In this document: in pieces, positions 1 to 64,000 of the stretch
How the letters are laid out: every line of letters starts with the position of its first letter
How positions within the stretch are numbered: position 1 is the first letter of the stretch
NCBI RefSeq assembly: GCF_964059015.1
Contig: NZ_OZ060383.1
Span: forward strand, 434,001-498,000
Origin: Buchnera aphidicola (Hyalopterus amygdali)
Lineage (GTDB): Bacteria; Pseudomonadota; Gammaproteobacteria; Enterobacterales; Enterobacteriaceae
DNA length: 64,000 bases
Direction: 5' to 3'
Notes under the pieces: model-generated
The model's input: the letters and a program-made list of their open reading frames with translations, nothing else
What the model was told of the DNA's origin: nothing
The model's database searches: none
Made by a program: the position numbers and the translations under genes

Positions 1-1432
1 ATTAGGATTTCCTATTGAACTAACATCTGATATTTGTCGTGAAAAAAATATTGATATTGATTTTAAAGGCTATAACATAGCCAAGGAAAAACAAAAAAAC
101 AAATCTATTCAAAAAAATAAATTTTACAAAAATTACAATGAAAATATTAATATTCATGATACATGCAAATTTGAAGGTTATAAAAAATATAAAATAAAAT
201 CACTGATAAAACATATTTTCATAAAAAATTCATCAGTTCAGATCATTCAAAAAGGACAGAAAGGAACTATTTTTCTTGAAAAAACCTCTTTTTATCCCGA
301 ATCTGGTGGTCAAATAGGTGACATAGGTGAAATATATTATAAAAAATCTCGTTTTATAGTAAAACAAACAAAAAAATTTGGTGATACAATTGGACACTTT
401 GGAGAAATAATTTCAGGTGTCATGATTATTAATAAATTTGTATATGCTAAAATTGATCAAATATATAGAAAAAATGTGCAATTAAATCATTCAGCAACAC
501 ATCTACTTCATTCTGCATTGCGAGAAATATTAGGAAAAAATGTCATTCAAAAAGGTTCTTTAGTAAGTAATACACATTTACGCTTTGATTTTTCTTTTTC
601 TGATAATATAAATTTATTAAAAATACAAAAAATTGAGAATACTGTTAACACACAAATTCGTAAAAATACAATAATTAAAATTAAAAATTTAACCCTAGAA
701 GAAGCTAAAAAGAAAAATGCAATAGCTTTATTTGATCACAAGTATAAATCTCTTGTTCGAGTCGTATTCGTTAAAGATTTTTCCATAGAACTTTGTGGTG
801 GTACTCATGTAAAAAGAACTGGAGATATTGGATTATTTAAAATTATATCACAATCAAATATATCTTCAGGTATTAAAAGAATTGAAGCTGTTACTGGACA
901 AAAAGCAATTGAATATCTACATATTCAAGATAAAAAAATAAAAGATATATCTGCTATTTTAAAATCTAATAATTCCAACATAAAAGAAAAAATAGAAAAA
1001 ATAATAAAAAAAGTTACATATTTAGAAATAAAAATATCAGAGTTACAACAAAAAGAAAACCTACATCAAATTAAAAAATTAATTAAAAATGTTAAATATA
1101 TCAATAAAGTAAAAATATTAATTAATATTTTTCAAAATTACGATCAAAAATCACTAAGATCGATAATTGAACAATTAAAAAAAGAATTAAAAATTGCAAT
1201 TATTATATTCATCAATAAAAATAGAGATAATTTTACTATTATTATCGGCATCACTAAAAATTTAACTCACTACGTAACCGCAGCAGAAATTATGGATATT
1301 TTTATTCAAAAAACAGGTGGGAAGGGAGGGGGAAAAAGTACAATTGCTGAAGGAGGAAGTATAAATATAGAAAAACTACCTAATTTTTTAATTGATATTC
1401 AATCATGGATTGATAAAAAATTAAAAAAATAG
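1..1432 (+). CDS. alaS: Alanyl-tRNA synthetase, 3' part (5' end outside window)
   Basis: The reading frame is open from base 2 through the left edge, so the gene starts before the window; the ATG at 422 is internal. About 476 residues are visible, against roughly 876 in E. coli AlaRS. The part seen is the end of the tRNA-recognition region, the editing domain and the C-Ala domain. The editing-site metal ligands are kept: HSATHLLH (from base 488) and CGGTH (from base 794). The glycine-rich GGKGGG near base 1315 marks the C-terminal domain. AlaRS charges tRNA-Ala and hydrolyses Ser/Gly-tRNA-Ala. csrA follows, as in E. coli. Confidence 0.96.
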   Translation, partial: LGFPIELTSDICREKNIDIDFKGYNIAKEKQKNKSIQKNKFYKNYNENINIHDTCKFEGYKKYKIKSLIKHIFIKNSSVQIIQKGQKGTIFLEKTSFYPESGGQIGDIGEIYYKKSRFIVKQTKKFGDTIGHFGEIISGVMIINKFVYAKIDQIYRKNVQLNHSATHLLHSALREILGKNVIQKGSLVSNTHLRFDFSFSDNINLLKIQKIENTVNTQIRKNTIIKIKNLTLEEAKKKNAIALFDHKYKSLVRVVFVKDFSIELCGGTHVKRTGDIGLFKIISQSNISSGIKRIEAVTGQKAIEYLHIQDKKIKDISAILKSNNSNIKEKIEKIIKKVTYLEIKISELQQKENLHQIKKLIKNVKYINKVKILINIFQNYDQKSLRSIIEQLKKELKIAIIIFINKNRDNFTIIIGITKNLTHYVTAAEIMDIFIQKTGGKGGGKSTIAEGGSINIEKLPNFLIDIQSWIDKKLKK

Positions 1433-1642
1433 AAATTTTAAAAATTAATTTTTAAATATAACTATTTAAAATATAAATAAACATACTTATATTATGATTA
1501 TTTAAAAAAAGATTTATTTATAATATAAAAATATTTTTATCTCATGATTTTTTATTAAAATATTTTGTGCTCTACATTTAATCTTTCATTTTTTATGATA
1601 TAAAAAAGATGGGCCGAAATCTTTTATTTCAAGGAAAAAAGA

Positions 1643-1825
1643 ATGCTTATTCTAACTCGTCGAGTTGGCGAAACGTTAATAATTGGCGATGAGATAACTG
1701 TAACAGTACTAGGAGTTAAAGGTAACCAAGTTCGTATTGGTGTAAATGCCCCTAAAGAAGTTTCGGTACATCGTGAAGAAATATATCAACGTATTCAAGC
1801 TGAAAAAAAACAAAAAAAAAGTTAA
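1643..1825 (+). CDS. csrA: Carbon storage regulator CsrA
   Basis: This 60-residue protein is nearly the length of E. coli CsrA (61). It starts [10 protein letters not shown] and keeps the RNA-binding residues of the family: Leu4/Arg6 in the first strand and the [10 protein letters not shown] segment. CsrA dimers bind GGA motifs in mRNA leaders and control translation and stability. An AAGGA ribosome-binding site lies a few bases before the ATG. The position between alaS and tRNA-Ser/tRNA-Arg matches E. coli alaS-csrA-serV-argV. The last residues are lysine-rich and encoded by A runs. A perfect hairpin follows the stop codon. Confidence 0.97.
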
Positions 1826-1836
1826 TAGTAAATACT

Positions 1837-1864
1837 GCATCTTACTTTTGATTAAGTAAGATGC
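1837..1864 (+). terminator. Hairpin after csrA, probable terminator
   Basis: An 11-bp perfect stem (1837-1847 with 1854-1864) encloses a 6-nt loop and starts 12 bases after the csrA stop. The stem includes GCATC/GATGC, unusually GC-rich for this spacer. The T-rich tail (TTCTTAT) is short, so termination may be weak. A separate promoter for the tRNAs lies downstream, which supports a transcript end here. Confidence 0.75.
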
Positions 1865-1900
1865 TTCTTATAAAAGAAAAAATTATTTTTCAAAAAAAAA

Positions 1901-1928
1901 TTGACTTATATTAAAAAAAAAGTATCAT
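1901..1928 (+). promoter_or_regulatory. Sigma-70 promoter for the tRNA-Ser/tRNA-Arg unit
   Basis: TTGACT at 1901-1906 and TATCAT at 1923-1928 are separated by 16 bases, close to the sigma-70 consensus. The expected transcription start is about 1935, some 20 bases before the first tRNA base. Strong promoters are rare in this AT-rich sequence, so the match is convincing although not tested. Confidence 0.65.
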
Positions 1929-1954
1929 TAAAGTAATAGAATAAATTTTAATCA

Positions 1955-2047
1955 GGTGAGATGGCCGAGAGGATTAAGGCGCTCCCCTGCTAAGGGAGTA
2001 TGTAGAAAAAATCTGCATCGAGGGTTCAAATCCCTCTCTCACCGCCA
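1955..2047 (+). tRNA. serV: tRNA-Ser (GCU anticodon)
   Basis: The 7-bp acceptor stem GGTGAGA/TCTCACC, long variable arm (class II tRNA) and anticodon loop CTGCTAA identify a serine tRNA with anticodon GCU, which reads AGC/AGU. Discriminator G is followed by an encoded CCA (2045-2047). Sequence and position match E. coli serV after csrA. Confidence 0.97.
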
Positions 2048-2076
2048 TTAAGTCATTCTATTTGTTTTTTTTAATT

Positions 2077-2150
2077 GCATCCGTAGCTCAGTTGGATAGA
2101 GTACTCGGCTACGAACCGAGCGGTCGGAGGTTCGAATCCTTCCGGATGCA
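2077..2150 (+). tRNA. argV: tRNA-Arg (ACG anticodon)
   Basis: A 74-nt cloverleaf has acceptor stem GCATCCG/CGGATGC and anticodon loop CTACGAA, giving anticodon ACG (inosine at position 34 after TadA editing) for CGN arginine codons. CCA is not encoded. It lies 29 bases after tRNA-Ser, as in the E. coli serV-argV group, and is probably co-transcribed with it. Confidence 0.97.
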
Positions 2151-2250
2151 AAAAAATATTTCTAACCAAGTAAATATAATGATATATATATATAAAAAAA
2201 ATTTTTTTTAACATATCTTTTTAAATAAAAATTACATTTAGGGGAGAAAA

Positions 2251-3795
2251 TTGATAGAGGATATCTCAAAAAAAATTGCTTGGCTAAAAAAAAGACCAAT
2301 AATATTAAAAAATATTTTTCGAGGTATTGAACGTGAAACTCTAAGAATCAAAAAAAACGGACAATTTTCTGAAAATAAACACCCATATCTAATCGGTTCA
2401 TCTTTAACCCATAGATGGATAACAACTGATTTTTCAGAAAATTTATTAGAGTTTGTTACACCCACCAGCAAAAATATCAATTATTTGCTAAAATTTTTAC
2501 AAGACGTACATTCTTTTGTAGCATACAAAATAAAAAATGAACGTATGTGGCCATTTAGTATTCCATATAGTTATAATCAATCAACACCTATTAAAATTGC
2601 AGAATATGGACAATCTCAAATTGGAAAAATAAAAAATATTTATAGAAAAGGTTTAAAAAACAGATACGGTGATCTAATAAATACTATTTCTGGTATACAT
2701 TATAATTTCTCATTACCTAAAATATTCTGGAAAAATTGGAAAAAAGATACAAAAAATTTAAATCATATGGATTATGTTTCATGTGGTTATTTAAATTTAA
2801 TTCGTAATTATTACAGATTTGGTTGGGTGATTTCTTATCTTTTTGGTGCATCACCAGCAATATCAAGATATTTTTTAAAAAATAAAAAACATAAATTTAA
2901 AAAGAACAAAGAAAAAATACTATATTTGCCTTGGTCAACTTCATTGCGATTAAGTGATATGGGATATACCAAGACTTCTATTATAGATTTAAACATTTTG
3001 TTCAATGATTTAGAATCATACATAAAAAATTTAGATAAAGCGATTCATACCACATCAAAAAAATTCTCTAATATAGGAATGAAAAACGAAAAAGGCGAAT
3101 TTTTACAATTAAATACAAATATTTTACAAATGGAAAGTGAATTATATACTCCAATAAGACCAAAACGAACAACTAAACCAGGTGAATCGTTTTTGCATGC
3201 TCTTAAAAATAAAGGTATTGAATATGTAGAGATACGCTCTTTAGACGTAAATCCATTTTCGCCAATAGGAATTAATAAAGATCAAATACTCATTTTAGAT
3301 TTATTTCTAATTTGGTGTGCATTAATTGATGCACCTGAAATGAATAAAAGTAATATTTTACTCAATAATAAAAACTGGGAAAATATTATTTTTGAAGGAA
3401 GAAAACCAAATCAACAAATTTATATTAATAATCAATATGAAACAAAATTATTAACTGAAATAGGAGAAATAATTTTTCAAGATTTAAAAAAGATTGCTAG
3501 GATAATGGATTTTCAATCTGAAAATTTTGAATATCAAGAAGCATGTAAAAAAACTGTGCTTTTCTTTAAAAATACAGAATTAACTTATTCTGCGCAATTA
3601 CTAAAAATTATAATAAAAGATGGTGCAAAGAAAACTGGATTAGACTTAGCAAATAAATATCATAATCAATTTATCAAAAAATTTCATAAAAATTCACACA
3701 AAAACATTTTAGAATGCGAAACTATACGTTCTCACAGTGAACAAAGTAAAATAGAAAATAGTGAAATTTTATCTAAGAAATTTCTCCCATGCTAA
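2251..3795 (+). CDS. gshA: Glutamate-cysteine ligase
   Basis: The 514-residue protein (E. coli GshA 518) makes gamma-glutamylcysteine, the first step of glutathione synthesis. Recognisable blocks are RGIERETLR (residues about 24-32), the [15 protein letters not shown] region near 60 and [10 protein letters not shown] near 150. The start is TTG, preceded by GGGGAG; E. coli gshA also starts with TTG. It uses cysteine that the cys genes of this window could supply. The gene is convergent with metK. gshB is not visible nearby. Confidence 0.96.
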
Positions 3796-3808
3796 AAATT
3801 AACATGGG
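3786..3808 (+). terminator. Short hairpin over the gshA stop codon
   Basis: CCCATG at 3786-3791 pairs with CATGGG at 3803-3808 around an 11-base loop, overlapping the gshA stop and lying between the convergent genes gshA and metK. There is no clear T tract, so this is a weak candidate for a transcript end. Confidence 0.35.
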
Positions 3809-3887
3809 TAATAGTTAAAAATTAACATAACTTTTCATATATAATTGTATAAAAACATTCTATGAAGAAGATATTATTAAATAATTC

Positions 3888-5027
3888 CTATTGTAATAAT
3901 TCATTAACTTTATCTATCTTTTCCCATGGAAATTCTTCTCTTCCAAAATGACCATAAACTGCTGTATTAAGATAAATTGGTCGTAGAAGATCAAGCATTG
4001 TAATTAATCCATAAGGACGTAAATCAAAAATATTTCGTACTAAATTAATTAAAGATTTATTGCTTATTCTTCCTGTTTTAAAGGTTTCTATCATAATTGA
4101 AGTAGGCTCTGCAATTCCAATGGCATATGATAATTGAATTTCACATCGATCAGCTAATCCCGCTGCTACAATATTTTTAGCAACATATCTCGCTGCATAC
4201 GCTGCCGAACGATCTACTTTTGATGGATCCTTTCCAGAAAAGGCACCTCCTCCATGCCTAGACATGCCTCCATAGGTGTCAACAATAATTTTTCGACCTG
4301 TCAAACCACAATCTGCCATAGGACCTCCAAGAACAAATCTACCCGTAGGATTAATAAAAAATTTTGTATTCTTTTTTAACCATTTTTTTGGTAAAACTGG
4401 CTTTATAATTTCTTCCATCACAGCTTCTTTTAAAATGTTTTGAGTAACATTTTCTTTGTGCTGAGTAGAAAAAACTACTGTATCGATTCCAATTATATTT
4501 CCATTATTATATTTAAATGTGACTTGACTTTTAGCATCTGGTCTAAGCCAAGATAAAATATTTTTTTTCCTTAATTCAGATTGTTTTTTTACTAATAAAT
4601 GGGCATAAGTAATTGGTGCTGGCATTAAAACTTCTGTTTCATTAGTGGCATAACCAAAAATAATTCCCTGATCTCCTGCTCCCTGTTCTAAAGGATTAAA
4701 ACGATCTACTCCTTGATTAATGTCAGGTGATTGTTTACCTATAGTGCTAAGTACTGCACAAGAATTTGCATCAAAACCAGTTTCAGAATTAATATAACCA
4801 ATATTATTAATAGTATTTCTAGTAATTTCTTCAACATCAACCCATGCTGTAGTTGTAATTTCACCTCCAATTAAGACCATTCCTGTTTTAACATAGGTTT
4901 CACAGGCAACTCGGGCTTTTAAATCTTGTTTAATGATTTCATCTAATAAAGCATCAGAAATTTGATCTGCAATTTTATCAGGATGTCCTTCTGAAACTGA
5001 TTCTGATGTAAAGAGATATTCAGTCAT
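3888..5027 (-). CDS. metK: S-adenosylmethionine synthase
   Basis: The 379-residue protein (E. coli 384) makes S-adenosylmethionine from methionine and ATP. Signatures are [16 protein letters not shown] near residue 15, [12 protein letters not shown] near 115 and [19 protein letters not shown] near 260. AdoMet is the methyl donor for rsmE and the radical-SAM cofactor for queE and miaB, all in this window. Transcription runs leftward, away from the endA remnant, and converges with gshA. Confidence 0.98.
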
Positions 5028-5209
5028 TTTATTTAATTTACCTTATTTAAACTTTTAACAAATTAAAAAATATTTTTATATATAATATATGTTAATATTT
5101 CTATTTATTTTAACCTTCAATAAAATTAATACTTGATTTAAATATTTATTTAAAATAAAAAAATAATTTACTATTCAGTACATATAACTATTTTAAAGAA
5201 ATCATAAAA

Positions 5210-5800
5210 ATGATAAAAAATAAAAACATTTGTAATGATATAAAAATATTGCAGTTAAAATCTATAAAAATAAACCTAAAATATATTTTTATAGATATAA
5301 AAGAATTAGAATAAAAAAAACCACTGCTTTACTATCATATAACTATAAAATTTGAAGAAATATTAATAAAAAACGAAATAAAATAGAAATATATATTTCT
5401 ATTTCAAATGTTAGGGAATAAAAAGTACCAGAAAGATATAGGTTAGAAAAATATATTAAAAATAAATTATATCAAAAAATAAAATTTAACCTTCATCATT
5501 TATAATCTTCTGTTAAAGAAAAAATAAAGATAAATCTAACTTTTAATATAAATAATTAAAAAATAATATAAAAGAATAAAAAAATTAAAAAACGTAAATA
5601 AATTTTAAAAAAGCAAGATCACTTAAAAAAAATAAATATAATTTACTTTTATATGAACAACATATATAAAATCAGATTTTCTATAAGAAAAAAAATTTTT
5701 AAGAAATAGAATATCAATTTTCTAGTGACAAAAACGAGAATGGAAAAAAAAGGAATTAATCTTTAAAGAAAAAGATAATTATACTAATAAAAATATAAAA
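5210..5800 (+). pseudogene. endA: Degraded endonuclease I (endA) remnant
   Basis: No long frame is open here, but one plus-strand frame (codons beginning at 5338, 5488, 5644) keeps EndA-like words in the right order and spacing. These are NLHHL then stop then SSVKE at 5488-5520 (E. coli MHNLQPSVGE), YFYM at 5644-5655 followed by Y at the right distance (TYFYMRDQY), and TAG at 5707 where E. coli has the Trp of FNAW. Several in-frame stops are present. In E. coli endA lies directly upstream of rsmE, as here. The limits are approximate; the putative old start is the ATG at 5210. Lost function: periplasmic DNA cleavage. Bases 5028-5209 show no gene. Confidence 0.72.
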
Positions 5801-5822
5801 TTAATTATTAAAAAAATAAAAA

Positions 5823-6563
5823 ATGAAAAAACGTATTCGACGAATTTATATTGAAGATCATTTAAAAATTAATCAAATAATATTATTATCAAAAAATAAT
5901 ACACACTATGTAAAAAAAGTATTACGAATGAAAGAAAAAGATAAGTTAGAAGTATTTAACAATCAAAAATATGTTTTTATTTCTGAAATAATAGAAATTA
6001 AACAAAAAACAATTAAAGTAATTATTTTAAAAAAAGAAATAAGAAATATTGAATCACCACTATCAATACACTTAGGTTTAGTTATATCAAAAAATGAAAA
6101 AATGAAATTTTCTATACAAAAATCTGTCGAGCTAGGAGTAAAAAAAATTACACCATTAATTTCAGAATATTGTCATCTTAAAAAAAAATCAAATGATTTT
6201 TTAAATAAAAGTAAAAATTGGAAAAACATAAAAATATCTGCATGTCAACAGTGTAATCGAAATATTTTCCCAAAAATTAATCATCCAGAATCTATCTTCT
6301 CATGGTGTAAAAAAACATATAAATATGGAACAAAAATAGTTTTTGATCCACACTCTACACTAACAATGAACGTACTACCTAAAAAAATTAATTATATTCG
6401 ATTATTGATTGGCTGTGAAGGTGGATTTTCACGATTAGAAATAGAAAAAATTATTCAATATAAATTTATTCCAATTAAATTAGGACCAAGAATTTTAAGA
6501 ACAGAAACTGCTGTAATTGCAGCAATTACTGCTTTACAAATAAAATTTGGTGATTTTAATTAA
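5823..6563 (+). CDS. rsmE: 16S rRNA m3U1498 methyltransferase RsmE
   Basis: The 246-residue protein (E. coli 243) methylates U1498 of 16S rRNA using S-adenosylmethionine. It has an N-terminal PUA-like domain (about 1-70) and a C-terminal SPOUT knot domain. The cofactor loops are visible as IGCEGGFSRLEIE (near 197) and LGPRILRTETAVIAAITAL (near 220). Its stop lies two bases from the stop of the convergent fau gene. No good ribosome-binding site precedes the ATG. Confidence 0.95.
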   Translation: MKKRIRRIYIEDHLKINQIILLSKNNTHYVKKVLRMKEKDKLEVFNNQKYVFISEIIEIKQKTIKVIILKKEIRNIESPLSIHLGLVISKNEKMKFSIQKSVELGVKKITPLISEYCHLKKKSNDFLNKSKNWKNIKISACQQCNRNIFPKINHPESIFSWCKKTYKYGTKIVFDPHSTLTMNVLPKKINYIRLLIGCEGGFSRLEIEKIIQYKFIPIKLGPRILRTETAVIAAITALQIKFGDFN

Positions 6564-6565
6564 AA

Positions 6566-7168
6566 TTAGTTAAAAAAATATATTTTTTTTGGTGTTAGTA
6601 CTATGGGAAGAGCAATATCCCAATATTCTTTGGGTATATAATTTATTATTTGAAAATCATAAGCTAATCCTATAGGAATGATGTTTTTTATTTTCCAGTT
6701 TTTTAAAAATTGATCATAAAATCCTCCACCCATACCAAGTCTAATACCTGTCTGATCACATGCGACTAAAGGTACAATTATCAAATCTAAATATGATGAT
6801 GAAAAAATATTTGGAATATCATAAAATGGTTCTAATATGTTATATTTATTATAATATAGAACAGAATAAGGGGTAAAAGGAACAAAAATTAACTGTCTTA
6901 AATAAAAAGAATTTATTACAGGAAGAAATACATTTTTTTTTTGTTTCCACATTTCTAAAATTAGAGGATATGTATTAATTTCACCATCAAAAGGTAAAAA
7001 ACAACCAATATTTTTAGCATTATAAAAAACATTATAATTAAATGCTATATTCAAAATTTTTTTTGATGCATCATACTTACTCGTTAAATCTATGGAATTA
7101 CGCAAAATACGCATGTAGGATCGAATATTTTTTCGATATGTAAATGATTTGGTTGATATATTATACAT
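6566..7168 (-). CDS. fau: 5-formyltetrahydrofolate cyclo-ligase
   Basis: The 200-residue protein (E. coli YgfA/Fau 182) converts 5-formyl-THF to methenyl-THF with ATP, recycling an inhibitory folate. The family signature [11 protein letters not shown] lies near residue 143 and PLVACDQTG precedes it; [10 protein letters not shown] near 60 is also typical. It sits directly after rpiA on the same strand (33-base gap). In E. coli the 6S RNA gene ssrS precedes this gene, but there is no room for it here. Confidence 0.93.
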
Positions 7169-7201
7169 TATTTTAATATTAGTCGTATTTAATAAAAAAA
7201 A

Positions 7202-7861
7202 TTAATTTTTTATGACATCAATACCATTTTTAGTTCCAATTAGCAGTACATCTGCAACTCTTGAAGCAAACAAACCAACACTAACTACGCCTGGTAGAGA
7301 ATTTATTTTTTTTTCTATAGATATTGGATCTTTAATATATAAGTTATATACATCTATAATGATGTTACCATTATCTGTTATAACATTTTTTCTTAATTTT
7401 GGTTGTCCTCCTATTTTTAATATTTCTTTTGATATATAAGATAATGATATAGGAATAATTTCAATAGGTAATGGAAAATTTCCTAAAATATTTACTTTTT
7501 TCGATTCATCAATAATACAAATAAACTTTTTTGACATAGCAGCAATAATTTTTTCTCTTGTTAAAGCAGCTCCACCACCTTTAATCATTTGCATTTGACG
7601 ATTTATTTCATCTGCACTATCTACATATACTTCTAGAGAATGAAATTTTTTTAAATTTAATACTTTTATACCACTCTTTTGCAATAATAAAGTAGAAGCA
7701 TGAGAACTAGATACAGCTCCAGATATTAAATGTTTTACTGTTTTTAAAGCTTGAATAAAATAAAAAACAGTACTTCCTGTTCCAATCCCAATAACCGTTC
7801 CAGGACAAATATAGTCCAATGCAGCCCAAGCTGCTTTTTTTTTTAATTTGTCTAATTTCAT
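7202..7861 (-). CDS. rpiA: Ribose-5-phosphate isomerase A
   Basis: The 219-residue protein has the same length as E. coli RpiA and interconverts ribose-5-phosphate and ribulose-5-phosphate. Motifs are IGIGTGSTVFYFI (residue 24 on), DSADEI near 82 (catalytic Asp) and KGGGAALTREKI near 95 (catalytic Glu and Lys). It is followed by fau. The roughly 190 bases upstream, up to the tRNA cluster, show nothing recognisable beyond AT-rich promoter-like sequence. Confidence 0.98.
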   Translation of the reverse strand: MKLDKLKKKAAWAALDYICPGTVIGIGTGSTVFYFIQALKTVKHLISGAVSSSHASTLLLQKSGIKVLNLKKFHSLEVYVDSADEINRQMQMIKGGGAALTREKIIAAMSKKFICIIDESKKVNILGNFPLPIEIIPISLSYISKEILKIGGQPKLRKNVITDNGNIIIDVYNLYIKDPISIEKKINSLPGVVSVGLFASRVADVLLIGTKNGIDVIKN

Positions 7862-8052
7862 AATATAAAAAACCTATTTTATTTTAAATAAATATTCTAA
7901 AATAGAAAAATAATAGATTTTTAACATAATCAATCTAATAATATCTTTATAAAGATATATAATATAGTATTTTCATACATCAAAAAATAATTTTTATGTA
8001 TTTATAAAAAAAATATTTTTTTATTAAGATAAGAAAAGAGACGTTTTTAGGA

Positions 8053-8127
8053 TGGCTGGGGTACCTGGATTCGAACCAGGGATGCCGGTATCAAAAACCG
8101 GTGCCTTAACCACTTGGCTATACCCCA
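8053..8127 (-). tRNA. glnU: tRNA-Gln (UUG anticodon)
   Basis: A cloverleaf reads leftward with acceptor stem TGGGGTA/TACCCCA, anticodon loop TTTTGAT (anticodon UUG, Gln) and the usual GGTTCGAAT T arm. Discriminator G is followed by an encoded CCA (8053-8055). It is the last of three minus-strand tRNAs in the E. coli metT-leuW-glnU order. Confidence 0.97.
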
Positions 8128-8159
8128 TTATCATTATAGATTTTAAAAAATGTACTGTA

Positions 8160-8241
8160 TACGGGAGGCGAGATTTGAACTCGCACACCTTACGGCGCCA
8201 GAACCTAAATCTGGTGCGTCTACCAATTTCGCCACTCCCGC
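8160..8241 (-). tRNA. leuW: tRNA-Leu (UAG anticodon)
   Basis: A class II cloverleaf with a long variable arm has acceptor GCGGGAG/CTCCCGT with a G1-U72 wobble pair and anticodon loop ATTTAGG, anticodon UAG (CUA/CUN leucine). Discriminator is A; CCA is not encoded. It corresponds to E. coli leuW in the metT cluster. Confidence 0.96.
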
Positions 8242-8250
8242 ACTAGAAAT

Positions 8251-8324
8251 TGGCTACGACGGGAATTGAACCCATGACCCCAGCGTTATGAGTGCTGTGC
8301 TCTAACCAACTGAGCTACGTAGCC
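8251..8324 (-). tRNA. metT: tRNA-Met elongator (CAU anticodon)
   Basis: A cloverleaf with acceptor GGCTACG/CGTAGCC and anticodon loop CTCATAA (anticodon CAU) starts GGCTACGTAGCTCAG, identical to the start of E. coli metT. The paired G1-C72 shows it is the elongator, unlike the initiator at 63641-63717. CCA is not encoded. It is the first gene of the Met-Leu-Gln cluster. Confidence 0.95.
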
Positions 8325-8464
8325 TGAAAAATAAAATGTTTTTAAAATCAATTAGTTTTTATTTTATAATATAAAAAGTAAATAATCAACAATATTATTA
8401 ATGTAAAAAAATGATTTTTTTAAAATTTTTAAAAAATAGAAAAATAAAATTAAATATGAAAAAA

Positions 8465-10159
8465 ATGAATAATGAAAACAAACAAAATAACAACAACTTT
8501 ATTAGTAAAATTATTAATGAAGACTTTCAAAAAAATAAAAATTTATTATTACATACTCGTTTTCCTCCTGAACCTAATGGGTATTTACATATTGGACATG
8601 CCAAATCAATATGTTTAAATTTTGAAATTGCAAATTTATATAATGGATACTGTAATCTTAGATTTGATGATACAAATCCTAATAAAGAAAATAAAAAATA
8701 TATTAATTCTATTAAAAATGATATTAGATGGTTAGGATACAAATGGTATAAAAGAGCCTTTTATTCTTCTGAATATTTTTCAATACTATATAAATATGCA
8801 AAAGAATTAATTAAAAAAGATTTAGCATATGTCGATCAACTAACAAAAGAGCAAATACGTGAATATAGAGGAACATTAAAAAATGTAGGAAAAAATAGTC
8901 CTTATAGAAACCGTAGTATTGAAGATAATTTAAAATTATTTAAAAAAATGAAAAATGGATTTTTTAAAGAAGGAGAAGCTTGTTTACGCGCTAAAATCAA
9001 TATGAGTTCTCCATCTATTATTATGCGTGACCCCGTATTATATAGAATTATTTTTACTAAACACCATCAAACTAAAAATCAATGGTGTATATATCCTATG
9101 TATGATTTTGCTCATTGCTTGTCTGATTCTATTGAAGGTATTACTCATTCTTTTTGTACATTAGAATTTCAAGATAATAAAAATTTATATAATTGGATTC
9201 TAAAAAATACTAATGTTAAACATTATTCACAACAATATGAATTTTCTAGATTAAATTTAGAATATTCTATCTTATCTAAAAGAAAAATTAGCATATTAAT
9301 TAATAAAAATATAATTAATGAGTGGGACGATCCAAGAATATTGACTATTGCTGGACTAAGAAGAAAAGGTTATACAGCATCTTCTATTCGTCAATTCTGC
9401 CATAAAATTGGTATAACTAAACAAAACAATTTAGTAGAGTTTTCTATGTTAGAATATTGTATTAGAAATGAACTTAATCAAACAGCAACCCGAACTATGG
9501 CTGTCTTGGAACCTATTAAAGTATATTTATACAATATAGATGATGATTATGAAAAAAAAATAACTGTACCTAATCATCCAAATAATCCAAATTTAGGAAA
9601 TCATGAAATTATTTTTACTAATACTATATATATTGAACGAAAAGATTTTCAAGAAAAATATGATAAAAAATATAAAAGATTAAAAATTGGAACCGAAGTT
9701 CGTTTACGCCATGCATATATCATAAAAGCAGAAAAAATAGAAAAAGATAAAAATGGCAATATTGTAACCATTATATGCTTTTGTGATACTACTAGCTTAG
9801 GAAAAAAACCAATCAATAAAAAAAATCCTGCCGTAATACACTGGATTGCAAAAAAAAATACCCTTCCAGCTAAATTTAATTTGTATAATCATCTATTTAC
9901 AATAAAAAACCCTGAACAAAAAGAAAATTTTTTATCGTTTTTAAATCCTGATTCATTGATAATAAAAAATGGTTTTATTGAAAAAAAAATAGGGAAAAAA
10001 ATTATAAAAAAAATAAATAGTAATAACTATGAAAATTTATTTTTTCAATTTGAAAGAATTGGTTATTTTTGTTTAGATCAATTAAGTTCAAAAACTACAT
10101 TAGTTTTTAATAGAACTGTTAGTTTAAGAGATTCATGGAAAGTAAAAATGAAAAATTAA
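8465..10159 (+). CDS. glnS: Glutaminyl-tRNA synthetase
   Basis: This class I synthetase charges tRNA-Gln, whose gene lies just upstream on the other strand. The ATG at 8465 gives 564 residues (E. coli 554) and an N-terminus matching the bacterial one about ten residues before the conserved NFI. The frame stays open to ATGs at 8456 and 8411, which would add a poorly conserved lysine-rich extension. The HIGH signature appears as PPEPNGYLHIGH, and the KMSKS equivalent is LSKRK. No clear ribosome-binding site separates the start choices. Confidence 0.96.
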   Translation: MNNENKQNNNNFISKIINEDFQKNKNLLLHTRFPPEPNGYLHIGHAKSICLNFEIANLYNGYCNLRFDDTNPNKENKKYINSIKNDIRWLGYKWYKRAFYSSEYFSILYKYAKELIKKDLAYVDQLTKEQIREYRGTLKNVGKNSPYRNRSIEDNLKLFKKMKNGFFKEGEACLRAKINMSSPSIIMRDPVLYRIIFTKHHQTKNQWCIYPMYDFAHCLSDSIEGITHSFCTLEFQDNKNLYNWILKNTNVKHYSQQYEFSRLNLEYSILSKRKISILINKNIINEWDDPRILTIAGLRRKGYTASSIRQFCHKIGITKQNNLVEFSMLEYCIRNELNQTATRTMAVLEPIKVYLYNIDDDYEKKITVPNHPNNPNLGNHEIIFTNTIYIERKDFQEKYDKKYKRLKIGTEVRLRHAYIIKAEKIEKDKNGNIVTIICFCDTTSLGKKPINKKNPAVIHWIAKKNTLPAKFNLYNHLFTIKNPEQKENFLSFLNPDSLIIKNGFIEKKIGKKIIKKINSNNYENLFFQFERIGYFCLDQLSSKTTLVFNRTVSLRDSWKVKMKN

Positions 10160-10221
10160 AATAATTTTTTATATTTTTTAAAACTACTAAAATTATTGCC
10201 TTATTAAAATAATTAAATTAA

Positions 10222-11922
<1,701 letters not shown>

Positions 11923-11946
11923 TATACTACTCAAATAAGGCAAAAA

Positions 11947-13257
11947 ATGTCTAAAATATTAAACATCACTGGTCGAGAAATAATTGATTCTAGGGGTAAT
12001 CCTACTATAGAATGCGAAGTATGTCTTGAAGGCGGTTTTGTCGGTATAGCTTCAGCACCATCTGGTGCTTCAACAGGTTCTTTTGAAGCGTTAGAGTTAA
12101 GAGATAATGACAAAAATCGATTTATGGGAAAAGGTGTTCAAAAATCAGTTGAAATAATAAATAAGAATATTTTTCATGCTTTAAAAAATAAAAATGCACA
12201 AGATCAAATTAATATTGATCAAACTATGATTGATTTAGATGGTACAAAAAATAAATCTAACTTAGGTGCTAATTCAATTTTATCTGTATCTTTAGCAGTT
12301 GCAAAAGCAGTTGCATCCTCTAAGAACATACCTTTTTATCAATATATTTCTGAAATTAATAATACTCCAGGAATATTTTCAATGCCTCTTCCCATGATTA
12401 ATATAATTAACGGGGGGAAACATGCTAATAATAATATTGATCTTCAAGAATTTATGATACAACCTATTGGTGCGCAATCAATAAAACAAGCGATACGCAT
12501 GGGAGCAGAAATATTTCACGAGTTAGGTAATTTACTTAAGGATAAAGGTATAAGTACTACAGTAGGAGATGAAGGAGGATATGCGCCAAATTTTAAATCA
12601 AATGAAGAAGCATTAGATATAATTCAAGACGCAATACACAAAACTAAATATATATTAGGCAAAGATATAACATTATCTATAGATTGTGCGGCATCTGAAT
12701 TATATGATAAAAATAGTAAAGTATATCAATTTCTCGGAGAAGATATGCAACTTAGTTCGCAAGAACTCACACATTATTTAGAAAATCTATGCAATAAATA
12801 CCCTATTATTTCTATAGAAGATGGACAAGATGAATCAGATTGGGAAGGTTTTTTATATCAAACAAAAAAACTAGGGGACAAGATACAATTAGTAGGGGAT
12901 GATTTATTTGTTACTAATAAAAATATTTTAAAAAAAGGAATAAAAAAAGGAATCGCAAATGCAATTTTAATAAAATTAAATCAAATTGGAACCTTAAGTG
13001 AAACAATAGAAACTATTAAAGTTGCAAAAAAATTTAACTATAGCGTTATTATTTCTCATCGATCAGGTGAAACAGAAGACACATCAATAGCTGATTTATC
13101 AGTAGGAACAGCATCAGGTCAAATTAAAACTGGATCAATGAGTCGATCTGATAGAACTGCTAAATATAATCAATTAATTAGAATTGAAGAAAAATTAGGG
13201 AAAAAATATGCTCCATTCTATGGATTAAGGGAAGTTCATTCATCTTTTATAAGATAA
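11947..13257 (+). CDS. eno: Enolase
   Basis: The 436-residue protein (E. coli 432) interconverts 2-phosphoglycerate and phosphoenolpyruvate. Conserved features are [10 protein letters not shown] at the N-terminus, [10 protein letters not shown] near 40, the Mg-binding [11 protein letters not shown] near 290, the catalytic Lys in [10 protein letters not shown] near 345 and [10 protein letters not shown] near 373. It follows pyrG closely and may be co-transcribed with it. A long hairpin lies after the stop, before queE. pgk and fbaA of the same pathway lie at 50-52 kb. Confidence 0.98.
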
Positions 13258-13265
13258 AAAGGTAA

Positions 13266-13315
13266 TTTTAATGAGAATCAGGTATTCTAAAATATATACC
13301 AGTTTCTCATTAAAA
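13266..13315 (+). terminator. Long two-part hairpin between eno and queE
   Basis: A perfect 12-bp outer stem (13266-13277 with 13304-13315) encloses an inner 5-bp stem GGTAT/ATACC (13281-13285 with 13296-13300). It begins 8 bases after the eno stop. No T run follows on the plus strand, so it may stop transcription inefficiently, or protect the 3' end of eno mRNA. The perfect stem in a decaying genome suggests selection. Confidence 0.55.
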
Positions 13316-13345
13316 TAAAACTATTAAAATTTTATGAGTATAATC

Positions 13346-14008
13346 ATGTATTACTATCCGATTAATGAAATCTTTCAAACAATACAAGGTGAAGGTTATT
13401 ACTCTGGAACACCATCAATTTTTATTCGATTACAGGGGTGTCCAGTACATTGTAAATGGTGCGATACAAAATATACATGGACATGTAATAATAAAGACAA
13501 AATTTCTAATAAAGAAATGATAACGAAAAAAAAGAAAGACAAAAAATGGAGTTACATGAATCTTAAAGAGATTTTGTTATTATTAAAAACCAAAAAATGG
13601 ACCGCTAGACATATTGTAATTACTGGTGGCGAACCCTGTTTATATAATCTTCTCGAAATTACAACAGAACTAGAAAAAAAAGGATATAGATGTCAAATAG
13701 AAACTAGTGGAACGAAATTAATCATATGTTCTATAAAAACTTGGATTACACTCTCACCAAAAAAACATCAAAAAACATTAGATACTTCGATTTTACGTTC
13801 TAATGAGATAAAATATCCTATTTTAAAAGAAGAAGATTTACTGTATTTAGAAAATATTTTAAAAAAAATAGAAAACAAAAAAAAACATCATATTTTCTTA
13901 CAACCTATTAGCCAAAATAAGAACGCAATCAAAATTTGTATTAAACAATGTATAATAAAAAATTGGCGATTATCAATACAAATACATAAATATATTAAAA
14001 TTCAGTAA
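13346..14008 (+). CDS. queE: 7-carboxy-7-deazaguanine synthase QueE
   Basis: This radical-SAM enzyme converts 6-carboxytetrahydropterin, the QueD product, to 7-carboxy-7-deazaguanine on the way to queuosine. The cluster-binding CPVHCKWC motif (Cys-x3-Cys-x2-Cys) follows GCIRLQ-like sequence, and TGGEPC binds S-adenosylmethionine. The ATG at 13346 gives MYYYPINEIF, aligned with E. coli MQYPINEMF; the frame also holds an ATG at 13334. The protein has about 220 residues (E. coli 223). It converges with queD, which lies 27 bases away. Confidence 0.95.
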   Translation: MYYYPINEIFQTIQGEGYYSGTPSIFIRLQGCPVHCKWCDTKYTWTCNNKDKISNKEMITKKKKDKKWSYMNLKEILLLLKTKKWTARHIVITGGEPCLYNLLEITTELEKKGYRCQIETSGTKLIICSIKTWITLSPKKHQKTLDTSILRSNEIKYPILKEEDLLYLENILKKIENKKKHHIFLQPISQNKNAIKICIKQCIIKNWRLSIQIHKYIKIQ

Positions 14009-14035
14009 ACTTCTTTATTAAAATTGAACATAATT

Positions 14036-14398
14036 CTAAACACCTTGATAAATACATCCTGATGTGCACGTTTCTTTAATTATAACAGCATTTAAAATAG
14101 ATAAACTTGGCTTTAAACGGTTCCAAATCCATTGAGCTATTATTTCGCTTGTTGGATTTTCTAAACCTGGTATATCATTTAAAAAATTATGATCTAACTG
14201 ATTATATATAGGTTTAAAAGCTGATTTAATATCGGCATAATCTATTATCCAACCACTTTTTTTTTGAATATTACCTGCGATTTTTAAACGAACTAAAAAA
14301 GAATGACCATGTAATCGTGAACATTTATGTCCTTTATCAACATATGGTAGATAATGTGCTGCTTCAAATTGAAAATCTTTAAATATGATAGTTTTCAC
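14036..14398 (-). CDS. queD: 6-carboxy-5,6,7,8-tetrahydropterin synthase QueD
   Basis: The 120-residue protein (E. coli 121) converts dihydroneopterin triphosphate to 6-carboxytetrahydropterin for queuosine synthesis. Zinc ligands are visible in FEAAHYLP and LHGHSF, with the catalytic Cys in [17 protein letters not shown] and the acidic ENPTSE are also conserved. The start codon is GTG, preceded by a short GAG. It is the 3' end of the minus-strand block that begins upstream with the cys genes. Confidence 0.95.
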
Positions 14399-14442
14399 AA
14401 ATTTCTCAATATAATATTAAAGTAAAAAATATGATTTTTTTA

Positions 14443-15465
14443 TTATTTAGTGTTAGGCAGAATAACTTGTGGATTAATAGGTTCTCCTTTATAACGTATT
14501 TGAAAATATAATTTAAAAGATCTATTGTTTAATGAGCCCATAGTAGCAATTTTCTGTTTTTTATATACTTTATCTTTTTCATTAACTAAAATAGATTCGT
14601 TACATCCATATATACTTAAATAATTATTTTTATGTTGAATAATAATCAAACGACCATAATGTTTAAAAGAACTATCAATAAAAACAACTTCGCCGGAAGC
14701 TACGGCATAAATAGATTGCCCTTTAAAACCAGATATTTCAAAACCTTGATGATCATTAATTTTAAAATTAGACAATTTTTTGATATTTAAATTTCTTACA
14801 GGCAAACACCAAAGATCAGAAATAAAAAAATTTTTTTTTTGTAAATAAATATTATTTTTTTCTTTTAATTTATTATGTAATGGAAAATATATTTTTTTAA
14901 AAAATTTATTCATTTTAATTAAATGTGCGATATTTGATGATTTTTCAAAAAATGATTTACAAGAAATATACTTTTTTTTAATTTTATCTTCATTGAAGAT
15001 GATAAATCTTAAAAGATTTATATTCTTAATTGAAATATTTGCAATCCATACCTTTTGTCCTATAAATATTTTATAGGATTTCTTAAAATTATTAAATTCA
15101 TATAATTTTTGACAAGTATAACCAAAATGTTTACAAAGAGAAAATAATGTATCTCTTTTTTTTACAATATAAAAAACATGAAAAATATTTTTTTTAAAAC
15201 AAATCATATAATTATGATTACCAATAAAAAAATTGTTTTTTTTATTAAAATATTTTTCATTATTTTTTAATGATGAAAAATGATTTTTTTTAAAAAAAAA
15301 ATCATTTAAACAATCTTGATAAAATGTATTTTTTATTTTTTTTAAATGATTTAAAAAAGATTTTTCATTTTTTTTAATGATTGAATTTCCAGATGCAATA
15401 TTTGTATAGGAAAAAAATGTAAAAATTAAAAAAAATAATCTATATATTAAAAAATTTGATTGCAT
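14443..15465 (-). CDS. nlpD: NlpD-like LysM / LytM-domain protein, no lipobox
   Basis: The 340-residue protein (E. coli NlpD about 379) has a hydrophobic N-terminus (residues 1-25) that looks like a signal peptide or anchor but has no Cys, so no lipobox. A LysM peptidoglycan-binding domain lies near 93-140 (YIVKKRDTLFSLCKHFG). A C-terminal LytM/M23 domain (about 225-338) contains GQSIYAVASGEVVFID and QKIATMGS. Like E. coli NlpD the metal ligands are missing (LYFQIR in place of LHFEIR), so it is an amidase activator, not a hydrolase. The middle is lysine/phenylalanine-rich. amiC, the usual partner, is absent from its expected place near argA. Confidence 0.85.
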   Translation of the reverse strand: MQSNFLIYRLFFLIFTFFSYTNIASGNSIIKKNEKSFLNHLKKIKNTFYQDCLNDFFFKKNHFSSLKNNEKYFNKKNNFFIGNHNYMICFKKNIFHVFYIVKKRDTLFSLCKHFGYTCQKLYEFNNFKKSYKIFIGQKVWIANISIKNINLLRFIIFNEDKIKKKYISCKSFFEKSSNIAHLIKMNKFFKKIYFPLHNKLKEKNNIYLQKKNFFISDLWCLPVRNLNIKKLSNFKINDHQGFEISGFKGQSIYAVASGEVVFIDSSFKHYGRLIIIQHKNNYLSIYGCNESILVNEKDKVYKKQKIATMGSLNNRSFKLYFQIRYKGEPINPQVILPNTK

Positions 15466-15529
15466 TTATCACACCGTTAAATTTCATTATAATAAAATTA
15501 GATAATAAAATTTTTATATAAAATAAATG

Positions 15530-16030
15530 TTAATATTTTTTTTTCAAATTACTGTTTTTAGACTCTATAAGCATCACGACTGATTGACAGGCTATACCTT
15601 CCTTTCTGCCAATACATCCTATCATTTTAGAACTTGTAGATTTTACACTTACTTTTTCTATTTCAATGTTGAGATCTGATGATATATTTGATCTCATTAA
15701 AAAAATATGAGGTAAAATTTTGGGGGTTTCAGCAATAATAGTAGTATCCACATTACATATACGATAATTTTTCGAATAAATTTTCTTCCATACATCTTTT
15801 AATAAAGTTCTACTGTTGATATTTTTATATTTTTTGTTTTCACTAGGGAAAAGTGTACCAATATCACCTATTGCCGTTGCTCCTAAAAATGCATCTATTA
15901 AAGAATGAATTAACACATCACCATTAGAATGAGCAAGTAAACCTTGATGATAAGGTATTTTTACCCCCCCAATAATTAAAGGTTTCATACTACCAAATGC
16001 GTGAATATCAAAACCACATCCAATTCTCAT
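15530..16030 (-). CDS. ispF: 2-C-methyl-D-erythritol 2,4-cyclodiphosphate synthase
   Basis: The 166-residue protein (E. coli 159) performs the fifth step of the MEP isoprenoid pathway. The metal site GFDIHAF at residues 5-11 and the [17 protein letters not shown] segment near 35-51 are conserved; [10 protein letters not shown] follows. The C-terminus is slightly extended by lysine-rich sequence. ispD lies 17 bases upstream, as in E. coli. Confidence 0.97.
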
Positions 16031-16047
16031 TATTAATTACATCCTCT

Positions 16048-16758
16048 TTATTTTTTAAAAAAATCTTTAAGATAAAGTCTCGCAAAAACAATATCTTCAG
16101 GATAAGTGATTTTTATATTTTTATGACTTCCTAAAACTATTTCAGGATAATGTCCGCAATATTCCAATGCTGATGATTCATCCGTTATAGTAATTTGATC
16201 TTGAATAATTTTTTTTAAGCACAATCGTAATAAATTTATTGGAAATAATTGAGGAGTTAAAGCATGCCATAGTTGTTTTCTAGGAATAGTATGTAATATT
16301 TTTTGATTTGTTCGATCAGTACATTTTATAGTATCAGAAACAGGTCGTACTAAAATACCACCTACTTTGCTATTTTTAGCAGTAGAAATTAAATTTTCTA
16401 AATCTTTATAACTCAAGCAAGGACGTACTGCATCGTGCACCATTACTAAATCAGCGTCTGTTTTAACCATTAACCCAGATAGAACAGAATATATTCTTTC
16501 GGGACCTCCTAATACAGATAAAATCCGCAAATCAGATGATATAGGTAATTTATGAAAATAATTATCCTCTTGATGTAAACTTACAATAATACGAACTATA
16601 TTAGGATGTAATAACAATGTTTTTAAGGTATATTCAAGAATAGTAAAATTTTTTATTTTTATATATTGTTTTGGAAAAGCTAACTGCATTCTTCGACCTA
16701 TTCCTGCAGCAGGAACTACGGCCATAATTTTTGGCTTAGGTGAATTAATTAATGTCAT
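16048..16758 (-). CDS. ispD: 2-C-methyl-D-erythritol 4-phosphate cytidylyltransferase
   Basis: The 236-residue protein has the E. coli length and transfers CMP from CTP to MEP in the MEP pathway. The nucleotide-binding signature VVPAAGIGRRMQ with KQYI follows at residues 14-33, and VHDAVRPC near 105 and ITDESSALEY near 193 are family motifs. It stands between ftsB and ispF, the E. coli order. CTP comes from pyrG in this window. Confidence 0.97.
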   Translation of the reverse strand: MTLINSPKPKIMAVVPAAGIGRRMQLAFPKQYIKIKNFTILEYTLKTLLLHPNIVRIIVSLHQEDNYFHKLPISSDLRILSVLGGPERIYSVLSGLMVKTDADLVMVHDAVRPCLSYKDLENLISTAKNSKVGGILVRPVSDTIKCTDRTNQKILHTIPRKQLWHALTPQLFPINLLRLCLKKIIQDQITITDESSALEYCGHYPEIVLGSHKNIKITYPEDIVFARLYLKDFFKK

Positions 16759-16803
16759 TGAATATCCAAAAAAATTTATTTATTTAACATTTTTAAAAAT
16801 TTT

Positions 16804-17004
16804 TTATTTTTTTATTATACTATTTAAACGTTCAATTTCTAATATTAACTGATTATTCCTTATTTCAAAATCCTCGTTTTTTTTTTTTTGAATTATAATT
16901 TTTTTATATATTTTAATATAATCCAAAACGCCATTTTTTCCAATCCAAAGAGAATACTGCAACCAAAAAAATAAAAATAGTAAAAATATTTTTAGTATTT
17001 TCAT
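16804..17004 (-). CDS. ftsB: Cell-division protein FtsB, C-terminally truncated
   Basis: Only 66 residues are encoded (E. coli FtsB 103). The transmembrane segment (residues 3-20) and WLQYSLWIGKNGVLDY match E. coli closely, and the coiled coil continues to LILEIERLN. The protein then ends, missing the part that in E. coli contacts FtsQ. A run of 13 A on the coding strand (bases 16877-16889, from codon 39) is in frame but is a likely slippage site. FtsB joins FtsL and FtsQ in the divisome. It lies between cysC and ispD. Confidence 0.88.
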   Translation of the reverse strand: MKILKIFLLFLFFWLQYSLWIGKNGVLDYIKIYKKIIIQKKKNEDFEIRNNQLILEIERLNSIIKK

Positions 17005-17041
17005 ATTTCACTCTATATAATTGAATTTACAATAAAAATTT

Positions 17042-17662
17042 TTACTTAATATTAGGAAAGGATATAATATATCGATCATGTAATATTTTAATTAATTTTT
17101 GTGTATTCTTTTTTAAGGATGCTGTTCCATCTAAATGCAAATCTGGTTTTTCTGGTCTTTCATATACAGATTGAATACCGGTAAAATTAGATATTTCACC
17201 AAAAAAAGATTTTTTATATAATTTTTTAGGATCACGTTCTTTACATATATCAATCGGAGTGTCTACAAAAACTTCCAAAAAATTTTTTTTTCCTAAACGT
17301 GAAAAAATCATTTCTCTATGATTTTTATAAGGAGAAATAACAGCAACTAAAACTATAATTCCTGCATCTATCAATAGCCTTACCACCTCTCCAATACGTC
17401 TAATATTTTCATTTCTATCTACAACACTAAAACCTAAATCAGAACATAAACCTGATCTAATATTATCTCCATCTAATAAATAAGTACTACAATTATTTTT
17501 AAAAAGAATTTGTTCTAAAGAATTAGCAATACTAGATTTTCCTGATCCTGATAATCCTGTAAACCATATTACAAAAGATTTATGACTATTTTTTTTTTCA
17601 CGTTTCACCCGCGTTACCGAACATTTTTGCCAAGTGATGTCTTTTTTAAAAAAATTATTCAT
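17042..17662 (-). CDS. cysC: Adenylylsulfate (APS) kinase
   Basis: The 206-residue protein (E. coli 201) phosphorylates APS to PAPS. The P-loop GLSGSGKSS lies near residue 36; DGDNIRSGLCSDLGFS near 65 and the phospho-acceptor region VISPYK near 108 are conserved, as is FVDTPIDICKERDPKKLYKK. It follows cysN by 15 bases as the last gene of the cysDNC group. The product feeds CysH. Confidence 0.97.
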   Translation of the reverse strand: MNNFFKKDITWQKCSVTRVKREKKNSHKSFVIWFTGLSGSGKSSIANSLEQILFKNNCSTYLLDGDNIRSGLCSDLGFSVVDRNENIRRIGEVVRLLIDAGIIVLVAVISPYKNHREMIFSRLGKKNFLEVFVDTPIDICKERDPKKLYKKSFFGEISNFTGIQSVYERPEKPDLHLDGTASLKKNTQKLIKILHDRYIISFPNIK

Positions 17663-17677
17663 GATAAAACCTATATA

Positions 17678-19096
17678 CTATTTTTTAATATCCCAATGTG
17701 GAAAATATTTAAGAATTAAATTGTATAAATCTAATTCAAAATTATTTTTATTATTAGATATAATTTTTTCTTTTTTTTCCAAATTTTTTTTAATCATACC
17801 TGCTCCTACTGTAATATTAGTTAAAAGATCAATGAAAATTAAACTACCTGTAATTTTGTTTTCTGCATAATCATCAAATATCATTTTTTCAGTAAATGTA
17901 ATTTTTATTCGTCCAATACTATTTAACTTTAATACATTAGTTGTCTTTTTAATTAAAGTATTTATATCTATTTTAAATAAAATTTCTTTAATATAAACAT
18001 GCGTTTTTTTTCCTGATAATTTAATAAGATACGAATTACCTACTTTTAAAATATCATCAGTCATCCAAACGATATCTACAATTGCTTCTTGACAAGATTC
18101 TAAACAAGAATCTACATTAACAAAAAAATCTCCTCGACTAATATCAATTTCATCTTTTAATACTATCGTAATAGGTTCACCAGTTTCTGCTTTTTGTATA
18201 TCTTTATTAAAATTTAAAATACGAACGATAGACGAATGAATATTACCAGGTAATATTTTTACATTCTGTCCAACATAAACTGTACCAGAAAATAATGTAC
18301 CAGAATATCCACGAAAATTTGCATTAGGTCGATTAACATATTGTATTGGAAATCTAATTTCTGATGAATTACATGTATCTTTAATTTTGATATTTTCTAA
18401 AATATGTAATAATGTATTTCCCTTATACCATGGCATAGAATTACTTTTAAATACAATATTTTCCCCAATTAATGCCGATATAGGAACGAAAAAAATTTTT
18501 AGATCTTTTGAAAGATTTTTTGAAAATAGAAAAAAATCATTTTTTATTTTTGAAAAAATATCTTCTTTATATTCCACTAAATCCATTTTATTTATTGCAA
18601 CAATAAGATACTTAATTCCAAGTAATGTAACAATAAAACTGTGCCTATAAGTTTGCTGAGATAAACCTTTCCTAGCATCTACTAATAAGATAGATAAATC
18701 ACAAGTAGATGCACCCGTAACCATATTTCGAGTGTATTGTTCATGACCTGGGGTATCGGCAATAATAAATTTTCTTTTTTTTGTCGAGAAATAACGATAT
18801 GCTACATCAATAGTAATGCCTTGTTCGCGTTCTGATTGAAGTCCATCTACTATTAATGCAAGATCTATTTTTTTTCCTTGTGTTCCATGACGTTTGCTAT
18901 CTTTTTTTAAAGAAGATAAATGATCTTCGTAAATTTGTTGGGTATCATGCAATAGACGACCAATTAAAGTACTTTTTCCATCATCTACACTACCACATGT
19001 CAAAAATTTCAATAAAGTTTTTTTCTCATTTAAATACAACCAATTTTGAAAATTATCTTGCATAATAACACGTTTAGCATTAAAATTTTTATTCAT
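17678..19096 (-). CDS. cysN: Sulfate adenylyltransferase subunit 1 (GTPase)
   Basis: The 472-residue protein (E. coli 475) is the GTPase subunit that drives APS formation by CysD. G-domain motifs are GSVDDGKSTLIGRLL near 36, DTPGHEQYTRNM near 115 and NKMDLVE near 170. EF-Tu-like beta-barrel domains follow; YRFST-type switch residues are kept (AYRYFSTKKRKF). It lies 18 bases after cysD and 15 before cysC, so translation is probably coupled. Confidence 0.97.
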   Translation of the reverse strand: MNKNFNAKRVIMQDNFQNWLYLNEKKTLLKFLTCGSVDDGKSTLIGRLLHDTQQIYEDHLSSLKKDSKRHGTQGKKIDLALIVDGLQSEREQGITIDVAYRYFSTKKRKFIIADTPGHEQYTRNMVTGASTCDLSILLVDARKGLSQQTYRHSFIVTLLGIKYLIVAINKMDLVEYKEDIFSKIKNDFFLFSKNLSKDLKIFFVPISALIGENIVFKSNSMPWYKGNTLLHILENIKIKDTCNSSEIRFPIQYVNRPNANFRGYSGTLFSGTVYVGQNVKILPGNIHSSIVRILNFNKDIQKAETGEPITIVLKDEIDISRGDFFVNVDSCLESCQEAIVDIVWMTDDILKVGNSYLIKLSGKKTHVYIKEILFKIDINTLIKKTTNVLKLNSIGRIKITFTEKMIFDDYAENKITGSLIFIDLLTNITVGAGMIKKNLEKKEKIISNNKNNFELDLYNLILKYFPHWDIKK

Positions 19097-19114
19097 TTTA
19101 AGATCAACCTATTT

Positions 19115-20023
19115 TTAAAAGTAACCTTGTCTTTTTTTAGATTCCATAGAGCTTTGCTTATCATGATCAATAGATCGACCTGTACGCTCGCTTGTTTTAA
19201 CTATTAATGTTTCTTGAATAATATCTGGTAAAGTAGTAGATGTAGATTCAATGGCACTAGTTAATGGCCAACAACCTAATGTTCGGAATCGAACCATTTT
19301 TTGCATTACTTGTTCATTCGGGTTAATATTAATACGATCATCATCAATTACTAATAAGGCGCCATCTCTTTCCAAAACCGGTCGAATAGCAGCAAAGTAA
19401 AGTGGTACAATTTCAATATTTTCTAAAAAAATATATTGCCAAATATCTAATTCTGTCCAATTTGACAGAGGGAAAACACGAATGCTTTCTCCTTTGTTAA
19501 TTTGACTGTTGTAATTCCACCACAATTCAGGGCGTTGTTCTTTAGGATTCCATTGATGAAAAGAATCGCGAAAGGAATAAATACGTTCTTTAGAACGTGA
19601 TTTTTCTTCATCCCGTCTAGCTCCACCAAAAGCAGCATCAAATTTATATTTATTTAATGCTTCTTTTAATCCTTCAGTTTTCATTATGTCAGTGTATTTG
19701 GCACTACCATCTTGAAAAGGATTTATACCTAACAATTTTCCTTTTATATTAGAATGAACAATTAATTCTATATTTAAAGATTTAGCTATTCGATCTCTAA
19801 AGGAATACATTTCTCTAAATTTCCACCCAGTATCTATATGTAATAGTGGAAAAGGCAAACGACCTGGATAAAAAGATTTTCTGGCAAGATGCAACATAAC
19901 TGAAGAATCTTTACCAATAGAATATAACATGACAGGATTATCAAACTCTGCTATTACTTCACGCATGATATAAATACTTTCTGATTCTAATTGACGTAAA
20001 TGAGTAGCATTTTTTTTAAACAT
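19115..20023 (-). CDS. cysD: Sulfate adenylyltransferase subunit 2
   Basis: The 302-residue protein equals the E. coli length. It is the catalytic subunit that adenylates sulfate to APS with CysN. The PP-loop [16 protein letters not shown] lies near residue 35, followed by [34 protein letters not shown] and the C-terminal [19 protein letters not shown]. An AAGGAAA ribosome-binding site precedes the ATG. cysG ends 9 bases upstream. Confidence 0.98.
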
Positions 20024-20032
20024 CGTCTTTCC

Positions 20033-21454
20033 TTAAATTAAATTTACTATAGAAGATGTATGTTTTATTTTGTTCAGTTCATTAAAAGTATTAAACCATT
20101 CTAATTTTTTATGCAATAAAACAACTTTTCCAATAATTAATAAAGATGGATTTATAGCAAATTTAACTACTTTATCAAGTTCATCTAAACGTCCTATAAA
20201 AACTTTTTGTTTAATCATAGTGCCTTTGCTAATTACAGCTATTGGAGTAGATTTTGAACGACCATGAAAAATAAGTTTTTGAGAAATATTTAACGCCTGT
20301 AAACTACCCATATATATAACTAAGGTATACGAAGAATCAGATAAAATAGACCAATTATTTAATATGCTATTTTTACATTTATGACCTGTAATAAATATTA
20401 CGCCTTGTGCATATTCTCGATGTGTTAATGGTATACCAGTATAAGCTGCAATGCCAATTGCAGATGTAATTCCAGGTACAACTTGAACATCAATTCCAGC
20501 ATTTTTTGCTGCTTCTAACTCTTCTCCGCCTCGACCAAATATGAATGGATCTCCTCCTTTCAAACGAACTACTTTTTTCCCTTTTTTTGCTAAAGATATT
20601 AGTAATTTTATAATTTCATCTTGAGTAATATTTTTTATACCAGCTGATTTTCCAACACAAATACATTTTGCATCTCGACGAATTAAATCTAAAATTTCTA
20701 AAGAAACTAAATTATCATATAACACTATATCTGCTTCTTGCAGTACCTGTAATCCTCTTAAAGTGAGTAAACTGCCGTTTCCAGGTCCAGCACCTACTAA
20801 AATAATTTCCCCTCTTAATATATTGGGTTCATCAATCATTTTCATTAAAAAATCAATTGCTTTTTTTGTTTGTCGACTTATTACATATTGAACAAAAATA
20901 CTATTAAACAATTTCTCCCAAAATCGACGTCTTTCTAATACATTGTCAAATTTTTTTTTAATGATCGGTCTCCAATTTCCAGCAATTTTAGCAACATCAC
21001 CTAATCTTAAGGGAAGAATAGATTCAACTTTTTCACGTAACAAACGCAATAAAACAGGTGCTGTTCCTCCTGAAGAGACAGCTAAAACTATTGGTGAACG
21101 ATCAATAATAGAAGGAAAAATAAAAGAACATTTTGACTGATCGTCTACTACATTAACTAATTTATAGAATTTATTACATATTTGAAAGACTCTTTTATTT
21201 AATTTAATATTATTAGTAGCAGCAATTACTAAAAACATTTTATGAATATAAGTACTACTAAAAGTATGAGATATCCAAAATACTTTTTTTTTATTTAATA
21301 ATTCTTTTATCTCAGAACATATGTCTTTACTAATAATATTAACTATAGCTCCAGAACGAAGCAGTAGTTTAATTTTATTAAAAGCAATTTCTCCAGCTCC
21401 TACTACTAATATGTTTTTTTTCTTTAAATCTAAAAAAATAGGAAGATAATTCAC
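20033..21454 (-). CDS. cysG: Siroheme synthase CysG (bifunctional)
   Basis: The 473-residue protein (E. coli 457) makes siroheme, the cofactor of the CysI sulfite reductase. The N-terminal part (about 1-200) is the NAD-dependent precorrin-2 dehydrogenase/ferrochelatase, with VVGAGEIAFNKI near 17. The C-terminal part (about 215-460) is the uroporphyrinogen-III methyltransferase, with LVGAGPGNGSLLTLRGL, VRLKGGDPFIFGRGGEE and VPGITSAIGIAAYTGIPLTH. The start is GTG with AAGG upstream. In E. coli cysG lies in the nir operon; here it is inserted between cysD and cysH. The spacer to cysH (21455-21565) is almost pure A+T with a TATA-rich palindrome. Confidence 0.97.
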   Translation of the reverse strand: MNYLPIFLDLKKKNILVVGAGEIAFNKIKLLLRSGAIVNIISKDICSEIKELLNKKKVFWISHTFSSTYIHKMFLVIAATNNIKLNKRVFQICNKFYKLVNVVDDQSKCSFIFPSIIDRSPIVLAVSSGGTAPVLLRLLREKVESILPLRLGDVAKIAGNWRPIIKKKFDNVLERRRFWEKLFNSIFVQYVISRQTKKAIDFLMKMIDEPNILRGEIILVGAGPGNGSLLTLRGLQVLQEADIVLYDNLVSLEILDLIRRDAKCICVGKSAGIKNITQDEIIKLLISLAKKGKKVVRLKGGDPFIFGRGGEELEAAKNAGIDVQVVPGITSAIGIAAYTGIPLTHREYAQGVIFITGHKCKNSILNNWSILSDSSYTLVIYMGSLQALNISQKLIFHGRSKSTPIAVISKGTMIKQKVFIGRLDELDKVVKFAINPSLLIIGKVVLLHKKLEWFNTFNELNKIKHTSSIVNLI

Positions 21455-21565
21455 ATTTACCTTATTGAAAAAATAGAAAATCTATATATATATTATATAT
21501 ATAAAATATAAAAAAAATATCTTATTTTTTTTATAAAAAACTATTTTTATAAATATATAAATTTA

Positions 21566-22231
21566 TTAAGTCTTATCTTCATGCAAACCACATTCTCTTT
21601 TTAATCCAAAAAAACGTGTTTCTTCTTCTAGCATACCGTCTTCAAATTTCTTTGTAGTATGAACATCTCCTACAGAAATATAGCCCTCTTTTAATAAAGG
21701 ATGAATGCTCAATTTATTTTTTTTAATATATGTATGTATTTCATCGTTAGACCAATCTAAAATTGGTAAAACTTTAAAAATATTTTTTTGAATAGAAATG
21801 TATTCCAACGAACTTCGACTGTTAGATTGTTGACGTCGTAGTCCTGCAAACCATGTCTTTACCGATAATTTTTTAAAAGCTAAATTCATTGGTTCTACTT
21901 TATTTATAGTATTATATAAATTAATCCCCTGAAGACCTTTTGTCCATAGTTTTCCATAACGTGCTTCTTGCCATGAGGGGGATATTTTAGAACGAAACAC
22001 TTTTAAATTTAAATTCCATTTTTTTGTTAAAAGATCAATAAAATGATATGTTTGAGGAAATAAATATCCAGTATCAATTAATATGATAGGAATATTAGGT
22101 TTTTGTGTGACTATAAGATGTAATAACACAATTGATTGAATACCAAAACTAGATGACATAATATGCGTACATGGTAAATTTTTTAATGACCAAGATATAC
22201 GCTTTTGAGCTGAATACTTAGATAGTATCAC
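21566..22231 (-). CDS. cysH: Phosphoadenylylsulfate (PAPS) reductase
   Basis: The 221-residue protein (E. coli 244) reduces PAPS to sulfite with thioredoxin. The PP-loop region [14 protein letters not shown] lies near residue 27 and [12 protein letters not shown] near 51; [12 protein letters not shown] follows near 130. The catalytic Cys in the C-terminal KRECGLHE is kept. The start codon appears to be GTG, giving a slightly shorter N-terminus than in E. coli, and no ribosome-binding site is obvious. Confidence 0.96.
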
Positions 22232-22316
22232 GTTAAATTTAAATAAAAATTCTTTTTTTTTTAGAATCCAACAAATTTATATTTTCATATTTAAATTGAG
22301 ACATATTTTCTCTCTA

Positions 22317-24020
22317 TCAATTCCAAAAATCGTGAATAGGATCAATAATTTCTTTAACAATTCTCTTTCTAATAATAAAATCTCCAAAATCTTCTTTAAT
22401 TTTTCTTTTAATTGACCAGGTCTTTATCAAAAATTCTAAATGAGTTAATATTTCTTTTACTGTAATATTTTCTTTGTATATCTTTGGAATACGATTACCT
22501 ATACGATTTCCACCTAAATATAGATTATATCGACCAATAGCTTTTCCAATTAAACCAATTTCAGATAATAAAGATCTTCCACAACCATTAGGACATCCAG
22601 AAATACGTAAGATTATTATTTCCTTTTCAACACCATATTTTAACATGATATTTTCTACTTGCGTAATAAAAAAAGATAGCATACGTTCAGCTTCCGCCAT
22701 GGCCAAGGGACAAGTAGGAAAAGAAACACAAGCCATAGAGTGCTCACGTAATGGAGTATTTTTTTTGATCAGTCCATGTGATAATGCAATTTCTTCTATT
22801 TTTTGTTTGTTTTTATTTGATATTTTAGATATGACTATATTTTGATTAGCAGTAAGCCGAAAATTGCCTTCATGTAAATTCGCTATTTTTAATAAACCTG
22901 TTTTTACTAATTGTTTTTTATTATCGTCAATTCTACCATTTTGAATAAATATTGTTAAACTCCAATCATTATTAATATTCTTAGTCCATCCAAATTTATC
23001 GCCTCGACTATTAAAGTAATAAGGTCTAATAGTTTCGAAATTTACGTTAGCTCTTTTTTCAACCTCTTTTTTAAAAACACTTACACCTACTCTTTGTATA
23101 GTATATCTAGTTTTTGCATTTTTTCGATCAGTACGATTTCCCCAATCTCTTTGCGTAGTTACTATAGCTTGAGCAATAGATAAAACATTTTCAGAAGTAA
23201 TATATCCTAATTCAACAGCAAGAAATGGCCATGTATTTTTATTTCCATGATTGATAGACAAACCACCACCTACTAGTACATTAAATCCAATAATTTTATT
23301 ATTCTCTGTAATTGCTATAAAATTCATATCATTTGCATATAAATCCACATCATTGTATGGCGGAAGAACTACTGTAGTTTTAAATTTTCTTGGTAAATAA
23401 GTTTTCCCTAAAATAGGTTCGTGATCTGTAGTTGCAACTTTTTCTTGATCCAACCAAATTTCTGCATAAGCTTTAGTTTTAGGCAATAAAAAATCAGAAA
23501 TTTTTTTAGCCCATTCATAACATGATTTATGTAATAAAGATTGATCAGGATTTGAGGTGCAAAGAACATTTCTATTAACATCGTTAGCTGTCGCTAAAGC
23601 ATCTAAACCAATTTCATGTAGCATTTTATGAGCATCTTTTAATTTTTTTTTTAAAATACCATGAAGTTGAAAAGTTTGACGATTAGTTAATCGAATAGTT
23701 CTATATAACGTATTTTCATTTGCAAACTGATCAATTTTTAACCACTTTTTAGCTGAAATAATTCCTCCGGGTAATCGACAACGTAACATCATTGCGTAAC
23801 GTGGTTCTAATTTTTGCTCATTACGTTCTATACGTAAATCCCGATCATCTTGCTGATACATACCATGAAATCGAATTAATGAAAAATTATCTCCAGTAAA
23901 ACCATTAGTAATTTCATTTTTTAAATCATCTATAATTGTACCTCTAAGGTAATTACTGTTTTCTTTAATATTTTCTTCTTTTGTTTTTTCTAAAAGTATT
24001 TTTTTATGATTTTTTTTCAT
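22317..24020 (-). CDS. cysI: Sulfite reductase hemoprotein, beta subunit
   Basis: The 567-residue protein (E. coli 570) reduces sulfite to sulfide on a siroheme-4Fe4S centre. Cluster cysteines are visible in [14 protein letters not shown] (with the preceding Cys) and [10 protein letters not shown] near 425-480. The siroheme/substrate arginines are represented by [12 protein letters not shown] near 113 and [12 protein letters not shown] near 147. Its ATG overlaps the cysJ stop by one base (TAATG), implying translational coupling. Confidence 0.97.
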
Positions 24021-25819
24021 TAATACACATCTCTTTGATAACGTTTTTGTATTCGTAAAGTTTCTAAAAATTCGCTGGACTCGTCAATTGTCATATTACC
24101 ATTTTTTCTAAAAATATCTAATAATGCTATTTCAACATCTTTTGCCATTTTAGATGCGTTACCACAAACATATATTTGTGCACCATTTTTTATCCAATAC
24201 CATATCTCTTCTGCATTTTCTCTTATTTTATCTTGAACATATACTTTATTTTTTTGATCTTTCGACCAAGCTAAACTAATTTTAGTAAGAAGTCCTTTTT
24301 TTAAATATTTTTGCCATTCTAATTGATATAAAAAGTCTTCTGTAAAATTGGGATTACCAAAAAAAATCCAATTCTTACCAGTAGATTGATCATTATCACG
24401 TTGCTGCATAAAGGCACGAAACGGAGCAATGCCAGTTCCGGAACCAATCATAATAATAGATGTATCTTTATCTAGAGGTAAACGAAAATTGTTGTTTTTT
24501 TCAATAAAAATTTTTACAGAATCATCAACTTTTAAAGTTTGTGATAAATAACTAGAAGAACCACCTAAATACAAAGAACCAGAAATTATTTTTTTTACTA
24601 AACTAACTGTAATATGAACTTCATCATTTACTTCAGATTGTGAAGAAGAAATAGAATACAAACGAGGTGTTAAAGGACGTAATATATTAATAAATTTTTG
24701 AGAAGATAATTTCTTAGGAAAATCACAAATCATTTTTGTTAAAGGCGTATTTTTTACATAATCATTTAAGATTTTTTCATCTGATATAATCTCTTTTAAA
24801 ATTTTATTTTTTGTAATATCAGCATAAAGTCGAATAATATTTTTAGTATTTGTAGTAAGTTCAAAATTATTTTTTAAAGCATCAAAAATCGTGATTGATT
24901 TATTTTTAAATATTATTTTATCAGATTTGTCTATATAAAGAATTTCCAATACTTTATTTACTAATTTACTACTATTTTGATACCAAATACCTAATGCATC
25001 ACCAGGAGTGTAGATAATATTAAGTTTGCTAACGTCTAACTCAATATGATAAATATCTTTTGTTGAATTTCTACCAGTAATCTTTTGATTAACTAATACA
25101 AATGCTGTACCGGGATCATTCTTAGTACATATTGTTTTTTGATTAATAACACCTTTATTATTCAGAAAGGGAGAAGAAATATCTATATTTTTTAAAGAAA
25201 CCAACAAATTTTGAGACCATTTAATATAATTTTCTTCATATTCAATGTCTGCATCTAATCTATTTAATAAACGTTTTGCTCCTAATTCACTCAATCTTTT
25301 ATCAAAATCTTTTCCTGCTTGGCAAAACAAATCGTAGGAACTATCTCCTAATGCAAATATGCTATAGTATAACTGATTTAATTGAGGAGCTTTATTAGAC
25401 ATAATAAATTTATATAAAGACAATGCTTCTTCTGGAGGTTCTCCTTCTCCTTGAGTAGAAATAATTAAAACTAAAATTTTTTCATCTTGAATTTTTTTAA
25501 AATTATAATCAGCCGCTTTAACAAAGCAAGTTTTTTTATTTTTGTCATTTAAATAACTATTTAAACGTTCAGCAAGTGATAATGCGTTTCCAGTTTGAGA
25601 TGCAGATATAATGGTAATAGTATTGTTTGAACTTTCTTCTTGAAATTTTTTATTCATTTCCAATTTTAATTGAGAAGAATCTTTATTAGCTAAATTCCAA
25701 AAATAACCCGAAAGCCAAGCACACTGAACACTAGAAAAATTTTTTTCAATTTTTTTTAAATTTTCTAATTGATCCGATTGAAAAGGAAAAAGAGCATTAA
25801 ACAGATTTTTATTTTTCAT
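24020..25819 (-). CDS. cysJ: Sulfite reductase flavoprotein, alpha subunit
   Basis: The 599-residue protein has exactly the E. coli length. It passes electrons from NADPH through FAD and FMN to CysI. Domains in order: flavodoxin (about 65-200; [29 protein letters not shown]), connecting/FAD domain (about 235-450; [17 protein letters not shown]) and NADPH domain ([17 protein letters not shown] near 455, ending RYQRDVY). It begins the cys block of this strand. Upstream of its start are about 125 AT-rich bases before mutS. Confidence 0.98.
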
Positions 25820-25946
25820 TATACTAAATATCCAAATTTCATTATATCAATAAATTAATACCATTAATTTAGTACAATTTACATAAAATATAGTTTTTTA
25901 TCTACTAATAAAAAATTGTAATTTTACATAAAATTAATTTAAAAAT

Positions 25947-28352
25947 TTATTTTCTTTCTAATTCAATTAATTTATCTCTTGCATTTTTTATTACAATACT
26001 TGGAATACCAGATAAAGCAGCTACTGATATACCATAACTTTTATTTGATATACCTCTTTTAATTTTATATAAAAAAGAAATATTTAAATCATTTTCAATA
26101 GCAGAAAAATAAAAATTTTTTATATGCTTAAAAAAATCTTCTAATTTTGTTAATTCTACAAAATGAGTTGATAATAAAATCATAGATTTATTTTTTGATA
26201 CTAAATATTCAGCACAAGACCAAGATAAAGCTAATCCATCTTTACTTGATGTGCCTCGTCCTAATTCATCTATTAAAACTAAGCTATCAGAAGTAGCATT
26301 ATTTAAAATATTGGATATTTCCATCATTTCCATCATAAAAGTTGAACATCCATTACTAAGATCATCTGCAGCACCAATGCGTGTAAAAATTTTATCAATA
26401 GGACCAATAGAAGCATATTTAGCAGGAACAAAACTACCTATACACGCCATTATAACAATAAGAGCAACTTGACGCATATAAGTACTTTTACCACCCATGT
26501 TAGGACCCGTAATAATCATCATTCTATCTTTCTTTGATAAAGAAATAGAATTAGCAATAAAAGGAATATCTAAAAAACATTCAACAACTGGATGACGACT
26601 ATCTAATAAATGAATGCCATATTTTTTAGTGATTTTAGGACATACATAATTTAAAGATATTGCACGTTCAGATAAATTCGCTAAAACATCTAATTCTGAT
26701 AATGCCAACGCTGTATTTTTTATCTTATCTAAATATGGTTCGATTATATCGAATAGTTCCATATATAATTTTTTTTCTAAAAGTAAAGCTTCAAATTCAG
26801 CAGAAATAACTTTTTTTTCATAATTTTTTAACAAAGGAATAGTATATCGTTCCATATTTTTTAATGTTTGCACTTTAATATAATACTTCGGAATTAAATA
26901 AGAATGACGTTTGCTTACTTGAACATAGTAACCGAGAATCTTATTAAATTTAATTTTAAATGAAGAAATACTCAAATTTTTTTTTTCTTTTATCTCAAAA
27001 TTTTTTAAAAATTTTTGAGAATGATTTTTTAAATCACGTAAATCATCAAGTTTTTTATTATAATTTGATGCTATTACTCCTCCATCTCGAATAGATAATG
27101 GAACAATTTTATTTATTGATTTTTTTAATAAAAAAAATATTTTTTCAAATTTACCAATAGAAAATTGTATCTTTTTAATGCAATTAGTATTTATTCTTTC
27201 TAATATTTTATCTATTTTTGGTAAAACATTTAATGTAGAACGCATTCTTAAAAAATCACGAGGAACAGCTGTACGCAAAGACAAACGAGAAGATATTCTC
27301 TCCAAATCACTAACCTGACGCAGCATTGATTGTATTTCTTTATAAAAAGGTTGAAGACACTTAACTATATTATGACGATTCCTAATTAAATTTAAATTTT
27401 TTAATGGAGCTTTTAACCAACGATTTAATAATCTTGTACCCATAGAAGTAACTGTTTTATTTAATATAGAAGATAAAGTATTTTTTTTATTGCCTGATAT
27501 ACCTTCAGTAATCTCAAGACTTTTATGTGCAATAGCATTAATAATAATATTATCTTTCATATAATTAAATTTTATTCCATAAATATGAGGTAAAAGCGAT
27601 ATATGCATTAATTTAATATAATTTAAAAGACAACCAGCTGGACGAATAACAAAATGATTTTTTTGTATACCAAAACCTTCTAAATTAGAAGTTTTAAATT
27701 GCAAGTTAAGCAACTTGTATGAACTATCTATATCAAAATCTAATAATGGACGCTTTTGTATACAATTTATATGAGATATTAATGAAATATCTTGAAAATT
27801 TTCAGGGTATAATAACTCTCTTGGTTTTGTTCGTTCAATTTCTGATAGTAAAGAATGTTTATCAAAATGTTCAGAAACACCAAAAAAACCTAATGAAATA
27901 TCTAAAATAGAATATGCAAATTTATTGTTTTCTTTCCAAATAGATGCAATAAAATTGTCTTTGTTCTCTTCAAGAAAAGCTTCATCTATAATAGTACCAG
28001 GAGTAATAACACGTACTACTTGACGAGTGAGTAGCTTTTTTTTGGCATAGAAATCTTTTATCTGATCACATTCTATTTGATCACATATTGCAACAGATTC
28101 TCCCATTTTAATAAGTTTAGAAATATAATATTCTGCTGTATGACATGGTACACCCGCCATAGGTATAATATTTTTATTTGAGTAACCTTTTTTAGTTAAA
28201 GTGATTTTTAATAATTTCGAAATGCGTTTTGCATCTTCATAAAACAATTCATAAAAATCACCTATTTGATAAAAAAGAAACATATTAGGATAATCTGATT
28301 TTAAAGATAAATATTGTTTTATCATTGGAGTATCATCATTTTTTTTAATCAT
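25947..28352 (-). CDS. mutS: DNA mismatch repair protein MutS
   Basis: The 801-residue protein (E. coli 853) recognises mismatches. The mismatch-reading Phe-x-Glu is present in GDFYELFYEDA near residue 33. The ATPase domain has the Walker A TGPNMGGKSTYMRQVA near 605, then DDLSNGCSTFMMEM, VLIDELGRGTSSKDG and STHFVEL. The C-terminus stops after the dimerisation helices (KLIELERK), lacking the E. coli tetramer tail. A GGAG ribosome-binding site precedes the ATG. It is divergent from dsbA. Confidence 0.97.
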   Translation of the reverse strand: MIKKNDDTPMIKQYLSLKSDYPNMFLFYQIGDFYELFYEDAKRISKLLKITLTKKGYSNKNIIPMAGVPCHTAEYYISKLIKMGESVAICDQIECDQIKDFYAKKKLLTRQVVRVITPGTIIDEAFLEENKDNFIASIWKENNKFAYSILDISLGFFGVSEHFDKHSLLSEIERTKPRELLYPENFQDISLISHINCIQKRPLLDFDIDSSYKLLNLQFKTSNLEGFGIQKNHFVIRPAGCLLNYIKLMHISLLPHIYGIKFNYMKDNIIINAIAHKSLEITEGISGNKKNTLSSILNKTVTSMGTRLLNRWLKAPLKNLNLIRNRHNIVKCLQPFYKEIQSMLRQVSDLERISSRLSLRTAVPRDFLRMRSTLNVLPKIDKILERINTNCIKKIQFSIGKFEKIFFLLKKSINKIVPLSIRDGGVIASNYNKKLDDLRDLKNHSQKFLKNFEIKEKKNLSISSFKIKFNKILGYYVQVSKRHSYLIPKYYIKVQTLKNMERYTIPLLKNYEKKVISAEFEALLLEKKLYMELFDIIEPYLDKIKNTALALSELDVLANLSERAISLNYVCPKITKKYGIHLLDSRHPVVECFLDIPFIANSISLSKKDRMMIITGPNMGGKSTYMRQVALIVIMACIGSFVPAKYASIGPIDKIFTRIGAADDLSNGCSTFMMEMMEISNILNNATSDSLVLIDELGRGTSSKDGLALSWSCAEYLVSKNKSMILLSTHFVELTKLEDFFKHIKNFYFSAIENDLNISFLYKIKRGISNKSYGISVAALSGIPSIVIKNARDKLIELERK

Positions 28353-28492
28353 TTAAAACTCCAATTCAGTTAAAAATAAACATTTTAAATTAAAAATGTA
28401 ATATCATATATTATGATATTAAATGCTTACATTTTATAAAAATATTGTATTTATAAAATATATTTTCATAAATATATAATTATGGATAAAAA

Positions 28493-29119
28493 ATGAAAAA
28501 AATATTAATTGTTTTATATACTATCTTTTTATCTTTTACAGTTTTAGCTTCTGAATATACAAACAAAAAAGAATATACAATAGAAAAAAAAAATATTTAT
28601 GATGTACCTGAAGTAATGAATTTTTTTTCTTTTTTTTGTCCATATTGTTATAAATTAGAAAAAATATATAAAATACATCATCTATTAAAAAATAAAATAG
28701 ATCAAAAAATAAAAAAGAAAAATTATCATGTAAACTTTTTAGGAGGAAATTTAGGCAAAACTTTAACAAAAGCTTGGATAATAGCACAAAAAATGAAAGT
28801 TGAAGAAAAAATTATGCTACCTATCTTTCAAGGAATTCAAGAAACTAATACAATTAACAATGCTGCTAGTATTAAAGATATATTTTTAAAAGAAGCAGGA
28901 GTTAATTCAGATAAATATAATAAATTTTGGAATAGTTTTACACTTAAAATATTAATAAGAAAAAATAATCAAGATGTTAAAAAAGCTAAACTGAATTATG
29001 TTCCTAGTATGTTAATAAATGGAAAATATTTAATCAATTATTTTAAATTAGAAAAAATATTTAAAAAAGATTTTTCTAAAAAATATATAAATTTATTATA
29101 TTTTTTAATAAAAAAATAA
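28493..29119 (+). CDS. dsbA: Thiol:disulfide interchange protein DsbA
   Basis: The 208-residue protein equals the length of the E. coli precursor. A signal peptide (about 1-19, ending VLASE) sends it to the periplasm. The active site is CPYC in FFSFFCPYCYK (CPHC in E. coli), and the cis-Pro loop is YVPSMLINGKY near 163. It introduces disulfide bonds. A 10-A run at 28583-28592 lies in frame near codons 31-34. The replacement of His by Tyr between the cysteines would be expected to alter redox potential. Confidence 0.95.
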   Translation: MKKILIVLYTIFLSFTVLASEYTNKKEYTIEKKNIYDVPEVMNFFSFFCPYCYKLEKIYKIHHLLKNKIDQKIKKKNYHVNFLGGNLGKTLTKAWIIAQKMKVEEKIMLPIFQGIQETNTINNAASIKDIFLKEAGVNSDKYNKFWNSFTLKILIRKNNQDVKKAKLNYVPSMLINGKYLINYFKLEKIFKKDFSKKYINLLYFLIKK

Positions 29120-29408
29120 GAAAATAATCTGAAAATTATAGATATATAGGATATAATATATTAAACTTATAAAATATATTTTTTTTAATTTTTAATTAAC
29201 CTAGATAAAAAGAACTAAAAATTAAATATTTAATTATAACATTTTAATTAAATTTGATTAACCTGTTCGTATTTATTACTTTAAATAAAAAAATTATTTA
29301 GACTATATTTTATGAAAAATTAATCAAAGAAATACATTAAAAAAATAAATATAAATTTTTATTATTTTTATTAAATTTATTTAAAAATTAAAAAAAGCAA
29401 TATTATAT
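29120..29408. other. AT-rich spacer between dsbA and the polA fragment
   Basis: I see no open frame, tRNA-like fold, clear promoter or strong hairpin in these 289 bases. In E. coli dsbA and polA are separated by a longer stretch with other genes, so this may be eroded remnant DNA, but no recognisable word of a former gene was found. Confidence 0.5.
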
Positions 29409-30263
29409 ATGAAAAGAAAACCTGTTATTATAATAGATGGAAGTCTATATTTATATCGTTCTTATTTTGCATTTCAACAATCTATAAAATACGAAGAAAA
29501 ACCATACGGAGCAATATATGGAATGTTGAAAACAATATACAATGTTTTGAAAAAAAACTACAGTTCAAAAAAAATTATTATTATTTTTGATTCTTCTAAA
29601 AAAACTTTCAGAAACACAATTTTTAAAGAATACAAAAGCAACAGACCTTCTATGCCTAATCAGCTTTATTTACAAATTCAACCTCTGTTTAAAATACTTA
29701 AAGAAATTGGAATTAAAACTTTAAGTATGCAAGGAATAGAAGCAGATGATATTATTGGTAGTTTTTCACATAAATTAGAAAAAGAAGGAGAAAAAATATT
29801 AATTGTCAGTCATGATAAAGATATGATACAACTCGTAAACAAAAATATCAATATATTGCATTTAAATAGCAATAGTATTCTTACTTCTGATACAATAAAA
29901 GAAAAATATGGTATTCATCCTCAAGAATTTATTGATCTCTTAGCACTGATGGGAGATACATCTGATAATATTCCAGGAATTCCTAAAATAGGTATAAAGA
30001 CTGCCTTACATTTATTAAAAAAATTCTCAAATATTAGAAATATTTATAATAATATTGAAAAAATACCATTTTTATGTTTTAGAAATGCTAAAAACGCTGC
30101 TATTCAATTAAAAAATTACAAAAAAATCGCTTTTCTTTCATATGAATTAGCAAAAATAAAATTAGATATCCCTATAAATATAACTTCTCAAGAAATTTAC
30201 ATAAAAAAAACTTGCTTTAAGAATTTGTCTGATAAAATTAAACTTTATTCTTTTAATCAATAA
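29409..30263 (+). CDS. polA: DNA polymerase I, 5'-3' exonuclease domain only
   Basis: The 284-residue protein corresponds to the first third of E. coli Pol I (928 residues), the FEN-like nuclease that removes RNA primers and flaps. Metal-binding motifs are IIDGSLYLYRSYFA near 8, FDSSKKTFRN near 60, GIEADDIIGSF near 112, VSHDKDMIQLV near 135 and GDTSDNIPGIPKIGIKTA near 180. It ends in a normal stop with no proofreading or polymerase sequence after it; the convergent engB ends 13 bases on. A stand-alone exonuclease is the known state of polA in Buchnera. Confidence 0.95.
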   Translation: MKRKPVIIIDGSLYLYRSYFAFQQSIKYEEKPYGAIYGMLKTIYNVLKKNYSSKKIIIIFDSSKKTFRNTIFKEYKSNRPSMPNQLYLQIQPLFKILKEIGIKTLSMQGIEADDIIGSFSHKLEKEGEKILIVSHDKDMIQLVNKNINILHLNSNSILTSDTIKEKYGIHPQEFIDLLALMGDTSDNIPGIPKIGIKTALHLLKKFSNIRNIYNNIEKIPFLCFRNAKNAAIQLKNYKKIAFLSYELAKIKLDIPINITSQEIYIKKTCFKNLSDKIKLYSFNQ

Positions 30264-30276
30264 AAAATAGATACAA

Positions 30277-30882
30277 TTAACGATATTTTTTATACCATAA
30301 ATTTAATTGTTTTTTTAATTCTGTAATACCTACTTTTTTTAATGATGAAAATAAGTGAATATGAATTTTATTTAAAAAGTATTTTAATTCTTTATATACT
30401 TTATTAAATTGGATTTTTTGATCACTTACTGTAAGTTTGTCACATTTTGTTAATAACAATAAAATGGGGATTTCATTATTTATAGCTAAATCAATTATAT
30501 TTAAATCAAAAACTTTTAAAGGATGTCTAATGTCCATTAAAAACACTAAACCTTTTAAACATTCACTATGTTTTAAATAAGAATATATTACATTTTTCAA
30601 ATATATTTTTTTTGACATAGAAACTTGCGCATAACCATAACCAGGGAGATCGACTAACCGAAAATCAGAAGCTACTTGAAAAAAATTAATTAATTTAGTA
30701 CAACCAGGAACTTTACTAAAACGAGCTAACTTCTTTTTATGAGTTAACGCATTAATAGCACTAGATTTTCCTGAATTAGAATAACCAACAAAGGCTACTT
30801 CAATTCCATTTTTAATTGTCATATCAAAAATATTAGGTACGCTTTTTAAAAAAAATGTTTTTTTATAATTTAATATGTTCAA
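30277..30882 (-). CDS. engB: Ribosome biogenesis GTPase EngB (YihA/YsxC)
   Basis: The 201-residue protein (E. coli YihA 210) is a small GTPase of 50S subunit assembly. Its G motifs are VGYSNSGKSSAINAL near 33 (G1), DLPGYGYAQVS near 78 (G3) and LLLTKCDKLT near 143 (G4). The location next to polA is as in E. coli. It is transcribed toward polA and divergently from typA. Confidence 0.96.
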   Translation of the reverse strand: MNILNYKKTFFLKSVPNIFDMTIKNGIEVAFVGYSNSGKSSAINALTHKKKLARFSKVPGCTKLINFFQVASDFRLVDLPGYGYAQVSMSKKIYLKNVIYSYLKHSECLKGLVFLMDIRHPLKVFDLNIIDLAINNEIPILLLLTKCDKLTVSDQKIQFNKVYKELKYFLNKIHIHLFSSLKKVGITELKKQLNLWYKKYR

Positions 30883-31100
30883 AATATAACCTTAAATGAT
30901 TAAAATTAATAAAATTGTTAAAAATATTTTTTTATATAAAATAACTATTCTTTACTTAGAACATTTTTTTAAAATTTTTATGCTTTTAAAAAAAATGTTA
31001 TCATCCGCAAACAATTTAATCTTTTCTTATACTCTATCCAAAACCCGTCTCTTATTATACCTATTTATTTTATAAATGAATTACTTTTAAAGGGAAAAAA

Positions 31101-32930
31101 ATGCATAAAAATATAAGAAATATTGCTATTATAGCGCATGTCGATCATGGTAAAACTACACTGGTTGATCAACTATTACAGCAATCTGGTACTTTTCAAG
31201 AACATGAAGAAAAAAAAGAACGTATTATGGATTCTAATATTTTAGAAAAAGAACGGGGAATAACCATCTTATCTAAAAATACTTCTATAAAATGGAAAAA
31301 CTATAAAATTAATATTGTAGATACACCAGGTCATGCAGATTTTGGTGGAGAAGTAGAAAGAGTAATGTCTATGGTAGACTCAGTTTTATTGGTAGTAGAC
31401 GCATTAGATGGACCTATGCCGCAAACTCGATTCGTCACTAAAAAAGCATTTAAAAATGGTTTAAATCCTATTGTCGTGGTAAATAAAATTGATAGGAAAA
31501 ATGCTCGTCCCGATTGGGTAATAGATAAAATTTTTGATCTTTTTGTTAATCTTAATGCTAATGATAAACAACTTGATTTCCCAATTGTATATACTTCTGC
31601 AATTCTTGGAACGTCTGGGACAGATTATCTGCAGATGAAAGAAAATATGATTCCTCTATACGAAGCAATTATTCAATATGTTCCAGCTCCTAATGTTGAT
31701 CCGAAAAAAAAATTTCAAATGCAAATTTCGCAACTTGATTATAATAATTATCTTGGAGTAATAGGTGTTGGTCGTGTTAAACAAGGTTATATAAAAACTA
31801 ATGATTCAGTAGCTGTTATTGATAGGTTCGGAAATAATAAATATGCTAAAGTTAATAAAGTATTAAATTATTTTGGCATTCAACGAATAGAAGTAAATAA
31901 AGGAAAAGCAGGTGATATTATTGCAATTGCAGGAATAAATAAATTAAATATTTCAGATACTATTTGTCACCCAGATAATTTACAACCTTTACCACCATTA
32001 ATTATTGATCAACCTACAGTAAATATGTTTTTTTCAGTTAATACTTCTCCGTTTTCAGGAAAAGAAGGTAAATATATTACGTCACGACAAATTTTAGAAC
32101 GATTAAAAAAAGAAACTATACATAATGTAGCACTTCAAGTAAAAGAAACAAAAGATGCAAATATTTTTTCTGTTTCTGGAAGAGGGGAATTACATTTATC
32201 TATATTAATAGAAAATATGCGTCGTGAGGGATTTGAATTAGAAGTATCGCGTCCAAAAATTATTTTTCGTAATACTAAAAATGTCACAGAAGAACCATTT
32301 GAAAATGTTATTTTAGATATTGAAGAAAAACATCAAGGTAATATTATGACATTTATAGGAGAAAGAAAAGGAGAACTAAAAAATATTACTATCGATCCAA
32401 ACAAAAGAATACGTCTTGAATATCTTTTATCTAGCCGTGCATTAATTGGTTTTCGAACCGAATTTATGAGTATAACATCAGGAACAGGACTTTTTTATTC
32501 ATCTTTTAGTCATTACAAAGTATGTCAAAAACATGATGTAGGACAAAGAAAAAATGGAGTTTTAATATCAAATAGCACAGGTATGGCAGTAGCTTTTGCT
32601 CTTTTTAATTTACAAGAAAGAGGTAAATTATTCTTAGGTCATGGTAGTCAAGTTTATGAAGGACAAATTATTGGGCTTCATAATCGTATGAACGATTTAA
32701 CAGTTAATTGTCTTACAGGGAAAAAACTTACTAATATGAGAGCTTCGGGTACAGATGAGGCAATTACTTTAACTACTTTTACAAAATTTAGCTTAGAAGA
32801 AGCATTATCTTTTATCAACGACGATGAATTAGTAGAGATTACACCAAATTCAATACGATTAAGAAAACGTTATTTAAAAGAAAACGAACGAAAACAAGCT
32901 AATAGAAATAAAAATAAAATCATAAATTAA
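31101..32930 (+). CDS. typA: Ribosome-dependent GTPase TypA/BipA
   Basis: The 609-residue translational GTPase (E. coli 607) acts in ribosome assembly and stress adaptation. G motifs are IIAHVDHGKTTLVDQLL near 10, DTPGHADFGGEVERVM near 73 and VVNKIDRKNARPDWV near 127. EF-G-like domains and the BipA-specific C-terminus follow (SSRALIGFRTEFM, RASGTDEAITLT). An AAAGGGA ribosome-binding site precedes the ATG. It is divergent from engB and convergent with gmk, from which a strong hairpin separates it. Confidence 0.97.
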   Translation: MHKNIRNIAIIAHVDHGKTTLVDQLLQQSGTFQEHEEKKERIMDSNILEKERGITILSKNTSIKWKNYKINIVDTPGHADFGGEVERVMSMVDSVLLVVDALDGPMPQTRFVTKKAFKNGLNPIVVVNKIDRKNARPDWVIDKIFDLFVNLNANDKQLDFPIVYTSAILGTSGTDYLQMKENMIPLYEAIIQYVPAPNVDPKKKFQMQISQLDYNNYLGVIGVGRVKQGYIKTNDSVAVIDRFGNNKYAKVNKVLNYFGIQRIEVNKGKAGDIIAIAGINKLNISDTICHPDNLQPLPPLIIDQPTVNMFFSVNTSPFSGKEGKYITSRQILERLKKETIHNVALQVKETKDANIFSVSGRGELHLSILIENMRREGFELEVSRPKIIFRNTKNVTEEPFENVILDIEEKHQGNIMTFIGERKGELKNITIDPNKRIRLEYLLSSRALIGFRTEFMSITSGTGLFYSSFSHYKVCQKHDVGQRKNGVLISNSTGMAVAFALFNLQERGKLFLGHGSQVYEGQIIGLHNRMNDLTVNCLTGKKLTNMRASGTDEAITLTTFTKFSLEEALSFINDDELVEITPNSIRLRKRYLKENERKQANRNKNKIIN

Positions 32931-32964
32931 AAATTTATTAGTAAAAAAAATTAATTTTTATTAA

Positions 32965-32999
32965 TTATATAATTCTATTTTCTCAATAGAATTATATAA
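32965..32999. terminator. Bidirectional terminator between typA and gmk
   Basis: A perfect 15-bp stem (32965-32979 with 32985-32999) with a 5-nt loop lies between the convergent stops of typA and gmk. On the minus strand it is followed by A/T-rich sequence with a T8 run; the plus-strand side is A/T-rich without a long T run. Position and perfection suggest it ends both transcripts. Confidence 0.7.
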
Positions 33000-33072
33000 A
33001 TAATGGTCAATAAAAAATATTTTATATCTGATAGATATCAAATATTAAAATTAATTTAATAAATTTTAAATA

Positions 33073-33696
33073 TTAACGTTGTAACAATTGAGAAATTAAT
33101 AAATTATATTTATTTTTTTGATGAAATGCGCATAAATGTTCTGCAAAAACAATTGTTTTTAAATCATTTATAGCTTTTTGAAAATCATCGTTAATTATTA
33201 AATAATCATATTCGGAATAATGATTCATTTCATCTACTGCTTTCTCCATTCTTTTTGCAATAACTGTATCACTATCTTGACCTCTTTTTCGTAATCTTTT
33301 ATATAGTTCATCTTTAGATGGAGGTAGTAAAAAAATACTTTTTGATTTAGGCATTTTATATCGAATTTGACTAGCTCCTTGCCAGTCAATATCAAGAAAA
33401 ACATCAATACCTGAAAGTAACATTTTTTCAATATATTGACGTGAAGTTCCATAATAATTATTAAATACTTTTGCATATTCTAAGAAAGATTCTTGTTTAA
33501 TCATAATTCTAAATTCTTTTTTCGATATAAAATAATAATGTTTTCCATGAGATTCACCAGGTCTCATTATTCTGGTTGTATGTGAAATAGAAACTTTAAT
33601 ATTATATAAAGATTTTGTTTTTAATAATCCTTCAATTAAACTGGACTTACCTGTTCCACTTGGTGCTGAAATTATAAAAAGAATACCTTGAGACAT
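33073..33696 (-). CDS. gmk: Guanylate kinase
   Basis: The 207-residue protein has the E. coli length and phosphorylates GMP to GDP. The P-loop is [17 protein letters not shown] near residue 8; [19 protein letters not shown] near 39 binds GMP and [13 protein letters not shown] near 95 and [18 protein letters not shown] near 121 are family blocks. It lies in the same direction as ygfZ, 71 bases downstream of it. Confidence 0.98.
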
Positions 33697-33767
33697 GATA
33701 TTTTAAGAGAATTATCTAAATTTTTACAAAAAAAAGAATTTCAAAAAACATTTTTTAGATAAAAATA

Positions 33768-34727
33768 CTAAGTTTTAATTAAAAAAATATTTTTTAGACC
33801 ATAAATTCTAAATATATTTTTAGCATTTATAGATTTATTTATTACTGCTTGTATAAAAACTTGATTAACTTCAACATAAATCATTGCAATTAAAAAACCA
33901 ATTCTATACCACTTTCCTTCTTTCTCCGTTTCAATGATTGAACCAATTTCGGCGCTAATTTTTCCTATACCTACTAAAACATGTAATTCATATTTATTTA
34001 AATTTTTATAAAATGTTCGTGCTATTGTTTCTTGTCCATAATAACATCCTTTATTAAAGCTTATAGCTTGAAGCTTTTCTAAATTTAGAGATTGAGGTAA
34101 AAATTTTTGAGACAATTTTTTATCAAAAATAGGAAATCCTGCTTCTATGTCTAAAAGAGTCCATTGCTTACTATTATTGAATAATTTTATTTTGTTTTTT
34201 TGTTTTTTTAAAAATAACACATCTTTTAAAGATAAAATTAAAAAAAATCTTTCAATAGGCTTTGAAAATAACAATATAGTTCTTTTCTCATGAGAGATTA
34301 TTGAATGATTCACATTCGGTATGTCAATAAAAAGTTCAGATAAAAATAATCTGGCATCGCTGCCAGATATGCCAAATAAATATAAATTGTCTAATTCTTT
34401 AATTTCTACTTTAGAAAAAATAGCATATTTTTTTAATTGCTTAACTTGCATTTTAACAAGACTTTTTCGAATAATATAAGCATAACCTTTTCTATAATGA
34501 AAGAGAAACATAGTTGCTAAAACTTTTCCATTAAAATTACAATGAGCACAAAATTTGTATTCTTTTTTATTTAAAGAAAATACATCAATTGTAAATTGAT
34601 TTTGAAGATGTTTTGTACTATCAGTACCTTCTATATATACTAAAGACCATTCTTCAAGAAAATGTAATGTTAAGGGTAAATTAATTGAAGAATAAACAGG
34701 ATATTTTGGAAATAAAAATAACGACAT
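33768..34727 (-). CDS. ygfZ: tRNA-modifying/Fe-S maturation protein YgfZ
   Basis: The 319-residue protein (E. coli 326) is a folate-binding GcvT-like protein that supports Fe-S enzymes such as MiaB, which is encoded in this window. The diagnostic motif KGCYYGQETIAR lies near 225 and includes the conserved Cys. It is divergent from prfB; in E. coli ygfZ also lies near prfB/lysS. Otherwise it is strongly AT-biased, with long Lys/Ile/Asn stretches. Confidence 0.93.
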   Translation of the reverse strand: MSLFLFPKYPVYSSINLPLTLHFLEEWSLVYIEGTDSTKHLQNQFTIDVFSLNKKEYKFCAHCNFNGKVLATMFLFHYRKGYAYIIRKSLVKMQVKQLKKYAIFSKVEIKELDNLYLFGISGSDARLFLSELFIDIPNVNHSIISHEKRTILLFSKPIERFFLILSLKDVLFLKKQKNKIKLFNNSKQWTLLDIEAGFPIFDKKLSQKFLPQSLNLEKLQAISFNKGCYYGQETIARTFYKNLNKYELHVLVGIGKISAEIGSIIETEKEGKWYRIGFLIAMIYVEVNQVFIQAVINKSINAKNIFRIYGLKNIFLIKT

Positions 34728-34880
34728 TCGTTCTCCTAAATATATATTTTATAAAATATGAAATAAAAATAAATAAATTTATCGAATTAAACATTATAAT
34801 ATAAAAAAAAAATACAAATTTTATATTCTTTTAATAATTTTTGTTAAATTATTAAAAATTAATTTATGGAAGATAAAATC

Positions 34881-35979
34881 ATGATTGATATCAACATAAT
34901 TTCAAATCAAATAAAAATACTACAAAAACGTACAAATTATTTGAAGAGGTATCTTTGACTATGCAAAAAAAAAATCACGTATTTTAGAAATTGATCTAGA
35001 ATTATGCTTACCTAAAACATGGAAAGTCAATGAATCTATGTATCATCTCAATAAGGAAAAAAATCTATTAAATATAATAGTAAAAAATATCAATACAATA
35101 GAAAAAAAAATAAAAGAAGCAGTAATTTTTTTAGAACTAGTTCTAGAAACAAATGATAAAATTGTACTAGAAGAAATTTATAATGAAACTAAGAAAATAG
35201 AAAAAAAAATCAAAAAACTTGAATTTTATCGTATGTTTTCTAATAAACATGATAATTGCAATTGTTATATAGACATACAATCTGGTTCTGGTGGGACAGA
35301 AGCTCAAGATTGGTCAAAAATGTTATTAAGAATGTATTTAAAATGGTCTGAAAAAAAAGGATTTAAAACAGAAATTATTGAAGAATCTATAGGAGATATA
35401 GTTGGTATTAAATCTTCTACTATTAAAGTTTCTGGAGAATATGCGTTTGGATGGTTAAGAACAGAAACAGGAATACACCGTTTAATTAGAAAGAGTCCAT
35501 TTGATTCAGGGAAAAGACGCCACACTTCTTTCAGTTCAATTTTTATATATCCTGATATAGAAGACGAAATTGATATTGAAATTAATCAATCTGATCTTAG
35601 AATAGATGTATATAGAGCTTCTGGAGCAGGAGGTCAACATGTAAATAGAACGGAATCAGCTGTTCGTATTACTCATCTACCTACAAACATTGTTACTCAA
35701 TGTCAGAATAATCGATCACAACATAAAAATAAAGAACAAGCAATTAAACAGATGAAATCAAAAATATATGAAATGAAAATTCGCGAAAAAAAAGAAAAAC
35801 AAAAAAAAATAGAAAATACTAAACTGAATATAAGCTGGGGTAATCAAATTCGTTCTTATATATTAGACAATTCAAAAATTAAAGATCTAAGGACCGGAAT
35901 TGAAAAATATAATGTACAATCTGTATTAGATGGAGATTTAGATGATTTTATTGAACAAAGCTTAATAATAGGGGTATAA
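34881..35979 (+). CDS. prfB: Peptide chain release factor RF2 (programmed +1 frameshift)
   Basis: Translation starts at ATG 34881 and meets TGA at 34956-34958 after 25 codons; a +1 shift on CTT continues through GAC at 34957. The joined protein has 365 residues, exactly the E. coli length, and the join KRYL/DYAKKK aligns with RGYL/DYDAKK. RF2 ends translation at UGA and UAA. The peptide anticodon region [12 protein letters not shown] and the catalytic SGAGGQHVN are present. The residue matching position 246 of E. coli K-12, a Thr there, is Ala here. lysS follows 7 bases later, as in E. coli. Confidence 0.96.
34945..34959 (+). promoter_or_regulatory. prfB autoregulatory frameshift signal
   Basis: An internal Shine-Dalgarno-like AGAGG (34945-34949) stands three bases before the slippery CTT, followed by the in-frame TGA and a C (34953-34959). 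This is the classical RF2 feedback site: when RF2 is scarce, the ribosome shifts +1 instead of ending at UGA. The E. coli element is AGGGGG with the same 3-base spacing, so this one is weaker. A 10-A run begins six bases on, at 34965. Confidence 0.93.
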
Positions 35980-35986
35980 ATAAAAA

Positions 35987-37498
35987 ATGATAAAACAAAT
36001 AGATATAAAACAAGATGTGCTAAATAATGAAAAAAAAACGAGAAAAGAAAAATTTATTAAAATGAAAAAAGATGGATTCTCTTTCCCAAATACTTTTAAA
36101 AAAAAAAATACTTCTGTCAAATTAAACCAATCATATAAAAATAAAACAATTGATGAACTCAATATTTTAAAAGTAAAAGTTTCTATTGCTGGTCGTATGA
36201 TACAAAGAAGAATTATGGGAAAAGCTTCTTTTTTTACAATACAAGATATAGAGGGAAAAATACAAGTTTATACGAGAGAACAAGAAGTCACAACCGAATT
36301 CTATAATAATCAATTTAAAAAATGGGATATTGGCGATATTATAGGTGTAATCGGAAAACTATTTAAAACAAAAACAGGAGAATTATCTGTTTTTGCTGAA
36401 AAATTAATAATTCTTAACAAATCTTTAAGACCCTTGCCTGAAAAATTTCATGGATTATTAAATCAAGAAACACGTTATCGAAAAAGATACTTAGATTTAA
36501 TTAGCAATAGACATTTATATGAAATTTTTAAAAATCGATCTAATATTATCACATTGATTCGAAATTTTATGATAGAAAATAAATTTATAGAAGTAGAAAC
36601 TCCTATGTTACATAGTATCCCTGGGGGTGCAAACGCTCGCCCTTTTATTACCTATCATAATGAAATTAACAAAGAAATGTACTTAAGAATAGCACCTGAA
36701 TTATATTTAAAACAACTAATTATTGGAGGTTTTGAACGTATTTTTGAAATAAACAGAAATTTTCGTAATGAAGGATTTTCTACTCGACATAATCCAGAAT
36801 TTACTATGATGGAAGCATATATTGCGTATTCTGATTATCAAGATATGATGAATTTTACTGAAAAATTACTAAACAACATAATAAAAATAATGTTTAAAAA
36901 AAATCAAATACAATACAATAAATATTGTCTAAATTTTGATGTACCTTTTAAACGATTTACTATGAAAGAAGCGATTTTAAAATATAATACTAATTATACC
37001 TTATCAGATTTAAAAAATATAGAAAAAATAAAAAAAATGGCAAATAACATTGGTATAGAAATAAAAAAAGATTGGAAAATAGGTCATATAGAAAATGAAA
37101 TTTTTGAAAAAACAACAGAAAAAAAACTAATCCAACCCACTTTCATTACAGACTATCCAGTAGAAGTCTCTCCTCTAGCAAGACGTAATGATTTTAATTC
37201 TCATATTACAGATAGATTTGAATTATTTATTGCAGGATATGAAATAGGAAATGGATTTTCAGAATTAAATGACGTAGAAGATCAAAAATATAGATTCTTA
37301 AATCAAATAAAAGATACTGAAAAAAAAAATCATCAAGACATTTTTTATGACAAAAATTATATAGAAGCATTAAAATACGGATTACCTCCCACTTCAGGTT
37401 TAGGAATTGGAATTGATCGTTTAATTATGATCTTAACAAATCAAACAAGCATTCGGGATGTTATTTTATTTCCTACTCTCCGTCCATTAAAAAAATAA
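35987..37498 (+). CDS. lysS: Lysyl-tRNA synthetase (class II)
   Basis: The 503-residue protein (E. coli 505) charges tRNA-Lys, heavily used in this lysine-rich proteome. It has the N-terminal OB-fold anticodon-binding domain (about 65-150) and the class II core: motif 2 in NRNFRNEGFSTRHNPEFTMM near 258 and motif 3 in GLGIGIDRLIMILTN near 470. It follows prfB by 7 bases and is followed by lysA after 64 bases. Confidence 0.98.
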   Translation: MIKQIDIKQDVLNNEKKTRKEKFIKMKKDGFSFPNTFKKKNTSVKLNQSYKNKTIDELNILKVKVSIAGRMIQRRIMGKASFFTIQDIEGKIQVYTREQEVTTEFYNNQFKKWDIGDIIGVIGKLFKTKTGELSVFAEKLIILNKSLRPLPEKFHGLLNQETRYRKRYLDLISNRHLYEIFKNRSNIITLIRNFMIENKFIEVETPMLHSIPGGANARPFITYHNEINKEMYLRIAPELYLKQLIIGGFERIFEINRNFRNEGFSTRHNPEFTMMEAYIAYSDYQDMMNFTEKLLNNIIKIMFKKNQIQYNKYCLNFDVPFKRFTMKEAILKYNTNYTLSDLKNIEKIKKMANNIGIEIKKDWKIGHIENEIFEKTTEKKLIQPTFITDYPVEVSPLARRNDFNSHITDRFELFIAGYEIGNGFSELNDVEDQKYRFLNQIKDTEKKNHQDIFYDKNYIEALKYGLPPTSGLGIGIDRLIMILTNQTSIRDVILFPTLRPLKK

Positions 37499-37562
37499 TT
37501 TACACATTTATAAATTTTATATAAAAAAATTTATATTTTTAAATAATTAAATAGGAAAAAAA

Positions 37563-38810
37563 ATGCCTGAGTTATTACATCAAACTAAAACTAATCTTAG
37601 TATAGAAAATATTAGAAAATTAATAAAAAAATATCCATCTCCTTTTTGGTTATATGATTCTAGTATTATCTATAAAAAAATAAAATTACTAAAAAAATTT
37701 GACATTATTAGATTTGCTCAAAAAGCGTGTTCAAACATTAACATACTTCGTTTCATGAAAAAAAATAACCTAAAAGTAGATGCTGTTTCACTAGGCGAGA
37801 TAGAACGAGCATTAGTTGCCGGATTCAAACCAAATACAAACGAAATAATTTTTACAGCAGATCTATTTGATCAAGAAACTTTATCTAAAGTAATCAATTG
37901 CAAAATACCAGTGAATGCAGGATCAATAGATATGTTAAAACAATTAGGTAAACTTTCTCCAGGACATCATGTATGGTTAAGAATTAATCCAGGTTTTGGA
38001 TATGGACACAGCAAAAAAACTAATACCGGAGGAGAAAATAGTAAACATGGAATTTGGCATCCCAATTTAGCAATACCTATTATAAAAAAATATAAATTAA
38101 AACTTATTGGATTGCATATGCATATTGGTTCAGGCGTAAACTATGAACATTTAGAAAAAGTATGTCAATCTATGATAGATCATGCAATTAAGATTAATCA
38201 AAAAATATCATTTATTTCAGCAGGAGGTGGACTACCTATACCTTATAGATTTAATGAAAAACCTATTAATACAAAAAAATATTTTATGATTTGGGATGAA
38301 GCAAGAAAAAAAATATCTCGTTTTTTAAATACACCAATTCAATTGGAAATTGAACCAGGTAGATTTTTAGTTGCAGAATCAGGAATTTTGATTTCCCAAG
38401 TAAGAGCAGTTAAAAAAATGGGTAATAAAAACTTTGTTTTAATTGATTCAGGTTTTAACGATCTTATGCGTCCTACAATGTATGGGAGTTATCACCATAT
38501 ATCTGTTTTATCAAAAGATCATAGAAATATTAAAGAAATAGAAAAAATAGATACAATTGTAGGTGGACCTTTATGTGAATCAGGAGATATCTTTACACAA
38601 AAAGAAGGAGGAAACATCGAAACTAGAAAATTACCTATGTTAAAAATAGGAGACTATTTGATATTTCATGATACCGGAGCATATGGTGCTTCAATGTCAT
38701 CTAATTACAATACTAGACCTCTTATTCAAGAAATAATGTTTGAAAATAAAACTTTTAAAGTTATTCGAAGACGACAAAAAATCAGCGAATTGTTAAATTT
38801 AGAAAAATAG
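37563..38810 (+). CDS. lysA: Diaminopimelate decarboxylase
   Basis: The 415-residue PLP enzyme (E. coli 420) makes lysine from meso-diaminopimelate, the last step of a pathway Buchnera supplies to its host. The PLP lysine is in RFAQKACSNI near 53; HIGSGVNYEH near 185, EPGRFLVAESG near 262 and GGPLCESGDIF near 330 carry substrate-binding residues. An ATAGGAAAAAAA sequence serves as ribosome-binding site. In E. coli lysA is also near this region but under LysR; no lysR is seen here. Confidence 0.97.
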   Translation: MPELLHQTKTNLSIENIRKLIKKYPSPFWLYDSSIIYKKIKLLKKFDIIRFAQKACSNINILRFMKKNNLKVDAVSLGEIERALVAGFKPNTNEIIFTADLFDQETLSKVINCKIPVNAGSIDMLKQLGKLSPGHHVWLRINPGFGYGHSKKTNTGGENSKHGIWHPNLAIPIIKKYKLKLIGLHMHIGSGVNYEHLEKVCQSMIDHAIKINQKISFISAGGGLPIPYRFNEKPINTKKYFMIWDEARKKISRFLNTPIQLEIEPGRFLVAESGILISQVRAVKKMGNKNFVLIDSGFNDLMRPTMYGSYHHISVLSKDHRNIKEIEKIDTIVGGPLCESGDIFTQKEGGNIETRKLPMLKIGDYLIFHDTGAYGASMSSNYNTRPLIQEIMFENKTFKVIRRRQKISELLNLEK

Positions 38811-38878
38811 TATTCTTTTTAAAAAATTTTATTTTAAAAAAAAATTTTATTTAAACAATAAAAGGTACAATATTAAAT

Positions 38879-39722
38879 ATGTACATTAATTTTCCAAAAA
38901 TCAATCCTATTATTTTCTCTATTGGTCCCTTTAAAGCTCATTGGTATGGTTTTATGTATTTTATAAGCTTTATTTTTGCTATATGGTATGGAAAAAAAAA
39001 ATGAAAAAATAACAGATATAGAAAAAATAGATAAATTGTTATATGTCATTTTTATATGTTCATGTATTGGAGGTCGAATCGGATATATAATTTTTTATAA
39101 TTTTTCATATTTCTCTCAAAATATACTATGTTCCATACATATCTGGGAAGGGGGAATGTCATTCCATGGTGGATTAATCGGAGCAACACTCGCTATATAT
39201 TATTTTTCTTTAAAAAAAAACATAAAAATATTAAAAATATCAGATTTTATAGTAAAATTAGTACCTTTCGGATTAGGTGCTGGAAGATTAGGGAATTTTA
39301 TTAACGGTGAATTATATGGCCGCGTAGCACCAAATTTTTCATATTCATTTCTTTTTCCTAGTACATACAGTGAAGATTTAAAAATAGCTCGTGACAATAC
39401 TGAATTACAATGCATATTTAACAAATATGGTGCTCTGCCTCGTCACCCTTCACAACTATATGAGTTTTTTTTAGAAGGTATTATTTTATTTATTATAATC
39501 TATTTTTTTAGCAAAAAAAACAGAAAAATAGGGAGTATTAGTGCTGTATTTTTAATTAGTTATGGAATATTAAGAATAATCAGCGAATTTTTTAGAGAAC
39601 CAGATCCTCAAATTGGACTATTTAAAAACATGATAACTATGGGTCAGATATTGTCTATTCCAATGATTTTAATTGGATGTATAATAATATTTAATGTTTG
39701 CTATAAAAAAACTTTAAGTTGA
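38879..39722 (+). CDS. lgt: Prolipoprotein diacylglyceryl transferase, frameshifted at a 10-A run
   Basis: From ATG 38879 the frame encodes INFPKINPIIFSIGPFKAHW, aligned with the start of E. coli Lgt, and then hits TGA right after an A10 run (38992-39001). The rest continues in the next frame to 39722. Removing one A joins them into about 280 residues (E. coli 291). HGGLIG and the family signature GAGRLGNFINGELYGR are intact, and about seven membrane segments are predicted by eye. Lgt attaches diacylglycerol to lipobox cysteines. thyA starts 6 bases after the stop. Either slippage restores some product, the gene is recently dead, or the run length is a sequencing error. Confidence 0.9.
38992..39001 (+). 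repeat. A10 run that breaks lgt
   Basis: Ten consecutive A. Nine (or twelve) would keep lgt in frame. The conserved Lgt sequence on both sides places the break here and nowhere else. Confidence 0.9.
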
Positions 39723-39728
39723 GGTCCT

Positions 39729-40523
39729 ATGAAACAATATTTACAATTAATAAAAAAAATAATTAAAAAAGGAAATTTAAAAAAAGATCGAACGGGGACC
39801 GGAACATTATCTATTTTTGGACATAATATGAAATTTAACTTAAAAAAAGGGTTCCCTTTAATTACGACAAAAAAATGTCATATACCATCTATTATTCATG
39901 AATTATTATGGTTTCTTAAGGGGGAAACAAATGTTAAATACTTAAATAATAATAAAATATCAATTTGGAATAATTGGGCAAATAAATTTGGTGATCTAGG
40001 ACCAATTTATGGAAAACAATGGCGAAGTTGGGAAACATGTGATGGAAAAAAAATAGATCAAATCGAAAATGTATTAAATCAATTAAAAAAAGACCCTGAT
40101 TCAAGAAGAATGATAGTATCTAGTTGGAATGTTGGAGAAATCGATAAAATGTCATTATCTCCATGTCATATAATATTTCAATTTTATGTGTCAAAAAAAA
40201 AATTGAGTTGTCAACTATATCAACGTTCATGCGATGTATTTCTTGGTTTACCATTTAATATAGCTAGTTATGCAACACTCATACATATGATAGCACAACA
40301 ATGTAACCTCAAAATTGGAGATTTTTTATGGACAGGAGGAGATGTTCACTTATATAAAAATCATGTTGAGTTAGCTAAGAAACAAATACTCAGAATACCC
40401 CGAAAATTACCAGAACTAATTATAAAAAGAAAACCTAAATCATTGTTTGATTATAACATCAAAGATTTTAAAATCGTTAGATACGAACCTCATCCTACAA
40501 TTAAAGCAGAGATATCTATATAA
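39729..40523 (+). CDS. thyA: Thymidylate synthase
   Basis: The 264-residue protein equals E. coli ThyA and methylates dUMP to d[20 protein letters not shown] lies near 20; the catalytic Cys lies in [13 protein letters not shown], with [18 protein letters not shown] near 165 and DVHLYKNH near 205. An A10 run at 40193-40202 is in frame. GAGG precedes the ATG, and the gene is 6 bases from lgt, as in the E. coli lgt-thyA operon. Confidence 0.98.
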
Positions 40524-40582
40524 AAAACGTTATTTATTTATACTGAACAAAAAATATTTATATTCTCAAAAGGAGTAATTTG

Positions 40583-41908
40583 ATGAAAATAAAATATATA
40601 TATATAAAAACATGGGGCTGTCAAATGAATGAATATGATTCCTCCATGATAAAAAAATATTTAGAAAAAACAGGAAAGTACTTAATTAGTACAAAACCTG
40701 AAAAGTCAGACATTTTAATTTTAAACACGTGTTCTATAAGAGAAAAAGCTCAAGAAAAAGTTTTTCATCAATTAGGAAGATGGAAAAAATTAAAAAATAA
40801 AAATCCCAATATTATTATTGCTGTAGGAGGTTGTGTAGCAACACAAGAAGGTCAAGAAATATTTAAACGAGCAAATTATGTAGATATTATATTTGGCACT
40901 CAAACTTTACATAAATTACCTAAAATGATAAATGAAATAGAAAAAAATAGACGATTTATCATTGATATTAGTTTTCCTAAATTAGAGAAATTTAAGTATT
41001 TTTTAGAACCTAAACAAACAGGATATACAGCTTCTGTTTCTATAATGGAAGGATGTAATAAATATTGTTCATTTTGTGTAGTACCATATACCAGGGGACA
41101 TGAAATCAGTCGTCCGTCGGATGATATTTTATTAGAAATATCTAGTTTATCTGAAAATGGTATTAAAGAAATTAATTTATTAGGACAAAATGTTAATGCA
41201 TATCAAGGACCAACTTTTAATGGAAAAATTTGTGTTTTTTCAGAACTACTACAACTGGTTTCTGAAATAGAAGGCATCGAAAGAATTCGTTTTACTACAA
41301 GTAATCCACTTGAATTCACTGATGATATTATTTCAGTATATCGAGACACACCGAAATTAGTTAGTTTCCTTCATCTCCCAGTACAAAGCGGATCGAATAG
41401 AATACTTCAACTAATGAAAAGATCATATACAACAGAAGAATATGAAGAAATTATTAAAAAACTTTTGAAAGCTCGTCCAAATATTCAAATTAGTTCAGAT
41501 TTTATTGTAGGATTTCCCACTGAATCTGAAGAAGATTTTCAAAATACTATCAATTTTATAAAAAAAATAAATTTTGATATGAGTTTTAGTTTTATATATT
41601 CCAATCGACCAGGTACACCTGCTTCTAAAATAAAAGACGATATTGATTTAAAAGAAAAAAAAAGACGTTTATATGCCTTACAAGATTGTATAAACAAACA
41701 AACTATGTCATGGAGTAGAAAAATGTTAAAAAGTACACAATCTGTTTTAGTAGAAGGAGTATCTAAAAAAAATATTATGGAATTATACGGAAGAACAGAA
41801 AACAATAGAATTGTAAATTTTAAAGGATCATATAATATGATTGGAAAATTTGTTAAAATAAAAATCAAAAAAGTACATACATATTCATTACAAGGTGAAC
41901 TAATTTAA
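40583..41908 (+). CDS. miaB: tRNA-2-methylthio-N6-dimethylallyladenosine synthase MiaB
   Basis: The 441-residue radical-SAM methylthiotransferase (E. coli 474) thiomethylates i6A37 of tRNAs. The N-terminal cluster cysteines ([41 protein letters not shown]) and the radical-SAM motif CNKYCSFC near 155 are intact. The C-terminal TRAM domain is present but the protein is about 30 residues shorter than E. coli. AGGAG lies 7 bases before ATG 40583; a TTG three bases earlier is less likely. The phoH-like ybeZ that follows in E. coli is missing. Confidence 0.97.
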
Positions 41909-41914
41909 AATTCC

Positions 41915-42390
41915 ATGAACAAGAAAAATAATATTGTTTTACAAGTTCAAATAAACTGTAAAAATATTGAAAATATACCAAAAAAACATATTTTTTTAAA
42001 ATGGATTGAAAAAGTACTACATAAAAAAAAAATGTTTATTTTATTACAGTTAGAATTGTAGATAAAATAGAAATAAAAAATCTAAATTATAAATATAGAA
42101 GAAAAAATACATCAACAAATATTTTATCATTCCCACTTAATTTTTTTTTTAAAAAAAATAAAATTTTATTAGGAGATATAGTTCTATGTAAAAAAATAAT
42201 TGAAGAAGAATCTTTTAAATATAATAAAAAATTAGAATCACGTTGGGCACATATGGTAATACATGGAACACTACATCTATTAGGATACGATCACAAAAAA
42301 AATAAGGAAAAAAATATTATGGAAAAAATAGAAAATAAAATTATGTTGTCTTTAAATTATGAAAAACCATATTTTCTAAAAAATTCTTAA
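41915..42390 (+). CDS. ybeY: Endoribonuclease YbeY, frameshifted at a 10-A run
   Basis: The frame from ATG 41915 runs to an A10 tract (42023-42032) and then ends at TAG. The conserved remainder lies in the frame reached by adding one A (or losing two): TVRIVDKIEI, NTSTNILSFPL, GDIVLCKK and the metal site HGTLHLLGYDH, to TAA at 42390. The joined length is about 158 residues (E. coli 155). YbeY acts in 16S rRNA 3' maturation and ribosome quality control and is usually important, so retained function by slippage is plausible. It lies between miaB and corC as in E. coli, minus ybeZ. Confidence 0.9.
42023..42032 (+). repeat. A10 run that breaks ybeY
   Basis: Ten consecutive A. Eleven (or eight) would keep ybeY in frame. 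Homology to YbeY switches frame at this point. Confidence 0.9.
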
Positions 42391-42472
42391 TTTTTTTAAA
42401 AAATTATTTTAACCTATCTCTTTCTACCTATAGAATAATAAAATATATTTTAAAATAGATAATCATAATACT

Positions 42473-43354
42473 ATGAGTAAGAAAGATATAAAAAAAAGAG
42501 ATAAAATTAGTAGGAAAGGTTTTTTTTCCATTTTATTAAATCAAATTTTTCATGACGAACCAAAGAATAGAGAAGAACTATTAGTATTAATTCGCGATTC
42601 AGAACAAAACGAACTAATTGATCAAGATACTTGTGATATGTTAGAAGGAGTTATGCATATTGCAAAGAAAAAAATTAAAGATATTATGATTCCAAGAACA
42701 CAAATGGTGACATTAAAATTAAATTATAACCTTAATAAATGTCTTGATGTAATCATCGAATCTGCACATTCACGTTTTCCAGTAATGAGTAAAGATCAAA
42801 ACTATGTAGAAGGCTTATTAATAGCAAAAGATTTGTTGCCGTTTATGAAAAATTCAATAGATATTTTCTCTATAAAAAATATATTAAGATCACCTGTTGT
42901 AGTTCCAGAAAGTAAATCTGTCGATAGAATGCTAAAAGAATTTCGTTCGCAAAGAAGTCATATGGCTATAGTAATAGACGAATTTGGAGCAGTATCAGGA
43001 TTAGTAACAATAGAAGATATTCTTGAATTAATTGTAGGAGAAATTCAAGATGAATACGATAATGCAGAACAGGTTAATATTAGAAAATTAAAAAAATGCA
43101 AATTTTCTGTTAAGGCATTAACAGAAATTAAAGAATTTAATGACATCTTTAATACTAATTTTATCGATGAAGAAGTAGATACTATTGGTGGATTAGTTAT
43201 GAAAGCATTTGGACATTTACCAAGTAGAGGAGATAGTATTAAAATTAATGGATATAAATTTGAAGTTTCTGTGGCTGATAGTCGAAAAGTTATACAAATA
43301 TATGTCACAATTCCAGAAAATAAAATTCCAACAATATTTAAAACAAACAGTTAA
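42473..43354 (+). CDS. corC: CorC/YbeX CBS-domain protein
   Basis: The 293-residue protein (E. coli YbeX 292) has two CBS domains (about 65-190; MIPRTQMVTL, RSHMAIVIDEFGAVSGLVTI) and a C-terminal CorC/HlyC domain (about 205-285; EVDTIGGLVMKAFGHLPSRGD). It is linked to Mg/Co efflux and ribosome metabolism. It stands after ybeY as in E. coli; lnt, which follows ybeX in E. coli, is absent and the 210 bases to leuS hold no recognisable gene. Confidence 0.94.
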   Translation: MSKKDIKKRDKISRKGFFSILLNQIFHDEPKNREELLVLIRDSEQNELIDQDTCDMLEGVMHIAKKKIKDIMIPRTQMVTLKLNYNLNKCLDVIIESAHSRFPVMSKDQNYVEGLLIAKDLLPFMKNSIDIFSIKNILRSPVVVPESKSVDRMLKEFRSQRSHMAIVIDEFGAVSGLVTIEDILELIVGEIQDEYDNAEQVNIRKLKKCKFSVKALTEIKEFNDIFNTNFIDEEVDTIGGLVMKAFGHLPSRGDSIKINGYKFEVSVADSRKVIQIYVTIPENKIPTIFKTNS

Positions 43355-43597
43355 TTTCACAACATTAAAATATTTATATATTTTTCAAATAAGACTCAAT
43401 TGTACTTTATAATTTATTGTTAAACTTATAAAATAAATAATAATACATTACAAAAACATACTGAAATTTGAAAACTAAATATCCCCTTTTTAAAAAAAAA
43501 TTATTATCCATCAAAAAAAGTTAAAAAATATTTAATTGATATTTTTTAAAAGAGTTAAATTTTTTTGAATTATTATATATTTTATACGAGAAAAATT

Positions 43598-46180
43598 ATG
43601 GAAAAAGAATATTCACCAAAAAAAATTGAACCATGTGTACAAAAATACTGGAAAGATAAAAAAACCTTTCATGTTTATGAAGATAATAAAAAAGAAAAAT
43701 ATTATTGCTTGCCTATGCTTCCTTATCCTTCTGGAAAATTACATATGGGTCATGTAAGAAACTATACAATTAGTGATGTTATTGCAAGATATCAAAGAAT
43801 GTTAGGAAAAAATGTTTTACAACCTATCGGTTGGGACGCTTTTGGATTACCTGCTGAAGAAGCTGCTATTAAAAATAACAGTTTACCATCTGATTGGACA
43901 GATAAAAATATAAAATATATGAAAAAACAACTGCAATCTCTAGGATTTAGTTATGATTGGAGCCGAGAAATAACTACATCGAAACCAAATTATTACCGTT
44001 GGGAACAATGGTTTTTTACTAAATTATATAAAAAAAAGTTAGTTTATAAAAAAAATAGTTTTGTCAACTGGTGCCCATATGATAAAACTGTTTTAGCCAA
44101 TGAACAAGTGATACGTGGTTGTTGCTGGAGATGCCAAAATAAAATTATAACAAAAAAAATACCACAATGGTTTATAAAAATTAGAAAATACGCAGAATCT
44201 TTATATAACGATTTAAATAAATTAGAAAATTGGCCTGAAAAAGTAAAAAATATGCAAAAAAATTGGATTGGTCGATTAAAGGGATTTGAAATTATTTTTA
44301 ATATTTTTAATAGTACTAAAAAAATAAAAGTATTCGTTAAAAAATTAGATAAAATAATGGGAGAAATATATATCTCTATATCGCCTTTTCATAAATTTTC
44401 TAAAAAAATCGCTAAAGAAATACCTGAAATAAAAAATTTTATAAAAAAACAAGCTATTGAAAACCTTTCACAAGAAGATATAGAAAAAACAAGATTCGAA
44501 GGAATCAATAGTAATATGTTTGCTATTCATCCTATTACAAATCAAAAAATACCTATTTGGATAGCAAATTTTGTTCTAAAAGAATATGGAACTAAAGCAG
44601 TTATATCTATTCCAGAAGATAATCAAAATGATTTAAATTTTTCTATAAAAAATAATTTAGACATAAAATATCTTATTAAAAAAGATAAAAATATAACATT
44701 ATGTAGTGCATTTGAAAATAAAAAAAATATATTATTTAACTCTGAAAATGTTAGTTTGTTGGATCAAAAAAACAACATTTTAAAAATACATAAAATGCTA
44801 TCTCAAAAAAAAATCATTAAAAAAAAAATAATTTATAAATTACAAGATTGGTGTATATCAAGACAACGTTATTGGGGTGCACCTATTCCAATGGCAACAA
44901 CAAAAAGTGGAAAAATTATAGCAATACCAGAAAAAAATCTCCCGATAGTTTTACCAAAAATAAAAAATGATTCTTACTCTCTACAAAAATCTATTTATAA
45001 TAATTCTGATTGGACTAAAATTAAAATCGGTGATCAAGATCTTATCCGAGAAGTAGATACTTTTGATACATTTATGGAATCATCTTGGTATTATGCAAGA
45101 TATACTTGTCCAAATTTCAACAAAGGTATGATAGATCCGATATCATCGAAATATTGGCTACCTGTGGATCAATATATTGGAGGGATAGAACATGCTACTA
45201 TGCATCTAATATATTTTAGATTTTATCACAAACTCCTTCGCGATTTTAAATTAGTACAATTTGATGAACCAGTAAAAAATTTATTATGTCAAGGAATGGT
45301 GCTTTCTAAAGCATTCTATCAATTTGATAAAAAAAAACAACGTCATTGGATTCACCCATCTTCTGTAAAAATAGAAAGAAATATACAAGGAGATATTATT
45401 AATTACTACAATAAAAAAAACAAAAAAGAAGTAATATATGCAGGTATGATTAAAATGTCTAAATCTAAAAATAACGGTATTGAACCAGAGATAATAATTA
45501 ATCGTTATGGTGCTGATACAATTCGTTTATTTATGATGTTTGCTGCGCCTATAGAATCATCATTAGAATGGAGAGAATCAGGCGTAAAAGGAATTTATCG
45601 TTTTTTAAAAAAAATTTGGAAATTAGTATTTGATTATATTGAAATAAAGCATACACATAAAAATATACATTTTAATTTATTAAATAAAAAACAAAAGAAA
45701 ATTTATTATTTATTACATAAAACTATTTTTAAAGTTTCCGATGATATAGGTCGTCGAAAAACATTCAATACTGCCATTTCTGCAATTATGGAGCTAGTAA
45801 ATAAATTAATAGATTTTCAAATAGAAAATGAAGAAGATAAATGTATTATTAAAGAATCTTTATTAGCAATTATTAAAATGCTTTATCCATTTACGCCACA
45901 TTTTTGTTTTATTTTATGGAAATATTTAAATAAAAAATCTTCTATTGATCATGAAAAATGGCCTGTTTTTGAAAAAAAAATTTTATTTCAAGATAAATAT
46001 AAATTAATTGTTCAAATTAATGGAAAAAAAATATGGATTTTAGAAGTAAAAAATAATTTAAAAAAAGAAGAAATTTTACTTTATGCAAAAAATAATTCAA
46101 CAGTTCAAAAAAAATTAGAAAATTTAAAGATAAAAAAAATAATTTATATTCATGAAAAAGTAATTAATTTTATAACATGA
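43598..46180 (+). CDS. leuS: Leucyl-tRNA synthetase with degenerate editing site
   Basis: ATG 43598 (MEKEYSPKKIEP) matches the E. coli start, giving 860 residues, the E. coli length; codons upstream to 43565 are open but unconserved. Synthetic motifs are intact: PYPSGKLHMGH and KMSKSKNNG. The CP1 editing domain is present in length, but the threonine-rich motif at 247-252 reads VKKLDK where E. coli has TTRPDT, and 340-345 reads EDNQND for GHDQRD; only Asp251, Gln343 and Asp345 remain. Proofreading of mischarged tRNA-Leu is therefore probably lost. An A10 run at 44819-44828 is in frame. lptE, which follows in E. coli, is missing. Confidence 0.97.
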   Translation: MEKEYSPKKIEPCVQKYWKDKKTFHVYEDNKKEKYYCLPMLPYPSGKLHMGHVRNYTISDVIARYQRMLGKNVLQPIGWDAFGLPAEEAAIKNNSLPSDWTDKNIKYMKKQLQSLGFSYDWSREITTSKPNYYRWEQWFFTKLYKKKLVYKKNSFVNWCPYDKTVLANEQVIRGCCWRCQNKIITKKIPQWFIKIRKYAESLYNDLNKLENWPEKVKNMQKNWIGRLKGFEIIFNIFNSTKKIKVFVKKLDKIMGEIYISISPFHKFSKKIAKEIPEIKNFIKKQAIENLSQEDIEKTRFEGINSNMFAIHPITNQKIPIWIANFVLKEYGTKAVISIPEDNQNDLNFSIKNNLDIKYLIKKDKNITLCSAFENKKNILFNSENVSLLDQKNNILKIHKMLSQKKIIKKKIIYKLQDWCISRQRYWGAPIPMATTKSGKIIAIPEKNLPIVLPKIKNDSYSLQKSIYNNSDWTKIKIGDQDLIREVDTFDTFMESSWYYARYTCPNFNKGMIDPISSKYWLPVDQYIGGIEHATMHLIYFRFYHKLLRDFKLVQFDEPVKNLLCQGMVLSKAFYQFDKKKQRHWIHPSSVKIERNIQGDIINYYNKKNKKEVIYAGMIKMSKSKNNGIEPEIIINRYGADTIRLFMMFAAPIESSLEWRESGVKGIYRFLKKIWKLVFDYIEIKHTHKNIHFNLLNKKQKKIYYLLHKTIFKVSDDIGRRKTFNTAISAIMELVNKLIDFQIENEEDKCIIKESLLAIIKMLYPFTPHFCFILWKYLNKKSSIDHEKWPVFEKKILFQDKYKLIVQINGKKIWILEVKNNLKKEEILLYAKNNSTVQKKLENLKIKKIIYIHEKVINFIT

Positions 46181-46214
46181 ATATAAGAGTAAATAAAATG
46201 GTAATAGTATTAAT

Positions 46215-47222
46215 ATGAACATTATATACCCAGAAGAATTAAAAAAAAAATTAACACAGAAATTACATTGTTTATATATTTTATTAGGAGAAGATTTGTT
46301 TTTATTAAATAAAAATGAAAAACTAATATTAAATTTTGCAAAAAAGAAAAATTTTTTAGAAAAAAGCATTATCAATATAGAAAAAAACGCAGATTGGAAT
46401 AAAATCATTAATTTTTATAAATTAAAAAATATTTTTTTTAAAAAAAATATTTTAGTAATAAATTTTATTATAAAAAAAATAGATAAATCATTAACTAATC
46501 ATATAAATAAAATACTTTCTATTAAGAATACAGATATACTAGTAATAGTAAAATTTTATGCATTATCTAATGCTATAAAAAAAAGCAAAATAATTAAAAC
46601 ATTTGACCAAGAAAATAATATCATATCTTGTTTTACACCATACGAATGGGCATTTAAAAACTGGTTAAAATATGAGATAAAAGAAAGAAATTTAAAAATA
46701 AAACAGGATTCTCTTTTATTAATATATAAATATTACCAAGGAAATACATTATTTGCACATCAAATATTAAATATTATTTCTATTACTTGGCCATGTGAAA
46801 ATATTGAAACCGAGAAGGTAAAACAGATTATTGATAATTTTTCAATTTTTTCTCCTATACATTGGATAAATGCTATTTTCAGTCAAAATACAAAAAAAGC
46901 TATTTATATATTAGATAGTTTTTTTCAAAAAAAATACAATCCTATTTTTTTAGTTCGATCTCTCCAAAACGATTTATTAATTTTAATAAATATGAAAAGA
47001 GAAAAAAAAATAGATATAAATGCTTTTTTAAGAAAAAATAATGTTTGGCTTAATAGATCAAAATTTTTTATACATGCTCTAAATGTTATAAATTTTAATC
47101 ATTTTTTAAAAATAATTCGAATTTTACTAAAAATAGAAAAAAAAATTAAAAAAGAATATGATAACTCTGTATGGATAGAGTTAAAAACATTAACATTATT
47201 ATTATCTTTCACATCTACATAA
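46215..47222 (+). CDS. holA: DNA polymerase III delta subunit
   Basis: The 335-residue protein (E. coli 343) is the clamp-opening subunit of the clamp loader. Similarity to HolA is moderate but spans the whole protein: YPEELKKKLTQKLHCLYILLGED at the start (residues 4 on, matching RLYPEQLRAQL), YYQGNTLFAHQ near 172, FSPIHWINAIF near 213 and DNSVWIELKTLTLLLSF at the end. An A10 run at 46241-46250 is in frame. leuS-holA-nadD is the E. coli order without lptE. Confidence 0.9.
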   Translation: MNIIYPEELKKKLTQKLHCLYILLGEDLFLLNKNEKLILNFAKKKNFLEKSIINIEKNADWNKIINFYKLKNIFFKKNILVINFIIKKIDKSLTNHINKILSIKNTDILVIVKFYALSNAIKKSKIIKTFDQENNIISCFTPYEWAFKNWLKYEIKERNLKIKQDSLLLIYKYYQGNTLFAHQILNIISITWPCENIETEKVKQIIDNFSIFSPIHWINAIFSQNTKKAIYILDSFFQKKYNPIFLVRSLQNDLLILINMKREKKIDINAFLRKNNVWLNRSKFFIHALNVINFNHFLKIIRILLKIEKKIKKEYDNSVWIELKTLTLLLSFTST

Positions 47223-47234
47223 AAATAAAAAAAG

Positions 47235-47879
47235 ATGAAAGAAATATATGCAATTTTTGGAGGAAATTTTGATCCTATTCATTATGGTCATATCACCTGT
47301 GCTAAAAAATTAGTACAAGAAATTTCAATAAAAAAAATAATATTACTACCCAATCATAGACCTCCTCACCGTAATCAGACAAAAACATCTATACTAGATA
47401 AAATCAATATGATTAAGCTTGCTATTGATGGCAATCAATTATTTAAAATAAGTTACTTAGAAATAAAAAAAAATAAAATATTTTATACGATCGACACATT
47501 AAAAAAAATAAGAAGAAAAATAGGATATTTGCAACCATTATGTTTTATAATAGGTGAAGATAATCTAAATAATTTAAATCTTTGGAAGGATTGGGAAAAA
47601 ATATTATCATTATCACATTTAATTATTTGTCCTAGAAAATATGAAAAAAAAAATAATAATAAATTAAAAGAATGGATTATTTCTCATACTATTAAAGATA
47701 TTGATATATTACATAAAAAACCATATGGATATATTTTTTTCTCTACAATGCCCACTATTAATATTTCGTCAACTCAAATAAGAAAAAATTATTATGAAGG
47801 TAAAAACGCGAAAGGATTACTACCTTCAAACATAGAAAAATACATTCTATCAAAAAATTTGTATAAAAAATTATTATAA
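47235..47879 (+). CDS. nadD: Nicotinate-nucleotide adenylyltransferase
   Basis: The 214-residue protein (E. coli 213) adenylates nicotinate mononucleotide in NAD synthesis. The nucleotidyltransferase signature FGGNFDPIHYGHI is at residues 8-20, LLPNHRPPHR near 37, IGEDNLNNLNLWKDW near 108 and the C-terminal ISSTQIRKNYYEGK is the ISxTxxR motif. It begins 12 bases after holA and is followed closely by tusA. Confidence 0.96.
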   Translation: MKEIYAIFGGNFDPIHYGHITCAKKLVQEISIKKIILLPNHRPPHRNQTKTSILDKINMIKLAIDGNQLFKISYLEIKKNKIFYTIDTLKKIRRKIGYLQPLCFIIGEDNLNNLNLWKDWEKILSLSHLIICPRKYEKKNNNKLKEWIISHTIKDIDILHKKPYGYIFFSTMPTINISSTQIRKNYYEGKNAKGLLPSNIEKYILSKNLYKKLL

Positions 47880-47891
47880 AAAAATACAAAC

Positions 47892-48137
47892 ATGAAAAAA
47901 AATATTGTACTAAATTTAATTGGTCTTAGATGCCCAGATCCCATTATGTTAATAAGAAAAAAATTAAGAAAAATGAAAATCAATGAAAAAATTTTAGTTC
48001 TAACAGATGATCCGTCTACTAAAAGAGATATTCCATATTTTTGTAACTTTATGAAACATGAACTTATAGATCATGCTATTAACATAAAACCATACCGTTA
48101 TCTATTAAAAAAAGGACAAAATTTAAAGGAAAATTAA
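47892..48137 (+). CDS. tusA: Sulfur carrier protein TusA
   Basis: The 81-residue protein has the E. coli length and carries persulfide sulfur from IscS to the TusBCD/MnmA chain for 2-thiouridine in tRNA. The catalytic Cys lies in [12 protein letters not shown] near residue 10-21 (CPxP motif); [20 protein letters not shown] and PYRYLLKKG follow. In E. coli tusA is not next to nadD, so this adjacency is a rearrangement. A perfect hairpin follows the stop. Confidence 0.95.
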
Positions 48138-48163
48138 TTAAATTAGTAAAAAATATTAAACTA

Positions 48164-48194
48164 ATTAATATACACACTGTGTGTGTATATTAAT
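48164..48194. terminator. Bidirectional terminator between tusA and asd
   Basis: A perfect 14-bp stem (48164-48177 with 48181-48194) with a 3-nt loop lies between the convergent stops of tusA and asd. On the minus strand it is followed by a T-rich tract (TAGTTTAATATTTTTTAC), supporting termination of asd. The CACAC/GTGTG core gives it more stability than most spacer DNA here. Confidence 0.75.
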
Positions 48195-48217
48195 AAAGAG
48201 TATTCAATAAAAAAATA

Positions 48218-49333
48218 TTATGTTTTAATTAATAAATTCAATATTCTTCTTAAAGGCTCAGAGGCACCCCATAATAACTGATCACCAACAGTAAACGCAG
48301 AAAGATATTTGTTACCCATATTTAATTTTCTTATTCTCCCTACTGGTATATTTAATGTACCAGTTACGATAGTAGGAGTTAAATTACAAACTGTCTCTTC
48401 CATATTATTAGGAACAACATTGACCCATTTATTATGCTGTATAATTATTTCTTCAATATTTTTTAATGTAAGGTTTTGATTTAATTTGATTGTAAATGAC
48501 TGACTATGACATCGAATTGAACTAATTCGAACACATGTCCCATCAATTAATATATTTTTTTTTAAACCTAAAATTTTATTTGTTTCAGATTGTCCTTTCC
48601 ACTCTTCTCGACTTTGACCGTTTTTCATCTTTCTATCTATCCAAGGTATTAAACTAGTAGCTAAAGGTACAGAAAAATTTTTCAACGGAAAACCTTGATG
48701 ACAAATTGCTTGAGTGACTTTTCTTTCAATATCTAAAACTGAATAAGAATTATTTAATAAATCTTTAGAAACTGCATTATATAAAAAACCCATTTGTTTT
48801 AATAATTCAATTACAAAACCAGAACCAGCACCAGAAGCTGCTTGATAAGTAGATACAGATATCCAATCTATTAAATTATTTTTAAATAATCCCCCCAAAG
48901 CCATCAACATCAAACTAACAGTACAATTTCCACCTATAAAGGTTTTAATGCCTTTATTTAACCCATGATTTATAATATCTAAATTAACTGGATCTAATAC
49001 AATTATGGCATCATCATTCATGCGTAAAGTAGATGCAGCATCTATCCAATAACCTTTCCAATTTTTATTACGCAATTCTGGATATACTTTCTCAGTATAA
49101 GAACTTCCCTGACAAGTAAGAATAATATCCATTTCTTTTAACAATTCTATATTATAAGCATCTTTTAAATTTTTAAATACAACATTATTTATAGTAGGTC
49201 CATCTTGACCAGGTTGAGAAGTAGAAAAAAAATGAGGAACGATTTTTAAAAAATCTTTTTCTTCTTCCATTCTTTTTAGTAATACTGATCCTACTATTCC
49301 ACGCCAACCAATTATTCCGACCGACTTTGCCAT
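48218..49333 (-). CDS. asd: Aspartate-semialdehyde dehydrogenase
   Basis: The 371-residue protein (E. coli 367) reduces aspartyl phosphate to the semialdehyde, a branch point to lysine, threonine and methionine. [15 protein letters not shown] at the N-terminus binds NADP; the catalytic Cys lies in [15 protein letters not shown] near 136; [10 protein letters not shown] and the RCHSQSFT active-site segment follow. It feeds the pathway ending in lysA. It is divergent from the marC-like gene, as asd and yhgN neighbour each other in E. coli. Confidence 0.98.
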
Positions 49334-49652
49334 AAATCAATATACGGATTTTTAAATAAACAATAATTTTATTAAAATTAACAAATAATTGATTTAAAAT
49401 AAAAACTTCCCGTCCTCCAAAAATAAAAATAAATGTATAATTTTTAAAAAAATTATTTTTTTAAAAAATTTTTTAAAATTTTAATATACTATAAAATTAC
49501 AAGTGTATCTTAAAATTAAGATTGTTATATATATATTAAAAAAATAGTATATCTATATCATAGATATAATTTTTAATATTTTTTTTAAGTATATACCATT
49601 AAAAATTTATATCTTTAAACTTTACATTTTTACAAGGAAATAATAAATTAAA
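49334..49652. promoter_or_regulatory. Divergent intergenic region asd / yhgN
   Basis: These 319 bases must hold the asd promoter (leftward) and that of the marC-like gene (rightward). An 8-bp inverted repeat (49548-49555 with 49561-49568, loop 5) is followed by T-rich sequence, resembling a leader hairpin. A short C-rich patch near 49409-49418 stands out in the A/T background. AAGGAAA near 49635 is the ribosome-binding site of the rightward gene. No open frame is seen. Confidence 0.5.
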
Positions 49653-50240
49653 ATGAATGAAATAATTTCTACCACTATATTACTAATTTTAATAATGGAT
49701 CCCTTAGGTAATCTTCCTATCTTTATGACAATACTAAAAAATTTAGATAAAAAGAGACGAAGAATAGTAGTTATACGTGAAATGATTATAGCTTTAATAG
49801 TTATGTTATTATTTTTATTTGTTGGAGAAAATATACTAACTATTCTTAATTTAAAAACTGAAACAGTATCAATTTCTGGTGGAATTATATTATTTATTAT
49901 TGCAATTAAAATGATTTTCCCTTCAGAAGAAAACAATACTGGAAACTCTTTAGAAGAACCATTTTTAGTACCTCTTGCTATTCCATTAGTAGCAGGACCA
50001 TCTTTACTAGCCACATTAATGTTATTATCCCATCAATATCTAAATCATATGTCTTATTTAGTAGGATCGCTGATGATTGCATGGTGTTTTACAGTGATAA
50101 TATTATTATTATCTAGTTTATTTTTAAAATTATTTGGTGATAAAGGTGTAAATGCACTAGAACGATTAATGGGTCTTATATTAATAATGCTATCTACACA
50201 AATGTTTCTGGATGGTATAAAAGCATGGTTTAAAAATTAG
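49653..50240 (+). CDS. yhgN: MarC-family inner-membrane protein (YhgN-like)
   Basis: The 195-residue protein (E. coli YhgN 197) is a six-helix membrane protein of the MarC family, whose function is unknown. DPLGNLPIFMTIL near residue 17-29, ISGGIILFIIAIKMIFP near 75 and the LVPLAIPLVAGPS loop near 105 are typical of the family; hydrophobic segments cover most of the chain. The ATG lies 8 bases after AAGGAAA. Position next to asd supports YhgN rather than other MarC paralogues. Confidence 0.92.
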   Translation: MNEIISTTILLILIMDPLGNLPIFMTILKNLDKKRRRIVVIREMIIALIVMLLFLFVGENILTILNLKTETVSISGGIILFIIAIKMIFPSEENNTGNSLEEPFLVPLAIPLVAGPSLLATLMLLSHQYLNHMSYLVGSLMIAWCFTVIILLLSSLFLKLFGDKGVNALERLMGLILIMLSTQMFLDGIKAWFKN

Positions 50241-50267
50241 AATATTACTAATAAAATAGGCAATTTT

Positions 50268-51425
50268 ATGAATCTAAAAAAAATGACTGAATTAGACATT
50301 AAAGGAAAAAAAGTTCTAATTAGAACTGATTTAAATGTTCCAATAAAAAATGGAGTTATACAATCAGATGCTAGAATAATTTCAGCTCTTCCTACTATCG
50401 AATTAGCAATTCAAAAAAAAGCTAAAGTAATTGTTATGTCTCATTTAGGACGTCCAGAGGAAGGATGTTATACAAAAAAATATTCATTATTACCTATATT
50501 TGAATATTTAAAGAAAAAATTAAAAAGAAATAAAATTTACTTCTCTAATGATATAAATAAAATTAAAATAAATGAAGGAGAAGTATTGCTATTAGAAAAT
50601 GTTCGTTTTAATGTAGGGGAATTAAAAAATGACGAAAATTTATCTAAAAAATATGCTAATTTATGTGATATTTTTGTTATGGATGCGTTCGGGAGTGCAC
50701 ATAGAAAACAATCGTCAACATATGGAATTGGGAAATTTGCAAACATTGCATGTGCCGGACCTCTCTTGATATCTGAAATTAATACTTTAAAAAAAGCACT
50801 AAAAAATCCACAACGTCCTATGGTAGCTATCGTAGGTGGAGCGAAAGTATCAACAAAATTTAATGTACTAAATAAATTAGCTCAAATTTCAGATACAATA
50901 ATAGTTGGAGGGGGTATAGCAAATACATTTTTAGCTATTGATTATAATATTGGTAAATCATTACATGAACCAGAATTTATATCAAAAGCTAAAAAATTAC
51001 GTGACAAATATAATAATATTATTATACCAATTGATTCACGTGTAGGAAAAAATTTCTGTCATACTGAAAAATGTATAATAAAATTACCTTGTGAAATTGA
51101 AAAAAACGAAGAAATAATGGATTTTGGAGATAAAACTATAAAAAAAATTATTAAAATCCTTCAAAAATCAAAAACTATTCTTTGGAATGGACCAGTAGGA
51201 GTGTTTGAATTTCCTAATTTTAGAAAAGGAACAGAAATGATTGCAAAAACAATCGCACAAAATAACGGATTTTCAATTGCTGGAGGAGGAGACACAATCT
51301 CTGTTATTGATATGTTTAAAATAAAAAGTAAAATTTCTTATATTTCAACAGGAGGTGGAGCATTCTTAAAATTTATAGAAGGAAAAAAACTACCAGCAAT
51401 AAAAATGTTAGAAAAAAAATTTTAA
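50268..51425 (+). CDS. pgk: Phosphoglycerate kinase
   Basis: The 385-residue protein (E. coli 387) transfers phosphate from 1,3-bisphosphoglycerate to ADP. VLIRTDLNVPIKNG near residue 16, MSHLGRPEEG near 57, VMDAFGSAHR near 140 (with the preceding DIF), VGGAKVSTKFNVL near 185, NGPVGVFEFPNF near 312 and GGGDTISVI near 348 are canonical. pgk-fbaA-mscS is the E. coli order. Confidence 0.98.
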   Translation: MNLKKMTELDIKGKKVLIRTDLNVPIKNGVIQSDARIISALPTIELAIQKKAKVIVMSHLGRPEEGCYTKKYSLLPIFEYLKKKLKRNKIYFSNDINKIKINEGEVLLLENVRFNVGELKNDENLSKKYANLCDIFVMDAFGSAHRKQSSTYGIGKFANIACAGPLLISEINTLKKALKNPQRPMVAIVGGAKVSTKFNVLNKLAQISDTIIVGGGIANTFLAIDYNIGKSLHEPEFISKAKKLRDKYNNIIIPIDSRVGKNFCHTEKCIIKLPCEIEKNEEIMDFGDKTIKKIIKILQKSKTILWNGPVGVFEFPNFRKGTEMIAKTIAQNNGFSIAGGGDTISVIDMFKIKSKISYISTGGGAFLKFIEGKKLPAIKMLEKKF

Positions 51426-51472
51426 AAACAATCTTATATATATTAATAAAAAAATAGATAATAGGAAAAAAC

Positions 51473-52552
51473 TTGAAAAGTTTAAATTCTATTCCACCTG
51501 GAGTAGTAACAGGTGATGAATGTAAAATAATATTTGAAATAGCTAAAAAAAAGAAATTTGCAATACCAGCTATTAATTGTATAGGTACTGATTCAATCAA
51601 TACTGTTTTAGAAACTGCTTATAGAATAAAATCACCAGTTATTATACAATTTTCTTATGGTGGTTCTGCTTTTATTGCAGGTTGCAAAAAAATATTTTCA
51701 AAAAATCAACATAATCAAGCTATTCAAGGATCTATATCAGGTGCACAACATATTCATTTAATGGCTAAATATTATAAAATACCTGTAATACTTCATACAG
51801 ATCATTGCTACAAAGAAATATTACCATGGATCGACGGCTTATTAATAGAAGGAGAAAAATATTATCAAACTTTTGGAAAACCGCTTTTTACTTCACATAT
51901 GATTGATTTGTCAAAAGAAAAATTAAAAGATAATATTTATATATGCAAAAAATATTTAAAAAAGATAAAAAAAATGAATATGATGTTAGAAATTGAATTA
52001 GGATGTACAGGAGGAGAAGAAGATGGTATAGATAATAGTAAAATAGATAAAAAATTACTTTATACTCATCCTAAAGATGTAAATTATGCATATGAAAAAT
52101 TGAGTAAAATTAGTACAAATTTTAGTATTGCTGCCGCATTTGGAAATGTACATGGCGTATATCAACCCGGAAATGTTAATTTAAAACCAGAGATTTTAAA
52201 AAAATCGCAGGAATACGTCAGTATGAAAAACAATTTAGGGAAACTACCATTGAATCTAGTATTCCATGGAGGTTCAGGATCAAATATAGAAGAAATAAAA
52301 AAAGCAATTAAATATGGGACAGTAAAAATGAATATTGATACCGATATGCAATGGGCAACTTGGAAGGGTGTTTTAAATTTTTATAAAAAAAACAAAAGTT
52401 ATTTACAACAACAATTAGGAAACGAAAATGGAGAAAACATACCAAATAAAAAATATTATGATCCTAGAACATGGATAAGACAATCTCAAAAATCTATGTC
52501 TATAAGGTTAGAAAAAACGTTTAAAGAATTAAATGCTTATAATATTTTATAA
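51473..52552 (+). CDS. fbaA: Fructose-bisphosphate aldolase, class II
   Basis: The 359-residue zinc enzyme equals the E. coli length. PAINCIGTDSINTVLETA near 30, the zinc ligands in LHTDHCYKE near 108, LEIELGCTGGEEDG near 173, the HGV/HGG histidines in AAFGNVHGVYQPG and VFHGGSGSN, and VKMNIDTDMQWATW are present. The start is TTG preceded by AGGAA, a start choice supported by alignment with the E. coli N-terminus (PGVVTGDE). Hairpins follow the stop. Confidence 0.98.
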   Translation: MKSLNSIPPGVVTGDECKIIFEIAKKKKFAIPAINCIGTDSINTVLETAYRIKSPVIIQFSYGGSAFIAGCKKIFSKNQHNQAIQGSISGAQHIHLMAKYYKIPVILHTDHCYKEILPWIDGLLIEGEKYYQTFGKPLFTSHMIDLSKEKLKDNIYICKKYLKKIKKMNMMLEIELGCTGGEEDGIDNSKIDKKLLYTHPKDVNYAYEKLSKISTNFSIAAAFGNVHGVYQPGNVNLKPEILKKSQEYVSMKNNLGKLPLNLVFHGGSGSNIEEIKKAIKYGTVKMNIDTDMQWATWKGVLNFYKKNKSYLQQQLGNENGENIPNKKYYDPRTWIRQSQKSMSIRLEKTFKELNAYNIL

Positions 52553-52570
52553 AAAATTTATGCTCAAATA

Positions 52571-52673
52571 CGGGGAATAAATAAAAATATTCTCCGAAAT
52601 AATTTAAAATATATTTTTAAAAAAAAATCAAATCAACTCTTTTTTAGAGTTCTAAACTGGAATTTATATTCCA
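52571..52673 (+). terminator. Three tandem hairpins between fbaA and mscS
   Basis: Hairpin 1: 52571-52579 with 52588-52596 (9 bp, one G-U, loop 8). Hairpin 2: AACTCT/AGAGTT at 52635-52640 and 52646-52651 (loop TTTTT). Hairpin 3: TGGAAT/ATTCCA at 52658-52663 and 52668-52673 (loop 4). Only the first has several G-C pairs; A/T-rich sequence with TTTTT follows it. Together they probably end the pgk-fbaA message or shape the mscS leader. Confidence 0.5.
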
Positions 52674-52708
52674 ATAAGTATTCACTTTATAAAAAGATCA
52701 AAATAAAA

Positions 52709-53560
52709 ATGAACGAATTAAATGTAGTAAGCGATATTCATCATGCTGGAAATTGGTTAATACGAAATCAAGAATTATTATTCGGATATATAATTAATTT
52801 AACATCCGCTATTATCATTTTATTTGCCGGCATGTTTGTAGCTAAAGTAATATCTAACGGAGTAAATCAAATATTAATTACACGTAATATCGATGCTACT
52901 ATTGCTGGATTTCTTTCTGCATTGATGCGATATATTATTATTACTTTCACATTAATAGCTTCATTAGGAAGAATTGGAGTACAAACTACTTCTGTCATTG
53001 CTATATTAGGAGCTGCTGGTATGGCAATTGGATTGGCGCTACAAGGTTCTTTATCCAATTTCGCAGCAGGAGTATTACTTGTAACTTTAAGACCATTAAG
53101 AGCAGGTGAATATGTAAATTTAGGTAATGTAGCAGGAACAGTCTTAAATATTCATATATTTTATACGACCTTACGTACACTAGATGGTAAAATTGTAGTG
53201 GTACCAAATAATAAAATAATTTCCGGGAACATTATCAATTATTCTAGAGAACCAGCGCGGAGAAATGAATTTTCTATTAGCGTGTCATATAACACAGATA
53301 TTGACTTAGTAATTAAAGTGCTAAGAGACGTTATAGAAAATGAAGATAGAGTTATAAAAGATCGAGATATTATTATTGGTTTAAGTGAATTAGGTCCATC
53401 ATCTTTAAATTTTGTTGTTCGATGCTGGAGTAGTACTGACCAATTAAATGCAGTGTATTGGGATTTAATGGCTAAATTTAAAAAAGCACTAGATGAAAAT
53501 AACATTAATATTCCTTACCCACAGTTAGATGTACATCTTTATAAAAAAAATAAAAATTAA
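52709..53560 (+). CDS. mscS: Small-conductance mechanosensitive channel MscS
   Basis: The 283-residue protein (E. coli 286) opens under membrane tension to release solutes. Three N-terminal membrane helices are visible (about 28-50, 68-90, 96-125); the pore helix carries the Gly/Ala-rich [20 protein letters not shown]. The conserved [19 protein letters not shown] and the cytoplasmic beta/alpha-beta domains follow. It sits after fbaA as in E. coli. Its retention suggests osmotic protection is still needed inside the host cell. Confidence 0.96.
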
Positions 53561-53620
53561 TTTTTTATATACTTATAATACACATATTTTAATTTTTTAT
53601 TTATACAAGATGAGGGATTT

Positions 53621-56600
53621 ATGTTTTTTGTTTATCAATCAAATCAAATAAATATTTTATTTTTAGAAATGTATAAAATAATTAAAAATAAACCTCTTCT
53701 TAATATCTTTGAAAAAGAAGTAATTATTAATGAAAACAAAATTTTATTTCAATATTTAAACTTTTTTATAGCTAAAAAAACAGGAATTTCAGCAGACTTT
53801 GAATTAATTTATCCTAATGTTTTTATTTGGAAAATATTTAGACAAATTTTTCCTGAACTTGAAAAAAGAAATATATTTTCAAAGTCTATTCTTACTTGGA
53901 AAATTATGAAAATTATAGAAAAAAATAATTTTATTCAATTTATAAAAAAAAGTGATAAGATAAATAAAAAATTTGATTTTTCATTTTTAATGGCTTGTTT
54001 ATATGAACAATACCTTTTGTATAGACCAAAATGGATAAATGAATGGGAAAAAAAATATAAAAAAACGTCTATTTTAGACCACAATAATATATGGCAAGTA
54101 CAATTATGGATAAATATTATCCAATGTACAAAATCACTCAAACAACCATCACATCATTTTTCAAATTTGTTTGAAAAGTTTAAAATACTTATTAAAACAA
54201 AAAAAATCAAATTTCCGAAAAGAATTTTTATTATTTCTTCTTTTAAATTAAATCCGACATATATGGAAATATTTAAAGAGATCAGTATATATACAGATAT
54301 ATATTTCTTATTTATCACTGCTCACAAAAAAAATATATGTCATACAAGTTTAATTAATAAAAAATCATCTTTAGAAAAAGATATTTTAGAAAACTCATTA
54401 ATACATTTGTGGGAAAAACATGAAAAATATTATTTGTTCTTTTTTAAAAAATTTAAAAATATACAATTTAATTATTTTTTTCAAAAAAACAAAAAAAAGA
54501 ATTTATTAAATGCAATAAAAAATAATTTTTTAAAAATTAATGAAAAAAAAACAACATCAAAAAAAAAATATTTTTTAGATAAAGATAACTCTATTTCAAT
54601 AAATGTTTGCCATAATAAAAAACATGAAATTGAAATTTTGTATCATACATTATTAAAAATTTTTAATGAGAATTCAAAAATAAAAGCTGGCGATATTGTT
54701 GTCACCTCATTTTCATTGGAAAATTATATAAATTATATTAATTGTATATTTAAATCTGATAACAAAAAAGAAACAATACCTTTTTACATATGTAAAAAAT
54801 ATTCTAATTCAATAAAAAAAATATTATTTATATTTAATAAAATATTAAATATTTCAAATATCCGTTTTAATAATGAAGAAATATTAGATTTAATTAATAT
54901 ACCAGATATAGCAAATAATTTTTTTATATCAGAAGAAGAAATAAATATTTTATATAATTGGATTGAAAAGGCAAATATAAGATGGGGTTTTCACGAAAAA
55001 GAAAAAAATAGCTTGTTTTATTTTAAAAAAAATTATAATTCCTGGTTTTATGGCATTAAAAAATTACTAACTAGTTATGCTATAAACGAAAAAGAAAAAA
55101 TTTGGAATGATACTTTATCTTTTACTACTATTGATAGTTCAAGAGAAAAATTAATAGAAAAATTAATAATTTTAATTAAAACAGCTGAAAAATGGCATAA
55201 AAAATTGTCTTATCCAAAAAAAATTGCATCTTGGCGATCATTATTTCAATGTTTTATCAACGACTTTTTTTATCAGAATAAAAATCAAAACAAAAAATTA
55301 GAAAAAAATATTTCTTTTATTAAAAATAATTGGGTTAAAATGATTGACGATGCACTAATATCGAATTATGAAAAAAAAATTCCTATTAGTGTACTGAAAA
55401 AAAAATTTTCACACATTATGAATAATGTTAATTATAAAAAATTTTTACCAGGAGTAATAAACTTTTGTCATCCATCTTTAATATGCTATATTCCATTTAA
55501 AATAAAATGTCTTCTTGGAGCAGATAATAAAGAAATACCTAAAAAAGATATCACAAATTCTTTTAATTTACTAAATAAGCATTCATATATAGGTGATTAT
55601 AATACTTGTAGAGAAAGTTATTATATATTCCTTCAAAATTTTATTTCTACTCAAGAACTATTCTATATCAGCTACGTAGGATATTCCGAAAAAAATAATA
55701 GTAAAATCTATCCGTCAATATTAATCGATCAATTATTAAATTATATAAAATTAAATTTCTATTTTTTAAAAAATCAATATATAAAAAATATTTTAAAAAA
55801 ACATAAAAAAAATCATCTTTATGAAATAAAAAATATTGATACTAATATAGTTAAAAAAACAAAAAAAATAAAAAAAGAAATATATAATCAAATTTTTCCT
55901 ATGCAAAAATCAGAATTAAATCCTTTAATGAAAATTAATTTAAAAAATTTAATTCAATTTTGGAAAAATCCAATAAAATATTTTTTTAACATTGTATTAA
56001 ATGTAAATTTTCAAATAAAAAAAAAAATATTATAACGGAACCATTTTCAATAAATTACTTAGATAAATTTAAAATAAATGAAATGCTTTTTAAAAAACTA
56101 TTAAAAAATGAAGATGTAAAAAATACATTTAAAAAAATTATTTTATCTGGTGTTTTACCATATAAAAATTTTGGATTAATTTTCTTAAAAAAAACAAAAA
56201 AAGAAATAGAAGAGATAATAAAAGTAATTAAAAAATATCGTATTTTACCTAAAAAAGAAAAATTTAATATCTATATTCAAAAATATAATATTATTGGAAA
56301 TTTAAATGAAATACAAAATACAGGTCTACTTAGATGGAAATTAGGTACTATTAATCACCAAGACCGCATATCTCTATGGATAGAACACTTAATTTACTGT
56401 ATTTTAGGAGGAACTGAAGAAAGTAAAATAATAGGATATAAAAAACAAATTTACTCTTTTTATCCTTTGCCAAATAATATAGCAAATGAATACCTTCTAA
56501 ATTATGTTCAAGGATACATAAAAGGAATAAAAAATCCTCTATTACTCATAAAATCTGGATTAAATTGGCTTGATCAAATATATGATAAAAAAAATCGTTG

Positions 56601-56793
56601 TATTAGTGAATCTAGTATCATTAAAAGAAAAGCATATAAAGTATTATGTAAAACATGGATAGGAGATACATATATACAAGGAGAAAAAGAAGATTTATAT
56701 ATAAAAAATGTTATTTCTACATTGGATATAAAAAAAATTTGTAAAATTTCCCAAAAATGGTTTACTCCAATACTAAAATATCAAAAAAAATAA
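53621..56793 (+). CDS. recC: Exodeoxyribonuclease V subunit RecC, frameshifted at an 11-A run
   Basis: The first frame (53621-56035, 804 residues) and a second (conserved from about 56029 to 56793) are both RecC. The break is at an A11 run, 56017-56027. Adding one A or removing two joins NFQIKKK to NIITEPFSINYLDKFKINEM, matching E. coli EPFELDALSRYQLN, for about 1057 residues (E. coli 1122). The start follows GAGGG. C-terminal markers are LLRWKLGTINHQDRISLWIEHLIYC and GGTEES. RecC recognises Chi and holds RecB and RecD together. ptrA, between recC and recB in E. coli, is missing. Confidence 0.92.
56017..56027 (+). repeat. A11 run that breaks recC
   Basis: Eleven consecutive A. Twelve (or nine) would keep recC in frame. 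RecC homology continues without a gap in the other frame directly after the run. Confidence 0.9.
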
Positions 56794-56816
56794 AAATACT
56801 TTATAAAATTAATATA

Positions 56817-59800
56817 ATGAAAAAAAAATTAAATATATTAAAAATTCCTTTTAGTGGAATTAATTTAATTGAAGCTTCTGCTGGAACTGGAAAAACTACT
56901 ACAATTGCACTATTATACTTACGTTTATTATTAGGACTAACAGAAGAAAAAAAAATAGGAAAATTACTGGTACAAGAAATATTAGTAGTAACTTTCACCA
57001 ATGCTGCAAAAGAAGAACTATATATACGAATAAAAGAAAACATTGAAAAACTATATATATCTTGTATAAATAAAAAAAGTGAAGATCCAATATTCGGGTA
57101 TTTTTTAAAAAAAATAAAAAATTTAGAAAAAGCTATTTCTATATTGAAAAAAGCAAAAACAAATATAAACAATGCTGCTATTTATACAATACATGGATTT
57201 TGTCAAGATATATTTAAATATAGTTCATTTAATTTAAACAAAAAAATAATTGAAAATGAATCTTTTTTATATTTACAAGCAACACAAGATTTTTGGAGAT
57301 ACTTATTTTACAATCTTCCAAAAAATATTATTGAAATTATTTATGAAGAGTACAATAATCCAGATGTACTCTTAAAAGAAATTAAAGCAATATTAACAAC
57401 AAATTCATCAATACAATTTAAAAAAAAATTCCATAAAAATCAAAATTTAATAACGTTTCATGAGAATATTATAAATAAAATTAATATTTTCAAAAAAAAA
57501 TGGTTATGTTATTACATAAAAATATTAAAAATAATTTCTCAATCAAAAGTTAATAAAAGAATATACCATGAATCTAATATTTTTAAATGGCAAAAAAAAA
57601 TTACACAATGGGCACAATCTAAAACTAAAAACTATAAAATTCCAATTTTTTTAAAATATTTTTCGAAAGAAAATATAGAAAAAAAAACAAATTATAATAT
57701 ACAAGAACATCATTTTTTTGAAGACATTGAAAAAATATTAAAAAAAAATTTTTCTTTAAAAAGCATAATTTTATTTTATGCTATAAAAAATATTCCCAAA
57801 TTTATAAAAAAAGAAAAGGAAAAAAAAGAATTATTAGGATTTGATGATTTATTAGAAATTCTTTTAAAAAAAATAAAAAAAGAAAAATTTTTAAGAAAAC
57901 TAATAATTAAAAAATATCCAATAGCATTAATTGATGAATTTCAAGATACTAATATTACGCAATATCAAATTTTTAATACTTTATATAATAATGAAAAAAC
58001 AGCATTGTTTCTTGTTGGTGATCCTAAACAATCAATATATAGTTTTAGGGGGGCAGATATTTTTACATATTTATGTGCTAAATCAAAAATTAAGAATTAT
58101 TATTATCTTGATATAAATTGGCGCTCCTCAATACATATGTGTAAAGCAATCAATTATTTATTTTCACGAAATAAAAATTCATTTTATTTTGAAAATATTC
58201 CATTTCAACCTGTTTTACCATCGCATAAAAATATAAATATGCAATTTAAAATAAAGGGAGAGGCACAAAAAGCAATTCATATATTTTTTAAAAAAAAAGA
58301 AAAAGTATTCATCGAAGAATATCAAGATTGGATTGGAAAACAATGTGCAAATGAAATTAGTTACTGGTTACACTGTTCAAAAAATGGGAGAGCAATAATT
58401 ATAAACAAAGATCAAGAAGAAAAAAAAGTAACAGAAGAAGATATTGTGGTATTAGTTAAAAATAAAAAAGAAGCTAAAATTATTATAGATTCATTAAAAA
58501 AAGTTAATATTTCATCAACATATTCATCCCCTCATAAAAATATATTTCAAACTTTTGATGCATATGAACTTCTTACTATACTCAAATCTATTGCAAATCC
58601 AACAGATATAAAATTATTAAAAAAATCTATTTTAATACATATTTTAAATAAAATTATTATTCGTAAAATAAGAGAACAAAAAAAAGAAAAAATATCATAT
58701 TTATTAATAGAAAAATTATATAAATATAATAATATATGGAAAAAAATAGGTATTTTCCATACTATCAAAACTATGATATTGGAATATCAAAAATATGCTA
58801 ATGATGTTGAATTATATACAAATCAACAAAAAAATGTAAATTTTTTGCATATAGCCGAACTGTTAGAAAAACAATGTGAAGAATGCTATACACATCATGC
58901 TCTAATTCGTTGGTTTGAAAAAAAAATTTTAGAAAAAAATATTCCATTAGACAACGAAAACGTCCGAAACATCCAAAAAAATAAATCTATAAAAATTATT
59001 AGTATACATAAATCAAAAGGATTACAATATCCTATTGTATGGATACCTTTTAGTATAGATTTTAAGGAATCAAAATTATACTTATATCATGACAGAAAAA
59101 CATCAAAAAAAATTTTTGATAATAATAAAAACCCTATGACTCTAAAAAAGTCTGATGAAGAAAGACTGGCAGAAGACTTACGTTTTTTATATGTATCTTT
59201 AACAAGAGCTATGTATCATTGTAGTATAGGAATAGCTTCTTTAATTAAATACAAAAGACAAAAAAGAGAAGGGAATGATAATGATATTCATAAAAGTGCT
59301 TTAGGATATATTATAAAAGGTGGAAAAGTTATAAACTATAAGGAATTATTATATGAATTAAATCTTTTAAATAAAAAAATATACTTTGAATTAAAATATG
59401 AAGAAATAAAATTAAAACGTCATTTTAGTCAAAATGATATTTATTTATTATCTAAACCTATATTTTTACTTAAAAAAATAGAAAGTTCTTTTCAAATAAC
59501 AAGTTTTACACAATTAAAAAAAGAAAAAAAACATTTAGATAACTGTCAATATAAATATATAAAATCAATTTTTTATAAAAAAAAAGATGAAAAACCAACA
59601 ATTCACAACTTCCCCAGAGGTAACGAAACAGGGATTTTGATTCATAAAATATTAAAACAAATAAATTTTCATGTTCCATTAAATATAAACTATTTTAGTT
59701 TTATGTTAAAAAAAAACGGATTCTCAGAAATTTGGACACCAATATTAATATCCTGGATCAACAATATTTTAAACCTCAAATTAAATCATTTAAAAATTAC

Positions 59801-60296
59801 TTTAGGAACACTAAAACAAACAAAATATGCAAAAGAACTAGAATTTTATTTATCAATAAAGAATAAATTTAACAAAAAATTTTTTAATGAAATTGTTCAC
59901 TCTTTTAAAATAAATTCTAATTCTATAGATTCAAAAATATATCTTCATCCTGTTAGTGGGGTTATAAAAGGATTTATTGACTTAGTTTTTGTTTGGAAAA
60001 AACGATACTATATAGTTGACTATAAATCTAATTATTTAGGTGAAAATGATGATTATTATTCATTTAAAAATATAGAAAAGGAAATGATTGAAAATCAATA
60101 TAATTTACAGTATCAACTATATACCTTAGCACTACATCAATATCTTAAGAAAAAAATAAAAACATATCACTATACAACTCATTTTGGAGGAATATTTTAC
60201 ATTTTTTTACGAGGAATTAATACAAAAAATAGCATTTTTTATTGTGTTCCAGATTATTCATTAATTAAAAAATTAATGTATTTATTTTCAATCTAA
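56817..60296 (+). CDS. recB: Exodeoxyribonuclease V subunit RecB
   Basis: The 1159-residue helicase-nuclease (E. coli 1180) unwinds 3'-5' and cuts DNA in the RecBCD complex. ATG 56817 aligns with the E. coli start; upstream codons to 56757 overlap recC and are unconserved. Walker A ASAGTGKTTTIALLYLRLLLG is near residue 21; ALIDEFQDTN, GDPKQSIYSFRGADI, SIHKSKGLQYPIVW and RFLYVSLTRAMYHC are further helicase motifs. The nuclease site GFIDLVFVWKKRYYIVDYKSN near 1060 keeps its catalytic Asp and Lys. No frame break was found. Confidence 0.96.
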   Translation: MKKKLNILKIPFSGINLIEASAGTGKTTTIALLYLRLLLGLTEEKKIGKLLVQEILVVTFTNAAKEELYIRIKENIEKLYISCINKKSEDPIFGYFLKKIKNLEKAISILKKAKTNINNAAIYTIHGFCQDIFKYSSFNLNKKIIENESFLYLQATQDFWRYLFYNLPKNIIEIIYEEYNNPDVLLKEIKAILTTNSSIQFKKKFHKNQNLITFHENIINKINIFKKKWLCYYIKILKIISQSKVNKRIYHESNIFKWQKKITQWAQSKTKNYKIPIFLKYFSKENIEKKTNYNIQEHHFFEDIEKILKKNFSLKSIILFYAIKNIPKFIKKEKEKKELLGFDDLLEILLKKIKKEKFLRKLIIKKYPIALIDEFQDTNITQYQIFNTLYNNEKTALFLVGDPKQSIYSFRGADIFTYLCAKSKIKNYYYLDINWRSSIHMCKAINYLFSRNKNSFYFENIPFQPVLPSHKNINMQFKIKGEAQKAIHIFFKKKEKVFIEEYQDWIGKQCANEISYWLHCSKNGRAIIINKDQEEKKVTEEDIVVLVKNKKEAKIIIDSLKKVNISSTYSSPHKNIFQTFDAYELLTILKSIANPTDIKLLKKSILIHILNKIIIRKIREQKKEKISYLLIEKLYKYNNIWKKIGIFHTIKTMILEYQKYANDVELYTNQQKNVNFLHIAELLEKQCEECYTHHALIRWFEKKILEKNIPLDNENVRNIQKNKSIKIISIHKSKGLQYPIVWIPFSIDFKESKLYLYHDRKTSKKIFDNNKNPMTLKKSDEERLAEDLRFLYVSLTRAMYHCSIGIASLIKYKRQKREGNDNDIHKSALGYIIKGGKVINYKELLYELNLLNKKIYFELKYEEIKLKRHFSQNDIYLLSKPIFLLKKIESSFQITSFTQLKKEKKHLDNCQYKYIKSIFYKKKDEKPTIHNFPRGNETGILIHKILKQINFHVPLNINYFSFMLKKNGFSEIWTPILISWINNILNLKLNHLKITLGTLKQTKYAKELEFYLSIKNKFNKKFFNEIVHSFKINSNSIDSKIYLHPVSGVIKGFIDLVFVWKKRYYIVDYKSNYLGENDDYYSFKNIEKEMIENQYNLQYQLYTLALHQYLKKKIKTYHYTTHFGGIFYIFLRGINTKNSIFYCVPDYSLIKKLMYLFSI

Positions 60297-60313
60297 TAGG
60301 AAATTTAATCATT

Positions 60314-62118
60314 ATGCATATTTCTGATTTATTAAAAAAATTAGTAAAAAAAAAATTATAAGTGTAATGGATTATTCTTTTGCACAATTTATTTCAAATA
60401 ATAACGCTATTTGCATGTTGGTAGCTGCTTGTGTTAGTTTTGAAAAAAAAAATGGTCATATTTTTTTACCCATAGAATACTTTGAAAAAAAATATTTTTT
60501 TTCTATTTTAAAAAAAGAATATACTAAAAAAATTTTAGAATGCTTAAATAAAAAAAAAATAAATTGGTCATTAGAATTATTACAGTGTTCATCATGTAGT
60601 GATGGTTCTAGTATCACTCCTTTAGTAATATTTAAAAAAAAAATATATCTCTATAAGATGTGGAAAGCAGAAAAAGTATTTCTAGAATTTTTATCACGCA
60701 AAAATCAACTTAAAGAAACTAATATAGAAAAAAAACACAAAATATTAAATAATTTATTTCCTAGAAAAAAAGATTATTTACAAAAAACAGCAGTCGCATT
60801 AACTCTAATACATAACATTATTTTTATCACTGGAGGTGCTGGAACAGGCAAAACTACGATAATATTAAAAATTATTATCGCATTAATAAAAAGTTCAACA
60901 AAAAAAATAAAAATTCAATTATCTGCACCAACAGGAAAGGCTACTGCACGTTTAATAGAGATGTTAAACACAACATGGTTTTATAATTCCTTTACTGAAA
61001 AAGAAAAAAAACAACTTTTTTTTGACCCTATAACTTTACATCAATTACTAGGAATTTCAAAAATATCTGAAAAAATTTTTTTTAATAAAAATAATAATAT
61101 AAATGTTGATGTTTTAATCATTGACGAATCATCAATGATAGACATTCTAATGATAAACAATATATTATCAGCACTTAATAAAAAAACTAAAATAATTTTT
61201 ATTGGTGATTATAAACAATTGAAACCAATACAATCAAGTTCTATTTTAAAATACATTATTAATTACGCAAAGGATGGATATAGCTTTGAAACAAAGTTAA
61301 TTCTAAAAAAAATAATGCAAAATGATATTTTTTTAGATAAAAAAATAAATAAAAAAAATACATCATACATAAGTGATAAAATATGCGTTCTTGAAAAAAA
61401 CTACAGATTTGAAAAAAAAACGGGGATCTATATATTATCAAATGCAATATATAACAATTCAGAGAAAGTTTTTGATAAATTATTTAAAAATTTAATAAAA
61501 AATGTTTTTTTTTACGAAGTAAATTCTTTAACACAATATAAAAATATGATTAATACTATTATTTATAGTAATAAAATATATTGGGATCAAATACAAAAAA
61601 AAGAAAATATAGAAACAATATTAAAATTTTTAAAACATCATCAAGTTTTATGTTTAGTAAGAAACAGCTATTTTGGCGTAAATTTTATTAATAAAATTTT
61701 AGAAGATGAAATGTATAAAAAAAATATCATTAATAAATACTTTTATATAAATAATCAATTGTGGTATATAGGAAAACCTATCCTAATAACAGAAAATAAT
61801 AAATATTTAGGAATATCAAATGGAGATATGGGAATTACAAATTTTGATGAAAAAAATATCTTACAAGTATCTTTTTTAAGAAAAAATAATATTATTAAAA
61901 ATATCCCCGTAAATATATTAAGCAATTACGAAACCTCTTGGTCGATTACTGTACATAAAGCACAAGGTTCTGAATTTGATAATATATCATTAGTACTTCC
62001 AAATAAAGATTTAAAAATTTTGCAAAAAGATATTTTATATACTGCTATTACAAGAGCACGAAAAACAATAAAAATTTTTTCAATAAAAGATATATTGATG
62101 AAAAGTCTTAAAATTTAA
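60314..62118 (+). CDS. recD: Exodeoxyribonuclease V subunit RecD, frameshifted near its start
   Basis: ATG 60314, with AGGAAA about 10 bases upstream, encodes [14 protein letters not shown] and then leaves frame in an A10 run (60346-60355). The other frame continues at once with [17 protein letters not shown], so adding one A gives about 601 residues (E. coli 608) aligned with the E. coli N-terminus. The inner ATG 60367 has no ribosome-binding site. RecD is the 5'-3' helicase: Walker [58 protein letters not shown]. Two further A10 runs (60443-60452, 60550-60559) are in frame. Its stop overlaps the argA stop (62115-62118). Confidence 0.92.
60346..60355 (+). repeat. A10 run that breaks the recD N-terminus
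   Basis: Ten consecutive A, ten codons after the proposed ATG. Eleven (or eight) would join the N-terminal codons to the main recD frame. Confidence 0.8.
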
Positions 62119-63443
62119 ATTAAATCAATCATTAAAATTTTAGAACAGCGATGATAATTATACATTTTTTTTCTACTTTCAGGTAGCATATCTACATTTA
62201 CTAAAACAAAACCTCTTTCTTGAAACCAATGGATACTTTTAGTAGTTAAAACAAAAATTTTTCTTAATTTCATATTTATAGCATTTAATTTTATACTTTT
62301 TAGTAAAGAATCTCCTCTCGAAGAATTACGATAATCAGGATGTACAGCTACACATGCCATTTCTCCTATCATTTCTTTAAAAAAAGGATACAATGCGGCA
62401 CAAGCAATAGTTAAGTTATCACGTTCAATAATAGTAAATTTATCTACTTCTATTTCTAATTGTTCTCTTGATCTACGAACTAAAATTCCTTCCCTTTCTA
62501 AAGGACGAATTAATTCTAATATACCACCAATGTCATGAATATTTGCTCGCCTAATTTTTTCAGCAGACTCCATAACTATTTGTGTACCAATTCCATCACG
62601 AGAAAATAATTCTTGCAACAATGCTCCGTTTTTATGATAACTAATTAAATGACTACGATTGACTCCGCTTTTACAAGCTTTTATAGCACTTCTTAAAAAT
62701 CGAACTGTGGAAGAAATATAATTACCTTTTTTTTCTAATTTTTTGATTTTATTTTTTATATCATCGGGAAATAATTCAGAAATAGTTTTTCCTTTATTAT
62801 CAACAACACCTTGTTTACCACAAAAACCTATCATTTTTTCTACTTTTAATTTAATGCTTACTTCTGTAGCGATTTCTTCAGATGTTAAATTAAAGCTTTC
62901 TCCTGTAACAGAAACAGCTACCGGACCAATTAAGACTATAGATCCATTATTCAACTGACAATCAATAGCTTTTTTATCAATTCTTCTAACACGACCACTA
63001 TGACAATAATCTATCCCGTCATCTACACCTAAAGGTTGAGCAATAATAAAATTACCACTGACAACATTAATATTTGCACCTTGTAAAGGGGTATTAGTAA
63101 GACTCATTGAAAGTCGTGCAGTAATATCTAATTGTAATCTCCCCGCGGCTTGTTTAACTTGTTCTAAAGATAATATATCAGTAATGCGAACATATTTATG
63201 ATAAATTATTTTAATTTTTTTTTCGTTTAAATTAGCATTAATTTGAGGGCAAGAACCATATACTACAATTAAACGAATACCTAAACTATGAAGTAATCCT
63301 ATATCATTGATAATACCAGAAAAATTTCCATATTTAATTGCTTCTCCGCTCAGCATAATTACAAATGTCTTGCCGCGATGCGCATTGATATAAGGAACAC
63401 TATGGCGAAAACACTGAACTAATTCAGTAGTACGCTCTATCAT
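62115..63443 (-). CDS. argA: N-acetylglutamate synthase (amino-acid N-acetyltransferase)
   Basis: The 442-residue protein (E. coli 443) makes N-acetylglutamate, the first step of arginine synthesis. The N-terminal amino-acid-kinase-like domain (about 20-270) binds the arginine effector in E. coli: [38 protein letters not shown]. The C-terminal GNAT domain (about 295-440) includes [18 protein letters not shown]. amiC, which neighbours argA in E. coli, is absent, so argA abuts recD directly. Confidence 0.97.
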
Positions 63444-63640
63444 GACAATCCTCTTGCATTTTCATTTAAATCTATATATTATTTTTTTATGCAATTCATT
63501 ATTTATTTTTTTTAAACTTATATAATTAATCTAAAAAAATTAAAAAAAAATCGTCATAATTTTATTATGACTTCTAAAGAAGGTAAAAAATAAAAGATTT
63601 TTTTTAAAAAATGGAGGTGTTTATTTAGAATGTATAAAAT

Positions 63641-63717
<77 letters not shown>

Positions 63718-63731
63718 CCTATTAATTCTAA

Positions 63732-63760
63732 ATTTTACCCCTTAAAAAAAAAAAAATCAA
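63732..63760 (-). promoter_or_regulatory. Sigma-70 promoter for initiator tRNA
   Basis: On the minus strand TTGATT (63755-63760) and TAAAAT (63732-63737) are separated by 17 bases, the ideal spacing. The start would be near 63725, a few bases before the tRNA. A run of 13 T, as read on the minus strand, starts within the -35 box and fills most of the spacer. Confidence 0.6.
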
Positions 63761-63841
63761 CCTTTTTATAATAATTTTTTTTAAAAAGAGAAAATATATT
63801 TTTTATAAAAAAATAATCTTAAAAGATTTTAAATAAATACT

Positions 63842-64000
63842 ATGCTCAATTCTTCTATACTATTAGATAATATTAAAAAATTAACATTAATTTTAACTTT
63901 TATTTTTACAGTTTCTTTTTCAAATAATAATATTCAACAGGGAAAGCAATATAAAAATAAACTTATTAAAAATTTCACAAATATAAAAAAAATAAATATA
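63842..64000 (+). CDS. mltA: Membrane-bound lytic transglycosylase A, N-terminal fragment
   Basis: The frame from ATG 63842 is open to the right edge (53 residues seen). A hydrophobic segment (about 12-27) resembles a signal peptide but has no Cys, whereas E. coli MltA is a lipoprotein. The following GKQYKNKLIKNF resembles GQQYKDGKFTQPF of MltA. Location beside the initiator tRNA and argA supports mltA. The enzyme cleaves peptidoglycan glycan strands. The identification rests on a short match plus synteny. Confidence 0.72.
   Translation, partial: MLNSSILLDNIKKLTLILTFIFTVSFSNNNIQQGKQYKNKLIKNFTNIKKINI

What the first reader, a model, noticed from the sequence alone, without database searches (positions are those of the whole stretch)
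38879..62118. Four genes broken only at A10-A11 runs: a genome-wide slippage layer
Seen: all four frame breaks found in clearly conserved genes of this window (lgt, ybeY, recC, recD) fall exactly on runs of 10 or 11 A; I found none elsewhere apart from the programmed site in prfB and the stop-ridden endA. Runs of the same length remain in frame in dsbA (28583), prfB (34965), thyA (40193), leuS (44819), holA (46241) and recD. If slippage occurs, the in-frame genes must also yield out-of-frame transcripts, so the runs would act as a general dampener of expression. recC and recD being hit together would make RecBCD assembly depend on two independent slippage events.
Basis: partly seen in the sequence, partly recalled or inferred. 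Interest (0 to 1): 0.8.

Follow-up and report, generated by a model that had tools for sequence, protein, structure and literature searches.

The report
Aphid-symbiont genes split at poly-A runs
In this aphid-symbiont (probably Buchnera) genome several conserved genes are out of frame exactly at runs of ten or more A, a known habit of such symbionts in which slippage of the RNA polymerase probably rescues part of the product; the unexpected part is that one of them, ybeY, is split at the same run in most of the genomes of the genus that were examined.

Summary
The window lies in a 647-kb genome, evidently Buchnera aphidicola (the name is inferred).

Over 51 gene families in 25 genomes, out-of-frame A runs are 0.1% at A7-A8, 0.7% at A9, 15% at A10 and 23% at A11. 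Intact genes are short of A11 (0.53 of expectation) and A12+ (0.26), hardly of A10 (0.93).

ybeY is out of frame at the same run in 26 of 36 genomes of the genus, 23 with exactly A10, and both pieces are as constrained as in the ten intact genomes. That fits neither a sequencing error nor a fresh pseudogene.

Best explanation: slippage on runs of about ten A makes a mixed mRNA pool that partly restores the frame, as published for Buchnera and Blochmannia. 'General dampener' is weakly supported; RecBCD needing two slippages is doubtful. A transcriptome study of Buchnera reported no restored frame, so rescue of these genes is inferred, not shown.

The parts
38879..39004 (+). lgt, first piece, ends at a stop just behind A10 38992-39001
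   Evidence: frames; Pfam LGT on 38879-38998
38976..39722 (+). lgt, second piece (open frame from a TTG; main part of the gene)
   Evidence: TIGR00544; out of frame in 9 of 25 genomes
38992..39001 (+). A10 run at the lgt break
41915..42061 (+). ybeY, first piece (48 codons and a stop)
   Evidence: frames
42025..42390 (+). ybeY, second piece, in the -1 frame relative to the first
   Evidence: TIGR00043; PF02130
42023..42032 (+). A10 run at the ybeY break, out of frame at the same codon in 26 of 36 genomes of the genus
53621..56035 (+). recC, first piece (804 codons)
   Evidence: TIGR01450, positions 1-840
56083..56793 (+). recC, second piece with the C-terminal domain
   Evidence: PF17946
56017..56027 (+). 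A11 run at the recC break
60314..60361 (+). recD, short first piece (15 codons and a stop)
   Evidence: frames; N-terminal comparison
60346..60355 (+). A10 run at the recD break
60367..62118 (+). recD, main open frame with its own ATG four codons behind the run
   Evidence: TIGR01447
21566..22231 (-). cysH, second piece (open frame from a GTG)
   Evidence: NF002537, TIGR02057
22253..22262 (-).
16877..16889 (-). A13 in frame inside ftsB (16807-17004)
36098..36108 (+). A11 inside the open frame 35987-37498 (lysS, name recalled), in frame
54559..54568 (+). second long run of recC, A10, in frame

Best explanation
These are genes of an AT-rich insect symbiont that lost their genomic frame by an indel in a long A run and are kept because RNA polymerase slips on runs of about ten A or more, adding or dropping an A, so that part of the mRNA pool is in frame again. 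Shown here: the breaks; their step at A10; the presence of the ybeY break through most of the genus, and of an lgt break in all eight examined genomes of the window's clade, with no other damage in those genes. Inferred: that transcripts are restored, and that the protein made this way is what selection preserves. For recC, recD and cysH of this genome alone, recent inactivation on the way to loss is nearly as likely.
For: Step in the out-of-frame share between A9 (6/923) and A10 (41/270) and none of note at A7-A8 (4/4678). Avoidance in intact genes begins at A11 (0.53) and grows at A12+ (0.26). ybeY out of frame in 26 of 36 genomes with no second frameshift or stop in the aligned part of any of the 36 and pN/pS of 0.34 behind and 0.54 before the break, against 0.42 and 0.53 in the ten intact genomes. 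lgt and recC of this genome show like pN/pS on both sides of the break (0.22-0.33 and 0.32-0.40 for lgt; 0.47-0.56 and 0.45-0.57 for recC). Both phases of break occur (53 events that one added A in RNA would bring into frame, 13 of the other kind; 33 and 12 without ybeY), which a ribosomal -1 shift alone does not explain. Published: insertions in A/T runs rise exponentially with length in Buchnera RNA (PMC5574713); 12-50% corrected transcripts (review passage in PMC5009743); about 30% (passage in PMC3017870).
Against: [quoted passage not shown] No RNA data were available here. Low pN/pS does not exclude recent loss: two genes of the damaged cys cluster of G015 give 0.16 and 0.25. Some breaks sit on A9 or shorter runs (6/923 at A9, 4/4678 at A7-A8), and 13 internal frame changes among the kept alignments lie near no run of 7 or more (8 of 82 with a wider margin). 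The skew towards one phase could come from deletion bias in replication.
Confidence: 0.7

Rival explanations
1. Ordinary, mostly recent gene inactivation: long A runs are indel hot spots, so the first disabling mutation usually falls there and the genes are on their way out.
For: Fits recC, recD and cysH of this genome. cysH is also broken at the same run in G015, whose cys cluster is decaying. PMC3164680 counts 42 of 69 pseudogenes in four genomes as single-genome homopolymer mutations.
Against: Does not fit ybeY (26 of 36 genomes, no second damage) nor lgt in the window's clade (8 of 8 examined). Old pseudogenes in the same stretches carry 11-21 frameshifts and 9-15 stops with pN/pS 0.62-0.84. 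A hot-spot account alone gives no step between A9 and A10 unless A9 breaks are purged.
Confidence: 0.3
2. Ribosomal frameshifting on the A run (a -1 slip on A AAA AAA) rather than slippage of the polymerase restores the frame.
For: The ybeY break is in the -1 phase in 24 of 26 genomes, and ribosomes slide on lysine AAA runs (title and abstract start of PMC4363877 in the listing).
Against: It would work on A7-A9 as well, yet breaks there are rare. The other phase also occurs. No downstream structure at ybeY: mean z +0.13 over 26 genomes.
Confidence: 0.15
3. Base-calling or assembly errors in homopolymers.
For: No reads could be checked. The breaks lie where long-read methods err, and those of recC and recD are known from this one assembly.
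Against: ybeY has the same break in 26 of 36 assemblies of the genus, 23 at exactly A10; errors would also hit A8 and A9, where this window has 0 of 102 and 0 of 40.
Confidence: 0.1
4. Internal initiation behind the run gives a shortened but working protein, so the frame no longer matters.
For: recD has an ATG at 60367 four codons behind its run. In ybeY most of the family model (from position 31 of 146) lies behind the break, and codons 1-33 are less constrained (pN/pS 0.54).
Against: The part of ybeY before the run is constrained just as in intact genomes (0.54 and 0.53) and free of stops and other frameshifts where aligned. recC has no such option for a whole protein.
Confidence: 0.12

Closest known systems
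Poly(A) frameshifts rescued by transcriptional slippage in Buchnera and Blochmannia (Tamas et al. 2008; not held, known here from passages in PMC5009743, PMC3017870 and PMC3164680)
   Same: Same kind of organism, same run type and length, genes otherwise intact; corrected transcripts were measured there.
   Different: Other genes; no transcripts measured here. The ybeY break is shared by most of the genus.
Ancient frameshifts kept in homopolymers of Blochmannia (Wernegreen, Kauppinen and Degnan 2010; not held, title seen in the reference list shown)
   Same: A frameshift in a long A/T run kept across species without decay.
   Different: Another genus. ybeY is named as a frameshifted gene for Blochmannia turneri in PMC4389277; whether at the same codon was not checked.
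Transcription indels in Buchnera RNA (Traverse and Ochman 2017, PMC5574713; parts 1-3 of 6 read)
   Same: Insertions in A/T runs rise with run length, to the maximum of 11 in Buchnera.
   Different: They saw no restored reading frame.
prfB programmed +1 frameshift
   Same: An obligatory, conserved frame change inside one gene; present in this window.
   Different: Ribosomal, with a CTT TGA C site and a Shine-Dalgarno-like box. At ybeY no downstream structure was found.

Membership tests
Poly(A) frameshift rescued by transcriptional slippage | Single frame change inside a long A or T run | tested here: met
   lgt, ybeY, recC, recD, cysH
Poly(A) frameshift rescued by transcriptional slippage | Rest of the gene intact and under constraint | tested here: met
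   ybeY, lgt and recC, cysH behind the break 0.24-0.33; recD has no other break by the aligner
Poly(A) frameshift rescued by transcriptional slippage | Length-mixed transcripts including in-frame ones | not testable with these tools
   no RNA reads; PMC5574713 saw none restoring a frame in Buchnera
Ancient, selectively kept homopolymer frameshift | Same break in many species | tested here: met
   ybeY 26 of 36; not met for recD (1 of 25 by eye)
Ancient, selectively kept homopolymer frameshift | Single origin at the base of the group | tested here: inconclusive
   six changes on the tree; broken root cheaper in 54, tied in 5, dearer in 11 of 70 rootings; outgroup branch too long
Programmed -1 ribosomal frameshift site | Stimulating structure behind the slip site | tested here: not met
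   70 bases behind the run in 26 genomes, mean z +0.13
Decayed pseudogene | Several stops and frameshifts, relaxed constraint | tested here: not met
   a very recent pseudogene is not excluded for recC, recD and cysH

The most novel reading that the evidence does not exclude
ybeY of Buchnera has been locked, for most of the history of the genus, in a genomically out-of-frame state at an A10, so that every full-length YbeY molecule depends on slippage. The run has become a fixed expression-setting element, a transcriptional counterpart of the prfB site. Return to an in-frame gene has happened several times and by different routes (A8, A9, an interrupted run, shifted flanks), in none of the 36 genomes by A11.
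Probability: 0.33. Interest if true: 0.7.

Novelty: new member of a known kind. Interest (0 to 1): 0.42.

Why it matters
If transcripts bear it out, gene finding in AT-rich symbionts should treat lone breaks at A>=10 as readable rather than dead, and ybeY would be a natural assay, replicated in many species, of how much slippage a cell can live on. The step between A9 and A10 gives a number against which models of polymerase slippage can be held.

Tried and rejected
Sequencing or assembly error as the general cause was rejected on the genus-wide ybeY pattern; it stays open for breaks found in this genome alone.

A link to loss of mismatch repair was tested and not found: mutS (25947-28352) is a pseudogene in, or not found in the fetched stretch of, 8 of 25 genomes, but out-of-frame runs per genome, ybeY left out, do not differ (medians 2 and 1, Mann-Whitney p 0.63), nor does the number of A>=10 runs (p 1.0).

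RNA structure behind the ybeY run: none. Absence of AAG in the ybeY run as a sign of selection was dropped: AAG is only about 6% of Lys codons here.

5' bias of long runs: 24 of 120 A>=10 places lie in the first 50 codons against 49 of 397 A8 places (p 0.05). It is stronger when every genome is counted (30% against 10%), but those are not independent, and a 5' bias is already published (passage in PMC2831843).

Rooting with a distant Buchnera (L001) failed because of a branch of 3.99. I first took 14443-15465 for truD from memory (also in a notebook entry); the search names it NlpD-like.

Limits of the tally: 27 of 1,221 alignments were left out as decayed or partial (listed); breaks within 12 residues of a gene end are not counted; one recC break (G016) was scored away from an A13 that lies 9 bases on. 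With a wider margin the counts are A7 3/2870, A8 3/1808, A9 8/923, A10 41/270, A11 11/47, A12 and longer 7/22.
Full report
What was claimed.

The window. It is G000:C1:434001-498000 of a 647-kb genome in three contigs; the genus as held has 36 genomes, this one included, of about 0.6-0.7 Mb. Gene content, size and the match of three contig lengths (G015 641,454, G018 641,794, G009 640,681) to Table 1 of PMC3164680 (passage) say Buchnera aphidicola of aphids of the subfamily Aphidinae. Names of prfB, lysS, thyA, leuS, holA, miaB and corC are recalled; lgt, ybeY, recB, recC, recD, cysH, ftsB, nadD and an NlpD-like gene were checked with NCBIfam, and dsbA, mutS and rpiA with Pfam.

The breaks. 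lgt, ybeY, recC and recD change frame at A10, A10, A11 and A10. A frameshift-aware alignment of 51 gene families in 25 genomes recovers the first three and adds cysH on the minus strand; recD is too near its start for the aligner and was compared by eye in the 25 genomes, where this one alone looks out of frame. A break would be called on an A>=10 run over 1.05% of the aligned coding bases of the window, so the clustering is not chance.

Run length decides. Of 1,221 gene-by-genome alignments 1,194 were kept (27 dropped, listed). Out of frame: A7 3/2870, A8 1/1808, A9 6/923, A10 41/270, A11 11/47, A12 1/12, A13 3/8, longer 2/2; coding-strand T runs of 7 or more 1/1122. Thirteen further frame changes lie near no run of 7 or more. 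A9 against A10: Fisher p 8e-22. These are counts of genomes, not of independent events; 21 of the 66 events at runs of 8 or more are ybeY. A wider margin gives the same step. In 1,081 intact genes, against 60 shuffles of synonymous codons, A6-A9 are slightly more common than expected (1.05-1.16), A10 nearly as expected (0.93), A11 (0.53) and A12 or more (0.26) rare. Tolerance of breaks and avoidance of runs both change at about ten A, just above the 9-base RNA:DNA hybrid used in PMC5574713. That points to the polymerase more than to the ribosome, for which seven A would do (recalled).

ybeY. The run at codons 37-38 is out of frame in 21 of 25 genomes and, with the other 11 genomes of the genus, in 26 of 36. 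23 of the 26 have exactly A10 in one phase; G011 has A9 and a C in the same phase; G024 (A13) and G139 (A9) are out of frame in the other phase. The ten intact ones have A8 (three), A9 (three), runs of A4-A6 (three) or an A10 with other flanks (G012); none has A11. No genome shows a second frameshift or a stop in the aligned part. pN/pS is 0.34 behind and 0.54 before the break in broken genomes, 0.42 and 0.53 in intact ones. Among 119 places with A>=10 in at least one of the 25 genomes, this one is shared most widely.

ybeY elsewhere. In a search of 99 genomes of the family, nearly all of different genera, matches held stops in G000, G005, G058 and G068 (G068 is 49% complete and was not followed up). 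Of five genomes looked at closer because their matches began late or held a stop, G053 has a frame change at codon 40 with an A9, G058, G124 and G092 one at codons 15-22 (low identity near the start, uncertain), and G131 none. A frameshifted ybeY is also mentioned for Blochmannia turneri (PMC4389277). So breaks of this gene are not confined to Buchnera, though the other intact matches are the rule.

History. On a tree of two neighbouring proteins the ybeY state changes at least six times. A broken root is cheaper in 54 of 70 rootings, tied in 5 and dearer in 11; an outgroup gave 6 against 6 on a very long branch. Whether there was one early break with later repairs, or several breaks, is not settled; the shared phase and flanks favour the former.

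Other recurrent genes. lgt is out of frame in 9 of 25, among them all 8 examined genomes of the window's clade, at runs that differ in place and phase, so the state seems older than the present runs. recC is out of frame in 8 of 25 at five places, nadD in 8, dsbA in 4. Of 66 events at runs of 8 or more, 53 belong to the class that one added A in RNA would bring into frame (33 of 45 without ybeY). This agrees with the insertion bias measured in Buchnera RNA but could also reflect deletion bias in replication.

Mechanism. The best reading is partial rescue by transcriptional slippage. Corrected transcripts are published for this group: 12-50% (review passage) and about 30% (passage). Against it stands the transcriptome-wide survey of Buchnera, of which I read parts 1-3 of 6: it saw no case of a restored frame. 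For recC, recD and cysH of this genome, rescue and recent loss cannot be told apart: two genes of the damaged cys cluster of G015 look just as constrained (0.16 and 0.25), while old pseudogenes give 0.62-0.84.

A general damping of in-frame genes is plausible but, judged by avoidance, small at A10. RecBCD needing two slippages is doubtful, as recD can start at 60367. In nine sampled 20-kb stretches outside the window, 4 breaks in 146 genes fall on runs of 9 or more, so the window is richer than that sample. Published counts are 1-18 homopolymer frameshifts per Buchnera genome.

Novelty. The kind is known. I found no description of a genus-wide ybeY break in what I saw of the held library (searches; mostly listings, with passages or sections of six papers read), but the key subscription papers are not held and supplements could not be read, so it may be listed there.

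Noticed in passing
window 16877-16889 (ftsB, minus strand): A13 inside the coding strand of ftsB, in frame; a run of ten or more A at this place in 13 of 23 kept genomes, out of frame in two (G019, G023).
   Followed up: partly
window 7202-7861 (rpiA, minus strand): A>=10 run near codon 7 shared by 14 of 25 genomes and in frame in all of them by the aligner, which is weak so near a gene start.
   Followed up: no
window 25947-28352 (mutS): mutS is intact here but a pseudogene in four relatives and not found in the fetched stretch of four others; no relation to the number of broken runs.
   Followed up: yes
G002 and G015, cys genes (counterparts of window 17042-24020): Sulfate-assimilation genes are heavily decayed in G002 and freshly damaged in G015; this window keeps them, apart from the cysH break.
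   Followed up: partly
L219 2700 (A14), L223 15789 (A11), L227 4873 (A11), L224 7022 (A9): Four further breaks at A runs in this genome outside the window; genes not named.
   Followed up: no
L223 2162-5646: A long gene with a frame change at residue 1079 and no run of 7 or more nearby; the cause was not examined.
   Followed up: no
L214 (G053:C1:539300-540300): ybeY of another genus (about 1.1 Mb genome) with a frame change at codon 40 beside an A9.
   Followed up: partly
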